Assembly: GCA_029261135.1 (NCBI GenBank)
Contig: JAJDBX010000045.1
Location: 1 to 64,000, forward strand
Reading direction: 5' to 3'
DNA: 64,000 nt
Source: Nitrospirota bacterium
Lineage (GTDB): Bacteria > Nitrospirota > Nitrospiria > SBBL01 > JAADHI01
Below the pieces are notes generated by a model. It saw nothing but the letters and a program-made list of their open reading frames with translations, was not told where the DNA came from and did no database searches. A program made the translations under genes and the position numbers. The stretch's first letter is position 1. Every line of letters begins with the position of its first letter. This document shows, one piece after another, positions 1 through 64,000 of the stretch.

Positions 1-74
1 CCCTCACTTCCTAGGCTGACACCAGGTTGTAGTAGCAACAATGCGGCAAGCAAGATAAGAACATTTTTTTTCAC
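1..74 (-). CDS. 5' end of an exported protein (partial)
   Basis: This is the start of a minus-strand gene cut by the window edge. A GTG codon at 74-72 is preceded by a GGAGG ribosome site (82-86 on the plus strand, 7 nt spacing). The 24 visible residues form a typical signal peptide: a KKN start, then a run of Leu/Ala/Val, ending near GVSLGSE. The protein is thus probably exported or a periplasmic/outer-membrane component. Nothing of the mature protein is visible, so no function can be proposed. Confidence 0.6.
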   Translation of the reverse strand, partial: MKKNVLILLAALLLLQPGVSLGSE

Positions 75-218
75 GGTTTAACCTCCATGTTGTTGAGAAA
101 TTTTAAAAATAAGGTTTTTACCAGAAACGAAGACTGAATGCTAGACAAAAACACATCGCAGTAAGATCCCTTTTAAAGGGGGAAGGGACTCAAGGCTTCC
201 CATTTACTTCAGATTTTA

Positions 219-267
219 ATGAGGAGCGCGACGTAAGGAGCGTCCGAACGAGCGCATTGTTAGCCTT
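219..267 (-). other. attC-like sequence downstream of the SRPBCC gene
   Basis: Read on the minus strand, this segment begins GGCTAACAATGCGCTCG and continues through GC-rich, partly repetitive sequence. Integron attC sites typically open with RYYYAAC followed by AA and a GCGCT-like stem. It lies about 130 nt beyond the stop of the SRPBCC gene, where a cassette recombination site should be. The matching right-hand GTTRRRY box is not clear, so it may be a decayed or half site. Its reading as attC rests mainly on the nearby integron integrase remnant. Confidence 0.4.
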
Positions 268-395
268 AACGCAAGTATAATTAGTAATCGAACTTCCATT
301 CTCTATCTTCTTTTTTGTTGGAACAAGCAATACCTTTATCACTTCACACTTACTGGGCAAGCATCGGGGTGCGGGCGACCATTAATTACACGGTA

Positions 396-815
396 TCAAA
401 GCTCTTCAAATAATGCGTCTACAGGTGATTTCGTCAACAGGCCCATAACAGGTGAAGGTAACATAAATATACCGTGTAATTCTAAAGTCGCTGTAAAACG
501 AACAATACAGTGGCCTTCGTCAACTTTATGAACTGACCATCTATTACCGGCTCTACGCACAAAACCTGATAACCCAGAGATGGCCTCGTATTCAAGTGTC
601 ATCGACAAGGGGTCGTAGGCGATGAGACGTTCCTGTGTGGCGCCTCCTTTAAAAGACCCAAAACTCTTGCTGCTTTCACACGTTCGAATCCCGCCCACAT
701 CTAGCTCCCCGGAAAGGGATGAAGTCCAATTGCTAATTTCTCCGAACCCTTCTCCTAGTACCTCCCAAGCCTTTTCAGCTGGTGCGTCAATCTCAATCTC
801 TCTGATAAATCGCAT
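396..815 (-). CDS. SRPBCC (polyketide cyclase/MxaD-like) family protein, possibly truncated
   Basis: This 139-residue protein has the START/Bet v1-like SRPBCC pattern: an N-terminal strand (FIREIEIDAPAEKAWEVL), then GEISNWTSSLSG and a central GNRWSV strand. The family binds hydrophobic ligands in a helix-grip cavity; no substrate can be named. The stop codon TGA falls earlier than usual. Reading through it gives YRVINGRPHPDA, close to the GRPHP ending common in this family, so the gene has probably lost about 15 C-terminal residues by a recent nonsense change. It lies between an attI-like segment (1013-1167) and an attC-like sequence (219-267), and is transcribed away from the integrase remnant, as an integron cassette would be. 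Confidence 0.75.
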   Translation of the reverse strand: MRFIREIEIDAPAEKAWEVLGEGFGEISNWTSSLSGELDVGGIRTCESSKSFGSFKGGATQERLIAYDPLSMTLEYEAISGLSGFVRRAGNRWSVHKVDEGHCIVRFTATLELHGIFMLPSPVMGLLTKSPVDALFEEL

Positions 816-881
816 CGTTTAGCCTTTTTAATCTGAGTAAAAGCTGCATGTAAATACGCATGTCAAAATAAAGCGGCTAAC

Positions 882-987
882 GTTCAGGATGAGGAGCGCC
901 CTTCAGGGCGTCTGTTTCTATCTGTTTGACGGCCAAGCCTTTCCACGTCGACGATTTGAATATCCCACAGCGCTCCTCATCCTGAAC
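882..987. repeat. Inverted-repeat element, copy 1 (106 bp)
   Basis: The element is bounded by a perfect 17-bp inverted repeat, GTTCAGGATGAGGAGCG at 882-898 and its complement at 971-987. Just inside the left arm is a second small hairpin, CGCCC-TTCA-GGGCG. It is followed by a GC-rich tail (988-1012). A second copy with the same interior is at 26516-26622. On its left it abuts GGCTAAC (875-881; GTTAGCC on the minus strand), which resembles an integron recombination box. Both copies lie near attI-like sites, so it may be a non-coding cassette or an unusual attC, but a palindromic mobile repeat is also possible. Confidence 0.75.
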
Positions 988-1012
988 GATGGGCCGCCGC
1001 AGGTGGGCCATC

Positions 1013-1167
1013 AAGTAAGTATATAGTTTCTGGATAGTAACGAATCGAATTCAAAATATCAATTCTCATATTGCAATTTTCTCGAATTTTCCTTAGTATC
1101 CTGGCCAATTCCTTCCGGATAACACACTAAATGTAATGTTATCTAGAAAAACGAGATAAGTACGGAT
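1013..1167 (-). other. attI-like segment 1, adjoining the integrase remnant
   Basis: This non-coding segment immediately precedes the start of the integron integrase pseudogene, where attI lies in integrons. Its two ends are nearly identical to 27665-27828: the TTTCTGGATAGTAACGAATC block at one end, and a TTATC(T/C)AGAAAAAC(G/A)AGATAAGTACGG block at the other, the latter holding the TTATCT...AGATAA inverted repeat. The middle is diverged. Several copies of a TATCCAGAAA/TATCTAGAAA motif in both orientations could be integrase-binding repeats. On the minus strand the outer edge reads ACTTGATGGCC, a degenerate form of the ACTTGTTGGGCC junction at the second site. Confidence 0.55.
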
Positions 1168-1638
1168 ATGATCTTATCAGTCGAAGAATTGAAAGTATTC
1201 GATGTCGTGTTGACCAAAAACAACATCGACGAGAAATACCACGCTCCTTTCAAAAAATGGCTGAAGTATTAGTTAGACTTCTGTAAAAAGTACCAGCACT
1301 CCATAACCAAAAAAAATAGTCTCCCACTTATTTATTAATAAATTAAAAGATAAACATCAAACGACAATACAGCAACAACAAGCAAGCAGTGTAATATCGC
1401 TTTATCTTAGGCAAATTCAAGCTCAGTCTAACAGACAAAAAAGACCGTGGCGCAGCAAAATGCCGAAGATTGGGACAAGGCCCGTGATGACTTAAAGGCC
1501 GAAATCGCTCTCAGACATTATTCCCCAAAAACCTTGCGCAGCTATAAAAATTGGGTCATAAAATTTCAAGGATTCAACCGCAACAAAACCATTAAAAATT
1601 TAACCCTGAAAGAAGCAAAAAGCCCACTCGACTTTTAA
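1168..1638 (+). pseudogene. intI: Integron integrase (tyrosine recombinase) remnant, N-terminal half
   Basis: Three reading frames together give the N-terminal part of a chromosomal-type integron integrase. From ATG 1168 come HAPFKKWLKY, an in-frame TAG, and LDFCKKYQHS. A shifted frame gives LFINKLKDKHQ and SSVISLYLRQIQ. A further shift, from about 1447, gives DDLKAEIALRHYSPKTLRSY and WVIKFQGF, the SAM-like core-binding domain characteristic of IntI/Xer proteins. The gene then ends at TAA 1636-1638. The whole catalytic domain (Arg, His-x-x-Arg, Tyr) is missing. With one nonsense codon, two frameshifts and a lost C-terminus, it cannot be active. It is divergent from the SRPBCC gene, the standard integron arrangement. 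Family assignment comes from motif recognition only. Confidence 0.75.
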
Positions 1639-1647
1639 AACGCCCAT

Positions 1648-1725
1648 ATGTCTAAACCCGAACTCATTGCTGTAATCCAAAACAACACGGCCTTCGCCAG
1701 TTTGTCTGCCAGAGATAATTTTTAA
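1648..1725 (+). pseudogene. Decayed fragment of the midA 5' end
   Basis: ATG 1648 opens a frame reading MSKPELIAVIQNN, against MSKPELVSAIQNE at the start of the intact midA gene at 2324. The first 18 nucleotides differ at one position. Similarity then fades through GCCTTCGCC, and the frame closes at TAA. It lies directly behind the broken integrase. I read it as a partial duplicate of midA left by a rearrangement that joined the integron end to this locus, with the DUF302 gene now between the two copies. Confidence 0.65.
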
Positions 1726-1759
1726 CAACCGGACTTTAAAATTTTTTAATCGCAGATCA

Positions 1760-2146
1760 TTATAAATTTTCTATCACCTTCCGTAATTTGGATTGGACCT
1801 GATCAGCGATATCCTTTAATGCCGGATTTTCAATCGACTGCATTGAAGCAATCGGATCTACCGCAGAGACTTCAACTTCCCCCGCCACTGTCTCTTGAAC
1901 AATGACATTACAGGGCAACATTGTTCCAATGCGGCTTTCTGCTTGAAGGGCCTTATAGGCATATGAAGGATTACAAGCCCCCAAAATCTTGTATTTCCTA
2001 AAATCGACATCAAGTTTTTTCTTCAAAGTCGCTTGAACATCAATTTCAGTCAGCACACCAAAACCTTCTTTTTTCAGCGCTTCAATTACTTGGTGTATTG
2101 CATCATCAAATGTCATATCTACAATTTTATTAAAACTATACTGCAT
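1760..2146 (-). CDS. DUF302 family protein
   Basis: This is a 128-residue DUF302 protein. The domain spans nearly the whole length: FNKIVDMTFDDAIHQVIEAL at the start, then LTEIDVQATLKKKL, the typical YKILGACNPSYAYKAL block, and LPCNVIVQE. DUF302 proteins are small soluble proteins of unresolved function, often seen beside redox or metal genes. I start at ATG 2146 because AAAGGAG lies just upstream; a longer frame begins 17 residues earlier without such a site. It is divergent from midA, leaving about 180 bp between the two starts for both promoters. Confidence 0.85.
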   Translation of the reverse strand: MQYSFNKIVDMTFDDAIHQVIEALKKEGFGVLTEIDVQATLKKKLDVDFRKYKILGACNPSYAYKALQAESRIGTMLPCNVIVQETVAGEVEVSAVDPIASMQSIENPALKDIADQVQSKLRKVIENL

Positions 2147-2323
2147 CACTTTTTCTCCTTTGATTTTAAATTTTAAACAATGGGAAGGATAACCCACAAA
2201 GCAGCCTTGAACAATATTTCAAGTCATAAATATCACTCCAAATATTGATAATCAATTGGAATTCGCCTAGTATTCTACCGATTACCCTTTGAAGCACCTC
2301 AAAAAGATTAGGGAAAACACCCC

Positions 2324-3463
2324 ATGTCAAAACCCGAACTCGTCTCTGCCATTCAAAACGAAATCGCCCAAAACGGCCCCATCCCCTTTGCCCGTTTTAT
2401 GGAATCCGCACTTTATCACCCAGAATATGGTTACTATTCTTCTCCCGGAGAAAAGATCGGCTGGGAGGGTGATTTTTATACAAGCAGTTCCGTCCACCCC
2501 ATTTTTGGGGAACTCTTGGCAAAACAGCTCCTACAGATGGGCGAAATACTGGGCGACAAAACGTTTACGATTGTTGAAGCCGGTGCCGGTTTAGGCACGC
2601 TTTGCAGGGATATCCTCAATACCATTCAAAAAGAAAATGTCGATCTTTTTGAGCAATGCAGCTATGTCATTGTTGAAAAAAGTGTCTTTTTAAAAGAGAA
2701 ACAACAGGCCTTGCTCTCCCCGATTTTCCCCAAACAGCTTTCTTGGGAAGCTGAAATTCCCCAAGGGCTCGTCGGCATCGTGCTTTCAAATGAACTTTTG
2801 GACGCCCTGCCTGTTCACCGGCTTCGAGTTGAAAAAGAAGCCATTCAAGAAATTTATGTGGACTGGAAAGACAATACATTTATAGAGGTATTAAGAGCGC
2901 CCTCCACAGCGAAACTCACTGAGTACTTAAAACGACTGAACATTTCTCTGGATAAACCCCTCGAGTTGGAAATCAACCTGCAAGCGCTAGATTGGCTGAC
3001 CTCCGTCGGCTTAGCCCTTTCTTCAGGCTTCGTGATCACCATTGATTATGGTTATCCAGCAGCAGATCTTTACACCTCGCGAAGACCCAAGGGCACCTTC
3101 CTTTGTTATCACCAACACAAAACCAGTGAAAACCCCTATGAACACATCGGAGAGCAAGACATGACCACGCATGTTGATTTTACGTCCGTGGCGTATTGTG
3201 GGAAATCGGTCGGACTCAACACGATTGGCTTTACCGACCAAATGCATTTTTTGATGGGCTTGGGTATCGCACAGCGTATGGAAGGCCCTGGCGCGAAGAT
3301 GCATGAATCAGAAGAAGCTAAAAAAGAATTTCTGGCGATGAAACAATTGATGAACCCTGCCGACATGGGAAAAACATTTAAAGTCTTGATACAAGAGAAA
3401 GGTATTTCTGGCGATTACAAATTGGACGGGCTTCAGTTTAAATCACTGAACACACTGGAATAA
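2324..3463 (+). CDS. midA: SAM-dependent methyltransferase, MidA/NDUFAF7 family
   Basis: This 379-residue class I methyltransferase belongs to the MidA (DUF185) family, whose eukaryotic member NDUFAF7 methylates an arginine in a respiratory complex I subunit. Visible hallmarks are the early PIPFARFMESALYHPEYGYY block, the SAM-binding VEAGAGLGTL loop near residue 87, the family signature LSNELLDALPVHRL, and ITIDYGYP further on. Length is normal for the family. The bacterial substrate is not established, and complex I subunits are not encoded nearby. The 5' end has a decayed partial copy at 1648. The gene is convergent with the large membrane protein that follows. Confidence 0.9.
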   Translation: MSKPELVSAIQNEIAQNGPIPFARFMESALYHPEYGYYSSPGEKIGWEGDFYTSSSVHPIFGELLAKQLLQMGEILGDKTFTIVEAGAGLGTLCRDILNTIQKENVDLFEQCSYVIVEKSVFLKEKQQALLSPIFPKQLSWEAEIPQGLVGIVLSNELLDALPVHRLRVEKEAIQEIYVDWKDNTFIEVLRAPSTAKLTEYLKRLNISLDKPLELEINLQALDWLTSVGLALSSGFVITIDYGYPAADLYTSRRPKGTFLCYHQHKTSENPYEHIGEQDMTTHVDFTSVAYCGKSVGLNTIGFTDQMHFLMGLGIAQRMEGPGAKMHESEEAKKEFLAMKQLMNPADMGKTFKVLIQEKGISGDYKLDGLQFKSLNTLE

Positions 3464-3559
3464 GTAATCCGCGCCGCAAGCGGACGGGGGGATTAAACCC
3501 ACGCTTCGCAATAAAGACAAAATCGACCTTCTCCCCCGTTTCATCGCCATGATTTCAAT

Positions 3560-6500
3560 CTAACTTTGAGATGAGTCCCGAAGTAAGTCAGCATGTTTTT
3601 TCGCTTCAATCACCCGAATATCGCCTTCATCTAAGATATTGTTCTTCAGAAAAAACTGAAAGGCCTTTGCCGCATTTTCAGGATCTTCCAATTCCATATG
3701 GGAAAGGCCGAGATAGTAATACATCATGCTACCGGGTGCTTGACGGCCTAATTTCTCGATACCTTGATTGAGGTTTGTGACAGCGTCCTCGTAGCGGCCC
3801 AACAAATAAAGACCGGCGCCTCCATAATTATTTTTTAAAGGCTCGGAAACCATTTGTTCAAAAATGAGCGCCATACGTTGCTCTTCCGGGATTTGCACAC
3901 CAACGCGACGTCGCCACTCAACATCCTTCCAGTAGGGCAGCAATTGAAATTTTTGGGGGTCAATTTCCAATGCCTTGCGCGAATCATTTAACCCCAAGAT
4001 AAACGCACCCAAGGCACGTTTGGCTTCCCTCTCTTTACCCTGCTTATCCAGAACTTGGCTTTCATAATAATGACTAAAGGGGGCAGAGAAAATGGACCCT
4101 TTTTTAAGGTAGGCTAAAGCCCTCTCATATTCCTCCTTAAAGTACAAATCAACGCCCTTATAATAGGACGCGGCCAAGCCCACCTTTGTTTCATCTTCGA
4201 TTTTTTCAAGAAAAGTCGATGCTTTTTTATAGGCTCCCTGCGATTGGTAAAATTTTGCAAGGCTGAGCAATGTCTTTTGGTGAAGCGGTTCAGCGGACAA
4301 TGCCCGATGCCATGCACGCTCGGCTTCTCGACGATTTCCATCCTTAAATTGTGCGCGGCCCCAGAGCCACTCCCCTTCCGCATCGGGATGAAGACCTAAA
4401 CCTTGTTGGATCATCTCACCCGCTTCTTTGTTTTTTTGCATTCTGAAAAAACCTTCGGCAATTTGATAATAGCCTGCAGCCTTTACCGCATCCGATTCAT
4501 CGCCTTGAAAGAGGTAGCTGTCTCCTGCAGAAGCGGCCCCTTGCATTTCGGCGATATGAACCGACATCGTATCTTCAAAAAGCGATTTCGGGGTTTGGAA
4601 TTCAACCAAGGTAAAGTCGTCTGTATTTAAAGTCGCATCCCCCACGAAATGATCGATTTCATTTGGCCCCAACATAAAATGGGCCCAAATGTCATAGACC
4701 GAATAAACATCCGCACGCGACAAATCATTTGCCACAGCAGGGTCAGAAATACGGCGGGTAATTTCGTCCCGGTCTACCTTAAAAGGGGTTTCTGATCCGA
4801 GCATAATTAAATCACCCGCATCGGTGAAAAAGATCATCACTTCATCAAAAACAGAATGAAAGGTTTTAATGACCGATTTGAGCTCCGTTGATCGAATCCC
4901 ATAAAAATGAATCCATTGCGAAAAGATGCCGCCAGCACTCAGATGTTCCTTTCCGAGTTGGAAAAACTCCTGCGTAAAAAGTTTGGCTGAGCCGCTTCGC
5001 CAGGGATGAGAAGGTTCTGACACGATAACATCATATTTTTCATCTGTACGGAGCAAATAATTTCGCGCGTCGTCCTCTGCCAAAGAAACACGCGGATCAT
5101 CCAAAACGTTGTGGCTGAAGGGATCAAAAAAGCGCGAGCCTTCAATCACCGCCGGTTCAAGCTCCAAGGTGATCAATTTTTCGATCGGGTGCATAATCAT
5201 CGATCCGGTCGTAATGCCACTGCCATGACCAATCAACATCACATTTTTGGGATCATCCGCCAAAAGCATGGGCAAGTGGGCCACCAGCAATTGTGTTTTC
5301 ATATCCCCTGTGGTTGAAGCATTCGGCTTCCCGTCAATGGCCAAAGTGAGGTGGGGATCTTTTGCCAGGGTTTGATGCTGAACGACAGTCACCGTCGCAG
5401 AAATCCCCTCTTCATAATAAAGCAGGTTGAGTTTGGCCTGTTGCCCAAAAAGCTCACTCGACATCATGAGCGGATTCCAGGTCGGAGCGGAAAATAGCAT
5501 GATAAATAGAAAAACAAACACTCCGCCCGTCGCCCAATTTTTTCGACCGGCCAGAACGGGTGATTGATGGATTTCTCTTTTTGTAAAAGCAAACCAAAGC
5601 ATCAGGGCCAAGAAAGTGTTGATCACAATAGCAATATGCAGACTCTTCTGAATCCCAAAGGAGGGCAAGAGAATAAAACCAACTGTAAAAGAACCAAAAA
5701 TCGTCCCGACGGTGTTCACCGCATAAGCGCGACCCACAATCGCACCGAGGGGCCGGATTTCTGCCTTTTCTCTTGAAGTCATAATATGGATCACCAGGGG
5801 GAAGACCCCTCCCATAAGGATGGTCGATCCCATCATGACTGCTCCGGCGATAACAAACTTCGTGACGGCACGCACTTTACTCCAGGTGTGCAGAACACCC
5901 ATGATATCCAAAAAAAATGTGGGCAATAAGGGAAAGACAAACTCTCCTCCAAAAGCAAAGAGGGCAATCCCCGCTTGAACCCCTGTGAGCAGGAGAAGCG
6001 GCCTTGCAAAACGTTTTAAGAGTAAAGAAAAAATAAAACTGCCTAGCGCCAAACCGAGCAGGTATGTCGAAAGCATCGTTGCGTAGGAGTAAACCGTTGA
6101 ACCTAAAATTAAAGTCAGGATACGCGTCCAGACCACCTCGTAAATCATCGCAGAAAAACCAGAAATCGCAAAAACCATCAGAAGCACTTGTGTGAGACCT
6201 TTTTCTTCCCGGCTTAGGCGTAATGCTTCTTGAGAAATTTTTACTTTATTCTTCGGAGAGCGACCTGATTGAGTCGTTTCTCTTACAGGCAGTGCTTCGC
6301 GTTTTTCGCCTCGTCCCAGCCAGATCGCCAAGGCCGCAATCACGCCGTTGAGTGCTGCGGCCAATAAAGTGGTTTTTTGAAGACCCAGCGTCGGCAACAG
6401 AAAAAATCCCGCAGAAAGCACACCCATAACCGCACCAAAGGTGTTAAAAGCGTAGAGCAGTCCTATCCCTTTTCCGACACTCTCTCTGTTTTTATAACGT

Positions 6501-6910
6501 TGCGCCAAAACAGGCAGTGTGCCCCCCATCAAGGCCGTCGGGAGCAAAAGGATCAACACGGCCAGGACAAAACGGACAAGACTAAAGGCATAGAATGAAA
6601 AATCAAATATCGATGAAAGCGATTGGTAAATCGGAACAAGGGATGAAAAAAGGATGGGAACGACAAAGGCATAAACGCCGATACCCAGTTCGAGCAGGCC
6701 ATAGGTAAGGAGCGGATTTCTAAATTGATCCGCGCGTTTTCCAAAATACCAGCTTCCGAGCGCCAAGCCCCCCATGAAGGCGGTCAAAAGAGTCGAGATG
6801 GCAAACATTGAAGCCCCGAAGACGAGGATCAACTCCCTCATCCACACCATTTGATAGAGTAGCGCAGTCAGTCCAGAAAGAAAAAAAAGTATGGGAACGA
6901 GCGCAAACAT
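3560..6910 (-). CDS. Membrane-anchored spermidine synthase-like protein with TPR tail
   Basis: This 1116-residue fusion has three parts. Residues 1 to about 510 form two blocks of hydrophobic helices, each starting with a similar GFSAMIYEVVWTR-like motif and separated by a charged linker (around 205-240). Residues of roughly 530-760 are a Rossmann spermidine synthase-like domain, with VMLIGHGSGITTG, the acidic ELEPAVIEGS and VIVSEPSHPWRSG. Residues from about 790 on are tetratricopeptide repeats. Such MFS-like/spermidine synthase fusions are widespread, but their substrates are unknown and true polyamine synthesis is unproven. The glycine-rich loop reads GHGSG rather than the usual GGGxG. It appears to be transcribed alone. 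Confidence 0.85.
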   Translation of the reverse strand: MFALVPILFFLSGLTALLYQMVWMRELILVFGASMFAISTLLTAFMGGLALGSWYFGKRADQFRNPLLTYGLLELGIGVYAFVVPILFSSLVPIYQSLSSIFDFSFYAFSLVRFVLAVLILLLPTALMGGTLPVLAQRYKNRESVGKGIGLLYAFNTFGAVMGVLSAGFFLLPTLGLQKTTLLAAALNGVIAALAIWLGRGEKREALPVRETTQSGRSPKNKVKISQEALRLSREEKGLTQVLLMVFAISGFSAMIYEVVWTRILTLILGSTVYSYATMLSTYLLGLALGSFIFSLLLKRFARPLLLLTGVQAGIALFAFGGEFVFPLLPTFFLDIMGVLHTWSKVRAVTKFVIAGAVMMGSTILMGGVFPLVIHIMTSREKAEIRPLGAIVGRAYAVNTVGTIFGSFTVGFILLPSFGIQKSLHIAIVINTFLALMLWFAFTKREIHQSPVLAGRKNWATGGVFVFLFIMLFSAPTWNPLMMSSELFGQQAKLNLLYYEEGISATVTVVQHQTLAKDPHLTLAIDGKPNASTTGDMKTQLLVAHLPMLLADDPKNVMLIGHGSGITTGSMIMHPIEKLITLELEPAVIEGSRFFDPFSHNVLDDPRVSLAEDDARNYLLRTDEKYDVIVSEPSHPWRSGSAKLFTQEFFQLGKEHLSAGGIFSQWIHFYGIRSTELKSVIKTFHSVFDEVMIFFTDAGDLIMLGSETPFKVDRDEITRRISDPAVANDLSRADVYSVYDIWAHFMLGPNEIDHFVGDATLNTDDFTLVEFQTPKSLFEDTMSVHIAEMQGAASAGDSYLFQGDESDAVKAAGYYQIAEGFFRMQKNKEAGEMIQQGLGLHPDAEGEWLWGRAQFKDGNRREAERAWHRALSAEPLHQKTLLSLAKFYQSQGAYKKASTFLEKIEDETKVGLAASYYKGVDLYFKEEYERALAYLKKGSIFSAPFSHYYESQVLDKQGKEREAKRALGAFILGLNDSRKALEIDPQKFQLLPYWKDVEWRRRVGVQIPEEQRMALIFEQMVSEPLKNNYGGAGLYLLGRYEDAVTNLNQGIEKLGRQAPGSMMYYYLGLSHMELEDPENAAKAFQFFLKNNILDEGDIRVIEAKKHADLLRDSSQS

Positions 6911-7009
6911 AGGGGCGTATCTTAGAGGAATCGCTGCACAATCTCAATGAGATTCATTGATCAACAGCTTGATTTACTTTAAAGCGATTGCCTTTGCTTC
7001 AAGGCAGGG

Positions 7010-7453
7010 TTATTCAGAATGATCGATATGAATGTCGTTTGGAAAGGGTTTGCCGACACCCGTTTCAATCGCATCTTTCAAACTGAGCAGAAAAACGGCC
7101 CACTTCGTACTGCAATGCGCCATAAAATCTGAGGATTCCTTCCACAATCCGTGCTTGAATAAGACGTAGATTTGTCCATCTTCCTCTTGCAAACAAAATG
7201 AAACCTCAGTGCCCATCCACGCCCCCGGTATTTTACCGACATGTTTCCAGCGGACAAGCCTATCCGGTTTAAGTTCGGCCACTTCAAAGTCCGGTCCCTC
7301 CCCATCAAATCGAAATTGGATGACTGAACCCAGTTCTCCTGAACCAATGGTGTCCCTTGTCCACCATTTTGAAAGACCTTTATTTGTCGTAAGTGCCTCA
7401 TAAATATCTTTTTTGGCACCCTTAATCCCGACGCTATGAAGAATATCAGGCAT
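7010..7453 (-). CDS. SRPBCC/AHSA1-domain protein
   Basis: This 147-residue protein is of the Aha1/CalC type. The N-terminal strand HSVGIKGAKKDIYEALT is followed by GLSKWWTRDT, the WWT motif frequent in this family, then FRFDGEGPDFEV and VRWKHVG. These proteins have a hydrophobic cavity, and their roles are mostly unknown. ATG 7453 is preferred over the TTG six bases earlier because the AAAGGAG site is 9 nt upstream of the ATG. It lies 24 nt beyond the stop of the arsenate reductase on the same strand, so it may be co-transcribed with the arsenic pair. Confidence 0.8.
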   Translation of the reverse strand: MPDILHSVGIKGAKKDIYEALTTNKGLSKWWTRDTIGSGELGSVIQFRFDGEGPDFEVAELKPDRLVRWKHVGKIPGAWMGTEVSFCLQEEDGQIYVLFKHGLWKESSDFMAHCSTKWAVFLLSLKDAIETGVGKPFPNDIHIDHSE

Positions 7454-7477
7454 ATTCAATCACTCCTTTCACGTGTT

Positions 7478-7888
7478 TTAAAAAGAGGACTTAATCGTTT
7501 CAATGAGGCGAATGACTTTCTTTTTGATCATGTCTCGAACCGCATTAAACTGATCCATCTCTAAATGTTTCGGATCAGGAATCTCCCAATTCTCACGGTT
7601 TTTCGCTCGAACTATGGGGCATGCGTCTCCACATCCCATGGTGACAACATAATCATATCTAACCTGGGGAATGTCCTTCAATGATTTGGATATATGTGAC
7701 CCTAAATCATATCCGATCGCCTTCATCGATTCGATGGCTTTGCTATTTACCATTCCAGAAGCATGAGAACCACTTGAAAGTGCATCAATCACGCCTTTTC
7801 CCAGCATAATTCCAAATGCTTCTGCCATTTGGCTCCGGCATGAATTTTCCACACAGACAAATAAGACTTTTTGGGTTAGCGGCAACAC
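7478..7888 (-). CDS. arsC: Arsenate reductase, low-molecular-weight phosphatase type
   Basis: This 136-residue arsenate reductase of the phosphatase-like family reduces arsenate to arsenite in the cytoplasm. The catalytic P-loop C-x5-R is at Cys12-Arg18 (CVENSCR), and the two relay cysteines are Cys86 and Cys90 in MGCGDACP. The general-acid Asp is in WEIPDP (Asp105). I set the start at GTG 7888, which puts the P-loop at the expected distance from the N-terminus and overlaps the aquaporin stop by 13 bp; a longer frame runs back into the aquaporin gene. The overlap implies translational coupling with the channel gene. The MGCGDACP block resembles thioredoxin- or mycoredoxin-linked enzymes. Confidence 0.85.
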   Translation of the reverse strand: MLPLTQKVLFVCVENSCRSQMAEAFGIMLGKGVIDALSSGSHASGMVNSKAIESMKAIGYDLGSHISKSLKDIPQVRYDYVVTMGCGDACPIVRAKNRENWEIPDPKHLEMDQFNAVRDMIKKKVIRLIETIKSSF

Positions 7889-8535
7889 GCTTTCTCTTTC
7901 ACACAACGGCAACACACAATCGCCAGACACGCACCGATAATTGGCGCTAGGATATACAACCAAAGTGCCTTAAATTGACCGCTCATCAAAGCCGGGCCGA
8001 TTGACCGTGCCGGATTCATTGATGCGCCGGAAATCGGACCGGCAAATAATGCCTCCAAGCCGACCACACCACCAATTGCGACGCCAGCCATAATCCCTTT
8101 TTCTTGCGCGCCGGTTGCAACATTGATAATGGTGAGCATCAAGATAAAGGTCAGGATCAACTCCAAGAGAAACGACTGGCTAAGAGTGCCGGTGGGCAAA
8201 GTCGCGCCGAAGGTTTCATGCTTTAAGAATAAGATGTAAACAAGTAGACTCGCAGTGATGGCGCCAAGTACCTGGCTCAGCACATAAGGAATAACCGCTC
8301 TGCCCGGAAAGCGTTTGGCGTACCAGAAGGCCAAGGTCACCGCCGGATTGATGTGTGCGCCTGAGATATCACCAAAGGTGTAAATCATCGATGCGACGAC
8401 AAGCCCGAAGACCATGGCAATCCCTACATGCGTCACAATTCCGCCACTTAAATCATTGACGACAATGGCAGAGGTTCCTGCAAAGACAAGGATAAAAGTG
8501 CCCACATACTCCGCAATACATTTTCTAAACATCAT
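7876..8535 (-). CDS. Aquaporin (MIP family), probably an arsenite channel
   Basis: This 219-residue inner-membrane channel has both MIP signature loops, HINPAV (Asn63-Pro64-Ala65) and SMNPARS (Asn174-Pro175-Ala176), and about six membrane helices. Directly coupled arsC makes an arsenic role likely: in Sinorhizobium, AqpS replaces an arsenite pump, letting arsenite made by ArsC leave down its gradient. The C-terminus is unusually cysteine-rich (CCRCVKEKACCR), which could bind metalloid or metal, although this is speculative. No arsR or arsB/acr3 is visible in the window. A plain water or glycerol channel remains possible. The start ATG has AAAGGA 5 nt upstream. Confidence 0.85.
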   Translation of the reverse strand: MMFRKCIAEYVGTFILVFAGTSAIVVNDLSGGIVTHVGIAMVFGLVVASMIYTFGDISGAHINPAVTLAFWYAKRFPGRAVIPYVLSQVLGAITASLLVYILFLKHETFGATLPTGTLSQSFLLELILTFILMLTIINVATGAQEKGIMAGVAIGGVVGLEALFAGPISGASMNPARSIGPALMSGQFKALWLYILAPIIGACLAIVCCRCVKEKACCR

Positions 8536-8831
8536 TCGTATCCTTTGCAGCTTTCTATTCCAACCTAAGGTTCAACCAGAGGATTATACTTGAAGCCTTC
8601 TTTACTGGCGATATATTTTTCTGAGCCAAGATGGCGGCTGGCTTGAAATCATTGAATATATTTTTCATCAGTGTCGGATAGAAAAATCGTCCCCAAAATT
8701 AGGGGCTAAATAGGCCACTAAGAACCTTATTGAGATTCAGGGCGCAATTGGGAGCAGTTTGAGAGATCTACGAATATTGTTTCCGTAGAGGATTTCTAAA
8801 ATGAATGTGATCTGGAAGGCATTGATTTTCC

Positions 8832-8920
8832 TGGTACCGGAGGCCGGAATCGAACCGGCACGCTCCTTGCGGTGCGAGGGATTTTAAGTCCCTTGCGTCT
8901 ACCAATTCCGCCACTCCGGC
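8832..8920 (-). tRNA. tRNA-Leu (anticodon UAA)
   Basis: The minus strand folds as a class II tRNA. The acceptor GCCGGAG pairs with CTCCGGT (one G-U at the first position), followed by discriminator A and an encoded CCA. The D-arm is GGCGGAATTGGTAGACGC. The anticodon stem AGGGA/TCCCT carries loop CTTAAAA, giving UAA. There is a long variable arm and a T-arm with GGTTCGAATCC. The long variable arm and anticodon both fit leucine. Confidence 0.97.
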
Positions 8921-9077
8921 GCCAAGATGCCTTACAAGATCAGATCTAAATATTGATCAGCTACAGCGGATCGAAAAAGAAAAGCTTATATCAGTTTACA
9001 GATTCTCAGTCAAGATTTTCAAAAAACCGCTATCTTGCATCTCATCCCTATTTTTAAGATTTCTTTTTTCGGCATTC

Positions 9078-9440
9078 TTAATGTGAATATAAAATGACCC
9101 CCCAAATAAAGAAAACATTGAAAATCGACAACATCACTGCAGTAGATCCCGAATCTTTTGCTTTCTTTGACAGTGCATGTTTTTCTAAACCAATCCGATC
9201 TATGGCAGCCTCAATCGCGGTATTGATGAGTTCAACAATCAAGACCAATACCAGGCTTCCAATCATTAAAATGATTTCGATATCTGTCTGCCCGAGCCAA
9301 ACGGCAAGCGGGATGCCAATGATAAAGAAAAAGAGCTCCTGACGAAAAGCGGCTTCGTCCCGAACTGTGGTCACGAAACCGGAAGCAGACCAGCCGATGG
9401 CATGGATGAGATGCTGTAACCCTGATTTTTTTTGTCCGAT
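9078..9440 (-). CDS. dgkA: Diacylglycerol kinase, probably with an AUC start
   Basis: This small membrane enzyme phosphorylates diacylglycerol and recycles lipid from membrane-derived synthesis. Family blocks are EAAFRQE, ELINTAIEAAIDRIG (metal and active-site Glu/Asn) and the KDSGSTAV loop, with three hydrophobic helices. Only a 98-residue product is obtained from the first conventional start (GTG 9374). The frame stays open upstream and encodes the family N-terminus (GLQHLIHAIGWSASGF) with no ATG, GTG or TTG start at a suitable place. An AGGAG site at 9447-9451 lies 6 nt before ATC at 9440, giving 120 residues, the usual family length. I therefore take ATC as the start. Confidence 0.8.
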   Translation of the reverse strand: MGQKKSGLQHLIHAIGWSASGFVTTVRDEAAFRQELFFFIIGIPLAVWLGQTDIEIILMIGSLVLVLIVELINTAIEAAIDRIGLEKHALSKKAKDSGSTAVMLSIFNVFFIWGVILYSH

Positions 9441-9475
9441 TTTAAACTCCTGAAGTGTTTAAAGGTCTCAGCGCT

Positions 9476-12283
9476 TTAATCGAGTAGGACTTCTTCGGAA
9501 TAGCGCGCAATTTCTTCTCGCGCATAATCTCGCAAGCGAACCACCTCACGCCATTGATCTCCTTCGGCTTGGGCTGGAGGACAAAATGTAACACTCACTG
9601 GCGTTTTTTGTGGCATCCAAGCTCCATCTCTTAAAAATTCACGGCTTCCATTTATTGTGAGCGGCACAATGGGAATGCCTGTCTCGGCAGCTGCCTTAAA
9701 AGCGCCTAGTTTAAAAGGCCGCAGTCCCGCCGTGGCACGAAAGGTGCCTTCTGGAAAAATAAGAACCGAATCCCCCGTTTTTAACAGTGCTTCAATTTTC
9801 TGTGTTTCTGATGCGCCTTTGCTGACATCCGAACGATCAACCGTAATATGCTTCCCTTTAATGAGAAAGGTTTTGAGTAAAGGCACTTTTAAAAGCTCCT
9901 GTTTTGCCACAAAATGAACGCCTGCAGGGAGTGCTGCGATTAGAAAAAACACATCAAGATAGCTCGCATGATTGGCCACCCAAATGACCGGCGCTTTCTT
10001 TTTAATAAACTCAATACCCTCAAGCGAGGGGGATGCGCCACCCAAGTTCAGAAAAAGTTGAGCACTCCTTTTTAGAATAGCCCCCGTTTTTTGGGCAGGA
10101 AAGATCCAGATGAGCAGCCAGGTCGGAAGAAGAAGCAGACTTAAAATAAGGACAAGGTAAGAGCCATAAAAAAATCGCCCTGAATGGTTCAAACCACGGA
10201 CACTCCAGGCCTTCAGCCAAGTGATAAAAAGCCGGACAAATTGCAACGAAACCCGACGTCGTCCTTTTGTCAGTTGCCCGTTTAAATAAGCTTCCCGGCA
10301 AGCCGAACGCGCAATCTTTCCGCTGGATGTTTTTAAGACGATGCCGGGTGCAAGCGCGCAGATTAAATCGGGGGGCATCCCAATGACACTGGACACCCGG
10401 TCGTTAATTCTTGCACTGAGCTTTGCCTGGCTTGCCTCTTCCGTTTCTTTTGTCTCAAAGACGACAACGAGTTTCTCAGTCCCGAGCCCTTTATCCGGAA
10501 TACCAAAAGCAGCCACACAGCCCTTACGAACGCCTTCAATTTCACCCACAACTGCTTCAATTTCATGCGGATGAAGGTTACGACCCCCTTTGATAATAAT
10601 GTCTTTTTTACGCCCTGTAATAAAAAGCTCACCCTCGGCTTTGTAACCCAAATCTCCGGAAACAAGCCAGCCTTCATGAAAAAGAGAAACCGTTGCTTCT
10701 TGATTTCTATAATAACCCGAAGTACAGGAGGGCCCTCGAAACTCAATATGGCCTTCGACGCGCTCTCCCACAACCGCCCCATTGTCATTGACGATTCGCA
10801 CTTCGTGCTCGAAAAGCGGTTCACCGCAAGACACAAACTCCAAGGGCTTATCTTCCTTTGGTGATGCAGGAAAGGCCTCCCTCTCCTTCTGAAATCGTTC
10901 CCGTGAAATCTTATCGGTGCGCGGCATTCTACCCAATTTTGGAAAGGTGAGTCCGACCGATGCTTCAGCCATCCCATAAACAGGGAGATGGCTTTCCGCT
11001 TTAAATCCGTATGCTGAAAATCGTTCTGAAAAATGTCTGAGTGTTTCTGCATTAATCGGCTCGGCTCCGTTCAAGGCAATACGCCAAGAACTTAAATCTA
11101 AACCTTCAATGGCCTCATCACGGATTTTTTTTGCACAGATTTCATAGGCAAAATTAGGGGCGGCGGAGAGTGTGCCGCCATGTCGATGAATGGTCCACAA
11201 CCATTTTTCAGGGTGACTTAAAAAGGTAAAGGGGGGCATTATCGCAATCGGAATACCATTCACCAGAGAAAAAAGCCATGATCCGATCAATCCCATGTCG
11301 TGGTAAAGTGGAAGCCAACTCACACCCACATCACTCGCGGTCAAGTGCATCGCCTTCTTCATACATCGAATATTGGCCATAATATTCTGATGTGTGAGAT
11401 AAACGCCTTTCGGATTCCCTGTACTACCAGAAGTATATTGAATCAGTCCGGGATCACCCTCTTTCAAAAACAAGATCGGATCTGCTTTTCCCTCTGCACT
11501 TTCGGCGAGCGTTTCAGGAATCAGTACGGCACGTAAATTGGGAAGCCGTGGTTTTAATAGACGGGCCAAAATTTCGACTTTTTGAAATGTAACGAGATAG
11601 ACCGCTTCAGCATTTCCAAGGATTTCTTCTTGACGCTTGGCATATTCCTCTATTTGGTTTGGCCGAAAAGGGGGATAAACTGGGACAGGAATGCCTCCGG
11701 CCAAGAGGGTGCCGCAAAAGGTAAAGAAAAATGCTTTACAGGTTGGAAGCATGATCGCAACCACCTCTCCCCTTCTAAGCCCTTTTTCTCTGAGCCCTCG
11801 TGCAATGGCGCTTGCCCCCTCTAGAAGATCTTTGTAAGTCAGTGTTTCTTGGTTTCTTTCATCAGAGCTGAGATAAATATGCGGACGATCTGGATCAATT
11901 TCGGCATGGCGTGTGAGTGCTTCGCTGAGTGTGCGCGCGGGACGGATAGGCTGCGCCCGGCTTTTCAAACTTTCTATCCGATTTTCACTTTGCCTTTTTT
12001 GGGCAGGTTCCGCATTCAGGATAATTTCAGATAAGGCATGAGGTGTTTCGGCCTCAGCAATAGTGCTATCCGGCAAAGATACCGAAAAAGCACTTTCAAC
12101 ACGAAGTAAAAGCTCAACCCGTTCAAGGCTTCCCAGTCCCAAATCCCGTTCAAAAGACGCTGAGGGGGCAAGCAGGGCAATGGCCCGGTGCGCTCCATTC
12201 TCATTTAAAAGGAGACGGACAATTTCGATGACTTCCGTCTCAATCTGCGCTTGAAGCAACTTTTTGTTTGTTAAAATAGCCAT
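9476..12283 (-). CDS. ACP-acyl-AMP ligase-acyltransferase fusion
   Basis: This 935-residue trifunctional protein contains an N-terminal acyl-carrier domain with DLGLGSLERVELL (phosphopantetheine Ser52). A fatty-acyl-AMP ligase follows, from about 95 to 650, with YTSGSTGNPKG, and GWLVSGDLGY and KDIIIKGGRNLHPHEIE near its end. After two hydrophobic segments comes a PlsC-type acyltransferase with NHASYLD (HX4D) and FPEGTFR. It could activate a fatty acid, load it on its own ACP and transfer it to a lysophospholipid, in the manner of acyl-ACP synthetase/acyltransferase (Aas). Start ATG 12283 has GAGG 6 nt upstream. It precedes dgkA on the same strand by about 35 nt, consistent with a lipid-recycling operon. 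Confidence 0.85.
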   Translation of the reverse strand: MAILTNKKLLQAQIETEVIEIVRLLLNENGAHRAIALLAPSASFERDLGLGSLERVELLLRVESAFSVSLPDSTIAEAETPHALSEIILNAEPAQKRQSENRIESLKSRAQPIRPARTLSEALTRHAEIDPDRPHIYLSSDERNQETLTYKDLLEGASAIARGLREKGLRRGEVVAIMLPTCKAFFFTFCGTLLAGGIPVPVYPPFRPNQIEEYAKRQEEILGNAEAVYLVTFQKVEILARLLKPRLPNLRAVLIPETLAESAEGKADPILFLKEGDPGLIQYTSGSTGNPKGVYLTHQNIMANIRCMKKAMHLTASDVGVSWLPLYHDMGLIGSWLFSLVNGIPIAIMPPFTFLSHPEKWLWTIHRHGGTLSAAPNFAYEICAKKIRDEAIEGLDLSSWRIALNGAEPINAETLRHFSERFSAYGFKAESHLPVYGMAEASVGLTFPKLGRMPRTDKISRERFQKEREAFPASPKEDKPLEFVSCGEPLFEHEVRIVNDNGAVVGERVEGHIEFRGPSCTSGYYRNQEATVSLFHEGWLVSGDLGYKAEGELFITGRKKDIIIKGGRNLHPHEIEAVVGEIEGVRKGCVAAFGIPDKGLGTEKLVVVFETKETEEASQAKLSARINDRVSSVIGMPPDLICALAPGIVLKTSSGKIARSACREAYLNGQLTKGRRRVSLQFVRLFITWLKAWSVRGLNHSGRFFYGSYLVLILSLLLLPTWLLIWIFPAQKTGAILKRSAQLFLNLGGASPSLEGIEFIKKKAPVIWVANHASYLDVFFLIAALPAGVHFVAKQELLKVPLLKTFLIKGKHITVDRSDVSKGASETQKIEALLKTGDSVLIFPEGTFRATAGLRPFKLGAFKAAAETGIPIVPLTINGSREFLRDGAWMPQKTPVSVTFCPPAQAEGDQWREVVRLRDYAREEIARYSEEVLLD

Positions 12284-12469
12284 GACTTTCCTCATTCTGA
12301 AAACTTCGGACATTTTATGCGTCTTCATTCCTCATATCAAGGGTAGGGTCTGAATGCGAACAATTCAAGATGCTTGTTTCAGTCCTGATTTTTTTATGGG
12401 TTCAACACTTTATTTACTACCAACAGAAGAGTTGGCTTTTGTTATACTAACCTACAGGGAACAAGCCTT

Positions 12470-13894
12470 TTGAATCTGATCGGACATCTCATGCCGCTAC
12501 TGATGGAATTATCGAAAAAAAAGTGGCTCTTCATCGGGCTCATCATCGGTGCCATCTTACTCACCCTTCCTGTACCAGAAGGCCTAAGCCCGCGCGGGAT
12601 GCGGGCATTATCGCTTGTCATTGTTGTTTTCATTTTTTTCGTCACTGAACCGATTCCACTTCCTGGCGTTGCTCTTTTTATCGCCATTGCGCAAGTTCTA
12701 CTCAACCTGGCAAGCCCCATCGTTGTCGCACAATCCTTTATGAGCGACTCCGTGTTCTTTATTATGGGATCGCTGATGATCGCCACAGCCTTGGTCAAAC
12801 AAAACCTCGATAAACGCATCGCCTTGATCATCATCAAGATAACGGGTCCCCGTGTAAACCGCATTGTTTTCGGACTGGTCACATTTTCTGCACTACTGGC
12901 CTCTTTTATTGGAGAACACACCGTCGCAGCAATGCTGCTTCCCGTGGGTGTCGCGCTCATTAATTACACAAACAAGGATTGGCGGCAGATCAGAAACCTT
13001 TCGGTCATCATCATGCTGTCCATTGCATACGGTTCAATGATTGCGGGGGCAGGCACACCTTCTGGTGGTGCGCGGAATGCCATTATGCTCTCCTATTGGA
13101 AAAATCTATTCGAAATCAACATAAGCTACTTCGAATGGATGAAATTTGCTTACCCGATGCTGCTGATCGAAGTCCCCCTAATTACCTTCATCCTCCTTTT
13201 TACCTTTGCACCTGAAACGAAAGACCTCTCCCTGGCAGTCACTGCACTCAAAGAGAAAGTCGCCGAATCCGGGGCCATCTCCTCGAAAGAATGGCTCGCC
13301 ATTAGCATCTTCATTATTACAGTATTGATGTGGATGACAATTTCAGATACAATCGGCCTTGGCATCACGGCCTTAATCGGCACGCTACTCTTTTTAGTCG
13401 CGGATGTCATTAAATGGGAAGACTTGAACAACAACGTCAATTGGGGAACAATTCTAATCTATGGGGGAGCAATTTCACTGGGCATTATGATGAAACGCAC
13501 TGGGGTGGCCGAATGGCTCTCTCAATCGTTTCTACAGTGGGTAGCACCCTTTGGTTTGGATCAAGGTGTTCCCCTTCTTGTGGTCATAAGTTTCATGACG
13601 ATATTGATGGCCACCGTTATGAGTAGCGGCGCCACTGTTGGAATTTTGGGGCCGATCACATTGAATATCGCAAGCCTATCCGGCACATCGGTGATTGCAG
13701 CCGGTTTTGTCACCGTCATATCTTCTTCTTTTTGTTTTCTCACAACCGTTGCCTCACCGGCCTGTAATATCATCTATGGGGGTGGCTATCTCAAAAAGAG
13801 TGATTATTTGAAAGCAGGGTGGAAACTGGTTCTTGTTTCTTTTATCTTGGTTCAAGTTATCAGCATAGGATATTGGCAATTTTTGAGTCTTTAA
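12470..13894 (+). CDS. SLC13/DASS-family anion:sodium symporter
   Basis: This 474-residue polytopic inner-membrane carrier of the divalent anion:Na+ symporter family carries LPVPEGLSPRGMRALSLV near the N-terminus, then FIGEHTVAAMLLPVGVAL and SGATVGILGPITLN, the paired re-entrant-type regions of this fold. Family members move dicarboxylates, citrate, sulfate or phosphate with sodium; the substrate here is not evident. The start is taken as TTG 12470 with AGGGA upstream; ATG 12491 is an alternative that would cost seven residues. Only 4 bp separate it from the universal stress protein gene, so the pair is an operon and the Usp may modulate the carrier. Confidence 0.85.
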   Translation: MNLIGHLMPLLMELSKKKWLFIGLIIGAILLTLPVPEGLSPRGMRALSLVIVVFIFFVTEPIPLPGVALFIAIAQVLLNLASPIVVAQSFMSDSVFFIMGSLMIATALVKQNLDKRIALIIIKITGPRVNRIVFGLVTFSALLASFIGEHTVAAMLLPVGVALINYTNKDWRQIRNLSVIIMLSIAYGSMIAGAGTPSGGARNAIMLSYWKNLFEINISYFEWMKFAYPMLLIEVPLITFILLFTFAPETKDLSLAVTALKEKVAESGAISSKEWLAISIFIITVLMWMTISDTIGLGITALIGTLLFLVADVIKWEDLNNNVNWGTILIYGGAISLGIMMKRTGVAEWLSQSFLQWVAPFGLDQGVPLLVVISFMTILMATVMSSGATVGILGPITLNIASLSGTSVIAAGFVTVISSSFCFLTTVASPACNIIYGGGYLKKSDYLKAGWKLVLVSFILVQVISIGYWQFLSL

Positions 13895-13898
13895 AAAG

Positions 13899-14837
13899 AT
13901 GAAGATATTAATGTGCACGGACGGAGAGGAGTATGCGGAAGAAGCCATCCGCTTTGGAGGAAAACTCGCAAAAGAAATGAGTTCGGATATCAGCATCCTT
14001 CATGTTCGGCCGCCCATTTCACCCCGAAATCGGATTCAACTCACAACAGCGCGCAAGAAATTAGGAGAGTGGAACTTAGAGATTCCAGGTGTCGATTACC
14101 TGGTTCGGGCGAAAGAGATTTTGACAGAGCTTGGCTTAACCAAAACGGCGCCATTTGAAGAAGAAAAGGTGAGTAGGGCTTTCCGCGTTGAAGTACATGG
14201 GGCCACCGAACTGCACCTCATTGGACTCAAGGGAGAACTGGTTCGACTACGGCTAAGAGAAGGTCATCCTGTTGATGAAATTTTAGAAGAAGCGGATTTA
14301 GGAGATTACGATCTGGTCATTGTGGGATCACGTGGACAAAAAGGCTTTTCGTCGCATTTTGTCGGGAGTACGGCGATGCGCGTTGCAGACCTTGCCGCCT
14401 GCAGTGTTTTGATCGCAAAAAACATCAAAGCCGATGACAATTTTTTACTTTGCACAGATGGCTCCCAGCTCGCGGAAAAAGCAGAGATCATCGGGGCTGA
14501 AATGGCTCAAAAGTTAGGCGCGAACATGACGATACTTTCCGTCGCAGAAAGTATCGAGGAAGAAAAAGAAGCCACACAACTTACCCGGCGCGCCGATATG
14601 ATTTTGGCCCAAATGGGCATCAAAGCAGAACGAAAGGTCAGAGTGGGACGCCCTGCTGAAGAAATTATTGATGAAGCCAAGGATCATGATATTGTGGTCA
14701 TGGGATCAAGTGGGAGTTCACTCGTCAAAAAATTCTTTCTGGGAAGCACTCCCTTAAAGGTCATTGAATATGGTGAATGTCCTGTGCTCATTGTGCGGGA
14801 AAAACGCGGGAAGATTTCACTACAAGTTTCAAATTAA
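13899..14837 (+). CDS. Tandem universal stress protein
   Basis: This 312-residue protein has two Usp domains. The first carries VGSRGQKGF..FVGSTAMRV and the second MGSSGSSLVKKFFLGST, both matching the G-2x-G-9x-G(S/T) ATP-binding pattern. The first domain is longer than usual, with an insertion between its opening strand and the ATP loop. Tandem Usps are often fused to or coupled with transporters, and here the gene is 4 bp behind a SLC13 carrier. A regulatory or ATP-sensing role for that carrier is inferred from position only. Confidence 0.88.
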   Translation: MKILMCTDGEEYAEEAIRFGGKLAKEMSSDISILHVRPPISPRNRIQLTTARKKLGEWNLEIPGVDYLVRAKEILTELGLTKTAPFEEEKVSRAFRVEVHGATELHLIGLKGELVRLRLREGHPVDEILEEADLGDYDLVIVGSRGQKGFSSHFVGSTAMRVADLAACSVLIAKNIKADDNFLLCTDGSQLAEKAEIIGAEMAQKLGANMTILSVAESIEEEKEATQLTRRADMILAQMGIKAERKVRVGRPAEEIIDEAKDHDIVVMGSSGSSLVKKFFLGSTPLKVIEYGECPVLIVREKRGKISLQVSN

Positions 14838-14866
14838 ACAACAAAAATAAAGGATAAGGAGTATTC

Positions 14867-14956
14867 ATGTCACGTGTTGTAAAAAAACGTCGAAAAAAAA
14901 TGAGAAAACATAAACACAGAAAACAACTCAAAAAAATGAGACACAAACGCAAGTAA
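14867..14956 (+). CDS. 29-residue bS22/mS38-like (AURKAIP1/COX24) protein
   Basis: This very short, extremely basic protein (MSRVVKKRRKKMRKHKHRKQ, then LKKMRHKRK) is preceded by an excellent AAGGAG site 6 nt upstream. It matches the AURKAIP1/COX24 domain family, small ribosome-associated proteins related to mitochondrial mS38 and actinobacterial bS22 that bind in the decoding region of the small subunit. About 18 of its 29 residues are Lys, Arg or His. It is easily missed by gene callers. It follows the usp gene by 29 bp and may share its transcript. Confidence 0.85.
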   Translation: MSRVVKKRRKKMRKHKHRKQLKKMRHKRK

Positions 14957-15073
14957 AGTCAAATGGCTTAGGCTTCCATCCGAATTTCTACCTGCCTGAA
15001 AGATAGTTTCTTTACAAGGGATCTGACAGCAAGTTATAGTGGGCAAAGTTCATGATTTGACCCGGAGGGAGAA

Positions 15074-16150
15074 ATGCCAGAAATAAAAGAAGCGTCTGTT
15101 TTAGAAGCACTTAAACAAGTTTGTGAGCCAGGATTATCTGATGATATTGTTTCGCTAGGCCGCGTTAAAAACCTCTCAATAGTTGGAGACCAAGTCTCAT
15201 TTGATGTTTTACTTCCTTCATCCGGTAACCCCCTGAAGGCTGAAATCACACGTCTCTCTAAAGAAGCATTGCACCGAGAAATCCCTGAAATTGGAGAAGT
15301 TGAAATTCAATTTCCAACACAGGCGGATGCGACAGAAACCCAGGCGGATCGAGGCCTTCTCCCCGATGTGAAGAACATCATCGCAATCAGCAGTGGAAAG
15401 GGAGGGGTTGGAAAATCGACTGTCAGTGTCAACTTGGCTGTTGCCTTGGCAAAAACAGGTGCACGTGTTGGATTACTCGACGCAGATATCTATGGCCCCA
15501 ATATTCCGCTAATGATGGGCATTAAAACACCACCTGCTCCGAAGGGCGAAAAAATCACTCCCGCAGAAAACCATGGGGTTCGATTTATCTCAATGGCCTT
15601 TTTTGTTCCGGAAGATACCCCGATGATCTGGCGAGGTCCAATGGTTCATGGCGCCATACAACAACTTATTCGTGATGTCTCTTGGGGGGAGCTGGACTAT
15701 CTTCTGGTCGACCTTCCACCAGGAACCGGCGATGCCCAACTTTCTATCGCGCAGCTTGTGCCGCTCACCGGCGCAGTCATCGTAACAACACCTCAAGATG
15801 TTTCTCTGCTTGATTCCAAAAAAGGATTGCAGATGTTTAAAAAAGTCAATGTCCCTTTACTTGGGCTGATTGAAAACATGAGCTATTTCGAATGCCCTCA
15901 CTGTCACGAAACCACAGAGATATTCAGCCGTGGCGGAGGAAGAACCGCAGCAGAAAAACTGGAGATTCCTTTCCTCGGAGAAATTCCGATTGATCCCGAA
16001 ATTCGTGTGGGTGGTGACACAGGCAATCCCATTGTTGCTGCCAATCCAGAATCTCCACAAACGGCCGCTTTTATTGAGATTGCAAACAAGATAGGGAAAC
16101 AAGTTGCCTCTAAAAATTCAGAAAAGGTTGCCCTAAATATTATCCAGTAA
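15074..16150 (+). CDS. apbC: Mrp/NBP35-family iron-sulfur carrier ATPase
   Basis: This 358-residue cytoplasmic P-loop ATPase of the Mrp/ApbC type carries and delivers iron-sulfur clusters. The N-terminal 80 residues are a MIP18/DUF59-like domain. The deviant Walker A GKGGVGKST is at about 108-116 with the family Lys at 109. DADIYGPNIPLM and LVDLPPGTGDAQLS follow, and the cluster-binding CPHC pair is near residue 275. The start is supported by GGAGGG just upstream. It stands alone between the bS22-like gene and the sugar transferase operon. Confidence 0.92.
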   Translation: MPEIKEASVLEALKQVCEPGLSDDIVSLGRVKNLSIVGDQVSFDVLLPSSGNPLKAEITRLSKEALHREIPEIGEVEIQFPTQADATETQADRGLLPDVKNIIAISSGKGGVGKSTVSVNLAVALAKTGARVGLLDADIYGPNIPLMMGIKTPPAPKGEKITPAENHGVRFISMAFFVPEDTPMIWRGPMVHGAIQQLIRDVSWGELDYLLVDLPPGTGDAQLSIAQLVPLTGAVIVTTPQDVSLLDSKKGLQMFKKVNVPLLGLIENMSYFECPHCHETTEIFSRGGGRTAAEKLEIPFLGEIPIDPEIRVGGDTGNPIVAANPESPQTAAFIEIANKIGKQVASKNSEKVALNIIQ

Positions 16151-16330
16151 TTGCCATCATCCCAATATTGAGTTCCCCTTCTAATTTTTTTATACTTTTC
16201 TTTATAATTAGCTTATTTCACGAAGACATCCTTGCCTTTTAGAAAGAGAGGTAGTATCTTTAAAATATAGAATAAATCAGGTGCGTGCTCGTATCAATCA
16301 TGCCTTTTTTTTCCACCACATGAGGTCGTT

Positions 16331-17752
16331 GTGCTCAAACAAAAGGCAAAGCTAGTTGCTACCTTCCTCTATCTGACAGACATCACCCTCTTGTCGCTTG
16401 CTTTTTTTCTATCATTTTTTATTCGAGAGCAATATTTTTCAGGAACTTTCGGTCACATCGTCCCACTTCAACAAAGTGGTTGGTTGCTTTATGTGATCTT
16501 ACCCGTTTGGTCGACCCTTCTTTTTTACTTCAAAACCTACGAATCGCAAAGAACAAAAACGCTCGTCGCGGAAGCCCTTAAAATCACGGGAATCTCTCTT
16601 ATCGGTACGCTGATTTTAATGTCTTTTGTCTTTAGCTTCAAAGCCGAATATATCAGCCGTCTTTTTATTGGCATTTTTGGTGGCATCGCATGGATAATGC
16701 TCCTCCTCGAACGCTGTACTTTAAGATTATGGGCCCGGCATGTTCGGCGGAGAGGATTTAATTCTAGAAATATCATTATCATCGGGACAGGGCGGAGAGC
16801 CCGTGAAATAAAAGACTTAATCGACCAACACAAAGAGTGGGGGCTTCACCTGATTGGTTTTGTTACCGAGCAGGCAGAGATTAGACTCAAAAAAATTAAA
16901 GATGTCCCCGTGATTGGTTCTGTCGAAGAATTGCCTCAAATGCTAGAAGAATATGTCATTGACGAGTTGGTTTTTGCCATTTCACGGAAAGGACTGGAAG
17001 GACTCGAAGAAATCTTTCTTCAGTGTGAGGAACAAGGAATTCGTACCCGTGTCGCAGTGAACTTTTTTCCTCATATGGTGGCGAAGGTTCACTTGGATGA
17101 ATTTCAGGGAGTCCCTTTGTTGACCTTTACGACGACACCTCACAACGAATTTCTTTTGATGTCCAAGCGGCTTTTTGATCTTGTTATCAGCACGATTTTG
17201 ATGTTTTTTTTACTTCCCATCATGGGGGTCTCCGCCCTCGCGATAAAACTGACATCAAAAGGACCTGTATTTTTCAAACAAACGCGCGTCGGTCTAAATG
17301 GACGCCACTTCACACTCTATAAGTTTCGCTCAATGTGCCAGGATGCGATTAAAAGAAAACATGAAGTGGTGCATCTCAACGAGATGGACGGCCCCGCATT
17401 TAAAATGGGAAAAGACCCGAGAATGACCCCTATCGGGTCTTTTCTGAGGCGAATGAGCCTGGATGAAATCCCACAGCTTTATAACGTTTTAATTGGCAAT
17501 ATGAGTATTGTCGGCCCACGTCCACCTTTGCCTGAAGAAGTCAAACAATACAAACGGTGGCATCGCCGTCGCCTTTCAATGAAACCGGGACTGACATGTC
17601 TTTGGCAAGTCGGAGGTCGAAATAAGATCAATGATTTTAAAAAATGGATGGAACTCGATCTTCGATACATCGACAACTGGTCTTTAAAACTCGATTTTCA
17701 AATTTTTCTAAAGACGATTCTCGTTGTGATCGCTGGACGCGGCGCTTCATAA
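16331..17752 (+). CDS. Polyprenyl-phosphate glycosylphosphotransferase
   Basis: This 473-residue inner-membrane enzyme starts exopolysaccharide or O-antigen assembly by moving a sugar-1-phosphate to undecaprenyl phosphate. Four to five N-terminal helices are followed by a CoA-binding-like Rossmann region (IIIIGTGRRAREI). The C-terminal sugar transferase core contains KRLFDLVIST, FFKQTRVGLNG, YKFRSM, DEIPQLYNVLIGNMSIVGPR and the catalytic-type RPPLPEEV stretch. The start is GTG 16331 with GAGG upstream. The following metallo-beta-lactamase and VanZ genes are 16 bp away and overlapping respectively, so the three form one transcription unit. Confidence 0.9.
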   Translation: MLKQKAKLVATFLYLTDITLLSLAFFLSFFIREQYFSGTFGHIVPLQQSGWLLYVILPVWSTLLFYFKTYESQRTKTLVAEALKITGISLIGTLILMSFVFSFKAEYISRLFIGIFGGIAWIMLLLERCTLRLWARHVRRRGFNSRNIIIIGTGRRAREIKDLIDQHKEWGLHLIGFVTEQAEIRLKKIKDVPVIGSVEELPQMLEEYVIDELVFAISRKGLEGLEEIFLQCEEQGIRTRVAVNFFPHMVAKVHLDEFQGVPLLTFTTTPHNEFLLMSKRLFDLVISTILMFFLLPIMGVSALAIKLTSKGPVFFKQTRVGLNGRHFTLYKFRSMCQDAIKRKHEVVHLNEMDGPAFKMGKDPRMTPIGSFLRRMSLDEIPQLYNVLIGNMSIVGPRPPLPEEVKQYKRWHRRRLSMKPGLTCLWQVGGRNKINDFKKWMELDLRYIDNWSLKLDFQIFLKTILVVIAGRGAS

Positions 17753-17768
17753 GACCCGCTTACCTTCA

Positions 17769-18614
17769 ATGGTTGCTCTTGGCCTTTCACTCCTTTTTTC
17801 ACAGATTTCATCCCCGACATTTCCTCCGCTGACATTCCATTTCATTGACGTCGGTTATGGCGATGCCATCATCATTGAACTCCCAGAAAAAAAAACCATA
17901 TTGATCGACGGGGGGAAACCCTCAGAAGGCCCCAAAATAATCCGCAAGTTCAAGATATTGGGCATTACCTCACTGGATCATTTGTTTATCACCCATTTTC
18001 ACAAAGATCATGCCGGGGGGCTGCATCCCATACTAGAAACATTTGCTTCCTTACCTTCAGATAAAAACCCCGATGGGACAAAAATATATCTTCCTTTTTT
18101 TTCAAGCGAATATGAAATCGGAGAAGAAGTCAAAAAGACCATTCATGCACTCAATCAACATACACTTCAAATCGTCCGATCGGGAGATCTCATCTCCCCA
18201 ACACCGTCTGTTCAAATTCACATCCTCCATCCAAAAACCTTAATTGGAAACCAAAATGAAGATTCTCTGGTTCTAAAGATCACTTACGGCGCGCATTCCT
18301 TCCTTCTGGCAGCGGATGCGGGACCCACAACCCAGAAATTACTTTTAGAGAAACAGAGTGACGCGCTGCAATCCACACTCATAAAAATTCCGCATCATGC
18401 CAATGAAACAGAAGTTGGTTTACCCTTTATTGAAGCGATTAACCCGGAAATTGCCATCCTCTCAATCGGCCCCAACGACTACAATGCGCCCAATCCTGAA
18501 ATATTAGAATCCTATCAAAAAACAGGGGCTCAACTTTATCGGACCGACCGGCACGGGACAATTACCGTCACCAGCGATGGTCAGTCCTTACAGATCAAAA
18601 CTGAGGCACCATGA
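17769..18614 (+). CDS. ComEC/Rec2-like metallo-beta-lactamase-fold hydrolase
   Basis: This 281-residue protein with an N-terminal hydrophobic stretch is probably exported or membrane-anchored. The metal site is THFHKDHAGG (HxHxDH), preceded by DVGYGDAIIIELP and ILIDGGK, the usual opening of the ComEC C-terminal domain. ComEC's membrane channel is absent, so this is the free-standing hydrolase form, whose substrate is unknown. Later conserved stretches are DSLVLKITYGAHSFLLAADA and LKIPHHAN in related form. Its stop overlaps the VanZ-like start by 4 bp. Confidence 0.85.
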   Translation: MVALGLSLLFSQISSPTFPPLTFHFIDVGYGDAIIIELPEKKTILIDGGKPSEGPKIIRKFKILGITSLDHLFITHFHKDHAGGLHPILETFASLPSDKNPDGTKIYLPFFSSEYEIGEEVKKTIHALNQHTLQIVRSGDLISPTPSVQIHILHPKTLIGNQNEDSLVLKITYGAHSFLLAADAGPTTQKLLLEKQSDALQSTLIKIPHHANETEVGLPFIEAINPEIAILSIGPNDYNAPNPEILESYQKTGAQLYRTDRHGTITVTSDGQSLQIKTEAP

Positions 18615-19102
18615 TTCGCTGGGGAGTGGTCATTCTGTACACATTATTGATTTACGCCACACTCCCCTTTAGTCGAGGATGGCAGCTTTTTTTGCGTGAA
18701 CGACTCGGCTCCGACATTAATATTTCAATTAATCTCGTCTTGTTTTTCGGGGGACTTTTTGCAATCTTTTGGATCGCCAGAAAAACAACAACATTTCAGT
18801 TTCGCCTCTCTATTTTGCTTCTATTTGCTTTGGTCTTGCTCGGCGCACAAATCGATATCCCTGAAGAACGTATCCATCTCCTGCAATATGGGATACTGGG
18901 CTACTTGATCACCTGGGCCATCAGGCCTAAATTTGTCGGCTTCGCCGGATTCAGCATCGTCCTTATCATCGGCACCTTTATCGGCTTAGGCGACGAAATG
19001 ATTCAATGGGTGCTTCCGAGCCGTGTTTTCGATTGGTGGGATATCGGATACAACTTCGTTGGCATCGCGTTCGGCACGACCATTTTTTATCTATTCAAAT
19101 AG
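18611..19102 (+). CDS. VanZ-like membrane protein
   Basis: This 163-residue protein has four to five membrane helices and shows the VanZ-family pattern: an early short helix (ILYTLLIYATLPF), a central NLVLFFGGLF helix, the acidic GLGDEMIQWVLPSRVFDWWD motif and a final GIAFGTTIF helix. VanZ-type proteins are linked to cell-envelope stress or glycopeptide tolerance in some bacteria; elsewhere they are of unknown function. Translation is coupled to the preceding hydrolase through an ATGA overlap, in a unit that begins with a polysaccharide-initiating transferase. Confidence 0.82.
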   Translation: MIRWGVVILYTLLIYATLPFSRGWQLFLRERLGSDINISINLVLFFGGLFAIFWIARKTTTFQFRLSILLLFALVLLGAQIDIPEERIHLLQYGILGYLITWAIRPKFVGFAGFSIVLIIGTFIGLGDEMIQWVLPSRVFDWWDIGYNFVGIAFGTTIFYLFK

Positions 19103-19159
19103 GAAAATTCACTTTTCGTCTGATTGTCAATATCGAGACCGCCCTGATATACTTTCAAA

Positions 19160-21943
19160 ATGCAATCTAAATTCAATAGCTTACGGGATTTGATCGGTCA
19201 TGAAAAAGTCTTAACCGACTCCCCTTCCATCACCGCTTACTCCATTGACGCAAGCATCTATAAAGCCATTCCAGAGGCCATTGCTTTGATTAACTCCCGT
19301 GGTGATTTAGAACAGACGCTCCAGTTTGCGAAAAAGTACAACATCCCGCTTACCGCACGCAGCGGAGGAACAAATCTCACTGGGAATGCTGTTGGAGAGG
19401 GCATTATTCTGGAGTTTTCTCAACTGGATCACATTCTTGAAATCAATGAAAACGAAGGATGGGTACGGGTTCAACCGGGTATTATTTATGCGGAACTCAA
19501 TAAATACCTTGCAGAGAAGGGCTGGTGGTTTGCCCCAGACCCTTCTAGTGGCGAAATGTGCAAACTGGGGGGGATGCTAGGCAATAATGCGGCAGGACCC
19601 CACACCCTCAAGTATGGGGCGACAAAAGACAATGTATTGGAAATGCAAGTGCTGTTCGCAAATGGCAATTGTATTACCGCAAAAGAATATCCTTTGGATG
19701 ATCCTGAGTTGGAACGGATTTTTCAAAAAAATACAGCCATTCGTGCATTACACGATTTAATTCAAGACAACAAAAAACTCATTTTATCAAAGCGGAAAAA
19801 GGTCTCTAAAAATTCATCGGGTTACAACCTCTTCGCTCTGGCTGAAGGTTTAGAGCGAGGGACCTTTCCTTTACATCAAATCCTGATCGGAAGCGAGGGC
19901 ACATTGGGACTCACCCTTGAAACAAAACTTCGCATTGTTCGGAAACCGCTTGAAGTGGCCACAGGATTAATCTACTTAAAATCCCTTTCCGACATCGGCG
20001 CTATTGTGACAGACTTGCTCCCGCTGTCTCCCAGTGCGCTTGAAATGATGGATGCCAATTCACTGGATCTCGTCGGACGCGAACACTTCAATATTCCGAA
20101 AGATGCGGCCGCCATGCTCCTACTCGAATTCGATGACTCCGCTCAGGACAAGATGAAAACGGCACAAGACTTCATCCACAAAGTCAGTTTGGCCGCCCCC
20201 ATGGTTGTTGCATACGATCCAGAAGAGACCTTGGCACTTTGGCAGGTGCGAAAAGCCATGTATCCGACCCTTTATCGATACGATGAACATAAAAAGCCGA
20301 TCAACTTTGCGGATGATGTGGTGGTCTCAGCAGAGCGCATCCCTGAGCTAGTGGATTATCTCGAAACACTGTTTAGAGAAAAAGACGTGGCCGTCGCGAT
20401 TTATGGGCATATCGGGGATGGCAACGCGCATATCAATCCACTACTGAACCTGAATGACCCCAAAGATTTCAATCACATGATCACCCTTTCACAGGAGATT
20501 CACCAAACGGTTATTGATCGCTTTGATGGTTCGCTCTGCGGTGAGCATGGGGATGGACGCGTCCGTGCCGAGTTTGTCAAAAAACTATATGGGCCAGAAC
20601 TGTATACGCTTTTTGAAAAGGTCAAGCAGCTCTTTGATCCCGAACAGCTCTTAAATCCGGGGATCAAGATCACCGATCTTCCCTTTACCGAAAAAATCGA
20701 CCTGCATCGTCTATCGAAAAATTGTGCCACCTGTGCCAAATGTAATTCGGTCTGCCCCGTTTACGATGTTGAAAAAGAAGAGTCAAACGCGGCGAGAGGG
20801 TGGTTTCATATCTTGACGGATCCCGATTATGACTACGAAGCCTCGTCTCGCATCGTGGAAGCCTGCATCAATTGCAAATCATGCAGAACCATTTGTCCGG
20901 CGGGCATTGATGTGTCTGAATTGATCTTAAAGGCGCGTGAAGCGCATCCCAATGAAACAGCGGGGAATATATTCAAACTACAGGAAAACCAGGGCCTTTT
21001 CGAGAACCTCATAAAATTTGCGGCCTGGACTCAGCCTGTTTGGGATACCCCGGTGATCCGAAAAATATTGGAGCCGCTCTCACATATTTTTTTAAAAGGA
21101 TTGGCACCCACGGCCCGTATTCCAGCCAACATGCAGCTTCCGCGTCTCGCCAGAAAAACCTTACGGGAGCGATATCTAGACAAGACGGATATGAATTCAA
21201 ACACCGCATATTTTCATGGTTGTGCAGCAAACTACATCGATGATGGTGTCGGGGATGCCGTTATTGAATTATTAAAACAACAAGGACTTTCAGTGGCCCT
21301 TCCGCCTCAACGATGCTCCGGGACCCCGATCCAAACCTATGGCTGGAATGATCGCGTTCGAGAAAATGCACGATTTAATATCGATTCGCTCGCCTCTTAC
21401 GAGAAGGTGATCACCGGATGTGCATCCTGTACCTACATGTTGAAAGATTATGAACCCCTGTTTTCTGATAAAAACGAGCAAGACAAAGCCAAAACACTCG
21501 CATCAAAAGTGCTCCATATTTCTGAATTTTTATACGATAACCCTACAGATCTATCTCGAACAGCGCGTTCAAAAAAACTAGAGCTGGATTCTTGTCAAGA
21601 AAAAGAACGAATTACCTATCACGCCTCCTGTCATTTAAGAGCGGCGGGTGTCAGTCGAAAACCCCGAGAATTACTCAAATCCTTGCCCATGATTTCTTAT
21701 GTTGAAATGCCTGATGCCGATCGCTGCGCAGGCGGGGCAGGGACTTTTTGTATTAAAAACCCGGAACAGTCTGCAGAAATTTTCAATCGAAAACGACGGG
21801 GTATTGAGAAAAGCGGGGCTGATGTTGTGGCGACTTCATGTCCGGCTTGTATGGTCCAATTGAAAAACGGATTAAAAGAATCCATCCAAGTGAAACACAT
21901 CGCTCAAATCATGCTCGAACAAAAGCAACAAGAGCCGGACTAA
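19160..21943 (+). CDS. FAD-linked oxidase/iron-sulfur fusion (GlcD-GlcF type)
   Basis: This 927-residue fusion has an N-terminal FAD-binding half with ARSGGTNLTGNAVG and DPSSGEMCKLGGMLGNNAAG. A FAD-oxidase C-terminal region follows, with YGHIGDGNAHINPL and SLCGEHGDGRVR. Two ferredoxin clusters come next (CATCAKCNSVCP and CINCKSCRTICP, about residues 525-585). The last third holds cysteine-rich CCG domains with HGCAANY, HASCHLR and SCPACMVQL. It probably oxidises a 2-hydroxy acid such as D-lactate or glycolate and passes electrons to quinone. The exact substrate cannot be read from sequence. Single gene, strong coding signal. Confidence 0.9.
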   Translation: MQSKFNSLRDLIGHEKVLTDSPSITAYSIDASIYKAIPEAIALINSRGDLEQTLQFAKKYNIPLTARSGGTNLTGNAVGEGIILEFSQLDHILEINENEGWVRVQPGIIYAELNKYLAEKGWWFAPDPSSGEMCKLGGMLGNNAAGPHTLKYGATKDNVLEMQVLFANGNCITAKEYPLDDPELERIFQKNTAIRALHDLIQDNKKLILSKRKKVSKNSSGYNLFALAEGLERGTFPLHQILIGSEGTLGLTLETKLRIVRKPLEVATGLIYLKSLSDIGAIVTDLLPLSPSALEMMDANSLDLVGREHFNIPKDAAAMLLLEFDDSAQDKMKTAQDFIHKVSLAAPMVVAYDPEETLALWQVRKAMYPTLYRYDEHKKPINFADDVVVSAERIPELVDYLETLFREKDVAVAIYGHIGDGNAHINPLLNLNDPKDFNHMITLSQEIHQTVIDRFDGSLCGEHGDGRVRAEFVKKLYGPELYTLFEKVKQLFDPEQLLNPGIKITDLPFTEKIDLHRLSKNCATCAKCNSVCPVYDVEKEESNAARGWFHILTDPDYDYEASSRIVEACINCKSCRTICPAGIDVSELILKAREAHPNETAGNIFKLQENQGLFENLIKFAAWTQPVWDTPVIRKILEPLSHIFLKGLAPTARIPANMQLPRLARKTLRERYLDKTDMNSNTAYFHGCAANYIDDGVGDAVIELLKQQGLSVALPPQRCSGTPIQTYGWNDRVRENARFNIDSLASYEKVITGCASCTYMLKDYEPLFSDKNEQDKAKTLASKVLHISEFLYDNPTDLSRTARSKKLELDSCQEKERITYHASCHLRAAGVSRKPRELLKSLPMISYVEMPDADRCAGGAGTFCIKNPEQSAEIFNRKRRGIEKSGADVVATSCPACMVQLKNGLKESIQVKHIAQIMLEQKQQEPD

Positions 21944-22158
21944 AGGGGAAAGCGCTTCTTCCGTCTTAACTAAAACAAAACAGACCCTCTTCTATCCCTA
22001 AAATTTTCAGTCATCTCAAGAAGAATATTCGAGTTATTTCTTCATCTACTAAAAAAATGGAAGAAGAGTGAAGATCTCACGTGATACATTATTTATAATA
22101 TTTAAAATAGGCAAGCGTATCATTTCATGACACTTCAATCTCTAGAACGGAAAATACA

Positions 22159-23778
22159 ATGAGTCCTCAAAACAGTCTTCATTCACTGGAAACATTAAGG
22201 TTTGATAACCGTTTCATCCGGGACCTTCCAGCTGATCCTGAAAAATCGAATCATCAGCGTGAAGTGATTGGGGCCTGCTATTCTCGTGTCGTACCAGTAA
22301 AAACGGTGCAACCCGCGCTGGTCGCTTACAGTAAAGAGGTCATGGATGATCTGGATTTGACACAGGCACTTTGTGAATCGGATGACTTTGCGCAAATATT
22401 CTCAGGTAACCGTCTTCTGTCAGATATGGATCCTTATGCCACCTGCTACGGGGGACACCAATTTGGCCACTGGGCCGGACAATTGGGGGATGGCCGAGCA
22501 ATTAATTTAGGAGAAATCCTCAATCACAAAGGGGAACGATGGGCCTTACAACTGAAAGGGGCCGGCCCCACCCCTTATTCGCGCTCCGCCGATGGCTTTG
22601 CTGTACTCAGATCTTCTGTGCGGGAATTTCTTTGCAGTGAGGCGATGTTTCATCTCCGTGTTCCGACGACACGTGCTTTAAGCCTTGTTTTAACCGGGGA
22701 AAGTGTTTTACGCGATATGTTTTATGACGGGCACCCGAAACAGGAGCCAGGAGCCATCGTCTGCCGCGTTGCACCTTCATTTACCCGCTTTGGCAATTTC
22801 CAGATTTTTTCATCGCGTGGCGATGTCAAAACACTCAAACGCTTGGCCGATTACACCATCCGAACCGATTTTCCCCATTTGGGGGAACCCTCTAAAGAAA
22901 CCTATATTCAATGGTTTAAAGAAATCTGTGATAAAACAGCTGAGATGATCGTACACTGGATGCGCGTTGGCTTTGTGCATGGGGTCATGAATACAGACAA
23001 CATGTCTATCTTAGGCCTCACCATCGACTATGGCCCTTATGGCTGGTTGGAAAATTACGACCCGAACTGGACACCCAATACAACCGATGCCCAGGGCCGC
23101 CGTTATCGCTTTGCTCACCAAGCACAAATCGCACAATGGAACCTGCTCCAATTGGCCTATGCCATCTATCCACTTGTTGAAGAGACAGAACCCTTTGAAA
23201 AATCCTTAAGTCTTTTTTCAGAAAACTATGAAGAACAGTGGCAATCCATGATGGCCCAAAAACTGGGACTAAAAAAATACGAAACAAAAACAGATGAAAC
23301 ACTCATCACAGACTTGCTGGCCGTCTTACAATTAACCGAAACGGACATGACCTTATTTTTTCGTAAGCTGGCCCAAGTGGATGTGAAGACCTCCTCCTTG
23401 AGCGATGTAAGGGATGAAACACTCATGGCCCCCTTGATGGAGGCCTACTACACTCCCGACCAAATCACCGATGGGCATCGTGCCGAAATATCCAAGTGGC
23501 TTCGACAATACATCCGTCGGCTACAAACAGATGGTCTGGAAATCGAGACACGTCGCAAACAAATGAACCGCTTCAATCCGAAATATGTACTGAGAAACTA
23601 CCTTGCACAACTCGCCATCGACAAGTCTGAACAAGGCGACCATACGATGGTGAATCAATTACTCGAAGTCTTGCGTCACCCCTACGATGAGCAGCCAGGA
23701 AAAGAAGAATTCGCCAAAAAACGTCCGGACTGGGCACGCACGAAAGCCGGTTGTTCCATGCTCTCCTGTAGTTCATAG
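22159..23778 (+). CDS. selO: Protein adenylyltransferase SelO (YdiU/UPF0061)
   Basis: This 539-residue pseudokinase-fold enzyme AMPylates protein hydroxyl groups and takes part in oxidative-stress responses. Family blocks are YGGHQFGHWAGQLGDGRA, LQLKGAGPTPYSR, REFLCSEAMFHL, TRALSLV, FVHGVMNTDNMSILG, TIDYGPYGWLE and, late, RFNPKYVLRNYLAQ. In many species the C-terminus carries CxxU or CxxC; here it ends GCSMLSCSS, so cysteine replaces selenocysteine and the spacing is changed. It is convergent with prmA, with 8 bp between the stops. Confidence 0.93.
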   Translation: MSPQNSLHSLETLRFDNRFIRDLPADPEKSNHQREVIGACYSRVVPVKTVQPALVAYSKEVMDDLDLTQALCESDDFAQIFSGNRLLSDMDPYATCYGGHQFGHWAGQLGDGRAINLGEILNHKGERWALQLKGAGPTPYSRSADGFAVLRSSVREFLCSEAMFHLRVPTTRALSLVLTGESVLRDMFYDGHPKQEPGAIVCRVAPSFTRFGNFQIFSSRGDVKTLKRLADYTIRTDFPHLGEPSKETYIQWFKEICDKTAEMIVHWMRVGFVHGVMNTDNMSILGLTIDYGPYGWLENYDPNWTPNTTDAQGRRYRFAHQAQIAQWNLLQLAYAIYPLVEETEPFEKSLSLFSENYEEQWQSMMAQKLGLKKYETKTDETLITDLLAVLQLTETDMTLFFRKLAQVDVKTSSLSDVRDETLMAPLMEAYYTPDQITDGHRAEISKWLRQYIRRLQTDGLEIETRRKQMNRFNPKYVLRNYLAQLAIDKSEQGDHTMVNQLLEVLRHPYDEQPGKEEFAKKRPDWARTKAGCSMLSCSS

Positions 23779-23786
23779 AACATGCG

Positions 23787-24656
23787 TCATTTCTTTTGCA
23801 TCAATAAAGTAGACCAACCCTCCTCTTGTATCGATTTAATCTGCAAAAATGACTTTTCATATTGGGCTAAGATCTCGTGACATTCCTCAGATAAAATGCC
23901 CGACAAAATGAGGAAACCGCCCGAGATAAGTGCCTGGGTCAGCACAGGCGATAATTCCAGAAGAACGGGTGCAGTCACATTAGAAACAATATATTGAAAA
24001 GACTTGTATGGGGGGATGGTCTCTCGAAACATGATTTTTGAGATGACACGGTTCTTCCTCGCATTCTTTTTCGCGATCTCCAAAGCCACAGAATCGATCT
24101 CAACAGCGGTGATCTGATTTAAGCCGAGTTTCGCAGCAGCGATAGCTAAAATGCCGCTGCCTGTTCCCACATCCAGTAAGGACGCTTTCCCATTTTTTGA
24201 AATCAAGGCTTCCAAATAAATCAGGCAAGCATGCGTCGTCGCGTGTGTTCCGGTTCCGAAAGCCATGCCGGGGGAGAGGATGATCGTCTTTCGATCCGTC
24301 TTTTGGTTTCTATTCTTTTCCCATTCGGGAATAATTTGCAAACCTTCTCCAATCAGTTGAATCGGGATCGAATGAACCTGCCACGTCGTTTGCCATTCTT
24401 CTTCGGGCAATCGTTCACAAGCAATATCGAATTTATCTTGATGGATCAAGGATTTAGTCGACTTTAAGATGGCCGACTGGATATCTTTCGATGAGTCCTG
24501 ATCAGGGAAGTAGACATTGAGATCCACTTGATCCCCGGCCTCTTCCACCCAAACACCCTCAGCCCCCAAGTCAACCAAGAGCGATGACATTTTCTCTTCA
24601 AATACCTCTGGAATTCTGACCGTAATTTTATGCCAAAAATATTTTTTGCTTTTCAC
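23787..24656 (-). CDS. prmA: Ribosomal protein L11 methyltransferase
   Basis: This 289-residue PrmA methylates Lys and N-terminal groups of ribosomal protein L11. The N-terminal substrate domain (VRIPEVFEEKMSSLLVDLGA) precedes the SAM domain with PGMAFGTGTHATT, LLDVGTGSGILAIAAAKLG and VSNVTAPVLLELSP. Length and order match the family. The start is ATG 24656. It is convergent with selO. Confidence 0.93.
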   Translation of the reverse strand: MKSKKYFWHKITVRIPEVFEEKMSSLLVDLGAEGVWVEEAGDQVDLNVYFPDQDSSKDIQSAILKSTKSLIHQDKFDIACERLPEEEWQTTWQVHSIPIQLIGEGLQIIPEWEKNRNQKTDRKTIILSPGMAFGTGTHATTHACLIYLEALISKNGKASLLDVGTGSGILAIAAAKLGLNQITAVEIDSVALEIAKKNARKNRVISKIMFRETIPPYKSFQYIVSNVTAPVLLELSPVLTQALISGGFLILSGILSEECHEILAQYEKSFLQIKSIQEEGWSTLLMQKK

Positions 24657-24839
24657 ACAAGCCTTTTCTGTGGCTATAAATCACAATATTGAGGGCCGTA
24701 ATTTCTATGACACATGCGTGTTATTCCCTTTTATACCAGATTCGATTTTATATGATATGTTTATTACTGGAGGAAAAAAAAGGGAAACACCCCTCATTCG
24801 ATCTTCCCTTCAAGATTTAATGTAAAAGAGAATATATTG

Positions 24840-25603
24840 ATGCCTAAAAAACCAAATTTTAATGTGACGTGGCTTGAAAGTTTACTTAAAAGTCCAAACT
24901 TTGAAATACAAGATGCACTGGATAGCACCCCCTAAAGCGCACATTATAATTCCCTCTTTACGAAAAAAAATCATCGCTCATTATAAAGACATTCTACAAG
25001 AGAACCTCGACAGTTTTTGTAGAAAAGTAGAAGTCCCATTTTGCTTCGACCATTTTGGTCTTGTTATTGCGTTTTCCAATCCTATGGAATTGATATTACA
25101 CAATGAAAAAATGGAAATTGATGAGGGATTGCGGACCTTAATCGCAGCGGTCGGCCCTGTTGTGATAAAAAATGTGTATCTGGACAAAACAAGTCGTGAA
25201 CTGGGGCATCGAAATCGTTTTCCGAATTTAAACTTCCACGTGGATCGAAGTGTCGGACAACGTGAAATTTATTCGATGTATACATGTAACCCATTTGATG
25301 AAGAACAACAGCATCCACGCCCATCCTCAACATTGTTTATTGCAAATATTGTGGGCTATTTGCAAGCAGTCAAAGAAAACCGCTTAAATCCGAGTAAAGA
25401 CAAAGGGGTCGGGCACACACACACTATTCTCTAATGAAGTCATAAAGGATGTCCGGGATGTTCTCTGTGTCGAACACCCCTGGGACGCGCCAAAGGGTGT
25501 TGGAGAAATATCGATGTTAGATAATTCCACTATGCTGCATGCCAGTTTCTATCGCGGAATAGATCCAAACAGCTACAAAATCGGCGTCCGATATTTGGCC
25601 TAG
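24840..25603 (+). pseudogene. Frameshifted gene of unknown function with an HxD motif
   Basis: Three consecutive frames join into one protein of about 250 residues. ATG 24840 gives MPKKPNFNVTWLESLL and ends after a C5 run near 24930. A second frame (to 25434) gives PSLRKKIIAHYKDI, FPNLNFHVDRSVGQ and SSTLFIANIVGYLQAV. A third, after a (CA)n tract near 25415, gives LFSNEVIKDV, EHPWDAPKGVGE, MLDNSTMLHASFYRG and YKIGVRYLA. Both shifts fall in slippage-prone tracts, so they may be true mutations, phase-variable sites or assembly errors. The HVD pair followed by LHASFYR is compatible with a non-haem iron dioxygenase fold, but I do not recognise the family with confidence. Confidence 0.65.
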
Positions 25604-25957
25604 GGGGCGTTCTCAATTAACTGGGAGAGTGCATTTTCTAGGGATTTTCTATTCTGACAAGGCAGTTTTTGTACGTAATGCCAACCATTGCAAAGAAAAA
25701 CTAAGGCAGTCAGGGGTATCCATGGCAAGGCACCCAAAAGATCTCGTCACCAAGACTCGTGGAGTCCAGCAATTCATCAAGACGAAGAGTATCGCCATCC
25801 TCCTCCGAGATCCAACTTTCGGCACTATCCCGCCCCCAGCCAGAAATACGCCAGAATTCTGGCCTTTCGCATCTTTCTTTTTTGGTTCAGGGCTAAGGTC
25901 GGTGGTAAGCACCACACATCACAAAGGTGCTTACAAAAACCGGTTTAATGACTAGAG
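25604..25957. other. Intergenic stretch without a recognisable gene
   Basis: No convincing gene is seen between the frameshifted gene and the cold-shock gene. Overlapping open frames at 25629-25955 in different phases lack a good ribosome site or any recognisable domain, and their amino-acid composition looks accidental. Confidence 0.5.
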
Positions 25958-26164
25958 TTAGACTGGCACCACCTTATTAGCGCACGGCCCTTTTTGGCCT
26001 TCCCCAACTTCATACTCCACTTTCTGACCATCACTCAGGGTTGCATAGCCACCGTCAGCTTGGATTTCAGAATGATGAACAAACAGATCCTTGCCACCAT
26101 CATCTGGAGCAATGAAACCAAAACCTTTATCCGCGTTGAACCACTTTACTGTACCTGTACTCAT
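25958..26164 (-). CDS. Cold-shock domain protein
   Basis: This 68-residue CspA-family protein is a single OB-fold that binds single-stranded RNA and DNA. Both nucleic-acid motifs are present: KGFGFI (RNP1) and DLFVHHS (RNP2), with the opening [11 protein letters not shown]. The 350 bp upstream (26165-26515) holds no recognisable gene and probably includes the promoter and a leader; I could not identify a cold-box. Confidence 0.95.
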
Positions 26165-26515
26165 ACCCTATTCTCCTTTGTGTATTTAATATTCATTGAC
26201 TTCGATTATTTTTCTATGTGTCGCCGGTTGTTACCGCTTTATCGTCGTTTCCTGATATAGCTTGAATGTCCTGTGGCACACTATCGTCTATCCCTGCTTT
26301 TTGCAAACGTTCTCTTCCTTCTTTTTCTTTTTAGAGATTTATTTCTGGCGCTTTTCAAAAGCGTCATTGGATTTAGCGACTCGTATTCTCCTCTACATAT
26401 TCTAGGATTAGAGCCCTTAAAATACGGGATTTCCCAAGCGACTTCACTCTTCATCGCATCGACAATATCCAACGGGTACTGGATCGATAACGGACCTTCA
26501 CCTCAGACACCTTAG

Positions 26516-26622
26516 GTTCAGGATGAAGCGCGCCCTTCAGGGCGTCTGATTCTATCCGTTTGATGGCCAAGCCTTCCCCCGTCCGACGATTTAAATATCC
26601 CGATGCGCTCCTCATCCTGAAC
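26516..26622. repeat. Inverted-repeat element, copy 2 (107 bp)
   Basis: This is the second copy of the element at 882-987. The right arm is identical (CGCTCCTCATCCTGAAC, to 26622). The left arm is GTTCAGGATGAAGCGCG, with one internal base change and a shifted end. The inner CGCCC-TTCA-GGGCG hairpin is conserved, and the interior differs by scattered substitutions. It is followed by the same GC-rich tail, GATGGGCCGCC...GGGCCATC (26623-26647). The sequence just left of the element differs from copy 1, so the element boundary on that side is at GTTCAGG. Confidence 0.8.
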
Positions 26623-26677
26623 GATGGGCCGCCCCAGCTGGGCCATCGTTTACATAACTGGACATTTTTATGTTCTT

Positions 26678-26684
26678 GTTAGGC
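26678..26684 (-). other. attC-type core box downstream of the methyltransferase
   Basis: On the minus strand the sequence reads GCCTAAC, an exact match to the RYYYAAC core that opens integron attC sites (GTTAGGC on the plus strand). It is about 165 nt beyond the stop of the methyltransferase gene and is followed by a small imperfect hairpin (GAACAT-AAAA-ATGTCC) and then by the 107-bp element. The matching GTTRRRY box was not found, so the full extent of the site is unclear. Confidence 0.4.
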
Positions 26685-26848
26685 CGAGTTATTGTCACCT
26701 TATTAAAATTCAAGGTAGTCTCTGTATTAATTTAAAAAATACGACGATTTTTTTTGTTGATATGAATCACATTCAAATATCCGTTGATACCAATTACTCA
26801 CATTTATATATTCAAGAACACTCAAACCTATATTGTAATGTCTAAACA

Positions 26849-27628
26849 TTAGTCTACAATGCTTTTTGAATCCAAAAAGCCTTCAGGGACATCTGACGTT
26901 TTCCATCCTGCTATTGCAAAGTAGTACAAGGGCTCTCCCTCAATTGATAACCTATGTCGATAACGTTCTATGTAATAAACATCAAGATATTTGGAAAATA
27001 TTAATTCCCTAATCATTTTTGAAAAGCCTGATTCATTGCCTATATCGAAGAAGGTATCCTTGATATTAAAGGCCACCCACGCTTTTTTTTTGATAATATT
27101 AAACGCTTCCACAAATGCTTTCGTTGGGATGTCACCGAAGCCAAGTGCGGCAACTGTTACCAAGCAATCACATTGCCACGATACTATTTCTTCCTTTTTA
27201 TCCTTTTCTAACTTTGTGAAATCCTCAACATAATATGCGTCATATATTCCCGGCCTATCTCGAATTGCCGCATCATATGCCTCTGGAATGATATCCACTC
27301 CTATTAAACGAGAAACACCATGTTTTTTTAATTCCTCTCCCATCATTCCATTGCCTGCACCGAAATCCAATATCCTAAGCTCAGAAAAGTTGTTTTGATA
27401 TTGTTTTACGGCGGATTCAAGTATTGATGTTACCTTACCAGGTGAGGTGCATTTTAGGCGGTCATAAAATATTTGTTCATACAAGCCTGGCACTTGAAAT
27501 ATTTCATCGTAGTCGTGGAACTTTATTTTCCTCTTACCACCTGATCCTTGAAGGTAGAAATAAGCTTCGTCTTGGTTGATGTTGGTTAATTCATCCTTCG
27601 GAAATTGCATTCTATGCCTTTTAATCAT
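26849..27628 (-). CDS. Class I SAM-dependent methyltransferase (cassette-like)
   Basis: This 259-residue methyltransferase has a clear SAM-binding loop (LDFGAGNGMMGEEL) at about residues 88-100, an acidic end of strand 2 (IGVDIIPEAYDAA) and CDCLVTVAALGFGD for motif IV. The substrate is unknown. It is preceded by a strong GGAGGG site. Upstream, only about 35 nt away, lies ACTTGTTGGGCC, the edge of attI-like segment 2; downstream is a GCCTAAC core box. This is the layout of a gene cassette inserted at an integron primary site. Base composition is more AT-rich than the neighbouring core genes, suggesting transfer. Confidence 0.85.
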   Translation of the reverse strand: MIKRHRMQFPKDELTNINQDEAYFYLQGSGGKRKIKFHDYDEIFQVPGLYEQIFYDRLKCTSPGKVTSILESAVKQYQNNFSELRILDFGAGNGMMGEELKKHGVSRLIGVDIIPEAYDAAIRDRPGIYDAYYVEDFTKLEKDKKEEIVSWQCDCLVTVAALGFGDIPTKAFVEAFNIIKKKAWVAFNIKDTFFDIGNESGFSKMIRELIFSKYLDVYYIERYRHRLSIEGEPLYYFAIAGWKTSDVPEGFLDSKSIVD

Positions 27629-27664
27629 TCCCTCCTCAATTTAGTTTTTATTTTTATTTGTTGG

Positions 27665-27828
27665 CCCAACAAGTAAATATATCGTTTCTGGATAGTAACG
27701 AATCATGTCCTAATTATCAAACCTCTTCGTTCCTATTTATTGATTTTATCAGTATATCCTTGATGAATCTAAGTGGGATGACATCCCAGTTAGTATCTTA
27801 TCCAGAAAAACAAGATAAGTACGGGTAT
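27665..27828 (-). other. attI-like segment 2 (no integrase beside it)
   Basis: This segment is a duplicate of 1013-1167. Both ends are nearly identical to it: the AAGTAAATATATCGTTTCTGG side and the TTATCCAGAAAAACAAGATA side. The interior differs. On the minus strand the outer edge is ACTTGTTGGGCC; GTTGGGC is an exact GTTRRRY integron crossover box. Homology stops where the integrase start codon would be, and no integrase sequence follows in the 290 bp before groES. The region up to groES otherwise shows nothing recognisable. Confidence 0.55.
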
Positions 27829-28122
27829 CGAGATATGGCTTGATAAAATCAAAATAGGGATCGCAATTTCCTTCGATTTTTTATATCCATTCAATTCATT
27901 GAGACCTTCCCTTGGACACGATATTTCATGAAAACAAAATTTAATGTGTCCGAAACCATAGTCTCACTTCGGTATCACCCCATTGCTTTCTATCTAAAGA
28001 TTAAGAGCTAAGAGTTCATTTTTGCCCACCGTCTCTTGCTTGCGTCCCTCAAATAAACGTGCTTAAAAGCACAATTTTATGCTAAAATCTGCGCTCATAG
28101 AATTATTGTCTAGGAGGAAAGC

Positions 28123-28437
28123 ATGAAAATCCGTCCATTACATAACTGGGTCGTCATTCGGCCCGATTTAGAAAAAGAAAAATCAGCCGGAGGGCTCTTT
28201 ATTCCGGATGCTGCACAAGAAAAATCCCAAATGGGTCAAGTCGTTTCTATCGGGCCAGGGTACATGAAGGAAGAGAAGGACAAAAAAGGAAAGGTGATCG
28301 AGAAGAAATTCGAGGCGACCGTTGTGAAACCCGGCAGCCACGTTTTTTTTGAAAAATATAGCGGGAACACGATTGATGTCGGGGAGGAAGAACTCTTGAT
28401 GATTCGTGAATACGACATACTCGGAGAGATGGTCTAA
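28123..28437 (+). CDS. groS: GroES-family co-chaperonin
   Basis: This 104-residue GroES-like protein carries IRPLHNWVVIRPD, the mobile-loop region EKEKSAGGLFIPDAAQEKSQ, GQVVSIGPG, and VFFEKYSGNTIDVGEEELLMIREYDILG. It is a few residues longer than usual because of a charged insert (KEEKDKKGKVIEKK). It has a strong GGAGGA ribosome site. No groEL follows; the gene stands alone, so the chaperonin partner must be encoded elsewhere. No CIRCE-type inverted repeat was found upstream. Confidence 0.93.
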   Translation: MKIRPLHNWVVIRPDLEKEKSAGGLFIPDAAQEKSQMGQVVSIGPGYMKEEKDKKGKVIEKKFEATVVKPGSHVFFEKYSGNTIDVGEEELLMIREYDILGEMV

Positions 28438-28512
28438 GATATTTCCCTCCGAGGAGGGCTTCAATCTTGAGAAAAGGTTGGTGTCTGTATTTCTCTAAGT
28501 ATTCAATAAGCC

Positions 28513-28660
28513 CTAGAAGTCTGTCGGACTTACACTGTTTTCGTCATTTTTTGAGAATTTTGGGGGTCTAAAAAACATTCAGAGCGTTGCGTTCATCGAT
28601 TAAGGGCCATCCTCGGAAGCCTCACTTTTTCAGAAAGAGCTAAGTCCGACAGCTTCCTAG
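28513..28660. mobile_element. MITE-like element with about 20-bp terminal inverted repeats
   Basis: The 148-bp segment in the gap between groS and tex begins CTAGAAGTCTGTCGGACTTA and ends TAAGTCCGACAGCTTCCTAG. The inner 12 bp of the two ends are perfect inverted repeats (CTGTCGGACTTA), and the outer parts match with a few changes. No transposase is encoded. The CTGTCGGACTTA end looks like a transposase recognition end, so this is probably a non-autonomous derivative of an insertion sequence. The rest of the 360-bp gap contains only a short CCCTCC-GA-GGAGGG hairpin just after groS. Confidence 0.6.
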
Positions 28661-28797
28661 ACTCAACTAAAAATGAAGCATGCAAAAAAAAAGCTTCCAG
28701 AAATGCGCTTACTTTAATTTTTTTCCCTTGGCCATCCATTGGAGTTTCTTTTTTCTTTTAAACCACACTAGCACTATACAGATCAAGTTCGGATAAA

Positions 28798-31137
28798 ATG
28801 CAAAACATTGATCAAATCATCGCCAAAGAACTGAGCGCAAAAACGACCCAAGTCGCCGCCGCCGTTACATTGCTCGATGAGGGCGCGACTGTTCCTTTTA
28901 TTGCCCGCTATCGAAAAGAAGCAACGGGAGGATTGGACGATATTCAGCTTCGACACTTGGAGGAACGCCTCGCTTACTGTCGTGAACTGGAAGAGCGGCG
29001 GGTGCTTATCCTTAAAACGATCAACGAAGCAGGCCAGCTTAGAGAGAGCTTGAAAAAAGAGATCTTCGCGGCAGAGACAAAAACAAGACTGGAAGACCTC
29101 TATCGCCCTTACGTAAAAAAACGCCGGACAAAAGGTGAAATCGCTCGCGAGGCCGGGCTCGCCCCTTTGGCCTTTGCCTTACTCAATAATCCGACATTGA
29201 ATCCGGAAATCACCGCGGCTGACTTCTTAAATCCCGAAAAAGGCATCGAAGAGATCCAGCAAGCCTTGATGGGTGCACACGATATACTAACAGAATATTT
29301 CGCGGAAGATGCTGCCCTACTTGCAGATTTGCGGGAGTATGCCCAAAATAAGGGCAAGATTCATGCGCAGGTGATCAAGGGTAAAGAAAACGAAGGGATG
29401 AAGTTTTCGGATTATTTTGATTTCACCGAGCCGATCAAATCAATTCCATCACATCGCATCTTAGCTTTATTTCGGGGGCAGAAAAAAGGGATCCTCCGAC
29501 TAAGCCTCGTTTTTGATGAAGCGGAAACCGAAAACAAGACAGGCCCAAATCCTTCCACGAACGAGCGAAAAATCGCCCGCCACTTTGACATTAAAGCAGA
29601 GAACCGTGCGGCGGAACCCTGGTTATTGGAAACCGTGCGTTGGGCCTGGCGGGTGAAACTCTCGCTTCATTTGGATTTGGAGATGAAACGCCAACTGAAG
29701 GAGAGAGCAGAGGAAGAGGCCATCAAAGTCTTTTCCCGTGACCTTTATGACCTGCTCTTGTCTTCACCTGCCGGGCCTCGGGTCACCCTGGGACTAGATC
29801 CCGGCATTCGAACGGGCATTAAAGCCGCCGTAATCGACGGGACAGGAAAACTACGCGATACCGCCACCTTGTATGCCCATGCCCCCAGAAATGAGTGGGA
29901 TCAATCGATTGAGGCCATGGCGACGCTCTGCAAGAAATATGACGTGGAATTAATCAGCATCGGCAATGGCACCGCATCACGGGAGACAGATCGCCTGGTG
30001 GCGGATCTCATGCAACGTTTTCCCAAACTGAAGCTGAAGAAAATCATGGTCTCCGAAGCCGGGGCCTCGGTGTATTCCGCATCGGCACGAGGTTCAGCGG
30101 AGTTCCCCAAATTGGATGTGTCTCTCCGGGGTGCCGTGTCCATCGCCCGACGGTTACAAGATCCCTTGGCGGAACTGGTAAAGATAGATGCCAAGGCCAT
30201 TGGCGTGGGTCAGTACCAACACGATGTCAACCAAGTGCGTCTGGCGCAGTCTTTAGGTCATGTTGTTGAAGACGGCGTGAATGCTGTCGGGGTGGATCTC
30301 AATACCGCCTCCGTGCCGCTTTTAAGCTTTGTTTCAGGTTTAAGTCCGGTCTTGGCAAATAAGATCGTAAAATTTCGAGATGAAAACGGGCCCTATCCCA
30401 ATCGACTGACTTTAAAAAGAGTCCCGCGTCTCGGGCCAAAAGCCTATGAGCAGTGTGCCGGTTTTCTGCGTGTCATGAATGGCAGCAATATCTTGGATGC
30501 CTCCACCATCCACCCCGAGGCCTATCCTGTGGCAGAACGGATTGCAAAAAAATACGGACGTGGCATCAACACACTGATCGGCGGGGTGCCCTTTTTGCGA
30601 TCTTTAGACGCTTCAGATTTTACTGATATACGTTTTGGTGAGCCAACGGTCCGAGACATTCTTTTGGAATTGGAAAAACCGGGGCGCGACCCCCGACCCG
30701 AATTTAGAATGCCGCAATTTAAACATGGGATCGAAAAAATCAGTGATTTGAATCCCGGCTTGCAACTCGAAGGTGTGGTCAGCAATGTCACCAATTTTGG
30801 GGCATTCGTGGATGTGGGTGTACATCAGGATGGCTTGGTGCATATTTCACAATTGGCCGACCACTTTGTCTCTGACCCGCATAAAGTGGTCAAAGCAGGA
30901 GACATCGTCAAGGTCAAGGTGCAATCAATCGATCTTGATCGCCAACGTATTGCCCTAACGATGCGAACAGAAGAAACACCCGTCAAACAAGAGAAAAAAC
31001 GGGACAAGACGACAGAAAAAAGACAAAGAAAAAAACCTCAGAAAAAACAAGATATCGTGCAACAAACAAAAAATCCCCCGCCCCAACAAAGTACCATGGC
31101 CGCCGCACTTGAAAAAGCCCGAAGGGAAAAAGCTTAA
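28798..31137 (+). CDS. tex: Tex RNA-binding transcriptional accessory protein
   Basis: This 779-residue protein shows the full Tex layout: a helical N-terminal domain (TVPFIARYRKEATGGLDD), a YqgF/RNase H-like domain (LGLDPGIRTGIKAAVID), helix-hairpin-helix motifs (LSFVSGLSPVLANKIVKFR; RVPRLGPKAYEQCAGFLR), and a C-terminal S1 RNA-binding domain (LEGVVSNVTNFGAFVDVGV) at about 655-725. A lysine-rich tail follows (KKRDKTTEKRQRKKPQKKQ). Tex binds nucleic acid and influences transcription and toxin expression in several bacteria. Monocistronic. Confidence 0.95.
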   Translation: MQNIDQIIAKELSAKTTQVAAAVTLLDEGATVPFIARYRKEATGGLDDIQLRHLEERLAYCRELEERRVLILKTINEAGQLRESLKKEIFAAETKTRLEDLYRPYVKKRRTKGEIAREAGLAPLAFALLNNPTLNPEITAADFLNPEKGIEEIQQALMGAHDILTEYFAEDAALLADLREYAQNKGKIHAQVIKGKENEGMKFSDYFDFTEPIKSIPSHRILALFRGQKKGILRLSLVFDEAETENKTGPNPSTNERKIARHFDIKAENRAAEPWLLETVRWAWRVKLSLHLDLEMKRQLKERAEEEAIKVFSRDLYDLLLSSPAGPRVTLGLDPGIRTGIKAAVIDGTGKLRDTATLYAHAPRNEWDQSIEAMATLCKKYDVELISIGNGTASRETDRLVADLMQRFPKLKLKKIMVSEAGASVYSASARGSAEFPKLDVSLRGAVSIARRLQDPLAELVKIDAKAIGVGQYQHDVNQVRLAQSLGHVVEDGVNAVGVDLNTASVPLLSFVSGLSPVLANKIVKFRDENGPYPNRLTLKRVPRLGPKAYEQCAGFLRVMNGSNILDASTIHPEAYPVAERIAKKYGRGINTLIGGVPFLRSLDASDFTDIRFGEPTVRDILLELEKPGRDPRPEFRMPQFKHGIEKISDLNPGLQLEGVVSNVTNFGAFVDVGVHQDGLVHISQLADHFVSDPHKVVKAGDIVKVKVQSIDLDRQRIALTMRTEETPVKQEKKRDKTTEKRQRKKPQKKQDIVQQTKNPPPQQSTMAAALEKARREKA

Positions 31138-31231
31138 CAGTATCCTCTCTTTCAGAAAAGAACCATTCTACGCAAGACCAACTCACTTTCGAGTGAAACG
31201 CTCTGTTTTATTGGAGAATTGGATCCCATAA

Positions 31232-31556
31232 AATGAGCAATTGGGGATAAAACGGTTGCCCATTAAAAATAAATTCCTTGAGCACTACCGCTCCTTCATT
31301 CATTTTATTTCAACTCATTGGCCTCCCGGTTCGATAGGTGTTTTCAAAATAGGCCTTTCTCACGGGGTATTTTGTCTCGGGTGCTCTTGGGTATTAATGA
31401 CCCTATTATTTGTCGGTGTCGTGATGAACCGACTCTGGATCGCAGCAATGACCTTGTTTGTTCTCTTAGAAAATTCTGCCTTTTGGGGCTGCGAGTGGAC
31501 GCACCATGGGTCTGGTCAGGATCGTCGCAGGCGGGCTGGCATTAATTGGACTATAG
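31232..31556 (+). pseudogene. DUF2182 membrane protein, C-terminal remnant
   Basis: The frame gives KNKFLEHYRSFIHFISTHWP, GLSHGVFCLGCSWVLM and AAMTLFVLLE, the C-terminal core of DUF2182 proteins (predicted metal-binding membrane proteins with the CxGCxW motif). The N-terminal half is missing: an in-frame TAA precedes residue 1 and tex ends just upstream. A frameshift near 31490 moves the expected ending, LVRIVAGGLALIGL, into another phase, closed by TAG 31554-31556. It is therefore both truncated and frameshifted, and non-functional. Confidence 0.75.
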
Positions 31557-31745
31557 AAATCTGGCATCAAGAGTGCCCCCTTTAGGGTATTATTTCGAGT
31601 GATCCTCACAATCATTAAAGGCCTTAGAAAAGGGAAATAGGTATTTTAAAAATTATCGTGACTTATGATGCGTTTATCTTATAAGATCTTTTTTTATTTT
31701 TTAACATTGTGAAATCTTACCCACATCGTTCAATAAGGAGTGAAA

Positions 31746-32072
31746 ATGGCAGAAGCAAAAGGATTGAAAAAAGCAGTGAAATTGAAATCGGATTTGGCCA
31801 ATTTTTTGGGCGAGACTGAACTTCCGAGAACAGAGATTACCAAGAAACTCTGGGAGTATATCAAAGCAAATAAACTTCAAACAAAAAATGAAAATGGAAA
31901 GCCCGAAAATGCCGGTAAATATATTGTCGCGGATTCAAAACTACTCACCATATTCAAGAAGACCAAATCGACAAGCAAATCAGGAAAACTGACAGATTTA
32001 ACGAATCTAAAAGAAGGCCAAACAATCGATATGATGCAAATGGCCGCAGTGGTTGGTGCAAATATAGAATAA
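31746..32072 (+). CDS. SWIB/MDM2-domain protein
   Basis: This 108-residue protein consists of a single SWIB domain, with LPRTEITKKLWEYIKANKLQ, a central AGKYIVADSKLLTIF block and a lysine-rich linker (KKTKSTSKSGK). The fold is known from eukaryotic chromatin remodelling and is found in chlamydiae and other bacteria, fused to topoisomerase or alone, possibly as a nucleoid protein. Start ATG 31746 sits 5 nt behind AAGGAG; the GTG at 31740 overlaps that site and is rejected. Upstream, ATCTTATAAGAT followed by a T-run (about 31670-31700) may be a weak terminator. Confidence 0.9.
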   Translation: MAEAKGLKKAVKLKSDLANFLGETELPRTEITKKLWEYIKANKLQTKNENGKPENAGKYIVADSKLLTIFKKTKSTSKSGKLTDLTNLKEGQTIDMMQMAAVVGANIE

Positions 32073-32087
32073 AGGGTCAATGGGAAG

Positions 32088-32122
32088 CCTGAATAAACGC
32101 AAGAATTTTGAGTTTATTCAGG
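32088..32122. promoter_or_regulatory. Perfect 11-bp inverted repeat before the TPR gene
   Basis: CCTGAATAAAC at 32088-32098 and GTTTATTCAGG at 32112-32122 are exact inverted copies around a 13-nt loop. There is no T-run, so it is a poor intrinsic terminator. The right arm contains the CAGGG that would serve as ribosome site for the ATG at 32127, so in RNA the stem would hide that site. It could be a translational control hairpin, an operator, or an mRNA-stabilising structure behind the SWIB gene. Confidence 0.5.
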
Positions 32123-32126
32123 GAAT

Positions 32127-32744
32127 ATGAAAACCCTGATGAAACAAAGCAAGCCAATCGGAACTCTAAAATTCCATTATTCAAACGGTTTCGACTTTAT
32201 TCGCATCTTCATAACAGTGATCATAGGGGTGCTCCTCTCAACAGATATTCTGGCAAGCCAGTCAGACCCGCGTTTGGATGCGCTCTTTAGTCGGCTTCAA
32301 ACGACACTGAGTGTACCTGAAGCCCGGAAAATTGAGAGCACAATCTGGAAAATATGGATAGAGAGTGAGCAGGATGAAGTCAATCGCCTGATGCAGGCTG
32401 GGACTTCCGCGATCGATCAGCTTGATTATGGAAAGGCACTCGAGGTTTTCAATCAAATGGTTGCCATTACCCCTGACTTTGCTGAAGGCTGGAATAAACG
32501 CGCCACAGTCCATTATTTACGAAAGGACTTTCCCTCTTCCATCTTAGATATTCAACGCACACTCAATCTGGAGCCGCGTCATTTCGGGGCACTTTCCGGA
32601 TTAGGTTTGGTCTATATGGCTTTGGAGCGCTACGATTCTGCTTTAATCGCATTTAAAGATGCAATGAAAATCCATCCGCATCTCAGGGGAGCCCAGGCGA
32701 ATATCGATGCCATTCGTAAACATCTGAGTGCTGTTCAAATCTAG
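32127..32744 (+). CDS. TPR-repeat protein with an N-terminal membrane or signal segment
   Basis: This 205-residue protein starts with a basic stretch, then a hydrophobic segment (FIRIFITVIIGVLLSTDILA) ending in an ASQ that could be a signal cleavage site. The rest is mostly tetratricopeptide repeats, such as QLDYGKALEVFNQMVAITPD, AEGWNKRATVHYLRKDFPSS and ALERYDSALIAFKDAMKIHP. It is probably a periplasmic scaffold; its partner is unknown. ATG 32139 is an alternative start. A perfect inverted repeat overlaps its ribosome site. Confidence 0.8.
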   Translation: MKTLMKQSKPIGTLKFHYSNGFDFIRIFITVIIGVLLSTDILASQSDPRLDALFSRLQTTLSVPEARKIESTIWKIWIESEQDEVNRLMQAGTSAIDQLDYGKALEVFNQMVAITPDFAEGWNKRATVHYLRKDFPSSILDIQRTLNLEPRHFGALSGLGLVYMALERYDSALIAFKDAMKIHPHLRGAQANIDAIRKHLSAVQI

Positions 32745-32787
32745 AGAAAACTGGAACAGTGTCCATTAAAAGACCCAATCCAGCCTC

Positions 32788-32816
32788 CATTATATTCAAA
32801 TAATGTGAATATAATG
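32788..32816. promoter_or_regulatory. Perfect AT-rich palindrome, operator candidate
   Basis: CATTATATTCA at 32788-32798 and TGAATATAATG at 32806-32816 are exact inverted copies with a 7-nt spacer. The AT-rich arms without a following T-run look more like a dimeric regulator site than a terminator. It lies about 60 bp before the VF530 gene, where it could cover that promoter. Confidence 0.4.
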
Positions 32817-32874
32817 TGGCATCATTTTTCTGAGAAGTTGTCAGTCTCCTATTGAGGAGAACATCAATTCATTG

Positions 32875-33093
32875 ATGGACGAGCGGCAAACCAATAACCC
32901 GCTCCATGGTATTACCCTGGAGCAAATCGTCAATTGCCTACATGAGCATTTTGGCTGGCTTGCCTTGGGCAAGCGTATCAATATCCTCTGTTTCAACAGG
33001 GATCCTTCCGTAAAGTCCAGCCTGAAATTTTTGAGAAAGACCCCTTGGGCTAGGAAGAAAGTGGAAGACTTGTACATCGAGATCTTCTCATGA
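32875..33093 (+). CDS. VF530-family DNA-binding protein (DUF2132)
   Basis: This 72-residue protein consists almost wholly of the VF530 domain: [31 protein letters not shown], and [20 protein letters not shown]. The domain was described from Vibrio fischeri as a small alpha-helical DNA-binding fold; its role is unknown. I start at ATG 32875; a TTG one codon earlier is possible. GAGGAG lies 15 nt upstream, rather far. Confidence 0.88.
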
Positions 33094-33137
33094 AGATATA
33101 AATTGCACCAGATTGTAGTTAGGGTGGATCACGAGAT

Positions 33138-33401
33138 TTACAAACGACCACTCGTTGCATACACAAAAACCAATACCTCTGCGACAGCGCGGTAAAGTTC
33201 GGGCGGGATGAAATCGTTGAGATCAAGTGTGGAGATAATTGAGAGCATGTCTTTGTCTTCATGAATGGCAATCCCCTGCGCTTTTGCGATGGCGATAATC
33301 TCTTCGGCAATTTGACCACTCCCCTTGGCCAAAACTTTGGGGGCAAGATCGACGCCGTGTTTGTATTCCAGTGCGACGGCTTTTTTTTGTTCTTCGTTCA
33401 T
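33138..33401 (-). CDS. FlhB C-terminal-like protein (FhlB type)
   Basis: This 87-residue protein matches only the cytoplasmic C-terminal domain of FlhB/YscU export-gate proteins: KKAVALEYKHG, DLAPKVLAKGSGQIAEEI, and DFIPPELYRAVAEVLVFVY. The membrane part and the NPTH autocleavage site are absent. Such stand-alone copies can partly replace FlhB's C-terminal domain and are often encoded behind fliK-like genes, as here: its ATG overlaps the stop of the FliK-like gene by 4 bp. No other flagellar genes are in the window. Confidence 0.85.
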   Translation of the reverse strand: MNEEQKKAVALEYKHGVDLAPKVLAKGSGQIAEEIIAIAKAQGIAIHEDKDMLSIISTLDLNDFIPPELYRAVAEVLVFVYATSGRL

Positions 33402-34492
33402 ACCTTAATGTCTATCCCATCCGTCACGTCCAGCTCAAAATCAATCTCTTGTTGATGGCGCACAGACAGATCGCCCCACTTCAAGCCTGCCTTGTTAAAC
33501 TGTGCTTTGAGTGCATCTAAGCGCTCTCGAAGCAGAGTCGCAAAATGCGTATTTTCACTGACAAGTTGTAAATGGAACTGCCCAGAAATCATTTGAACCT
33601 GTGCCGTTATTTTCCCTGCTTTTTCGAGCTCGAGATGAACACTACAGAAGCAATGCCGTTTTTCGAGCGGCAAAGAGGCCTCACCCTTTGATTGTCTAAA
33701 AATCATTCTTCCATCTTTTAAACCCTTCCAGAAAAAAGGGAGGAAGAGTTGAACCGTTTGTTCTAATTTTGATTGCAACTGCTGGGTGGTGACTTCGGAA
33801 AGCAAGGTCTCAATCGCCTCAATTAAAGCCTCTGGCTTAATTTTGTGTTGGACCAAGAGATCCAGTAAAGATTGTTCCTGAAGCCGGCTTTTTATTTTGA
33901 GCAGTGTGCCTTTCAAATCACTTTGAAATATTTTTGCACGTTCTTTTTCTAAGTCCTGCGCATCCCTCGAATCAGAATCTGCTTTGAGAATATGTCTCTT
34001 GAGTTTATTTTCAAAAATCACGCCAGAGGATTCAATCAGCGCTTTGAGTTGCTCACCCGACAAAACATCCACGCCTTGCATAAATTGATTGAGAACCGAT
34101 AGATCTGGAAGTCGCTTTTGAATGGCTTCAGGTAGATTTGTTAATTGCGAAAAAGCACGGTAAATCTCTGATACAGGACGCGTATTCCCTTTTAAATTCT
34201 GAAGGGCTTGAACCAAAAGACTTTCCGGCTTTGTGAGAGACGGAAGGCGCTTCAGACGAATTTCACCCTCCGTCGAAACGACCTCGAAGCGGGCAAGGGC
34301 GCCCACTTGAAGCGGGATTTCTGTCCTCGCTTCAATGACGGTATTTTTCAACTGAATCATGACCGTTGTTGACGAAAGCGCCTGCAAGACTTGCCCTTCG
34401 ACCACCTCTCCAACCTTAAAAGACAGTGACGGTTGGCTTAAAAAAGAGAGCTTCGCCCCTTGGACACTGCCTGAAAAATGAATATTCTGCAT
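33398..34492 (-). CDS. FliK-like flagellar hook-length control protein
   Basis: This 364-residue protein has an N-terminal beta-rich region (VGEVVEGQVLQALSSTTVMI), a helical Gln/Leu/Lys-rich middle, and a C-terminal domain with CSVHLELEKAGKITAQVQ, GQFHLQLVSEN and LLRERLDALKAQFNKAGL, the Flg_hook domain that talks to FlhB. FliK measures hook length and switches export specificity through FlhB's C-terminus. Pairing with the FlhB-like gene in an ATGA overlap supports the call. Sequence in this family is weakly conserved. Confidence 0.75.
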   Translation of the reverse strand: MQNIHFSGSVQGAKLSFLSQPSLSFKVGEVVEGQVLQALSSTTVMIQLKNTVIEARTEIPLQVGALARFEVVSTEGEIRLKRLPSLTKPESLLVQALQNLKGNTRPVSEIYRAFSQLTNLPEAIQKRLPDLSVLNQFMQGVDVLSGEQLKALIESSGVIFENKLKRHILKADSDSRDAQDLEKERAKIFQSDLKGTLLKIKSRLQEQSLLDLLVQHKIKPEALIEAIETLLSEVTTQQLQSKLEQTVQLFLPFFWKGLKDGRMIFRQSKGEASLPLEKRHCFCSVHLELEKAGKITAQVQMISGQFHLQLVSENTHFATLLRERLDALKAQFNKAGLKWGDLSVRHQQEIDFELDVTDGIDIKV

Positions 34493-34708
34493 GGTGATAA
34501 ACTCCTTGAAAGTTCTTTTCTAGTCTATCATCTCATCTCAAATCTGCTGGTATTTTTTAGAAAATTGAGGGTTTGATTCGTTCCACCATTAGGACTAAAA
34601 TGGAAAGTGTGTCGGGTTATTTTCGTTATCGAAACACACAGATTATTAAAATACAAGGGGTTTGGATAGGCTTTTTTCGGGGAAGATAGAGCAAGAGGAG
34701 GTGTTATT

Positions 34709-37030
34709 ATGTGGCTCAAATGGTTGCCTTGGCGTTTTCTCATCCGGCAGACTGCAAAAGCCCATGGTTTTTTAGACCCGATCACCCTGCAATCCCGCTT
34801 AAATCGTTTCGCGCAACCTTCAGAAGTCACAGAACCCATCGAACTGCTTCGTGCGGGTGTCCTCTTTCATGCCCGTGGTTTGATCAATACCCGCGCCATT
34901 CAACATAACCTCGACTGGGTGTGGCCCTTTTGGGTTGAGCGGCAGTTTGATCCCAAAGATGATGCCTTTATTCCGCGCGCCTTTTCAGTGACCCATGTCA
35001 ATTTGACCCACCGGAACTGGACGGCCGTCGGCCTTCCCGGTTTTCACGCACTTCCCATTGTCGATCCGAGAGGGCTCCTCACGCCCTTTTTAGATCGATG
35101 GTCATTGGATTTTTGCATCATCACAAAAACAGGAAAAAGGTTAATCCCTTCAAAAGTAGACAATGTGACACAAAAACTATTGCTCGAAGGGGGTGTGGCC
35201 GTCGAGACCACCGTTTCTGACAAAGACCTTTCTCTCAACAGTCGCGTCGAGGTCATGCAAAACGAAGATGGACATTACTGCCGAATTGGCGTCTATGCCA
35301 CATCGAATGTGGATGCTTCATTGGTCGTGAGCCTACGGCCTTACAATCCGGAGGGGGTGAGTTTTATTCATGAAGCCGCGCTTTCTGAAGATCGTTCCTT
35401 CTGGTTGGTGGATGATGAACATCAGGTCTTGTTTAGTCCCCCAGTTGAACAATATCGTTTTTCAAATTACCAACGGGGGGATGTCCTGAGCAATCTGCTT
35501 TCCATGTCGGATGCGGATGAGATGTGCTGTGATGTCGGAATGGTGACAGGTGCCGCCTTGTTTAAAGTAAAACCTGGCGAAACAAGAGAGATTGAAATTG
35601 AAGTGCCTTTAGAAGAGAAGGAAGGTTCTCGGCATCTGCATCCCGCAGCAGTGGCTTCATCAAAAATGACGGTTTGGAGTGAGGCACTCAAAGGGCATTG
35701 CAAATTGGAGGTACCGGATCAACAAGTTCAGTTTTTGTATGATGCAGCCCTGCATTCCATTATCCTGCATGCGCCGGACGATGTTTACCCAGGGCCCTAC
35801 ACCTATAAACGCTTCTGGTTTCGCGATGCCACCTTTATTCTGGATGCCATGCTCGCTCTGGGATTAAGGGATCGGGCCGAAGCGGTACTAGATCGCTTCC
35901 CAATCCGGCAAACCCATGCGGGCTACTTCCATTCTCAAGATGGCGAATGGGATTCAAACGGGCAAGCCCTTTGGATTTTTCATCGCTTCTGTCAATTGAC
36001 AGGTCGTCCGCTCAAAGAAGCCTGGCAAAAACCGATCATAAAAGGAGGAGAGTGGATCTCAAAAAAATGCCATCCGGACAGCCTGGATGCCCTCCATGCC
36101 GGGCTACTCCCCGCTGGGTTTAGCGCGGAGCATCTCGGGCCGAACGACCATTATTATTGGGACGATTTCTGGAGTATCGCAGGACTTCGAGCCGCATCGA
36201 ATTTAATGTCATCTGTGGGTAACCAAACGACCGCAACACATTTTCAAGAAGAAGCGGCACGCCTGATGAAGGCCGTCGAAGACAGCCTGGAAAAGAGCAG
36301 TGAAAATAGAACACGGCAAGGCATTCCGGCATCTCCCTATCGACGGATGGATGGTGGCGCAGTTGGCTCGCTCGTCGTCGGGTACCCCTTACAGCTTTGG
36401 CCTTCAAACGACAAGCGCCTCCTTGCGACTTCAGAATTCCTTCTTGCAAACTGCTTCGTCAACGGCGGTTTTTTTCAAGACATGATTCATTCGGGCGTCA
36501 ACCCCTATTTAACACTCCATGTGGCACAAGTGCTGTTGCGCGCAGGCGATTCTCGGTTTTTTGATTTACTTCAACATGTGGCCACCTCAGCCTCCCCTAC
36601 CGGTCAATGGCCGGAAGCCATCCACCCTAAAACAGGCGGGGGATGTATGGGGGATGGACAACATATCTGGGCGGCGGCCGAGTGGGTTTTGATGATTCGA
36701 AACTGTTTTGTCCGGGAGGAAGAAGGTCGCCTCATCTTGGCCTCGGGTATCCCGCAGCACTGGCTCAAACCCGGGAAACGACTCGCCTTCGGTTTTGCAT
36801 CCGTTCCATCACAATATTTCGATCAAAAAGCACCGCTCTCCTTTGGCCCGACACCCACGCCTTATGGGGACATTTCTATTTTAATTCACCCTGAAAAAGA
36901 GAAGATAAAAGTCTCCTGGCAAGGAGGCTGGCGGACTGCGGAGCCAAAAATTGAAATTCGACTGCCCGAATTGGATCCTGTTTTTCCCGACAAAACGCAG
37001 ACCCGTGTGGAGATCGCTCGGGAAAGATGA
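34709..37030 (+). CDS. Glycogen debranching-like/glucoamylase-fold protein
   Basis: This 773-residue protein has a beta-rich N-terminal half resembling the glycogen-debranching N domain (HARGLINTRAIQHNLDWVWP) and a C-terminal (alpha/alpha)6 toroid with YKRFWFRDATFILDAMLALG, YFHSQDGEWDSNGQALW, DDFWSIAGLRAA and QWPEAIHPKTGGGCMGDGQH. This pattern fits amylo-alpha-1,6-glucosidase and related clan GH-L hydrolases, so an alpha-glucan or trehalose/glucosylglycerol substrate is likely. The strong AGGAGG site supports the start at 34709. The next frame is a truncated glycosyltransferase start, 3 nt after its stop, which suggests the gene once headed a glycan operon. Confidence 0.75.
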   Translation: MWLKWLPWRFLIRQTAKAHGFLDPITLQSRLNRFAQPSEVTEPIELLRAGVLFHARGLINTRAIQHNLDWVWPFWVERQFDPKDDAFIPRAFSVTHVNLTHRNWTAVGLPGFHALPIVDPRGLLTPFLDRWSLDFCIITKTGKRLIPSKVDNVTQKLLLEGGVAVETTVSDKDLSLNSRVEVMQNEDGHYCRIGVYATSNVDASLVVSLRPYNPEGVSFIHEAALSEDRSFWLVDDEHQVLFSPPVEQYRFSNYQRGDVLSNLLSMSDADEMCCDVGMVTGAALFKVKPGETREIEIEVPLEEKEGSRHLHPAAVASSKMTVWSEALKGHCKLEVPDQQVQFLYDAALHSIILHAPDDVYPGPYTYKRFWFRDATFILDAMLALGLRDRAEAVLDRFPIRQTHAGYFHSQDGEWDSNGQALWIFHRFCQLTGRPLKEAWQKPIIKGGEWISKKCHPDSLDALHAGLLPAGFSAEHLGPNDHYYWDDFWSIAGLRAASNLMSSVGNQTTATHFQEEAARLMKAVEDSLEKSSENRTRQGIPASPYRRMDGGAVGSLVVGYPLQLWPSNDKRLLATSEFLLANCFVNGGFFQDMIHSGVNPYLTLHVAQVLLRAGDSRFFDLLQHVATSASPTGQWPEAIHPKTGGGCMGDGQHIWAAAEWVLMIRNCFVREEEGRLILASGIPQHWLKPGKRLAFGFASVPSQYFDQKAPLSFGPTPTPYGDISILIHPEKEKIKVSWQGGWRTAEPKIEIRLPELDPVFPDKTQTRVEIARER

Positions 37031-37033
37031 ATC

Positions 37034-37171
37034 ATGAACATTCTCACCATTACAAATACCTTCTCACCGCATATCGGCGGCGTCGCCCGTTCTCTAGTGA
37101 TAAAGAGCAGTATTGGGTCAATCTGCGTGGATAACATGATCAGCGGTGATCAGTTTCCGCGCATTTGTTAA
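37034..37171 (+). pseudogene. Glycosyltransferase family 4 stub
   Basis: MNILTITNTFSPHIGGVARS is the usual opening of GT-B (family 4) glycosyltransferases, with the GG-V-A acceptor loop. After about 22 codons the sequence changes to unrelated residues (KSSIGSICVDNMISG) and stops at TAA 37169-37171. The break contains a GATCAGCGGTGATC palindrome, perhaps the edge of a lost element or a deletion joint. The start overlaps the end of the hydrolase gene region as in an operon. It is non-functional. Confidence 0.65.
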
Positions 37172-37177
37172 TCCCTC

Positions 37178-37742
37178 ATGAGGCTAAATCAAACCATACA
37201 CATCAAGCATTTTTCAATTTTTATTTTTGTGTTTCTGTACACGCTTTTGATCCCCTTAATTTCATATGGGGCTGAACTCATCAAAGCTGTTAAAAGTGGT
37301 GATGTCACCGAACTGCGCCGCTTGATCCGTGCGGGGGCAGATGTCGAAGAAAAGACAGGAGGGGGATTAACCCCCTTGTGGGTGGCTTCGTCTGGAGGGC
37401 ATGTTGACATTGTAGAATGTGTTGATTACCTCAAAGGTCAATGTCAACGCGGCAAGCCAAGATGGGATCCCGCCACTATGGATTTCCGCCGCTGCTGGCC
37501 ACACTGACATCACACAACTTTTGATCAGGGCAAATGCGGATATCAATCTGGCCGTAAAAAATGGAGCGACCCCGCTTTATATCGCATCAGAAGAAGGTAG
37601 GATAGAAATTGTGCAACAACTCCTCCAGGCCAAGGCCGACATCAATGCAAAGACAGAAGACGGGACAACAGCACTTTGGATCGCGTCCAAGGCTGGTCGA
37701 ACTCAAATTTTAGCCTTACTCAAAAAGGTCGGCGCAAAATAA
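37178..37742 (+). pseudogene. Ankyrin-repeat exported protein with a frameshift
   Basis: The first frame gives a signal peptide (FSIFIFVFLYTLLIPLISYG) and one ankyrin repeat (GADVEEKTGGGLTPLWVASSGGHVDIVE). The second, from about 37419 to TAA 37742, gives three more (VNVNAASQDGIPPLWISAAA, ADINLAVKNGATPLYIASEE, ADINAKTEDGTTALWIASKA). Joining them at GAA-TGTGTTG near 37417 needs a single-base shift and restores LITSKVNVNAA in phase. An intact ancestor would be a periplasmic ankyrin protein of about 188 residues. As sequenced it makes a truncated product. Confidence 0.75.
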
Positions 37743-37784
37743 TGCGCGTTTCCACCAAGGATTTATCTGTTTGACCAGAAAAAT

Positions 37785-38261
37785 TCAAGCGGTAAGAAAA
37801 TGATCTTCAAGCTCTTTTAGATAGGTAAATAGTTTCGGATTTTTTTCCTGTACATCATAAAATCTAAAACCAAAAAAAACTTTTTCCCGTTGATCGACCT
37901 TCGTCGCCCAACGGACTTCTGCCAAAATAGACTCCTCTACGACCCTATTTTGAGGCAAGGTGAATTTTAATTTGACGCGAATGACCTCCCCTTTTTGATA
38001 CGGGCAGATCGTATAACCTCCCATCCCATCAATTGAAATATCCCGCACAATAACTTTCGCGGTGATATGGTGACCGCGGGATGTCACATGCGCCGTGGTG
38101 ACAATGGGAATCCTCAAGTAACTTCGGTAGCATTCATCCTCGTTCGAATCGGTTGTTTGTCCGAAACGATCCCTTAATTTCGGAGCCGGGCTCCATTCTT
38201 TTATGGATGCACCTGTGACATTTTCTTTGGAATGACTGAGTTCTTTGAGTCCCTGAGACAT
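37785..38261 (-). CDS. PilZ-domain c-di-GMP receptor
   Basis: This 158-residue protein has a PilZ domain at about residues 45-150. YRSYLRIPIV stands where the RxxxR box should be, VRDISIDGMGGYT matches (D/N)xSxxG, and VFFGFRFYDV ends the barrel. The RxxxR box is weak (only one clear Arg in the loop), so affinity may be reduced. It lies 77 nt behind the lytic transglycosylase on the same strand, downstream of a c-di-GMP riboswitch, so both expression and activity may be tied to c-di-GMP. Confidence 0.85.
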   Translation of the reverse strand: MSQGLKELSHSKENVTGASIKEWSPAPKLRDRFGQTTDSNEDECYRSYLRIPIVTTAHVTSRGHHITAKVIVRDISIDGMGGYTICPYQKGEVIRVKLKFTLPQNRVVEESILAEVRWATKVDQREKVFFGFRFYDVQEKNPKLFTYLKELEDHFLTA

Positions 38262-38338
38262 TGGTTTCCCTCCTAATTTTGAATGAGATTAGAACACTTT
38301 TTTCAATTGCTTGATGGGCTCGATGATGTAGTCACGCA

Positions 38339-39007
38339 TTACATAGTCTGTATTAAAATCCCATCCTGGGAACGATCTAAAGCATCTAGCGACATAAAAT
38401 CTTGATAAGTATTCAAAATACGCCGGGAGTAGCTCTTTGGCAGTTTTTGATCACGTCTTTGCATACTGGCGACCCTGGTCGGGCCATAATTGTAGGCAGT
38501 GAGTGCAATTTCGATTTCACCAAAACGCTTATGGAGGCTGGCCAAGTAGTGCGTGCCCAGTTGGATATTCAGTGCGGGATCATACAAAGTCTTATTTCCA
38601 TCCCAAGGAATATTTTTTTCCTTCGCAAGCGCACGCCCAGTATTGGGTAAGATTTGCATGAGCCCCAGTGCCCCTTTCCGTAATTTTGACCAATTGTAAA
38701 AGGAACTTTCTTTTGCCATCACTGCCATAATGAGTTCCGGATCATAGTCGTAAACCAAGCTTTCAGCATAAATGAGTTCGGCAATGGCGATTTCTTTTTC
38801 TTCAGACAATCCGGTTTGATATTTCTTGAGTATTGAACGAATCTTAATGACTTTCTTTAACTTGGCTTTTTCTAGATATTGTTGCTGTATCTCCTGCAAG
38901 TTGACCTCATCCATCCTGTAAACGAAGGGAGAAACCACAAGAAATAGTATTGAAATCAAAAGAATCCCGACCCTTTTCATCATCCTGATTTGTTTTGGGT
39001 TTATCAT
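38339..39007 (-). CDS. Lytic transglycosylase (SLT/MltE-like)
   Basis: This 222-residue protein has an N-terminal membrane anchor or signal (VGILLISILFLVVSPFVY) and a soluble-lytic-transglycosylase domain. Features are ELIMAVMAKESSFYN, holding the catalytic Glu of the ES motif, KGALGLMQILPNTG, LNIQLGTHYLASLHKRFG, and EIALTAYNYGPTRV. It cleaves peptidoglycan glycan strands in the periplasm. The start at ATG 39007 has AGGAGG 7 nt upstream; a longer frame runs into the riboswitch terminator and is rejected. It is the first gene of a riboswitch-controlled unit with the PilZ gene. Confidence 0.9.
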   Translation of the reverse strand: MINPKQIRMMKRVGILLISILFLVVSPFVYRMDEVNLQEIQQQYLEKAKLKKVIKIRSILKKYQTGLSEEKEIAIAELIYAESLVYDYDPELIMAVMAKESSFYNWSKLRKGALGLMQILPNTGRALAKEKNIPWDGNKTLYDPALNIQLGTHYLASLHKRFGEIEIALTAYNYGPTRVASMQRRDQKLPKSYSRRILNTYQDFMSLDALDRSQDGILIQTM

Positions 39008-39026
39008 TCTTTTGCCTCCTTTTTCC

Positions 39027-39068
39027 AAAAAAAAACCCATCTTTCCGCGATAAGAGAAAGATGGGTTT
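39027..39068 (-). terminator. Intrinsic terminator of the riboswitch
   Basis: On the minus strand AAACCCATCTTTC pairs perfectly with GAAAGATGGGTTT (13 bp, 10-nt loop) and runs into nine T residues. It stands between the aptamer and the AGGAGG of the lytic transglycosylase gene, the standard position for transcriptional riboswitch control. Confidence 0.92.
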
Positions 39069-39077
39069 AAAACAACC

Positions 39078-39165
39078 ATTTCGGCAGCCCCGCTGTCCTA
39101 GGATGGCACACTTGATTGCCTATCCCTAGCACCGGAAGCTTTGCGTCATCACCTTACGGTAATTT
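39078..39165 (-). promoter_or_regulatory. c-di-GMP-I (GEMM) riboswitch aptamer
   Basis: Read on the minus strand, the segment carries the conserved GEMM-I pieces in order: GGTGATGACGCAAAGC, TTCCGG, a CTAGGG...CCTAGG paired arm, then GACAGCGGGGCTGCCGA. GACGCAAAGC and AGCGGGG(C/T)TRCC are the family signatures for the ligand pocket and three-way junction. It is followed directly by a strong terminator and then the lytic transglycosylase. Whether c-di-GMP turns the genes on or off depends on competition between the aptamer and the terminator, which I cannot resolve by eye. A TTGACA sequence lies upstream near 39230. Confidence 0.88.
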
Positions 39166-39450
39166 TGCTCTTATCGTCTAGTTCTATATTTAATATGTCT
39201 GTTCTTCTAAACTTACCAATTATATTGAATTTGTCAAGAGAAGATTGAAGTTAATCACAATACAACAAACTGAGATGGACTTCGTCTGATCTTAGGGAGA
39301 CAGAAGCGCTACCGAGAAACATGTCCTTGTTTATTTCTTCGAGCCCAAAAATACAACCCCAATGCCTCATCTTTAGCCCTGTAATCACAAGCATTTCATA
39401 GTCATGCGGAACCTTTCGAGGTAAACTCTTGTCTAAGAAACAGGGGGAAA

Positions 39451-40233
39451 GTGACAGTACTGATCTTGGTTTCTGGCTTGGCCGTTTATCTTTACCAATA
39501 ATCCAATCCCTTGACGCAAGATGTGATGAAGCCTTTGCCCGATGTGAAGCAGTTGCTTCCCGAACCAAGTATCATCCGGGAAGAGGCGGAACAATAAGAG
39601 AAAAAGCAATTTCAGGCGAAGAAAAAGGAAAACAGTTTGGGAGAGGCCATTGTTTCTGGGGATTAAGTTGCGCTTTCGGGAAAAAGGAAGCATGTGTTCA
39701 ACCCGACAAATTTCGGCATTATTATCATGCTTCTTGTGAGTGAGGAGGTTTGGGTCTCTTCCGGGCAGTAGGGCAGTGTGACCATCTTCGGGTTTTTGAT
39801 GGCCTGTCTCGGCGGCATGGTCATCCATCGTTCTTCCCGGAGTGGTGTCCAGCTATGCCCTTCATCCTCTTTTATGCCCTCATGCTTCTGGGCCGTTCTT
39901 ATTGGTTGGCAGAAGCCCTCGCCATCCCCTTGCACCGTCTTCAAAACGGGGCGCTCCTGCTTTTTTTCTTTTTTTATGATTTCCGATCCAAAAACCACAC
40001 CCAATACTCGTATTGGACGGATAAGCTTTACGCTGCTCGTGGCCCTGGGCGCGGGTTTTATTCAGTTTGTACTGTATCAACCCAATGGCCTGCTCTGCTC
40101 ACTGGTCGTTTTTTCAATGACGACACCGCTAATCGACTGGCTTCTCCCTGGGGGAAAATATGAGTGGACTGCGTCACACCCTTCCGCAAAGGGCGGGAAA
40201 ATGCAATTCAGTTTTTCTCAAAATAATCGCTAA
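39451..40233 (+). pseudogene. RnfD-like membrane protein, decayed
   Basis: The frame from GTG 39451 reads TVLILVSGLAVYLYQ, stop, QDVMKPLPDVKQLLPEPS, stop, KENSLGEAIVSGD, stop, KHVFNPTNFGIIMLL, stop, VTIFGFLMACLGGMVIH. A shifted frame gives YALMLLGRSYWLA and HRLQNGALLLFFFF. A further shift gives MISDPKTTPNTRIGR and LVVFSMTTPLIDWLLPG. HVFNPTNFGI, a MATDP-like MISDP and LTPLID-like blocks are those of RnfD/NqrB-type subunits. The four internal stops (TAA, TAA, TAA, TAG) are each explained by one transition from Gln or Trp, indicating true decay rather than sequencing error. It is followed by a decayed DUF2330 gene. Confidence 0.7.
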
Positions 40234-40244
40234 AGGAGGTCAAT

Positions 40245-41124
40245 ATGAAACGATTTTCAATCTTAAGCATCAGCATTGTCCCCACACTTTTTTTCCGGCG
40301 ATGGCCCTCCCGTTTTGCGGCTTCTATGTCGCAAAGGCCGATACAAAGCTTTTTAACAAGGCCTCTCAAGTCGTGATCGCACGTCATGACAACAAAACCG
40401 TCATTACGATGAGCAATGATTTTAAAGGCAATCCCGAAAACATTTGCGATGGTGATTCCCGTGCCGACAATCTTGGGAAAAAGGCCAAATTCATGTGGGG
40501 GATCGGGCGGTCTTGGATCATCTCGATGCCTATTCTTCGCCACGTCTGGTGGAGTATTTCGATGAAGACACCTGTCGAAAAATGGAGAAACTGGAAGAAT
40601 CAAAATTGGGCGCTTTCAAGGACATGCTGAGATCAATGTCGTCTTCTGCCATGGCGAAGAGAAAGCGCAGTGTGACCATCGAAGCGAAGTATGCCGTGGA
40701 GGAGTATGACATACTGATTCTTTCCGCGAAAGAAAGTGATGGGCTTGAAGGCTGGTTCCTGGAAAACGATTACAAAATACCCGCGGGGGCTTCGGATGTC
40801 CTGGAAGGCGACATCAAACAAGGCATGAAGTATTTTGTCGCCAAGGTCAATTTAAAGGAACAGTCTCGTTTGGGCTTTGAAACCTTGCGGCCTTTGAAAA
40901 TGGCGTTTGAATCGCCCAAATTCATGATGCCCATCCGCTTGGGCATGGTGAATGCCGATGGCACTCAGGAGCTTTTCATCCACACCCTCACGAAAAATGG
41001 TCGTGTGGAAACGACCAATTACCGCACCGTGAAGCTGCCCTCCAATATGGGCCTGCCTGTTTTCATCAAAAAAGAATTTGGCGATTTTTACAAAGCCTTG
41101 TTTGCTCAGCAGGTAAAAAAATAA
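40245..41124 (+). pseudogene. DUF2330 family exported protein, frameshifted
   Basis: It starts at ATG 40245 behind a perfect AAAGGAGG. The protein is spread over frames: MKRFSILSISIVPTLFF, shift at a T7 run, PAMALPFCGFYVAKADTKLF and ASQVVIARHDNKTVITMSND, shift near GAAAACA, FAMVIPVPTIL, shift at an A5 run, then a long frame with VGDRAVLDHLDAYSSPRLVE to FGDFYKALFAQQ. FCGFYVAKAD and the VIPVP block are typical of DUF2330. The final stop comes early; a matching C-terminal piece occurs at 41513-41728. All three shifts are at homopolymers, so assembly error is possible, but the decayed neighbour argues for real loss. Confidence 0.7.
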
Positions 41125-41160
41125 AAAAGGTGAGAAGAGGGGTTACAAGTACGGTCTAGA

Positions 41161-41394
41161 TTATTTTTTAGCAGCCTTTGAAAGCTTTTCTATTTCCTCG
41201 CTCGTCAATCTTCCATCCCTTAACATTTCTTTGTACATGGGTTCTAATTCAGGATTTTCTTTAATGAATTGGCTGAGTCTATTATTTCGAGCGGGTCGAA
41301 TCTGTCTGTCTGGTGATTTAAAACGGATGGTGATAAAGATAATACCCAGGGCAAGTATAAGTATAATGATATTTTTTATCTTTTTTGAATCCAT
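41161..41394 (-). CDS. Small single-pass membrane protein, unknown
   Basis: This 77-residue protein has a lysine-rich start, one membrane helix (NIIIILILALGIIFITIRF) and a charged soluble tail ending LTSEEIEKLSKAAKK. I do not recognise a family. It lies on the opposite strand between the two parts of the DUF2330 gene, so it was probably brought in by the insertion that split that gene. Its AT-rich codon use differs from the flanking remnants. No strong ribosome site is visible upstream. Confidence 0.5.
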   Translation of the reverse strand: MDSKKIKNIIILILALGIIFITIRFKSPDRQIRPARNNRLSQFIKENPELEPMYKEMLRDGRLTSEEIEKLSKAAKK

Positions 41395-41512
41395 TTAAGG
41401 GACGAAACCTTGCGTTAAGGGGCGCCGCAATTTTTTGAGACGTCCCACTGAGCGATAGCGAACAAACCTGACCTGCTTTTTATAAACCGTTTTCATCTTT
41501 AACTCAAGTCCC

Positions 41513-41728
41513 TTGATGAGACAAGCCCTCTATTCAATGGTGCGGAAAATGGGGGACAAGCAAAATTTTTATCTTGAAGCCCGCTATGTACTTCAACATC
41601 CCTGGCAGGGTGATAAAAAATCCGCCGCAGCGGTGTCTTATCGTGAAAATCTGTCAGATCGTCAGGAACAAGAAGCTCAACGGCTGGCGAATTTGACAGC
41701 TTGGCATATTGAAGATATTCGTAAATAG
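41513..41728 (+). pseudogene. C-terminal fragment of the DUF2330 protein
   Basis: The frame gives GDKQNFYLEARYVLQHPW, then QEQEAQRLANLTAWHIEDIR. From memory of the family, DUF2330 proteins end with a block of the form RYVLxHPWxG ... REKEAQxLAxLTGWxxxxIR, and the separate gene at 40245-41124 lacks exactly that ending. I read this as the displaced 3' end of that gene, separated from it by about 390 bp that include a foreign-looking small gene. The roughly 100 residues that should lie between are missing. Confidence 0.55.
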
Positions 41729-41876
41729 TTGGGGATCACCGGCGTGATAAAAAAAAGAAGTGGGATGAGAAACTTTGTGGCTGATTGCTCTATCAGGGAC
41801 GGCAATGCCGACTTGCAGATGTAAGGAGGCATTGCCGTTTTGGAAAAGGCACCTGCTAGCCTTTCTGGGTGACACA

Positions 41877-42016
41877 CCGCTAACACCAGGTGCAACCTGC
41901 TACTCTACCTGAGTCTGCCGCGTCCGCGTCAGCACCGCCGACGTTTTCTCAGAAAGATTGACCCCTTTGTTGGCCAATTTCGTTGTTATTTTAGAGAATT
42001 CTGTTTATTGTTAACG
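41877..42016 (-). other. attC-like site at the edge of the restriction-modification block
   Basis: On the minus strand this 140-bp segment starts CGTTAAC (42016-42010) and ends GTTAGCG (41883-41877), which pair in 6 of 7 positions, as attC outer boxes do. Inside are a CAGGT-GCA-ACCTG hairpin and GC-rich stretches. Length is within the usual attC range (about 57-141 bp). The GTG start of the HTH gene follows at 42018. The site closes off a 1.9-kb block whose other end is attI-like segment 3. Confidence 0.45.
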
Positions 42017-42017
42017 C

Positions 42018-42218
42018 GTGAACAACTATTTTACTACACAGGAAGCTGCGGAATTTTTGGGTGTTACAGCTGCCCGTATCCGTCAATTAATACTTGAAGA
42101 GAGAATTAAGTCTAAAAAAATGGGGCGTGACCACATTATTTCCCAAAGTGAGTTAATTAACTACCAGGAGCAGGGCAAGAAAAAAACTGGCCGACCACCT
42201 AAAAACAACTTGCGCTAG
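42018..42218 (+). CDS. Excisionase/MerR-like helix-turn-helix protein
   Basis: This 66-residue protein has a winged-helix DNA-binding domain (YFTTQEAAEFLGVTAARIRQ, LILEERIKSKKMGRDHII) and an AT-hook-like basic tail (GKKKTGRPPKNN). It is 26 bp upstream of the DNA methyltransferase on the same strand. Small HTH genes of this type often accompany type II restriction-modification systems as controllers. The GTG start at 42018 lies immediately after the attC-like box, with no obvious ribosome site, so translation may be leaderless or start slightly differently. Confidence 0.8.
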   Translation: MNNYFTTQEAAEFLGVTAARIRQLILEERIKSKKMGRDHIISQSELINYQEQGKKKTGRPPKNNLR

Positions 42219-42244
42219 CGTTAGCAATTCACTATTCTATCATC

Positions 42245-43159
42245 ATGCAAGCTAACAACAATTTATTACATCACAATTTTTCAGATAAACCTTTTTCTGA
42301 GCCTACTTCTGACCAGCCTACTCTGGTACTGACTGGCGATACTCGCGAATTAATTAAGACTATTCCGGATAATACCTTTCAGTGCGCCGTTACGTCACCT
42401 CCATATTGGGGTGTAAGGGATTACGGTATTGAAAATCAAATTGGAGCTGAGCCTAATTTGGAAGATTATATCTCCGATTTAGTTTCAGTTTTTTCAGAAC
42501 TTAGAAGAACCCTCAAACCGGATGGCACTTTTTGGCTGAACATTGGAAATACATATACATCAGGCGGCAGAAAATGGCGGCAGGAAGATTCAAAAAATAA
42601 AGGACGTGCCATGTCTTACAGGCCACCAACGCCTGATGGATTAAAAAAGAAAGATCTCATTGGCGTGGCTTGGATGCTTGCGATGGCATGCCAACAAGAG
42701 GGATGGTATCTTAGAAATGATATCATCTGGTATAAACCTAATTGCCAACCTGAAAGTGTTAAAGATAGACTTACGGTCTCCCATGAATATCTGTTTTTGT
42801 TTACAAAATCTGAAAAATATTACTTCGACCAAAAAGCGATTAAAGAACCGACGACAAATGGTAATGGCACAAAAAACAAAAGAACTGTTTGGTCAATAAA
42901 TACAGAACCTTGCCCTGAAGCACATTTCGCCGTTTTTCCGAGAGCACTTGTCAGGCCTTGCTTGCTTGCAGGTAGCAAAATAGACGATCTCGTTTTTGAC
43001 CCCTTTTATGGTGCTGGGACAGTTGGTATCGTTTCGAAAGAACTAGGTAGACGATGTGTCGGTATTGAGATTAACGACGAATATGTAGCCATATCCCAGA
43101 AAAGAACTACCACGATTCAAAACAATATTTTTAATGTGGTACCTCAAACTCCCAAGTAG
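42245..43159 (+). CDS. Type II DNA methyltransferase (N4-cytosine or N6-adenine)
   Basis: This 304-residue enzyme contains the catalytic TSPPYWGVRDYG motif IV (Ser51-Pro-Pro-Tyr54) near the N-terminus and the SAM-binding motif I, FDPFYGAGTVG, followed by GRRCVGIEIND near the C-terminus. This is the circularly permuted beta-class order, in which SPPY usually marks N4-cytosine methylation. HTH gene upstream and a convergent nuclease-like gene downstream, with 29 bp of overlap at the 3' ends, make a complete restriction-modification set. The recognition sequence cannot be deduced. Confidence 0.92.
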   Translation: MQANNNLLHHNFSDKPFSEPTSDQPTLVLTGDTRELIKTIPDNTFQCAVTSPPYWGVRDYGIENQIGAEPNLEDYISDLVSVFSELRRTLKPDGTFWLNIGNTYTSGGRKWRQEDSKNKGRAMSYRPPTPDGLKKKDLIGVAWMLAMACQQEGWYLRNDIIWYKPNCQPESVKDRLTVSHEYLFLFTKSEKYYFDQKAIKEPTTNGNGTKNKRTVWSINTEPCPEAHFAVFPRALVRPCLLAGSKIDDLVFDPFYGAGTVGIVSKELGRRCVGIEINDEYVAISQKRTTTIQNNIFNVVPQTPK

Positions 43160-43904
43160 CATGAACCAAACAATATTTTTTTAGTAAATTTTTTATTTGT
43201 AGTTTTCTCTCACTCCCACCATCGAAGTAAAGCTGAAACATCTCTTCGCCATCTCCGTTACTCACATAACAATAACCCGGCTTCGGAAATTGCCTGCTCT
43301 GCAATTTCATTTCCAGCTTCCCATTAATCGCAGATTGTAATAATTCTTTAGGTATCTCGACCAATTCATATTTCCAATTTGGAGCTTTTTTAAGTGTTCG
43401 CAATGAAAGAATTCTTTCGTAACTCTTCATGTGCTCAAAAAACATATTCCTCAATTCAATTAGATCATCAGTATTGTCTCCCCAGTCTCCCTTGCCTAAT
43501 TCCATAAACTTACTAATCCAAAGTTTATCTTTTTTTATATTTTTATCCGCTTGAGTTTTCAGTGAAACTGGAATGCCATTTATCGATATGTCATGGCCTC
43601 GATTACCCTTGTTTGAGAGTTTTGCAATTTTTCCCTTTATGTTCAATGTCTGCTCAAGAACATATTCAAATTTGTCTTTAGAAAAAGGCTCGATGGAAAA
43701 ACTATGATGAATGCGTAGGGCGTCCCCGAAATTTTCGAGAGAATGTTTGTCAAACAAGTCAGTTTGGCGTATTTCAAACTTAGACTTGCAATCAAAAACC
43801 TTCAATACTTTGTCTAACCAAAATAGTTGTCCATCTGATAATGATGGAATTTTTCTTGTGATTAATTCGATTTTTTTCTTGGTTTCTTCGTTCATAATTC
43901 CCAT
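43131..43904 (-). CDS. Putative type II restriction endonuclease
   Basis: This 257-residue protein has no standard name I can give. GHDISINGIPVSLKTQ (Asp105 to Lys116) resembles a PD-(D/E)XK core, D-x(9-10)-xxK, though the usual acidic residue before Lys is Ser here. Further conserved-looking blocks are ISKFMELGKGDWG, YELVEIPKELL, KPGYCYVSNG and YFDGGSERKLQIKNLL. Its position, convergent with and overlapping the DNA methyltransferase, argues strongly for the nuclease partner. Start ATG 43904; ATG 43895 is an alternative. Its start lies about 20 nt from attI-like segment 3. Confidence 0.75.
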   Translation of the reverse strand: MGIMNEETKKKIELITRKIPSLSDGQLFWLDKVLKVFDCKSKFEIRQTDLFDKHSLENFGDALRIHHSFSIEPFSKDKFEYVLEQTLNIKGKIAKLSNKGNRGHDISINGIPVSLKTQADKNIKKDKLWISKFMELGKGDWGDNTDDLIELRNMFFEHMKSYERILSLRTLKKAPNWKYELVEIPKELLQSAINGKLEMKLQSRQFPKPGYCYVSNGDGEEMFQLYFDGGSERKLQIKNLLKKYCLVHATWEFEVPH

Positions 43905-43923
43905 TTAGTTATATTTTGTGACT

Positions 43924-43970
43924 GGCCAACAAGTTAGTTGGTAGGTTTTTCCGGATAATACCAATCGAGA
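43924..43970 (-). other. attI-like segment 3 (short, diverged)
   Basis: On the minus strand it reads ATTGGTATTATCCGGAAAAA, then CCTACCAACTAACTTGTTGGCC. The other two segments show ATTCGTTACTATCCAGAAAC and (TTACTTGTTGGGCC or TTACTTGATGGCC) at the same spacing. So the ATC-CGGAAA-type motif and the ACTTGTTGG crossover edge are shared, while the distal block with the TTATC...GATAA repeat is not found. It lies just upstream of the restriction-endonuclease start. The rest of the gap to 44226 shows no gene; a weak open frame at 43909-44157 runs through the site. Confidence 0.42.
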
Positions 43971-44226
43971 TGAAATACTGCAATCTTGATCGTTCTTCTG
44001 AATGACGCTTCTGCATTATATTTTCGCTGTAAAGCTCTGAGAATATGAATAATCGGGTGTCTGCCGGAAGGGGTGAAAATTTCATAAACGAATTACATTT
44101 AAGACCGACCACGGAGAATGCCTCTGATTTCCACAATTCTATAGGGAAAATCGCCACATTGATATGCTATAAGACAGGGGAATATTGAAACTTAAATTTC
44201 AATGAAACCCAGGCGATAAAACCAGC

Positions 44227-45858
44227 ATGACCTTCCTTTCAAAAGTGAAGTATTGGCTTGACCGCAACATACTCGAACTGGGTCGTGAAATGCGCCTCTC
44301 CTACTTACCGCCGCTCATGGTCTATGTCGCGGCGGGCATCGCAGGACTTACGAATATCGTGGGGACTTTTTTCGTCAAAGAATACTTAGGGCTTTCTGCG
44401 GAATTTTTGGCGGCACTGATGTTTTGGGCGGGCATCCCCTGGGCGCTGAAAATGCCGATCGGGCATCTCGTCGATCTCATCTGGCGTTTCAAGTCTATCC
44501 TGGTTTTTATTGGGGCGGCACTCATTGCGACCAGCCTGCTCATTATGATCGGGCTGCTTTCAGAGCCTGAGGCGATGCGGCGAATCTTGTCGGTGGAAAC
44601 CTGGTTTGTCATCAGCACCATATTGGCCCCCGTCGGATATGTCGTGCAAGATGTCGTGGCCGACGCGATGACCGTAGAAGCCATTCCGCACTTGGATGAA
44701 CAAGGCCAGCCCTTCGATCAAGAAGCCTTGCGGATCATGCATACCACGATGCAAACCTTGGGGCGTGTCGCCATCATCAGCGGCGGCATCCTTGTCGCCC
44801 TGCTGAATGTCGTCATGTTTGAAGGGGCGAGTGCTTTGGACGAGGCCGGAAAAATCCGCGTGTACATTGATATTTACCAACTCGCGCTGATCATCCCTTT
44901 TATCTCTGTCTTTGGTGTCACCTTGGGGCTTTACTTAAAATGGCGGGATATCAAACGACTGCAGGGCCTCGGCCACACGCTTCAAGCGGCCTGGGACATG
45001 CTCAACACACAAGAAGAAAAACCCGAGCCGAATTGGTTGATCTTGGTGGGAAGCCTTGTGTTTGTGGTCTTTACTTTGGGTGTCGGCCTCGCCAATATCC
45101 CCTTCAATCAAGAAATCATCTTTGTCGGATCGATGAGCATTATTTTGTTTATTTTATTTCGATTGGTGAAGGAATTAGCGCCTGATGCACGAAATACCCT
45201 TGTGGGAACTGCCATTATTATTTTTGTTTTTCGCGCCGTGCCCACACCGGGGCCGGGCGCAACCTGGTGGATGATTGATGAGCTCAGTTTCGACCAGCAG
45301 TTTCTATCTGTCTTGTCTTTAATCGGCGGCGTCTTAACCCTGTTGGGCCTGTTTATTTTTCGGCGCTTTATCGCAGAACGATCCATTGCCTATGTTGTGG
45401 CGGCGCTCACCATCGCCAGTACAATTTTGGCCCTTCCCATCGTCGGGATGTATTATGGTTTGCACGAATGGACGGCAAAACTGACCTTCGGGATTGTGGA
45501 TGCCCGCTTTATTGCCCTCGTCGATACAGCCCTGGAATCGCCGCTCGGACAAATCGCCATGATCCCCATGCTGGCCTGGATCGCAAATTCCGCGCCCAAG
45601 CACCTGAAGGCCACCTATTTCGCAGTCATGGCCTCCTTCACCAATCTCGCACTCTCCGCGAGTCAATTGGGCACAAAATATATGAATCAGATCTTTACCA
45701 TCACCCGAGAAGTCAAAGACCCGCTTTCCGGAGTAGTGAACACGCCTGCAGACTATAGCGAGCTGGGGTTCTTATTAATCACAGTGACTTTCCTGGTTTT
45801 TGTACTGCCAATCATCACCGTTGCCCTGATCCACAAAACCCGTCTCCAGAGTGCGTGA
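44227..45858 (+). CDS. MFS-type transporter (BT1/AmpG-like)
   Basis: This 543-residue protein has 12-14 membrane helices. The N-terminal half has LPPLMVYVAAGIAGLTNIVG, FWAGIPWALKMPIGHLVD (the MFS loop 2-3 region) and VVQDVVADAMTVEA. A cytoplasmic linker at about 245-270 separates it from the C-terminal half. The pattern recalls folate-biopterin (BT1) and AmpG-like carriers, but the substrate is unclear. Single gene; high GC and good coding bias in contrast to the accessory DNA immediately left. Confidence 0.8.
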   Translation: MTFLSKVKYWLDRNILELGREMRLSYLPPLMVYVAAGIAGLTNIVGTFFVKEYLGLSAEFLAALMFWAGIPWALKMPIGHLVDLIWRFKSILVFIGAALIATSLLIMIGLLSEPEAMRRILSVETWFVISTILAPVGYVVQDVVADAMTVEAIPHLDEQGQPFDQEALRIMHTTMQTLGRVAIISGGILVALLNVVMFEGASALDEAGKIRVYIDIYQLALIIPFISVFGVTLGLYLKWRDIKRLQGLGHTLQAAWDMLNTQEEKPEPNWLILVGSLVFVVFTLGVGLANIPFNQEIIFVGSMSIILFILFRLVKELAPDARNTLVGTAIIIFVFRAVPTPGPGATWWMIDELSFDQQFLSVLSLIGGVLTLLGLFIFRRFIAERSIAYVVAALTIASTILALPIVGMYYGLHEWTAKLTFGIVDARFIALVDTALESPLGQIAMIPMLAWIANSAPKHLKATYFAVMASFTNLALSASQLGTKYMNQIFTITREVKDPLSGVVNTPADYSELGFLLITVTFLVFVLPIITVALIHKTRLQSA

Positions 45859-46250
45859 AGCACTGTCTGGAATCGAATCGCGGCCATTTTGGGCAATGGT
45901 GCGTTGATCCTCTTCCCGCAACGCGTTTTCACCCTGGGCTGCAATCCGTTCAATCAAGACCTGATCGCTCAAACTTTTGGATTGATCCACATCAAGCACG
46001 CCCAGCATCTCCGAAATACTGCGTGCATGCCAGGAGATTTGATCCGATTTAATCATTTGATTCATCATTTGCTGTGCTTCTATTTATACCTGCTGATCAA
46101 GTATCTCTTTCATTTTCGATTTTTTTTCAGGGACTTGATCACTTATTATTCTAGGCTACTAAAGTCACCATAAAAGAGGTACAATCTACCATAAAGGGAT
46201 GAGTGGTCTATCCTATGGCCATAAGGAGTGAACTCAAAGGACATGAGTAA
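45859..46250. other. Intergenic region between the transporter and pfkA
   Basis: No clear gene is visible. An antisense frame (46068 down to 45775) overlaps the transporter's 3' end and lacks a ribosome site. CCAGA-GTGC-GTGAA-GCAC-TG-TCTGG at about 45851-45873 can form a stem just after the transporter stop, without a T-run. The pfkA promoter should lie in the last 100 bp. Confidence 0.5.
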
Positions 46251-47222
46251 ATGCGACGCATTGCTGTACTTACAAGTGGTGGTGATGCCCCTGGCATGAA
46301 TGCAGCCATTCGGGCGATTACACGGAAGGCCATTCATTCAGGACTTGAAGTTTTTGGTATCCGCCAAGGATATTTAGGGCTAATCTCGGACGACGTGAAA
46401 GGACTCGGGGCTCGAGACGTCGGGGGTATGATGCAGCGCGGCGGCACCATACTAAAAAGCGCACGATGTCCTGAGTTTGAAACCGAAGGCGGGCAAAAAA
46501 AGGCATTGCACAATCTGAAAAATAGAGGGATTGAGGCCGTCATCATTATTGGCGGAAACGGCTCCCAGGCCGGCGCTTTTGGACTTTCAAAATTGGGTAT
46601 CCCGGTCATCGGAGTCGCCTCCACCATTGATAATGACCTAGCAGGGAGTGACATCACCATTGGCGTAGACACGGCACTCAATATTGCTTTGGAAGCCATT
46701 GACCGCCTGAAAACCACCGCCTCCTCCCACCAGCGGGCTTTTCTCGTTGAAGTTATGGGCCGGGATTGCGGCTATCTCGCCATGATGGCGGGCATCGCCG
46801 GTGGCGCAGATGTCGTCGCCATTCCAGAATCCCCTTGCGATCCAGAAAGCATCGCACAAACCTTTCGTGCCTCCCATGAGCGCGGGAAGACCCATGCCAT
46901 CGGTGTAATTGCCGAAGGCGCTAAATTTAAAGTGGGCGACATTGCCGCCTATTTTAAAGCCAACCACGAACGCATCGGATATGAACTTCGCGTGACGACC
47001 CTCGGGCATGTGCAGCGCGGCGGCATTCCAAGCGCATTTGACCGGATTCTCGCAGCCCGCATGGGTGTTGAAGCAGTCGAAGCCCTGCTTCGGAATGAAA
47101 TCAATGTGCTGGTTGGATTTCAAAAGGGCGAGGTCACCACAACGCCGCTTTCTGAAATCGCTAACATAAAAAAACCATTGGATCTTAAAATCCTACAAAT
47201 GGGGCATATCCTCTCAATCTAA
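46251..47222 (+). CDS. pfkA: 6-phosphofructokinase
   Basis: This 323-residue PfkA-family enzyme phosphorylates fructose 6-phosphate. It contains LTSGGDAPGMNAAIRA, TIDNDLAGSD with the catalytic Asp127, SSHQRAFLVEVMGRDCGY (Arg and MGR substrate loop) and GHVQRGGIPSAFDR. The nucleotide loop is GGNGSQAG: Asn103 replaces the Asp of E. coli PfkA (GGDGS). This Asn form occurs in a distinct bacterial subgroup and may alter metal or phosphoryl-donor use (ATP versus PPi); which donor is used here cannot be told. mtnA follows after 49 bp, so the two may be co-transcribed. Confidence 0.92.
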   Translation: MRRIAVLTSGGDAPGMNAAIRAITRKAIHSGLEVFGIRQGYLGLISDDVKGLGARDVGGMMQRGGTILKSARCPEFETEGGQKKALHNLKNRGIEAVIIIGGNGSQAGAFGLSKLGIPVIGVASTIDNDLAGSDITIGVDTALNIALEAIDRLKTTASSHQRAFLVEVMGRDCGYLAMMAGIAGGADVVAIPESPCDPESIAQTFRASHERGKTHAIGVIAEGAKFKVGDIAAYFKANHERIGYELRVTTLGHVQRGGIPSAFDRILAARMGVEAVEALLRNEINVLVGFQKGEVTTTPLSEIANIKKPLDLKILQMGHILSI

Positions 47223-47271
47223 GAACCACCAGGAATTGACAGACTTTTGAACATTCCCTACAATCGCCCCC

Positions 47272-48294
47272 ATGTTTAATACCGTTGCGTGGAAAGATGG
47301 GGCTGTTCGTCTGATTGATCAGACCAAGCTCCCGACAGAAGTCAGCTATGTCGATTGTAAAGATGTTGAGGCCGTTGCCGAAGGGATTAAATCGCTTCGT
47401 GTCCGAGGGGCCCCCGCCATCGGCATTACAGCGGCTTTCGGCCTTGCCCTCGCTGCACGACAAATTACAGACAGTTCATTTGAGCCTTTTTATAAAAATC
47501 TGCTCGTACAGTGCGACTTGCTCGCCGCGACGCGACCGACTGCGGTTAACTTGTTTTGGGCCATTGAGCGAATGAAACAACTGACGCTAAGCCTGAAAGA
47601 TCAAGCCCTCGACAGAATCCGTGACATACTACTGGCCGAGGCCAATACGATTTTGGAAGAAGATATCTCAATGAACCACCGCATCGGGGCATTCGGGGCA
47701 GATTTGATCCCATCCGGAGCAGGGGTATTGACGCATTGCAATGCCGGGGCTTTGGCCACAGGCGGTTACGGCACGGCTTTGGGGGTCATCCGTTCCGCTT
47801 GGGCAAAACATCAAAACCTCAAGATCTTTGCCGATGAAACCCGGCCCGTGCTCCAAGGGGCACGGCTCACAGCTTGGGAACTCCATCAGGACGATATCCC
47901 CGTCACCCTGATCACCGATAACATGTCGGGGTATTTTATGAAAAAAGGGGAGATTCAGGCCTGTGTTGTCGGCGCAGATCGTATTGCAAGTAATGGCGAT
48001 GCCGCCAACAAAATTGGCACCTACAGCGTGGCCATCCTCGCGAAGGCACACGACATCCCTTTTTATGTGGCCGCGCCCACCTCGACCGTTGATTTCGATA
48101 TGGCCTCCGGCGATGAAATTCCGATTGAAGAAAGAGATCCTTCAGAAGTCCACACCATCGGCGGAAAAGAGATGACCCCTAAAGGCGTCAAGATTGCCAA
48201 CCCGGCCTTTGATGTCACCCCGGCTGAACTCATCACAAAAATCATCACAGAAAAAGGTATTTTTGAACCCAAAGAGATTCGCTCAGCCCGTTAA
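47272..48294 (+). CDS. mtnA: Methylthioribose-1-phosphate isomerase
   Basis: This 340-residue enzyme of the methionine salvage pathway isomerises 5-methylthioribose 1-phosphate to the ribulose form. Signature stretches are SLRVRGAPAIGITAAFGLAL, VLTHCNAGALATGGYGTAL with the catalytic Cys, ADETRPVLQGARLTAWEL and VGADRIASNGDAANKIGTY with the catalytic Asp. It is about 50 bp behind pfkA. No other mtn gene is in the window. Confidence 0.95.
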   Translation: MFNTVAWKDGAVRLIDQTKLPTEVSYVDCKDVEAVAEGIKSLRVRGAPAIGITAAFGLALAARQITDSSFEPFYKNLLVQCDLLAATRPTAVNLFWAIERMKQLTLSLKDQALDRIRDILLAEANTILEEDISMNHRIGAFGADLIPSGAGVLTHCNAGALATGGYGTALGVIRSAWAKHQNLKIFADETRPVLQGARLTAWELHQDDIPVTLITDNMSGYFMKKGEIQACVVGADRIASNGDAANKIGTYSVAILAKAHDIPFYVAAPTSTVDFDMASGDEIPIEERDPSEVHTIGGKEMTPKGVKIANPAFDVTPAELITKIITEKGIFEPKEIRSAR

Positions 48295-48474
48295 ATTTTC
48301 AATTTAAGAATGCCGCGCTTAAGTCCTCCCAAGCTAAAAAAGTGTTTATGATAGACATCAGACATCAAGACACTGTATAATCCCCAATTCAAGTCACCTT
48401 TGCCTGTTCAAAGGCGTTTTAATTATCAGAGGAACAACGCAAGCTCCCTCGTTATAGTCAATAGGAACAATTAC

Positions 48475-50277
48475 ATGTCACAACATCAATCTTTAGCAGT
48501 CGATTCAAAGGATTCACCCGTGCAATTTCAAGATTTTGACCTGATTCAAGCCGTATTCAAAGCCTTGAACGATGTCGGTTACGAAACCCCTTCCCCCATT
48601 CAAGCCGCGATGATCCCCTACATGCTCGAAGGGAAAGACGTCGTCGGGCAAGCCCATACCGGTACCGGAAAAACAGCCGCTTTTGCTTTGCCCCTTTTAT
48701 CTAAAATCGACCTCAAGGAAAAAAGTCCTCAAGTCCTTGTTTTAGCCCCAACCCGTGAATTGGCTATTCAAGTTGCCGAGTCATTCAAAGGCTATGCCGC
48801 CCACATGAAGGGCTTTCATATTCTGCCGATTTACGGTGGACAAGATTATCAAACACAGCTTCGCCAGCTCAAACGTGGCGTGCATGTCGTCGTTGGAACC
48901 CCCGGTCGTGTCATGGATCACCTCAGGCGTAAAACACTGGACTTGAGCAAGCTGCGCTGCCTCGTGCTTGATGAAGCCGACGAAATGCTTCGGATGGGCT
49001 TCATTGACGATGTGGAGTGGATACTCGATCAAACTCCTCCCGAACGTCAGACCGCACTCTTTTCAGCAACCATGCCGCCCCGCATCCGTCGCATCGCACA
49101 TAAATATTTAAAAGATCCAGTCGAAGTCACAATCAAAACATCAACCACCACGGCAACCACCATTCGCCAGCGTTATTGGATGGTGAGTGGCATGCATAAA
49201 TTGGACGCCTTAACCCGCATCCTCGAAGCAGAAAAATTTGACGGCATCCTTGTCTTTGTCCGAACAAAAACAGCCACCGTTGAACTTTCAGAACGCTTGG
49301 AAGCACGGGGTTATGCCTCAGCGGCGCTCAATGGCGATATTCCACAAGCACGACGTGAACGCACCGTTGATCAGCTTAAAAAAGGGAAAATAGACATCCT
49401 GGTTGCCACAGATGTCGCTGCACGCGGACTGGATGTCGAGCGGATCAGCCATGTCATCAACTATGACATTCCTTACGACACAGAAGCCTATGTTCACCGC
49501 ATTGGCCGGACAGGACGCGCCGGTCGGGCCGGGGAAGCCATTCTGTTTGCTTCGCCACGTGAACGGCATCTCCTCCGTGATATTGAACGAGCGACAAAGC
49601 AGAAAATTGAAATGATGAATCTCCCAACGACCGAAGTGATTAACGACATCCGGGTCGCGCGTTTTAAACAACAAATCACCGACACGCTCGCGCTTGAAGA
49701 TGGGCTGACGTTTTATCAGGATTTAGTTGAACAATACCGACAGGAACATGATATCCCTGCCATCAACATTGCCGGTGCACTGGCCAAACTGCTACAGGGA
49801 GACCGTACTTTATTGCTCGATAATAAGCCGCAAGCAAAAACGCATCGCGATTTTGAAGACCGGGGCTCTAAACCTAGACCTTCTCAAAAAAGAGAGCGAA
49901 AACCCCGTGAACTCGCTGAAGATATGGAACGGTTTCGTGTTGAAGTGGGTCACCAGGATGGAGTACAGCCAGGCAACATCGTCGGGGCTATTGCGAACGA
50001 AGCGGGCTTGAAAAGCAGCCATATCGGACATATTCAAATACAGGATTGCTACAGCACAGTCGATCTCCCCAAAGGAATGCCCCCTGAAACCTTTCGCTTA
50101 CTAAAAGGCATTTGGGTGTCCGGACGACAGCTCAACATCTCAAAAATCGGGAAAGAAACCTCACTCCGTGCAGTCAAAACAGTCAAAACAAAAGAAAAGC
50201 CCAAAAGACTGATTAAACAAAAAAAATCAAATCCAAACGAGAAAAAATTGGGGAAAATGAATTGGTTAGATATATAA
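48475..50277 (+). CDS. deaD: DEAD-box RNA helicase (DeaD/CsdA type)
   Basis: This 600-residue cytoplasmic RNA helicase has a full motif set: Q motif (TPSPIQAAMIP), AHTGTGKT, APTRELA, TPGRVMDH, DEAD (VLDEADEML), SAT, then FVRTKTA, ATDVAARGLD and HRIGRTGRAG. From about 500 on it has the DbpA-type RNA-binding domain (GNIVGAIANEAGL...HIGHIQI) and a lysine-rich tail. The start is ATG 48475 with AGGA upstream; a longer TTG frame from 48400 is less likely. It helps unfold RNA in ribosome assembly and cold adaptation. Confidence 0.93.
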   Translation: MSQHQSLAVDSKDSPVQFQDFDLIQAVFKALNDVGYETPSPIQAAMIPYMLEGKDVVGQAHTGTGKTAAFALPLLSKIDLKEKSPQVLVLAPTRELAIQVAESFKGYAAHMKGFHILPIYGGQDYQTQLRQLKRGVHVVVGTPGRVMDHLRRKTLDLSKLRCLVLDEADEMLRMGFIDDVEWILDQTPPERQTALFSATMPPRIRRIAHKYLKDPVEVTIKTSTTTATTIRQRYWMVSGMHKLDALTRILEAEKFDGILVFVRTKTATVELSERLEARGYASAALNGDIPQARRERTVDQLKKGKIDILVATDVAARGLDVERISHVINYDIPYDTEAYVHRIGRTGRAGRAGEAILFASPRERHLLRDIERATKQKIEMMNLPTTEVINDIRVARFKQQITDTLALEDGLTFYQDLVEQYRQEHDIPAINIAGALAKLLQGDRTLLLDNKPQAKTHRDFEDRGSKPRPSQKRERKPRELAEDMERFRVEVGHQDGVQPGNIVGAIANEAGLKSSHIGHIQIQDCYSTVDLPKGMPPETFRLLKGIWVSGRQLNISKIGKETSLRAVKTVKTKEKPKRLIKQKKSNPNEKKLGKMNWLDI

Positions 50278-50540
50278 GCTTTTCGTTTGTTTTTTGAATG
50301 GATCTGATGAAGCTTCATCCTTCTGCTTTAAGCACTCACCCCGTTTAGAAACCCTTCTGTCTCAGAGAAATTGAGAAAATACTGGTTATTTTCCAATTTT
50401 TACCTTAAAATATCTGCACCAATATGTCTATGTTTTTTAAAAGAAACCTTGTATCAGGGCAGCCTACGAGAAATGAGGTGGCCAATTTTTTAGATATCGG
50501 TTTGAAAAAATCAGCCCTAAGTGAAAAGAGACTTCCAAAC

Positions 50541-52181
50541 ATGAAAAACGACGCGAGTCGAAGTGTTTTTGTCCTCTTTACACTTGTCCTGCTTGCCGCA
50601 TGTAGCGGCAGTGGTGGTGGTGGCGGCTCAAACACGCTCACCGGCCAGTTCTTGGACAGCCCTGTTTCAGGGCTCCATTACAGAACAGAGACCCAATCAG
50701 CTGTGACCAACGAAAATGGCGCTTTTCTCTACCTAGAGGGTGAAATGATCACCTTTTCGATTGGCGGAATTGGCCTCGGGTCGTCTATCGGCGCACCAAC
50801 CATTTCACCCTTTGATCTGGCAGGACTTGTGCCACCCCAAACAGGCCCCGAAGTTCACAAAGCCTGGAACCGGATCATCTACCTCAAATACGCTACCCCT
50901 TTGGAAGTTGCCGCCAATATCGCTGTACTCCTGCAAACGGTTGATGAAGATGGAGATCCGACAAATGGCATCAAAATTCCAGATCAGTTACACGAACTTT
51001 CAGAAGATGTAAAAATCGATTTCAATCAGAAATCTTCAAACTTTGAGCGGGACTTTGTCTTCCGAAAGCTGATGGCCGAGAGCCGTACCACAGGACTTTG
51101 GGGTGGGTCACGTGCAATACGAAAAACAGGGTATGCCTTGGATGCCCTTTATGAAGGCCTGAATATAACGCCTACCATCAACGCTAGGTCAGTTGATCAA
51201 GCCGATGAAGATGGAGATGGCATAATTGATGACAGTCAGAGCTTTGGCTACAACGAAAAAGGGGAGTTAAGGCTTTGGGAGAAAGATGTAAATGGAGATG
51301 GGGTTGTCGATTGGCGGAGAACGATTGCCTTCGATGAAAATGGCAATTGGACACTTGTTGAAGAAGACACCGACGGCGACGGCACAATAAACCTCCGCCG
51401 AACTGCCACAAATGATTCAAATGGCAATCAAGTTCTTTTCGAGCAAGATGACAATGTCGATGGTACGATCGATTTTCTTCAGACCCGTGTCTTTGATGCA
51501 AATGGTGACCTTACATTTTTTGAAATAGATAATGATGGCGATGCTTTGATAGATAGAAGCGGAGCCAAGGCTTACGATTCCGAAGGAAATCAGACTTTTT
51601 TTGAAGAAGATAATAATGGTGACGGGATAATAAATTTACGAGAATTCCGTACATTTGACATGAACAACAACATGATCCTTTTTGAAACAGACCCCAATGG
51701 CGATGGTATCATTGATACTCGTATTCGCTATGTTTACGATACCAATAACAACCTGACTTTTTGGGAAAGAGATAACGATGTAGACGGCACAATTAATTTT
51801 CGGCAGACCCTGGACTATGATGCAAGAGATAACCTCATTCTCTTAGAGGAAGATAGAGATGGGAATGGGACTGTTGATTTGAGAAGAACCCAAGCATTTA
51901 ATATCAATGGTTTCCGCACCCTAAATGAGAGAGACAGCGATGGTGATGGTTTGATCAACTGGCGCTGGACATATTCGTATGACCTCAACGCAAATCTAAC
52001 ACTGTTTGAACAAGACAACGATGGAAACGGCACGATCGATTTTCGTCGAAGCTATTCCTACGACGAAGAAAGTAACCTGGTTCTTTTTGAGGACGACACC
52101 GTCGGAGATGGCATCGTCGATCACCGTCACAATATCTCTTACACGCCCGTCAACCGATGGGTTGTGCTGTTTCACGATTAG
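50541..52181 (+). CDS. Lipoprotein with twelve 27-residue EF-hand-like repeats
   Basis: Starting at ATG 50541 (a longer frame from 50424 is less likely), this 546-residue protein has a lipoprotein signal (VFVLFTLVLLAAC) with the acylated Cys followed by a Ser/Gly linker. Next is a globular region of about 170 residues opening with LTGQFLDSPVSGLHYRT. Then come twelve tandem repeats of exactly or nearly 27 residues, consensus D-x-D-G-D-G-x-I-(D/N)-x-R-R-x5-YD-x2-GN-x2-LFE. Each begins with a Ca-binding-type loop and continues as a likely beta hairpin. Probably surface- or periplasm-facing and calcium-stabilised; no family name can be given for the whole. Confidence 0.85.
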   Translation: MKNDASRSVFVLFTLVLLAACSGSGGGGGSNTLTGQFLDSPVSGLHYRTETQSAVTNENGAFLYLEGEMITFSIGGIGLGSSIGAPTISPFDLAGLVPPQTGPEVHKAWNRIIYLKYATPLEVAANIAVLLQTVDEDGDPTNGIKIPDQLHELSEDVKIDFNQKSSNFERDFVFRKLMAESRTTGLWGGSRAIRKTGYALDALYEGLNITPTINARSVDQADEDGDGIIDDSQSFGYNEKGELRLWEKDVNGDGVVDWRRTIAFDENGNWTLVEEDTDGDGTINLRRTATNDSNGNQVLFEQDDNVDGTIDFLQTRVFDANGDLTFFEIDNDGDALIDRSGAKAYDSEGNQTFFEEDNNGDGIINLREFRTFDMNNNMILFETDPNGDGIIDTRIRYVYDTNNNLTFWERDNDVDGTINFRQTLDYDARDNLILLEEDRDGNGTVDLRRTQAFNINGFRTLNERDSDGDGLINWRWTYSYDLNANLTLFEQDNDGNGTIDFRRSYSYDEESNLVLFEDDTVGDGIVDHRHNISYTPVNRWVVLFHD

Positions 52182-52278
52182 CATTTCTCCCTCCAAGCCT
52201 AGGCAAAAATACAAGGTTTCAACCTTGATATCGTGAACCAGGTTTGATCGAAACCAAGCGACCTTATTTCCCCTTTAC

Positions 52279-52327
52279 TTGACAAATCCAAACACTAGCG
52301 ATACAATAATTTATATCGTAGCACGAT
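52279..52327 (+). promoter_or_regulatory. Sigma-70 promoter and operator candidates of the metal-uptake operon
   Basis: TTGACA (52279-52284) and TACAAT (52302-52307) are 17 bp apart, a near-consensus promoter, 88 bp before the porin start. The -10 box is embedded in an inverted repeat, CGATA (52299-52303) with TATCG (52314-52318), and an adjoining palindrome ATCGT-AGC-ACGAT spans 52315-52327. These could be operators for the NikR-type regulator encoded in the same operon, or for a Zur-type repressor. The Zur consensus itself is not seen. Confidence 0.65.
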
Positions 52328-52394
52328 TTGCATAAAAATTATTAAAATATGCCACATAACATTCTTAAATTCGTGGTACATTATTCTTTAAAAT

Positions 52395-53729
52395 ATGATT
52401 CGACTTCTATTTAAAATACAAACACATCAAACCCATTTTCCGCTCAGTCCCTTGTCCACATTAGTCATCTTGCTCATTTTGGGCATGCCACACCCTTCTT
52501 GGGCAGCTCATACACACGATCACACCCATCAAGAATTAGAAGAAATCAAACAACGTTTGAAAGTGATTGAGCTCGAAACAGACCGGCGTCGCATCACCGG
52601 GGCAGAGGAAAGAAAAGAATTCAAAGATAAAACCCCTGAATCGGAAGAAAACTACCCCATTTTATCCTCACAAAAAACACGATTAAGCGGAGGACTCACT
52701 TTCATACTTCAGGGTGTAACAAACAATGAACGCCAATTCGGCGGGAACCGTGCCGACGGGAGCCTTTCTATTGATCTCATTTTAGAAAGCGAAATCCGTC
52801 ACAATGGTTTGCTCATTGTTCGAGGGGATTTTATGCGGGGAGACGGGCTTTCACGTCTTCCCGATATTTTTGCAGGGGGCGTCAATGCCGATGTCGAAAA
52901 TTTTAAAAACGATGGCAGCTTCGCAAACAACCCTGACAGTTTTCATCTGATCGAAGCACTCTATGAACAGACCTGGAAGAGAGAACGGTATCGACTTTCT
53001 TTTGGACAGATCGATCTGACCTCTTATTTTGATCAGAATGAATTCGCCAACAGCGAAACCTTCCAATTCATCTCGCCCCTTTTTGTCAACAATATCGCGA
53101 TTGATTGGGGCGGAGACGCTAATGGCTACGGCCCCGGCCTTCTGCTTCATGCCCACCCCTTTGACATGCTTGAATTCAATCTAGGTTTTTTTGAGGGTGA
53201 TGGTAATTATACGGATATGATCGACCAGCCTTTTTGGATCATCGAAATAGAATATGAGCGTTATCAAAGAGAACTTGAAGGGCACTACCGTTTTATCTAT
53301 TGGTCCAATGAAACCATTCACCCAAGCATTCTCAATACAAGTGTAGCCATCTCAGGAAACACGGGTTTTGCGCTAAGTTTTGATCAAGCCCTCACACAAA
53401 ACCTGGGTCTATGGGGACGCTTTGGCACACAGGATGGTGAGGTGTCCAACTATGATCTAACAGCTTCTGGCGGCTTCCAATTCAATGAGTTATTTGGAAG
53501 AGAGGGGACAACCTTGGGGATTGCCTTTGGAATGAGCTTCATCAGTGATGGTTACAAACAGTCTTCCAGCCTGGACAAAGACGAAACAATCACTGAAGTC
53601 TATTACAATATTAAAACGGCTCATGGCATCCACATCTCACCCGATGTACAGCACATCACCCACCCCGGTGGGGATGGGACCATTGCCCCTATCACCATTT
53701 ATGGGCTTCGGGCACAGATCGTCTTTTGA
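52395..53729 (+). CDS. OprB-like outer-membrane porin of the metal operon
   Basis: This 444-residue protein has a signal peptide ending near SWAAHTHDHTHQ, so the mature N-terminus is histidine-rich and could gather metal. A short coiled coil follows (EEIKQRLKVIELETDRRRI), then a beta-barrel pattern with aromatic strands (GLLIVRGDFMRGDG; LLLHAHPFDMLEFNLGFFEG) resembling OprB carbohydrate-selective porins, ending in Phe (RAQIVF) as outer-membrane barrels do. Being first in a unit with a ZnuA-like binding protein, NikR and ABC genes, it probably admits the same metal across the outer membrane. Confidence 0.8.
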   Translation: MIRLLFKIQTHQTHFPLSPLSTLVILLILGMPHPSWAAHTHDHTHQELEEIKQRLKVIELETDRRRITGAEERKEFKDKTPESEENYPILSSQKTRLSGGLTFILQGVTNNERQFGGNRADGSLSIDLILESEIRHNGLLIVRGDFMRGDGLSRLPDIFAGGVNADVENFKNDGSFANNPDSFHLIEALYEQTWKRERYRLSFGQIDLTSYFDQNEFANSETFQFISPLFVNNIAIDWGGDANGYGPGLLLHAHPFDMLEFNLGFFEGDGNYTDMIDQPFWIIEIEYERYQRELEGHYRFIYWSNETIHPSILNTSVAISGNTGFALSFDQALTQNLGLWGRFGTQDGEVSNYDLTASGGFQFNELFGREGTTLGIAFGMSFISDGYKQSSSLDKDETITEVYYNIKTAHGIHISPDVQHITHPGGDGTIAPITIYGLRAQIVF

Positions 53730-53791
53730 TCATAAGGTGAATAAAAGCAAATTGGATAATTAAGACAATGTCTAAATCTACAGGAGGACTT

Positions 53792-54754
53792 ATGAAAAAG
53801 TTGACCGTAATCATCATGTTTCCGTTATTTCTTGGATTCCCTATTTTAAGCAGCATGGCGCAAGCTGACTCAAAACTTAAAGTGGTTTCAACCGTCGCGC
53901 CCATCACAAATTTGATTCGGAATGTGGCCGGAGACCAGGTGCAGATTCAAGGCATTGTACCCGAAGGCACCAACTCCCACACTTTTGAGCCCTCCCCTTC
54001 TGATATTAAATACTTGGCAGCAGCCGACTTGCTAATTTATAACGGCCTGCATCTTGAAATCCCGACCGAAAAACTGGCCCGTGCCAATAAAAAATCGGGG
54101 GCGGTCTTTGTCAAATTAGGCGATCAGACCATCACAAAAAAAGAATGGCAATTTGATTTTAGCTTTCCGGAATCGGATGGGCATCCGAACCCCCACCTCT
54201 GGCTCAACGTCAGCCATGCGATGAAATATGTCGAACTCATCCGGGACGTCCTTGTTGCCAGCGACCCCGCAAACAAAGGGGACTATGAGCGGCGCGCCAA
54301 GGCCTATCTGGTGCGCCTCGTAAAACTCGACAAGGCCATCATGACGGCCATGTCCACTATCCCTCAAAAGAATCGAAAACTCATCACGTATCATGATTCC
54401 TGGGCCTATTTCTGTCCACGCTATGGCTGCGAAATCATTGGGGCAATCCAGCCTTCCTCTTTTGCAGACCCTTCTCCAAGGGAAATGGCACGGCTTATCG
54501 ATCAACTCAAAGCGCAGAGCGTCCCCGCTATTTTCGGTTCTGAAGTGTTTCCCAGTAAAATCTTGAATCAAATTGGAAAAGAGGCCGGGGTCAAGTTTGT
54601 CTCAACGCTTCGGGACGATGATCTGCCCGGAGCCGATGGCGCGCCGGAGAATACCTACATCGGCATGATGTTGGAAAACGTGCGAACCATGGTAAGCGTA
54701 CTTGGCGGAAATGCAGAAGCCTTAAACGGCATTGATCCCGTTAATCAACAATAG
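53792..54754 (+). CDS. znuA: Zinc-type ABC transporter substrate-binding protein
   Basis: This 320-residue cluster A-I binding protein is exported by a signal ending near SSMAQA. Metal ligands expected for this fold are present: His63 (NSHTFEPSPS), His135 (HPNPHLWLN), His201 (ITYHDSWAYF) and an Asp in TLRDDDLPG. A third His rather than Glu is the zinc-type pattern. The His-rich loop of ZnuA is absent; instead the ATPase, permease and porin of the operon have His-rich tails. ATG 53792 follows AGGAGG; an upstream ATG at 53768 is less likely. The linked NikR makes nickel a possible alternative. Confidence 0.87.
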   Translation: MKKLTVIIMFPLFLGFPILSSMAQADSKLKVVSTVAPITNLIRNVAGDQVQIQGIVPEGTNSHTFEPSPSDIKYLAAADLLIYNGLHLEIPTEKLARANKKSGAVFVKLGDQTITKKEWQFDFSFPESDGHPNPHLWLNVSHAMKYVELIRDVLVASDPANKGDYERRAKAYLVRLVKLDKAIMTAMSTIPQKNRKLITYHDSWAYFCPRYGCEIIGAIQPSSFADPSPREMARLIDQLKAQSVPAIFGSEVFPSKILNQIGKEAGVKFVSTLRDDDLPGADGAPENTYIGMMLENVRTMVSVLGGNAEALNGIDPVNQQ

Positions 54755-54806
54755 AATAATAGTAAGGTATACTTGTATGCAAGATCAGCATAATGAGGAG
54801 TATTAG

Positions 54807-55223
54807 ATGTCTAAATTAATTCGCTTTGGGGTTTCTATTGATGAAGAACTACTTAAAACCTTTGATCAATATATTGAACGAAAAAAATATACAAACCGAT
54901 CAGAGGCCTTGCGGGATCTTATTCGGAATCACTTGGTTGAAGAAGAATGGGATGAAAACAAAGAAACGGTCGGCACGATCACCATCGTTTATGACCATCA
55001 CGTCCCGGAACTCATGGAACGCCTCACCGACATTCAGCATCAATACAACGAACTCATCCAATCATCACTCCATATCCACCTTGATGCACATCGCTGTCTT
55101 GAAGTCCTCGTTGTAAGAGGCCGAAGCCGTGACATCAAAGAAGTGGCCAATAGCATCATCGCGACCAAAGGGGTCAAACATGGCAAACTCACTGCAACCA
55201 CCACAGGAAAGGAACTCGGGTAA
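54807..55223 (+). CDS. nikR: NikR-type metal-responsive regulator
   Basis: This 138-residue ribbon-helix-helix repressor starts with LIRFGVSIDEELLKTFDQY, the DNA-binding domain, with TNRSEALRDLIR as helix. The ACT-like C-terminal domain has all four high-affinity nickel ligands of E. coli NikR in register: His78, His89, His91 (LHIHLD) and Cys97. It is 52 bp behind the binding-protein gene and 2 bp before the ATPase gene, so it is an internal member of the operon and probably represses it when metal is plentiful. A NikR inside a zinc-type transporter operon is unusual. Confidence 0.9.
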   Translation: MSKLIRFGVSIDEELLKTFDQYIERKKYTNRSEALRDLIRNHLVEEEWDENKETVGTITIVYDHHVPELMERLTDIQHQYNELIQSSLHIHLDAHRCLEVLVVRGRSRDIKEVANSIIATKGVKHGKLTATTTGKELG

Positions 55224-55225
55224 CG

Positions 55226-56095
55226 ATGGCAGCAACATCACCCGAATCATACGCCACGCCGCTTGTGAGCTTTTCTAAAGTCACCTGTGGATACAAAGAA
55301 AAAATTGTCTTTCAAGACCTCTCTCTGCGACTTTTTCCGCGCCAGTTTGCCGGACTCGTCGGCCCCAGTGGTGCTGGAAAATCAACTCTTCTCAAATCAA
55401 TCTTGGGGATTGTCCCACTCATTTCAGGTGACATTTCATTTTCTGGGAAAAAAGTTAATGGGAAAGTCCCGCCGGAAGTCGGCTATGTCCCTCAAATTGA
55501 AACCGTGGATTGGGATTTTCCCGTCACGGTTGAGCAGGTCGTCGCAATGGGACTTTATCGAAAATCAACACGCTTGCCCTGGCTCACAAAAGGAGAGCGA
55601 CGAATCATTCGAGAACTACTTGATCGCCTGAATATCGGGCATTATGCCGACCGTCAGATTAAGCTGCTCTCCGGCGGAGAACAACAACGCGTCTTTCTGG
55701 CCAGAGCATTGGTTGCTAACCCCAAACTGCTCATTTTAGATGAACCCACCTCAGGAATAGATGTTAAAACCCAACATGCCATCCTTCATCTGCTCGGCGA
55801 AATTAACCGAAAAGGCGTCACGATTTTACTGACCACCCATGATTTAAATGCAGTGGCGCGCCATCTGCCCTGGGTCATTTGCTTTAATCAAAAAATCGTC
55901 GCACAGGGTGATCCCAATGAGGTCTTCACATCGAAAATCCTCTCCCGTACTTACGAATCAGAGATGTCCGTCATCCGTCAGGGGGATGTGATGATGGTCG
56001 ATGACAGCCCGCATGAAGGTCATCACTTTGAAAAACATCAACATGAAGCCTCGGCAAAAAAACATGAACACAGCGGAGAGGCCCATTCACATTGA
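55226..56095 (+). CDS. znuC: Metal ABC transporter ATPase with His-rich tail
   Basis: This 289-residue ATPase of the ZnuC/MntB group has Walker A GPSGAGKST, Q-loop VGYVPQIETVDWDFPVTV (the WDFP stretch typical of metal ABC ATPases), signature LSGGEQQRVFLARAL, Walker B LLILDEPTSG and the H-loop LLTTHDLNAV. The last 30 residues are rich in histidine (PHEGHHFEKHQHE; HEHSGEAHSH), an unusual cytoplasmic metal-binding tail. Its stop overlaps the permease start by 4 bp. Confidence 0.92.
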   Translation: MAATSPESYATPLVSFSKVTCGYKEKIVFQDLSLRLFPRQFAGLVGPSGAGKSTLLKSILGIVPLISGDISFSGKKVNGKVPPEVGYVPQIETVDWDFPVTVEQVVAMGLYRKSTRLPWLTKGERRIIRELLDRLNIGHYADRQIKLLSGGEQQRVFLARALVANPKLLILDEPTSGIDVKTQHAILHLLGEINRKGVTILLTTHDLNAVARHLPWVICFNQKIVAQGDPNEVFTSKILSRTYESEMSVIRQGDVMMVDDSPHEGHHFEKHQHEASAKKHEHSGEAHSH

Positions 56096-57048
56096 GCTTT
56101 ATTACGGATCCCCTCAAATATGAATTTTTCGTGCATGGCATCATCGCCGCATCACTCGTCGGGGGCATCTGTGCTCTCATCGGAGTCTATATCGTCCTCA
56201 GAAGGATGAGTTATATCGGGCATGGTCTTTCACATGCGGTATTTGGCGGGGCCGTTGTTAGCACGGTCATGCAATGGAATTTTTATTTAGGAGCTGGCGC
56301 TTGGGGTTTTCTTTCTGTATTACTTATTAATGCAGTGGCCCGAAAAAAGAAGGTGGGGGCAGATGCGGCCATCGGAGTCATTACCACGGCCAGTTTTGCC
56401 ATCGGCGTGGCCATTATCAGCCGCTTCCGCAGATTCACCAAAAGTTTTGAAGCCACGCTTTTTGGGAATATCCTCGGCGTCACTTCAGAAGACCTCTGGA
56501 TCATCACCATCGTGGTGTTCATCTCTGGTCTTCTCATCTTTATTTTTTATCGGCAATTCTTATTTACCACCTTCGATTCAGAGGTCGCCCAAATTTATGG
56601 GGTGCCCGTTTCATGGATCGAAGGTCTCTTCTCTCTCATCCTGGCATCGGTGATCATTGTCTCCATGCAGGTCATGGGGGTCACGATGATTGCGGCAGGC
56701 ATCATCATGCCGGCAGTCACTGCCCGTGTGCTCACAGACAGCTTTAACAAAATGGTCTTTTTATCTACTTTAATCGGAACGCTCTGCGGCATACTCGGCA
56801 TGTATCTCAGCTTTTATTCGGACGTCTCGTCAGGCGCGACCATCGTACTCGTCGCCGCAGGCATTTTCATGATCGCCTATCTCTATCAGATGACGCGAGA
56901 TAAAATGCTTCCTCGTAAAATTGAACCACCTGCGCTTCCTCAAGAGACCGCAGAAACCCACTCCCACCTTCACGGCCAAGAGCATTCTGGTTTCTACCAC
57001 GTCCACGAACACACCCACGAAGCATCTGAGACACAGAAGAAAGCGTAA
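56092..57048 (+). CDS. znuB: Metal ABC transporter permease with His-rich tail
   Basis: This 318-residue inner-membrane permease of the ZnuB/MntC group has about eight helices. Family stretches are GICALIGVYIVLRRMSYIGH, GLSHAVFGGAVV, VLLINAVARKKKVGADAAIG and GVTMIAAGIIMPAVTARVL. The C-terminal about 30 residues are histidine-rich (HSHLHGQEHSG; YHVHEHTHE), matching the ATPase tail. The start is a TTG overlapping the ATPase stop (TTGA). It is the last gene of the five-gene operon; TamA lies beyond in the opposite direction. Confidence 0.92.
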   Translation: MSFITDPLKYEFFVHGIIAASLVGGICALIGVYIVLRRMSYIGHGLSHAVFGGAVVSTVMQWNFYLGAGAWGFLSVLLINAVARKKKVGADAAIGVITTASFAIGVAIISRFRRFTKSFEATLFGNILGVTSEDLWIITIVVFISGLLIFIFYRQFLFTTFDSEVAQIYGVPVSWIEGLFSLILASVIIVSMQVMGVTMIAAGIIMPAVTARVLTDSFNKMVFLSTLIGTLCGILGMYLSFYSDVSSGATIVLVAAGIFMIAYLYQMTRDKMLPRKIEPPALPQETAETHSHLHGQEHSGFYHVHEHTHEASETQKKA

Positions 57049-57156
57049 ATCCCCCACCGTCACAGCGACGATTAAGTTTTCTGAAAAAATCCTTCAAAGT
57101 CCATTTTTTCACTTGATGATCTATTTTTTCAAGTCAAAGCTATTTTAGTAAGGGCT

Positions 57157-59991
57157 TTAAAACGCATGACCAAGGCTAAAATGGAAGGCAGAGGGGCTTT
57201 CGCCTTCTTCCCGATTCAGTTTGTATCCCCAGTCGAGACGGAATGGCCCAATCGGGGTATTGTATCGCAGACCAAGTCCCACGGTAGATTTGATCTCCTT
57301 AAATTCGACATCTTTATAGGTCCTCCAGACGTTGCCATGATCAAAAAATAGCACTAAACCAAAGGATTTGGGCAAGGTTAAACGCAGTTCTTCATTCAAC
57401 ACAAGCATGGCATTCCCTCCAATAGGAACATTTTTTTTCAAAATAGCTCCGCTTGCATCTTCCAGGTCTTGAAGCGTTTCCCCAACAAGACCCAACTTAT
57501 CTTCATCGTACCCACGAACCGTATTTCTCCCTCCGACAAAGAATCTTTCTGAAAGCGGGATAATTTCTGTTACGCCAAATCGTTCTGCCACGCCAGCACG
57601 TGTAGAAAATGCAAATACAATATTTTTAAAGATTGTGAAATAAGATCTATTTTGTACCGTTGCTTTGACAAATTGCACTTCAGAACCTAATATTTTAGCG
57701 GCATCCCGAATCACAAGGCTGCTTACTGACCCCTTACGCGGATTGTACTTGTTCTTCCGAGTATCGTATACGACCGAAGGGTTGAGAGTGCCAATCGTAA
57801 AAAGCGATTCATCTTCAGAAGTAATATTGGCAGGTCCTTCCACATTTGACGTTCGCTTTTGTTCGATCTGGTAGAGAAGCGCACCTTTGAAGCGCTCTGA
57901 GAATTCTTTTTCAAGACCCGCAACAACACTAAAAGTTTCAAGATCAAAAGACACTTCTTCCAAATCAAAATATGATGCGGTGATCCGTGCAGTGATGCTC
58001 TCATCAAAAAACCAGGGTTTTCGATAGACCAGAAAATAGCGCTCTTCAACTTGGCTCCTCTCTAGACGCGCACTCAGGGACTGACCACTACCCCAGATAT
58101 TTTGATGAGAGATTTCAACTAAACCTCGCGCACGTTCCCGATCTCCGTAACCAACCCCAAAATCAAGCACAATTCTTGGTTTTTCAACCACCGTCAATGC
58201 GATATCTTGTTGATTTTTTTCACCTTCCTCCCGGCCAAGTTTTACTTGCGGGTCAAAACCCACTGATGAAAAATAGCCCGTTTTGTAAAGATGTCTTTGG
58301 CTCTCTAAAATCGCGACCGGACTGTATGGCTCACCTGTTTTTACCCTCAACGCCCTTAAAATCACTTCATCGCGCGTAAATTGATTTCCTTTAAGGACAA
58401 TTTGACCAAAAAAGGTTTGTGGCCCTTCCGCAACATGATACATAACGTCTGCATCCGTCTGGTGAAGCGAGAACTGAAGTTCAGGGCTAATATCAGCTTC
58501 AAGATAACCTTTTTTTGCATAGGTATTTAAAAGTGTCCTTCGCCCATCCCTCACTTTTTCCAGAGTAAATGGCTCTTGCGGAAAAAGATCCAGCGCCACT
58601 TTAAGATCCTTTGCATCCAAGGCCTGATTTCCTTCAAACGTAATCGATCTAAAGCGTGTGCGAGGCCCTTCGTCGATCTCAAAAAGCAGGGTCGCAGACG
58701 TTCTTTTTTTGTTCAGCCTGACCTCTGGTGTAACGGATACACTCTGAAATCCTTCCACTTTGTAAAAAAGGGTCAGTGCTTTGGCAGCCGTCTCGACTTC
58801 CTCTTTGATGTAGTACGCGTTGCTAAAGATTTTTGATTTCTCCAAAGCAATTTGCTTGAGCAGGATTTTTGATAAAAATGCATAGTGCCCTGAAAACTGA
58901 ATATCATCGATCTTTGTTCTTCGACCACTTTCAATTAAAAAATAAACCTCTGCTCTTTTTTCTAAGGGATATTTTTTTAAACGGGCCTGCGTTTTTGCAA
59001 AAGGATAACCCTCACTTAAATAAAAATTCGTAATCTGACGTGCACTTCCCTCCAGTACATCCTGCGAAACATTCCGTTCCTTTTTGATCAATATCAAAGA
59101 TTCAAGCTTATCTTCATCGTACAATTTTTTCCCCTCAAAAAAGACAGAGAGATGGTTAAAGGATTGGATCGTGATTACGACATCCACTTCATTGTGCGCT
59201 TCGTTATAGCTAATAGCGGTTGGACCAATAATGACGCGAAAATAGCCTTCCGCTTCGTAAAATTGCTTTAAACGACCCAGGTCTTTTTGTAACTCATCAA
59301 AAAGGTAGTATTCCCCTTCATTAGAATAGATTTTAAGTCTGAGTTTCCAGTTTGAGAAAACCTTGTCCCCTGAAAAAACCATCTTGCCAATCTTGGTTCT
59401 CCCACCTTCATCGATTTCAAGCAAGACATCAACACCTGCCTGTTTTCCCGAGGAGGGATTCAAGGTGGAGGAAACCTTTGCCTGAAAATAACCTGCCTTA
59501 CGATAATGTGTTCTAATGTTCTGAAGCGCATTTTTAAAGGAAGGCTCGCTAAACCAGTCTCCAGGTTTGACGGCCATTGTTTTCAACAGCACTTCATCTG
59601 ATAATTTATGATTTCCTGAAAAGGTAATGGCGGTCAGCAAAAGGTTTTTGACCCAGTGAATTTTAAGAGAAAGGCGTCTTTCCCCAATGGGTTCTACAGT
59701 CATCCAGACAGATTTAAATTGTTCGGTTTGGTAAAGACGCTTGGTCGCTTCACGAACCAAACGTGCTTGATATAAATCTCCGGGCTGAATTTGGATAAGC
59801 CGATAGAGCTCTTGTTTTGAATAAGGGCCACTCTCATCAAATACAAGCTTTTCAACAATCCGGCCTTCCCAATGCCCCCCAAATGCTATACGCGACTCAG
59901 CGTTCGCATCTGGGGGACATACAAATGCCAAAAAAAATAACAAAAAGAGCACTTGCAAGAAATATTGGATTCTATTTAAAATAAGACTCAA
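57157..59991 (-). CDS. tamA: TamA/BamA-like Omp85 protein with about seven POTRA domains
   Basis: This 944-residue outer-membrane assembly protein has a signal peptide of about 31 residues. Then seven POTRA-like units follow, each about 75 residues with a glycine near the first strand and an ExGxRxxI-type ending (for example DEGGRTKIGKMVFSG, ESGRRTKIDDIQFSG, DEGPRTRFRSITFEG). The C-terminal 16-strand barrel from about 585 carries the Omp85 motif VRGYDED and ends in Phe. TamA usually has three POTRA domains and BamA five. Direct coupling to TamB (ATGA overlap) supports a TamA-type role. Confidence 0.88.
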   Translation of the reverse strand: MSLILNRIQYFLQVLFLLFFLAFVCPPDANAESRIAFGGHWEGRIVEKLVFDESGPYSKQELYRLIQIQPGDLYQARLVREATKRLYQTEQFKSVWMTVEPIGERRLSLKIHWVKNLLLTAITFSGNHKLSDEVLLKTMAVKPGDWFSEPSFKNALQNIRTHYRKAGYFQAKVSSTLNPSSGKQAGVDVLLEIDEGGRTKIGKMVFSGDKVFSNWKLRLKIYSNEGEYYLFDELQKDLGRLKQFYEAEGYFRVIIGPTAISYNEAHNEVDVVITIQSFNHLSVFFEGKKLYDEDKLESLILIKKERNVSQDVLEGSARQITNFYLSEGYPFAKTQARLKKYPLEKRAEVYFLIESGRRTKIDDIQFSGHYAFLSKILLKQIALEKSKIFSNAYYIKEEVETAAKALTLFYKVEGFQSVSVTPEVRLNKKRTSATLLFEIDEGPRTRFRSITFEGNQALDAKDLKVALDLFPQEPFTLEKVRDGRRTLLNTYAKKGYLEADISPELQFSLHQTDADVMYHVAEGPQTFFGQIVLKGNQFTRDEVILRALRVKTGEPYSPVAILESQRHLYKTGYFSSVGFDPQVKLGREEGEKNQQDIALTVVEKPRIVLDFGVGYGDRERARGLVEISHQNIWGSGQSLSARLERSQVEERYFLVYRKPWFFDESITARITASYFDLEEVSFDLETFSVVAGLEKEFSERFKGALLYQIEQKRTSNVEGPANITSEDESLFTIGTLNPSVVYDTRKNKYNPRKGSVSSLVIRDAAKILGSEVQFVKATVQNRSYFTIFKNIVFAFSTRAGVAERFGVTEIIPLSERFFVGGRNTVRGYDEDKLGLVGETLQDLEDASGAILKKNVPIGGNAMLVLNEELRLTLPKSFGLVLFFDHGNVWRTYKDVEFKEIKSTVGLGLRYNTPIGPFRLDWGYKLNREEGESPSAFHFSLGHAF

Positions 59992-62900
59992 CGGAATTCG
60001 AAGCGGAATCGGATATCCCCCCCTACTTGCCCATCTTCATCCTGCTTTCCGACAAGAGAAATATGTTTATTCACCTCATAAACCATGCGAATGACTTCTT
60101 CTTCAGAAGGGTCAAGTGTCGTTTGGTAAATCACAATCAAGCGGTCTTCCAAGAGGCGCTTCTCCGCTGTTAATCGTGTACCAATCGTTGCATCGGGATT
60201 GCGGTCATCAATGGATGGCTCGACACGGATGTCATCAATTCCCGTGATGTCTTCGACGGGCTTCCCCACAACACCGGTGACTTGTTCAAGCGGATCAGCT
60301 AAAAATTCAGACACGACAAAATTTGTCGCTTCAGTATCGGATCGCCCCCCCACTTGAACAAGATCCGCCGTTGTTTTTCCAATCGCAAGTAGGGCCAAAA
60401 TATCTCCTTCTGACAATGCAGGAAAAGCATTCCATCTCAGGTTGATCTGTGAAACTGTTCCAGATAACTCCAAATCAATATCATAATTCCGATCAGTGAC
60501 AACGTTTCTGACAGTCGTTCTCGCTCTCAGGTCAAAAACGGGGTCGATCTCTTCCGGTTTAGAAAAATTAACCGAACCCGAAGTCACTCGAAAAGTATTA
60601 TTTCGAAAATAGATTTCCCCCTTGGGCACATCAATGTTACCAAGTAATTGTGGATGATCAAATAAACCTTTTAAAATCAAATCAATCTCAAGTGGCATCT
60701 TCGTAAGATTATTCGCTATCCAAATGTCGTCTTTTCCATAAAGGTGGATATTGATTTTTGTTTGACCTATAATCGGAGTCTCTTCGGAAAGCGTGTTCCC
60801 TTTTTTCTTCAAAAAATCAGCCACAACTGTTTTTAGGTTAACCTTTTTCTCATAATAAATATGCTTGACTGATAAATCCCCATCAAGTGTCTGATCTAAA
60901 CCCTTCTTTTGAAAAAAAAGTTCTCCCTTGACTGTAGCGGGGAGATCTTTTGCTAAATCAAGACGCACCTGATCAAGCTCGAGTAAAAAACCAAAATCTC
61001 CTGCCTTAAAACCATCAAGTACGACCTTCCCTGTGGCATGAAAGTCTCCGCCACCCAGTTTCCCCTGAAGATTTTCTAAGATCACGTGTCTTTCATTGAA
61101 AAGAGCTGACAATGCTGAAACCTTGATTAATTGAGAAAGATGGGCTGTCCGGATTCTCCCTTCCTGAAGTTTCAGCTCCCCTCGAAATTTTGGAGATGCC
61201 CATTCATCAGAAACAGCCAGATCAAGCACAGCCTCTCCTTTCCCAGAAGCAATTTTTTTTGAAAAAAAGGTAATCAAATTCAGGTCAGCCTTCCCCTTTA
61301 AAAATATCCCCCAGCGTTGGAAAATCGTCAAACTTCCATTCAGCACTAAGGCTGTATTCTCTCCCTTAAACCGTGTATTTTTGAATAAAAATGTGCCTTC
61401 TTTTGCCTGAATGGCCAAGGGCCCATCGTTTTGGAGTTGATATTCGCCAAAATCAGCTCTCAGTTCACTCAAATCACCAGAGAGTGTCAATAGAGCCGGT
61501 TTGGAAATTTCTCCGCTCCCAGAGAGTTTCCCCGAAACTTGTAAAACGACCTCTCCAATGGTTCCGGGAAGGTATTCATTCACGATTGGATCGATACGAA
61601 ATTGATCAAAGCTTCCCGAAAATGTATAGGGGAAAAACGGCGCAACCTGTACATCCCCCTTCACAGAAATCTTTTTATCTGGAAAATCCCCTTCAAAGCT
61701 AATCTCTTTGTCATGCCAATCGGCCTTTATTGTTCCGCGTACACTCGAAAGCTCACTATAATGCAGGTCTTTAATCGCAGCAACAAACTGAAACTGTGGT
61801 TTTTCAAAACTCCCTTCTCCAGAAACAACAAGTCCGACACGGGCTGTCAGCGATGGAGGCATCCATCGGAGTAGATGTGTTCCTTGAACCCTGAGATCTT
61901 CCCCTTTAATTGCAAGCGAATAGGTATGATTATACCGAATGACCCCCTTCCCGGTCAGAAGACCTTTTCCTTTCGTCAGTACGACATTCTCAAGCAAGAC
62001 TTCTTTTTCCGACACGGTGAGGTCCGCCCAGCCCTGGTCAAAATCTTCCCCGTAAATTGACCCCGCATTCAGTTCAAAAGGGCCTTTTACGAAGTAAGAT
62101 TCAGGAACACCTCGAACCGTTATCGAACCATTCACCGTAGAATACAGCGGCACTTTTAAATCTAAAAATTGAAATACTTCCTGTGGATTCCCTGCTTTAA
62201 TCTCAACTTTAAAATCAAAATGAGGCGCTTTCAAATCCTCTAAATCCAGTTTACCTTTTGCTAAATAAAGTCCTGCGGGTGGGCCCGACTTTCCAATTTC
62301 TTCTTTTCGTTTGGCGGGAACACGCAATACAGCCTCTTTAATACGGATTTGCGTCCCTTTAAGATAAAGCCCTGAAGCAAAAGAGGTAAAAGTTTGTCCG
62401 CGAAGCTGGCCCTTTTCGACCAAAACCCCTCCCTCAAAAATAGAGATTCCGTCTAAATGTGTGAATACCCCATTGACATTCATTTCCCCCGCCAAAGGCG
62501 TGTGAAATATAGTTGCGATCTGAGAGACTTCCTGGCTACTTAAACGAGCATCAAGGCTTAAACCTTTTTCGTTCGACCAGCTGCCATCAATAGAAACCTT
62601 TGTTTCAGGTAACAAAAATTCGGCTTCCTGAAGCACCATGCCTTTAGGAGACCAACGCCAATCCAGTTTTCCTCTTTTTAAAAGTGCAATCAATTTTTGG
62701 ATTGAACTTGATTCTGCTTCAAGTGGAGGGGAAAAAAGAGGGCGTCGTTCCACCCTAAGGCTCCCAAACACTTGAACCCGATCATTTTCCTTTCCGGGCC
62801 CTGCCAATGCCACATCCCCTGAAGCAAAAATCCCTTTCAGGGTAAGCCCTTTAACACGGTCACGAAAGGGAGAGACATTGAGTACCTGATCAATCGGAAT

Positions 62901-64000
62901 CCCTTCATATTTCAAATTCGATTTAAAGGCGAGCTGTCTTTTTTCTTTTCCATTATTTTGAGATAAAGGAAGCATTTCTGCTTCAAAGTCACCAGAAAAA
63001 GACCCTGAAAAAATTTTTCCGGAAACTGCTGAAAATCCAACCTTATCTGCATGATAAGAAACGACACCTTCCACAGACCCAATCGCTTGATCCACCGCAC
63101 GTAATGCAGGCAGTTCAAGTTTTCCATTTAAGCTAATATCGGGAATTCCTCCAGACAGTACCCCCGTAAAAACAAGTGTCCCTGAAACAGATTGATTTTT
63201 AATAAATACTGTTACAGCCTGATCCAGGCCAAACGACGCAATCGACTCAATCGGAAGCTTCAAATCAAGATGAAGATCCAAGGGTTTTTCCGTCTTCAAA
63301 CGAATATCCCCCTTTACATTTAAAGACATCGGGCCAGAAAACATTTCAGCCTTCATGATCTCAATCTTGTCGGGATCGACCAACATTTCACCTTGAAACT
63401 GGTCGATTTCTTTTGTCATCTCCTCTGTCGAAACCATCCCCTTAGAGGCGATGAGATTGATCTCAAATTGCCTCATCTTCAGGTCTGGCCGAATCTCACT
63501 GGAAATCCCTGAAAGGGATAGCTCTTTTAAGACCCCATTCCCTTTATAAAATAGATGACCATCGCTGACACGAATCTCACGAATAATAAATACAGGAGAG
63601 GCAAAGCCCCCTCCTTGCTTAGATTTTACCTTTTTCAAAAAGGGAAGTTTTTGAGACCCGTCACCTGAGAGCTGAATATTGGGCGCATCAATCTCTATCT
63701 TTCTCACAAGGAAAATTTCTGTAAAAATAGAACCCGGACTCACATAAACCCTAAGGGTTTCTGCTGAAAATAGTGGCGGGGCCCCAGCCTGCTCTGAGGC
63801 GATCACAAACGATTCCAGGGCAATGGATGCCGTCATCAGGTTGATACTGGCGGACTCAATGGAAACAGCTTGACCCACAATTTTTTCTAATTGAGTCGCC
63901 GCAATACCTACAATTCTTTCAGAAAAAAACGGACTTTGGAGGATGACTTGAGAAAGCCCAACGAGAACAATCAATGTGATCAAAATGGATAGAATCCACT
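59988..64000 (-). CDS. tamB: TamB-family translocation/assembly protein (5' end may lie outside)
   Basis: This 1331-residue or longer periplasm-spanning protein starts with an N-terminal membrane helix (LITLIVLVGLSQVIL). A long beta-helical AsmA/DUF490 body follows (repeated short beta strands, GKGLLTGKGVIRY, GSFEKPQFQF), ending in the conserved TamB C-terminal domain with GDILALLAIGKTT, and the ending FRFEFR. TamB-like proteins bridge inner and outer membranes and probably carry lipid. The frame is open to the window edge (WILSILITLI), so the true start is probably just beyond position 64000. It overlaps tamA by 4 bp. Confidence 0.9.
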   Translation of the reverse strand, partial: WILSILITLIVLVGLSQVILQSPFFSERIVGIAATQLEKIVGQAVSIESASINLMTASIALESFVIASEQAGAPPLFSAETLRVYVSPGSIFTEIFLVRKIEIDAPNIQLSGDGSQKLPFLKKVKSKQGGGFASPVFIIREIRVSDGHLFYKGNGVLKELSLSGISSEIRPDLKMRQFEINLIASKGMVSTEEMTKEIDQFQGEMLVDPDKIEIMKAEMFSGPMSLNVKGDIRLKTEKPLDLHLDLKLPIESIASFGLDQAVTVFIKNQSVSGTLVFTGVLSGGIPDISLNGKLELPALRAVDQAIGSVEGVVSYHADKVGFSAVSGKIFSGSFSGDFEAEMLPLSQNNGKEKRQLAFKSNLKYEGIPIDQVLNVSPFRDRVKGLTLKGIFASGDVALAGPGKENDRVQVFGSLRVERRPLFSPPLEAESSSIQKLIALLKRGKLDWRWSPKGMVLQEAEFLLPETKVSIDGSWSNEKGLSLDARLSSQEVSQIATIFHTPLAGEMNVNGVFTHLDGISIFEGGVLVEKGQLRGQTFTSFASGLYLKGTQIRIKEAVLRVPAKRKEEIGKSGPPAGLYLAKGKLDLEDLKAPHFDFKVEIKAGNPQEVFQFLDLKVPLYSTVNGSITVRGVPESYFVKGPFELNAGSIYGEDFDQGWADLTVSEKEVLLENVVLTKGKGLLTGKGVIRYNHTYSLAIKGEDLRVQGTHLLRWMPPSLTARVGLVVSGEGSFEKPQFQFVAAIKDLHYSELSSVRGTIKADWHDKEISFEGDFPDKKISVKGDVQVAPFFPYTFSGSFDQFRIDPIVNEYLPGTIGEVVLQVSGKLSGSGEISKPALLTLSGDLSELRADFGEYQLQNDGPLAIQAKEGTFLFKNTRFKGENTALVLNGSLTIFQRWGIFLKGKADLNLITFFSKKIASGKGEAVLDLAVSDEWASPKFRGELKLQEGRIRTAHLSQLIKVSALSALFNERHVILENLQGKLGGGDFHATGKVVLDGFKAGDFGFLLELDQVRLDLAKDLPATVKGELFFQKKGLDQTLDGDLSVKHIYYEKKVNLKTVVADFLKKKGNTLSEETPIIGQTKINIHLYGKDDIWIANNLTKMPLEIDLILKGLFDHPQLLGNIDVPKGEIYFRNNTFRVTSGSVNFSKPEEIDPVFDLRARTTVRNVVTDRNYDIDLELSGTVSQINLRWNAFPALSEGDILALLAIGKTTADLVQVGGRSDTEATNFVVSEFLADPLEQVTGVVGKPVEDITGIDDIRVEPSIDDRNPDATIGTRLTAEKRLLEDRLIVIYQTTLDPSEEEVIRMVYEVNKHISLVGKQDEDGQVGGDIRFRFEFR

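What the first reader, a model, noticed from the sequence alone, without database searches (positions are those of the whole stretch)
1013..43970. Three related attI-like sites dispersed across 43 kb, each upstream of an accessory gene
Segments at 1013-1167 and 27665-27828 share near-identical ends, and 43924-43970 shares the core motif and the ACTTGTTGG edge. Each lies within tens of bases of the start of a minus-strand accessory gene or element (SRPBCC/IR element, methyltransferase, restriction enzyme). Only the first retains integrase sequence. Integrons normally have one attI; dispersed copies would make several independent landing sites or mark duplications of an old platform.
Basis: partly seen in the sequence, partly recalled or inferred. 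Interest (0 to 1): 0.75.

Follow-up and report, generated by a model that had tools for sequence, protein, structure and literature searches.

The report
Scattered integron docks without their integrase
A draft genome of the bacterial class Nitrospiria holds at least five scattered integron docking sites, four of them with no integrase gene beside them; each likely received its neighbouring gene as a mobile cassette, and bacteria of other phyla that still carry the integrase show the same scatter, so one enzyme would likely load many docks.

Summary
In detail: all three segments are attI sites of integron integrases with a long N-terminal extension. A model built only from sites beside such integrase genes in other records has these segments as its three best hits in the window, in register at the G|TT crossover (E 3e-7, 9e-7, 0.036). 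Segment 1 keeps a broken intI; segments 2 and 3 keep none, and no intact cognate integrase was found in the draft genome. Segment 2 carries a methyltransferase cassette whose 83% identical copy lies behind another attI of this genome, homology starting at the crossover; segment 3 carries a SmaI-type restriction pair. Two more sites lie on contigs C9 and C3. The pattern is wider: 33 genomes holding this integrase family gave 78 attI matches, 62 with G|TT in register, 29 of these with no integrase homology within at least 1.2 kb; cassette-end complements are enriched behind them (6 of 25 versus 16 of 588 swapped controls). Integrons typically have one attI; dispersed integrase-less attI docks look like a new variant. 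How they multiply, and whether an integrase loads them in trans, is inferred.

The parts
1012..1167 (-). attI site 1: Pc-like promoter (TTGATA 1062-1057, TACTAT 1039-1034) and core CCAGAAACTATATACTTACTTG ending at the crossover G (1012)
   Evidence: R2 hit 1012-1038, 26.8 bits, E 3.2e-7; sequence
1168..1707 (+). broken intI of the long N-terminal family: N-terminal part only, stops and frame breaks, no catalytic domain
   Evidence: translation; tblastn with family members; weak TIGR02249 match 1489-1707 with one stop
881..1011 (-). ORF-less cassette consisting of one attC (arms 881-899 and 970-988, 19 nt, fully complementary); 89% identical to that at segment 2
   Evidence: fold -30.7 kcal/mol, z -4.2, 0 of 200 shuffles as stable
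259..880 (-). SRPBCC (Polyketide_cyc2) gene cassette, gene 396-815; starts G|TTAGCC and ends in R'' GGCTAAC (259-265); the rest of its attC looks degenerate
   Evidence: sequence; Pfam PF10604 E 2.3e-12
27666..27828 (-). attI site 2, crossover G at 27670; promoter TTGATA 27720-27715, TACTAT 27697-27692; no intI
   Evidence: R2 hit 27666-27696, E 8.8e-7; hexamers (not above shuffles on their own); no IntI homology in the window except 1168-1707
26648..27669 (-). methyltransferase gene cassette (gene 26849-27628); attC read as R'' GGCCTAAC at 26685-26678 and a short stem ACATAA/TTATGT
   Evidence: 83% identical over 801 bp to the cassette on contig C9, local alignment starting at the base after the crossover; Pfam; sequence; the stem is not better than shuffles (32 of 200 as stable)
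26516..26646 (-). second copy of the ORF-less attC element
   Evidence: 89.4% over 132 bp to segment 1; arms 26516-26533 and 26605-26622, 89% complementary; fold z -1.8, 12 of 200 shuffles as stable
43926..43983 (-). attI site 3 (second attI type), crossover G at 43930; TTGCAG 43983-43978 and TATTAT 43960-43955; no intI
   Evidence: R2 hit 43926-43959, E 0.036, third best in window; relatives in G004 and G007; 78% over 54 bp to the sequence upstream of the frame-broken intI of G001
41969..43929 (-). probable restriction-modification cassette: SmaI-type endonuclease 43131-43904 (-), N4/N6 methylase 42245-43159 (+); R'' TGGCCAAC 41976-41969 complements the cassette start in 8 of 8 bases; rest of the attC unclear
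   Evidence: Pfam SmaI E 7e-83, N6_N4_Mtase E 3.8e-54; PADLOC; R'' match

Best explanation
The three segments are attI attachment sites of the integron-integrase family with a long N-terminal extension, each with one or two gene cassettes behind it that were likely inserted by such an integrase at the G|TT crossover, and two of the three have no integrase gene beside them. Shown: the motif, its orientation and register, the cassette borders at segments 1 and 2, the absence of a detected intact cognate integrase in the assembly (95% complete), and integrase-less sites of the same kind in genomes of other phyla that carry the integrase. Inferred: each attI carries a promoter that would express the first cassette. 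The dispersed copies likely began as the intI-attI end of complete integrons that reached new chromosomal places and then lost intI from the intI side, to different extents, while the attI end stayed usable. Where an integrase survives elsewhere in the cell it would load these docks in trans; in this genome they would be stranded until an integrase returns.
For: R1, built from 9 dispersed copies (6 from this genome, 3 from G007), run over 80 IntI loci: 28 hits at E <= 5, 27 on the strand pointing away from intI; of 24 measured, 22 lie 127-428 nt before the integrase match. R2, built from 19 of those intI-adjacent sites, hits 48 of the 80 loci; all 51 hits (E <= 1) lie upstream of the integrase match and point away (29 of the 48 loci were not used to build it). 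R2 ranks the three segments first to third in the window. The same cassette lies behind two attI sites of this genome, homology starting at the crossover. Exact 8-nt complement of the cassette start within 2.5 kb: 4 of 15 Nitrospiria copies versus 5 of 210 swapped and 0 of 15 reversed controls. In 33 genomes where one search found this integrase: 78 sites in 23 genomes, 62 with G|TT in register: 23 beside IntI, 1 beside a short remnant, 29 in 13 genomes without IntI in at least 1.2 kb, 9 undecidable. Exact complements: 6 of 25 (no IntI) versus 16 of 588; 11 of 19 (with IntI) versus 14 of 330. An ORF of at least 100 aa starts within 60 nt of the crossover at 16 of the 29 integrase-less sites, 0 of 29 on the other side, 143 of 580 random points. 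Loss on the intI side is graded: segment 1 and several other sites keep intI pieces, others about 165, 60 or 36 bp of attI.
Against: No recombination was observed. R2 was built from sites that R1 had found, and R1 contains segments 1 and 2, so their R2 E-values are not independent (segment 3 is in neither model); the position and direction beside intI are the independent part. Segment 3 has a modest E-value and an unclear attC. 11 of 15 Nitrospiria copies and 19 of 25 integrase-less sites elsewhere lack an exact complement; with 7-nt complements the contrast is weaker (6 of 15 versus 26 of 208). The stem of the methyltransferase attC is no better than shuffles. Some R1 hits are not cassette sites: C33 and G003:C5 share the same DUF1456 gene, and C19, C30 and C9b lack the crossover, so part of the motif also occurs as a plain promoter. 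The promoter hexamers alone are no better than shuffles (1 found, 1.7 expected). In Methylobacter (G301) five sites share only about 36 bp and differ from the site at its own intI locus, which fits decay of whole integrons less well. The assembly is a draft; an integrase could be missing from it.
Confidence: 0.77

Rival explanations
1. Integron graveyard only: each site is a relic of a separately acquired integron whose integrase decayed; the sites are no longer used by anything.
For: No intact cognate integrase found in this genome; broken intI at segment 1; left ends of attI copies truncated to different lengths and some copies also without the crossover; one cross-genus pair (86%) more alike than full-length copies within a genome (55-67%).
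Against: The crossover is in register at 62 of 78 sites in genomes that carry this integrase family, 29 of them integrase-less, many with an ORF starting right behind it; relics should lose the right end as often as the left.
Confidence: 0.4
2. attG-type insertion: the integrase put cassettes into chromosomal sequences that merely resemble attI.
For: IntI1 is reported to use genomic attG sites (mentioned in PMC12901181, passages); the Methylobacter sites share only about 36 bp.
Against: In Nitrospiria and the Scalindua lineage homology spans 110-194 bp including the core, with a GGATAACATTACAT...GTTATCC block; matches to R2 this good are not expected several times per genome by chance (E-values).
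Confidence: 0.12
3. A dispersed promoter or intergenic repeat unrelated to integrons.
For: C33 and G003:C5 carry a promoter-like copy before the same DUF1456 gene; C19 and C30 lack the crossover; G004:C97 and G007:C8 (type of segment 3) lack it too and share one downstream gene.
Against: All 51 R2 hits in 80 IntI loci lie upstream of the integrase match, pointing away from it; cassette borders fall on the crossover.
Confidence: 0.03
4. The integrase itself copies attI, by excising circles that carry attI with a cassette (as proposed for delta-attI cassettes) and re-inserting them elsewhere.
For: Delta-attI cassettes exist and move in class 1 and 2 integrons (PMC12901181, passages).
Against: There the attI piece lies behind the gene and is mostly 14-18 nt; here it lies in front and spans 36-194 bp, and I saw no constant G|TT junction at the left border (by eye).
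Confidence: 0.1

Closest known systems
Chromosomal integron (intI + attI + attC array)
   Same: attI with promoter-like hexamers, G|TT crossover, attC-bearing cassettes, intI remnant divergent from attI at segment 1
   Different: several attI sites in one genome, two of the three here without intI, one or two cassettes each instead of one array
CALIN (attC clusters lacking an integrase; IntegronFinder)
   Same: cassettes without an integrase
   Different: here an attI is present at each place and there are only one or two attC sites; IntegronFinder 2.0 does not detect attI outside class 1 and reports CALINs only from two attC sites on by default (PMC9024848, passages)
attG genomic insertion sites of cassettes
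   Same: cassettes outside the integron array
   Different: the site is a conserved attI, homologous over 36-194 bp, not a chance chromosomal target (attG properties partly recalled)
Delta-attI-type gene cassettes (class 1 and 2 integrons)
   Same: extra attI pieces within cassette DNA
   Different: there the piece replaces attC behind the gene (PMC12901181, passages); here attI precedes the gene

Membership tests
Integron | integron integrase gene next to attI | tested here: not met
   broken and truncated at segment 1, absent at segments 2 and 3; so these are attI-cassette units derived from integrons, not complete integrons
Integron | attI site | tested here: met
   R2 from intI-adjacent sites: top three hits in the window; weakest for segment 3
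Integron | gene cassettes with attC | tested here: met
   segments 1 and 2: two attC-like sites each; segment 3 only the R'' complement, rest unclear
Integron | cassette promoter in or near attI | tested here: inconclusive
   hexamers conserved among copies, but alone not above shuffles; no transcription data
Integron | IntI-catalysed recombination at attI | not testable with these tools
   needs a recombination assay
CALIN | two or more attC sites without integrase | tested here: inconclusive
   segments 1 and 2 have two attC-like sites each, segment 3 at most one; IntegronFinder itself was not run
attG site | target not homologous to attI beyond the core | tested here: not met
   70% identity over 168 bp between segments 1 and 2; left block shared with other copies; not shown for segment 3

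The most novel reading that the evidence does not exclude
Distributed integrons: a long-N-terminal IntI family runs not one array but a network of scattered attI docks, each with its own promoter and one or two cassettes (restriction systems, addiction-module parts, SIR2, GmrSD, DAC and the like), loaded in trans by a single integrase in Nitrospirota, Planctomycetota (Scalindua, Brocadiaceae), Desulfobacterota and gammaproteobacterial methanotrophs; every captured gene would be first in line and expressed, which the one-array integron does not allow.
Probability: 0.42. Interest if true: 0.83.

Novelty: new variant of a known kind. Interest (0 to 1): 0.7.

Why it matters
The standard picture is one attI per integron with one promoter, so mainly the first cassettes are expressed. 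If many docks exist, a cell can express many captured genes at once and hold them round the chromosome, and current software (which looks for intI and attC clusters) would largely miss them. It also gives an attI model for a large, poorly described integrase family, which makes attI evolution and loading in trans directly testable.

Tried and rejected
Considered and dropped: a transposable element with fixed ends (left ends differ between copies); recent copying inside this genome for the full-length copies (the pair segment 2 and C19 is an exception); a tRNA explanation of multi-copy hits near 25600-26180 (no tRNA there; a cold-shock-type gene at 25986-26178 is recognised by eye only). Empty-site test: flanks of segments 2 and 3 are not syntenic in the seven relatives G001-G007 searched (sequence compared in four), so no empty site could be shown. 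A hairpin search with long arms found little besides the ORF-less attC; the complement test replaced it. One search used a pattern with a one-base spacing error and is not used as a count; replaced by model R1. Searches had misplaced or uneven copies; redone. R2 over the class: 69 of 269 genomes at E <= 1, no more than chance allows at that level; at E <= 0.01, 17 hits in 12 genomes (2.7 expected). Literature: searches listed no report of dispersed attI sites (one search was swamped by the word attitude); only passages of PMC12901181 and PMC9024848 were read. Rows dropped before counts: of 28 copies located, 17 were looked at for complements first and 15 with a G|TT- or G|AT-type core kept for the count, so that count was not blind; of 78 sites, 16 without an in-register G|TT were left out of the classes; 4 of 29 integrase-less and 4 of 23 IntI-bearing sites with under 500 nt behind the crossover were left out (the undecidable group gave 2 of 9 versus 2 of 70). 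20 of 35 first ORFs were given to Pfam.
Full report
What was given. The window is the first 64 kb of contig C40 of a 3.2-Mb draft genome (77 contigs, 95% complete). A relative that the tools place in the same genus (G001) is 'Nitrospiria bacterium isolate FO_M_Nitrospirota_01.1', so the window is from the Nitrospirota, class Nitrospiria (inferred from that kinship).

The observation. Segments 1 and 2 align over 168 bp at 70% identity and share a 21-nt identical stretch; segment 3 shares TTATCCGGAAA...ACTTG|TTGGCC. On the minus strand each reads: promoter-like hexamers (TTGATA-17-TACTAT at segments 1 and 2; TTGCAG-17-TATTAT at segment 3), then the core, then ACTTG, then the first letters of the neighbouring DNA (ATGGCCC, TTGGGCC, TTGGCCA). 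Segment 1 is followed on its other side by a broken integrase gene, divergent from it: pieces at 1168-1317, 1328-1408 and 1438-1707 in shifting frames with stops, only the N-terminal part. An intact cognate integrase was not found in the assembly: TIGR02249 has no match over its cut-off. Nine of the eleven tyrosine-recombinase places were checked: none reaches the integron-integrase cut-off, and their best local identity to four intact long integrases over 60 residues or more is at most 32%, while those four are 53-79% identical to each other. One of the nine, XerC-like but below that cut-off, lies about 5.5 kb behind the attI on C9.

Are they attI sites? Relatives of the integrase were collected and 80 loci fetched from species genomes (Scalindua, Brocadiaceae, Kuenenia, Desulfobacterota, Nitrospirota, Nitrospinota, Methylobacter and others). 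In 10 of 11 loci checked the integrase is an open frame of 435-503 aa from the first ATG. A sequence-only model of nine dispersed copies, segments 1 and 2 among them (R1), gave 28 hits at E <= 5 over the 80 loci, 27 on the strand that points away from intI; of 24 measured, 22 lie 127-428 nt before the integrase match. R2 was then built from 19 of these intI-adjacent sites; because R1 had chosen them, R2 scores for segments 1 and 2 are not independent, but segment 3 is in neither model. In the window, filters off, the three best of R2's 18 hits are the three segments, in register up to the crossover: 26.8 bits (E 3.2e-7), 25.4 bits (8.8e-7) and 11.0 bits (0.036); the fourth is E 0.33. Over the 80 loci R2 gives 51 hits at E <= 1 in 48 loci, all upstream of the integrase match and pointing away (29 of the 48 loci not used to build it), and no hit at that level elsewhere in 496 kb. 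I take the identity as settled for segments 1 and 2 and likely for segment 3, which also matches three places in G004 and G007 (only one of them with the crossover) and, at 78% over 54 bp, the sequence before the frame-broken intI of G001.

Are the neighbours cassettes? Segment 2: the methyltransferase gene has an 83% identical copy (801 bp) on contig C9 behind another attI; the local alignment starts at the base after the crossover, G|TTGGGCC here and a|TTAGGCC there, where an attC stands before it instead of attI. Its own attC is read from R'' GGCCTAAC, the complement of the C9 version of the cassette start; the stem is weak. Behind it, and directly behind segment 1, lies an ORF-less attC element of 131 bp, 89% identical between the two places, with 19-nt fully complementary arms at segment 1. 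The SRPBCC gene behind segment 1 starts G|TTAGCC and ends in GGCTAAC. Segment 3: SmaI-type endonuclease and DNA methylase, with an exact 8-nt complement of the cassette start at 41969-41976; the rest of that attC is not clear. For 15 Nitrospiria copies the exact complement occurs within 2.5 kb in 4, against 5 of 210 swapped-core and 0 of 15 reversed controls; with 7 nt it is 6 of 15 against 26 of 208. C3 has a one-mismatch complement at the very end of its gene with an attC-like stem.

How many in this genome? Sites with core and crossover: segments 1-3, C9 and C3; IntI homology was found beside segment 1 only. C33, C19, C30 and C9b are partial; C33 and a copy in G003 stand before the same DUF1456 gene, so part of the motif also exists as a plain promoter. 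R1 over 269 genomes of the class matches at E <= 0.01 in 13, most in G007 (11), G000 (7) and G021 (5).

Is it wider? R2 over 35 genomes (33 in which one search found this integrase, plus G000 and G007) hits at E <= 0.01 in 25 of 35; in the 33, 78 sites in 23 genomes (13 in Scalindua rubra, 7 and 7 in two Desulfobacterota, 6 in Scalindua arabica, 5 in a Brocadiaceae genome, 5 in Methylobacter tundripaludum strain OWC-G53F, which is not labelled a MAG). All 78 were fetched. 62 have G|TT in register; 23 of these have at least 250 nt of IntI homology next to them, 1 a short remnant, 29 (in 13 genomes) no IntI homology in at least 1.2 kb, 9 too little flank to tell. Exact complements of the cassette start: 6 of 25 integrase-less sites against 16 of 588 swapped controls; 11 of 19 sites with IntI against 14 of 330; 2 of 9 undecidable ones against 2 of 70. 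An ORF of at least 100 aa starts within 60 nt behind the crossover at 16 of 29 integrase-less sites, against 0 of 29 on the other side and 143 of 580 random points; with ORFs of 45 aa it is 21 of 29, 6 of 29 and 274 of 580. Of 20 first-ORF proteins given to Pfam (17 from these sites, 3 from Nitrospiria), hits include DUF4231/SLATT, PIN, putative addiction-module component (twice), SIR2-like, GmrSD, DAC, CAAX protease, thiopurine methyltransferase, DUF2834 and RNase_T+BRCT; five had none.

How did they scatter? Full-length attI copies: C9 and G007:C55b are 86.0% identical; the other nine pairs, three within this genome among them, 54-67%. Segment 2 and the truncated C19 copy are 85% identical over 67 bp. 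In the Scalindua lineage copies keep about 165 bp (up to the intI start), about 60 bp or less on the intI side, and several keep intI pieces; the right end is the crossover in most, but some lost it. In Methylobacter only about 36 bp are shared. I take this as spread of intI-attI ends with later loss of intI; the vehicle is unknown. This step is inferred.

Compared with what is known. Integrons are described as having typically one attI near the integrase; attI sites are poorly described outside class 1 and IntegronFinder does not detect them; integrase-less cassette clusters are called CALIN, and two CALIN were reported in the phylum Nitrospira (PMC9024848, passages). Delta-attI cassettes carry attI pieces behind the gene (PMC12901181, passages). 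I found no report of dispersed attI docks in searches of an open-licence library, which is not proof of novelty.

Limits. No experiment; draft genomes, where integrases can be missing; segment 3 is the weakest of the three; promoter strength untested; trans action is a proposal.

Noticed in passing
L133, L135, L140, L141, L143, L148, L151, L193, L209, L210, L185: The integrases beside these attI sites are 435-503 aa from the first ATG in 10 of 11 loci checked (L185: 379), against 315 positions of TIGR02249, with a conserved N-terminal block (KWLRYYLDFCxKY...). In three scanned, the main Pfam SAM-like domain begins only at residue 125-162 and PF13495 matches two stretches; the extension may be an extra DNA-binding domain.
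   Followed up: partly
window 41969-43929: A SmaI-type restriction-modification pair with convergent, overlapping genes sits in what looks like one cassette, the methylase on the opposite strand to the attI promoter.
   Followed up: partly
L066 (G007:C55) 2436-3425: One attI copy of G007 is split in two by about 0.8 kb with transposase-like frames (DDE_Tnp_1, DUF4096).
   Followed up: partly
L294 2554-4308: A cassette-like gene behind an integrase-less attI of a Desulfobacterota genome joins a phosphoribosyltransferase-like and a DisA-type diadenylate cyclase domain; it could be a new signalling or defence gene.
   Followed up: no
window 1113-1148; L275-L292: A GGATAACATTACAT...GTTATCC inverted block lies between intI start and Pc in Nitrospiria and recurs in Scalindua-lineage attI sites; perhaps an operator or extra integrase-binding site.
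   Followed up: no
window 39080-39179: c-di-GMP-I riboswitch on the minus strand, directly upstream of the minus-strand ORF 38339-39079.
   Followed up: no
L027 6483-7134 and L129: A promoter-like copy of the attI right end stands before the same DUF1456 gene in G000 (C33) and G003 (C5); attI promoters may have been captured by, or derived from, ordinary genes.
   Followed up: partly
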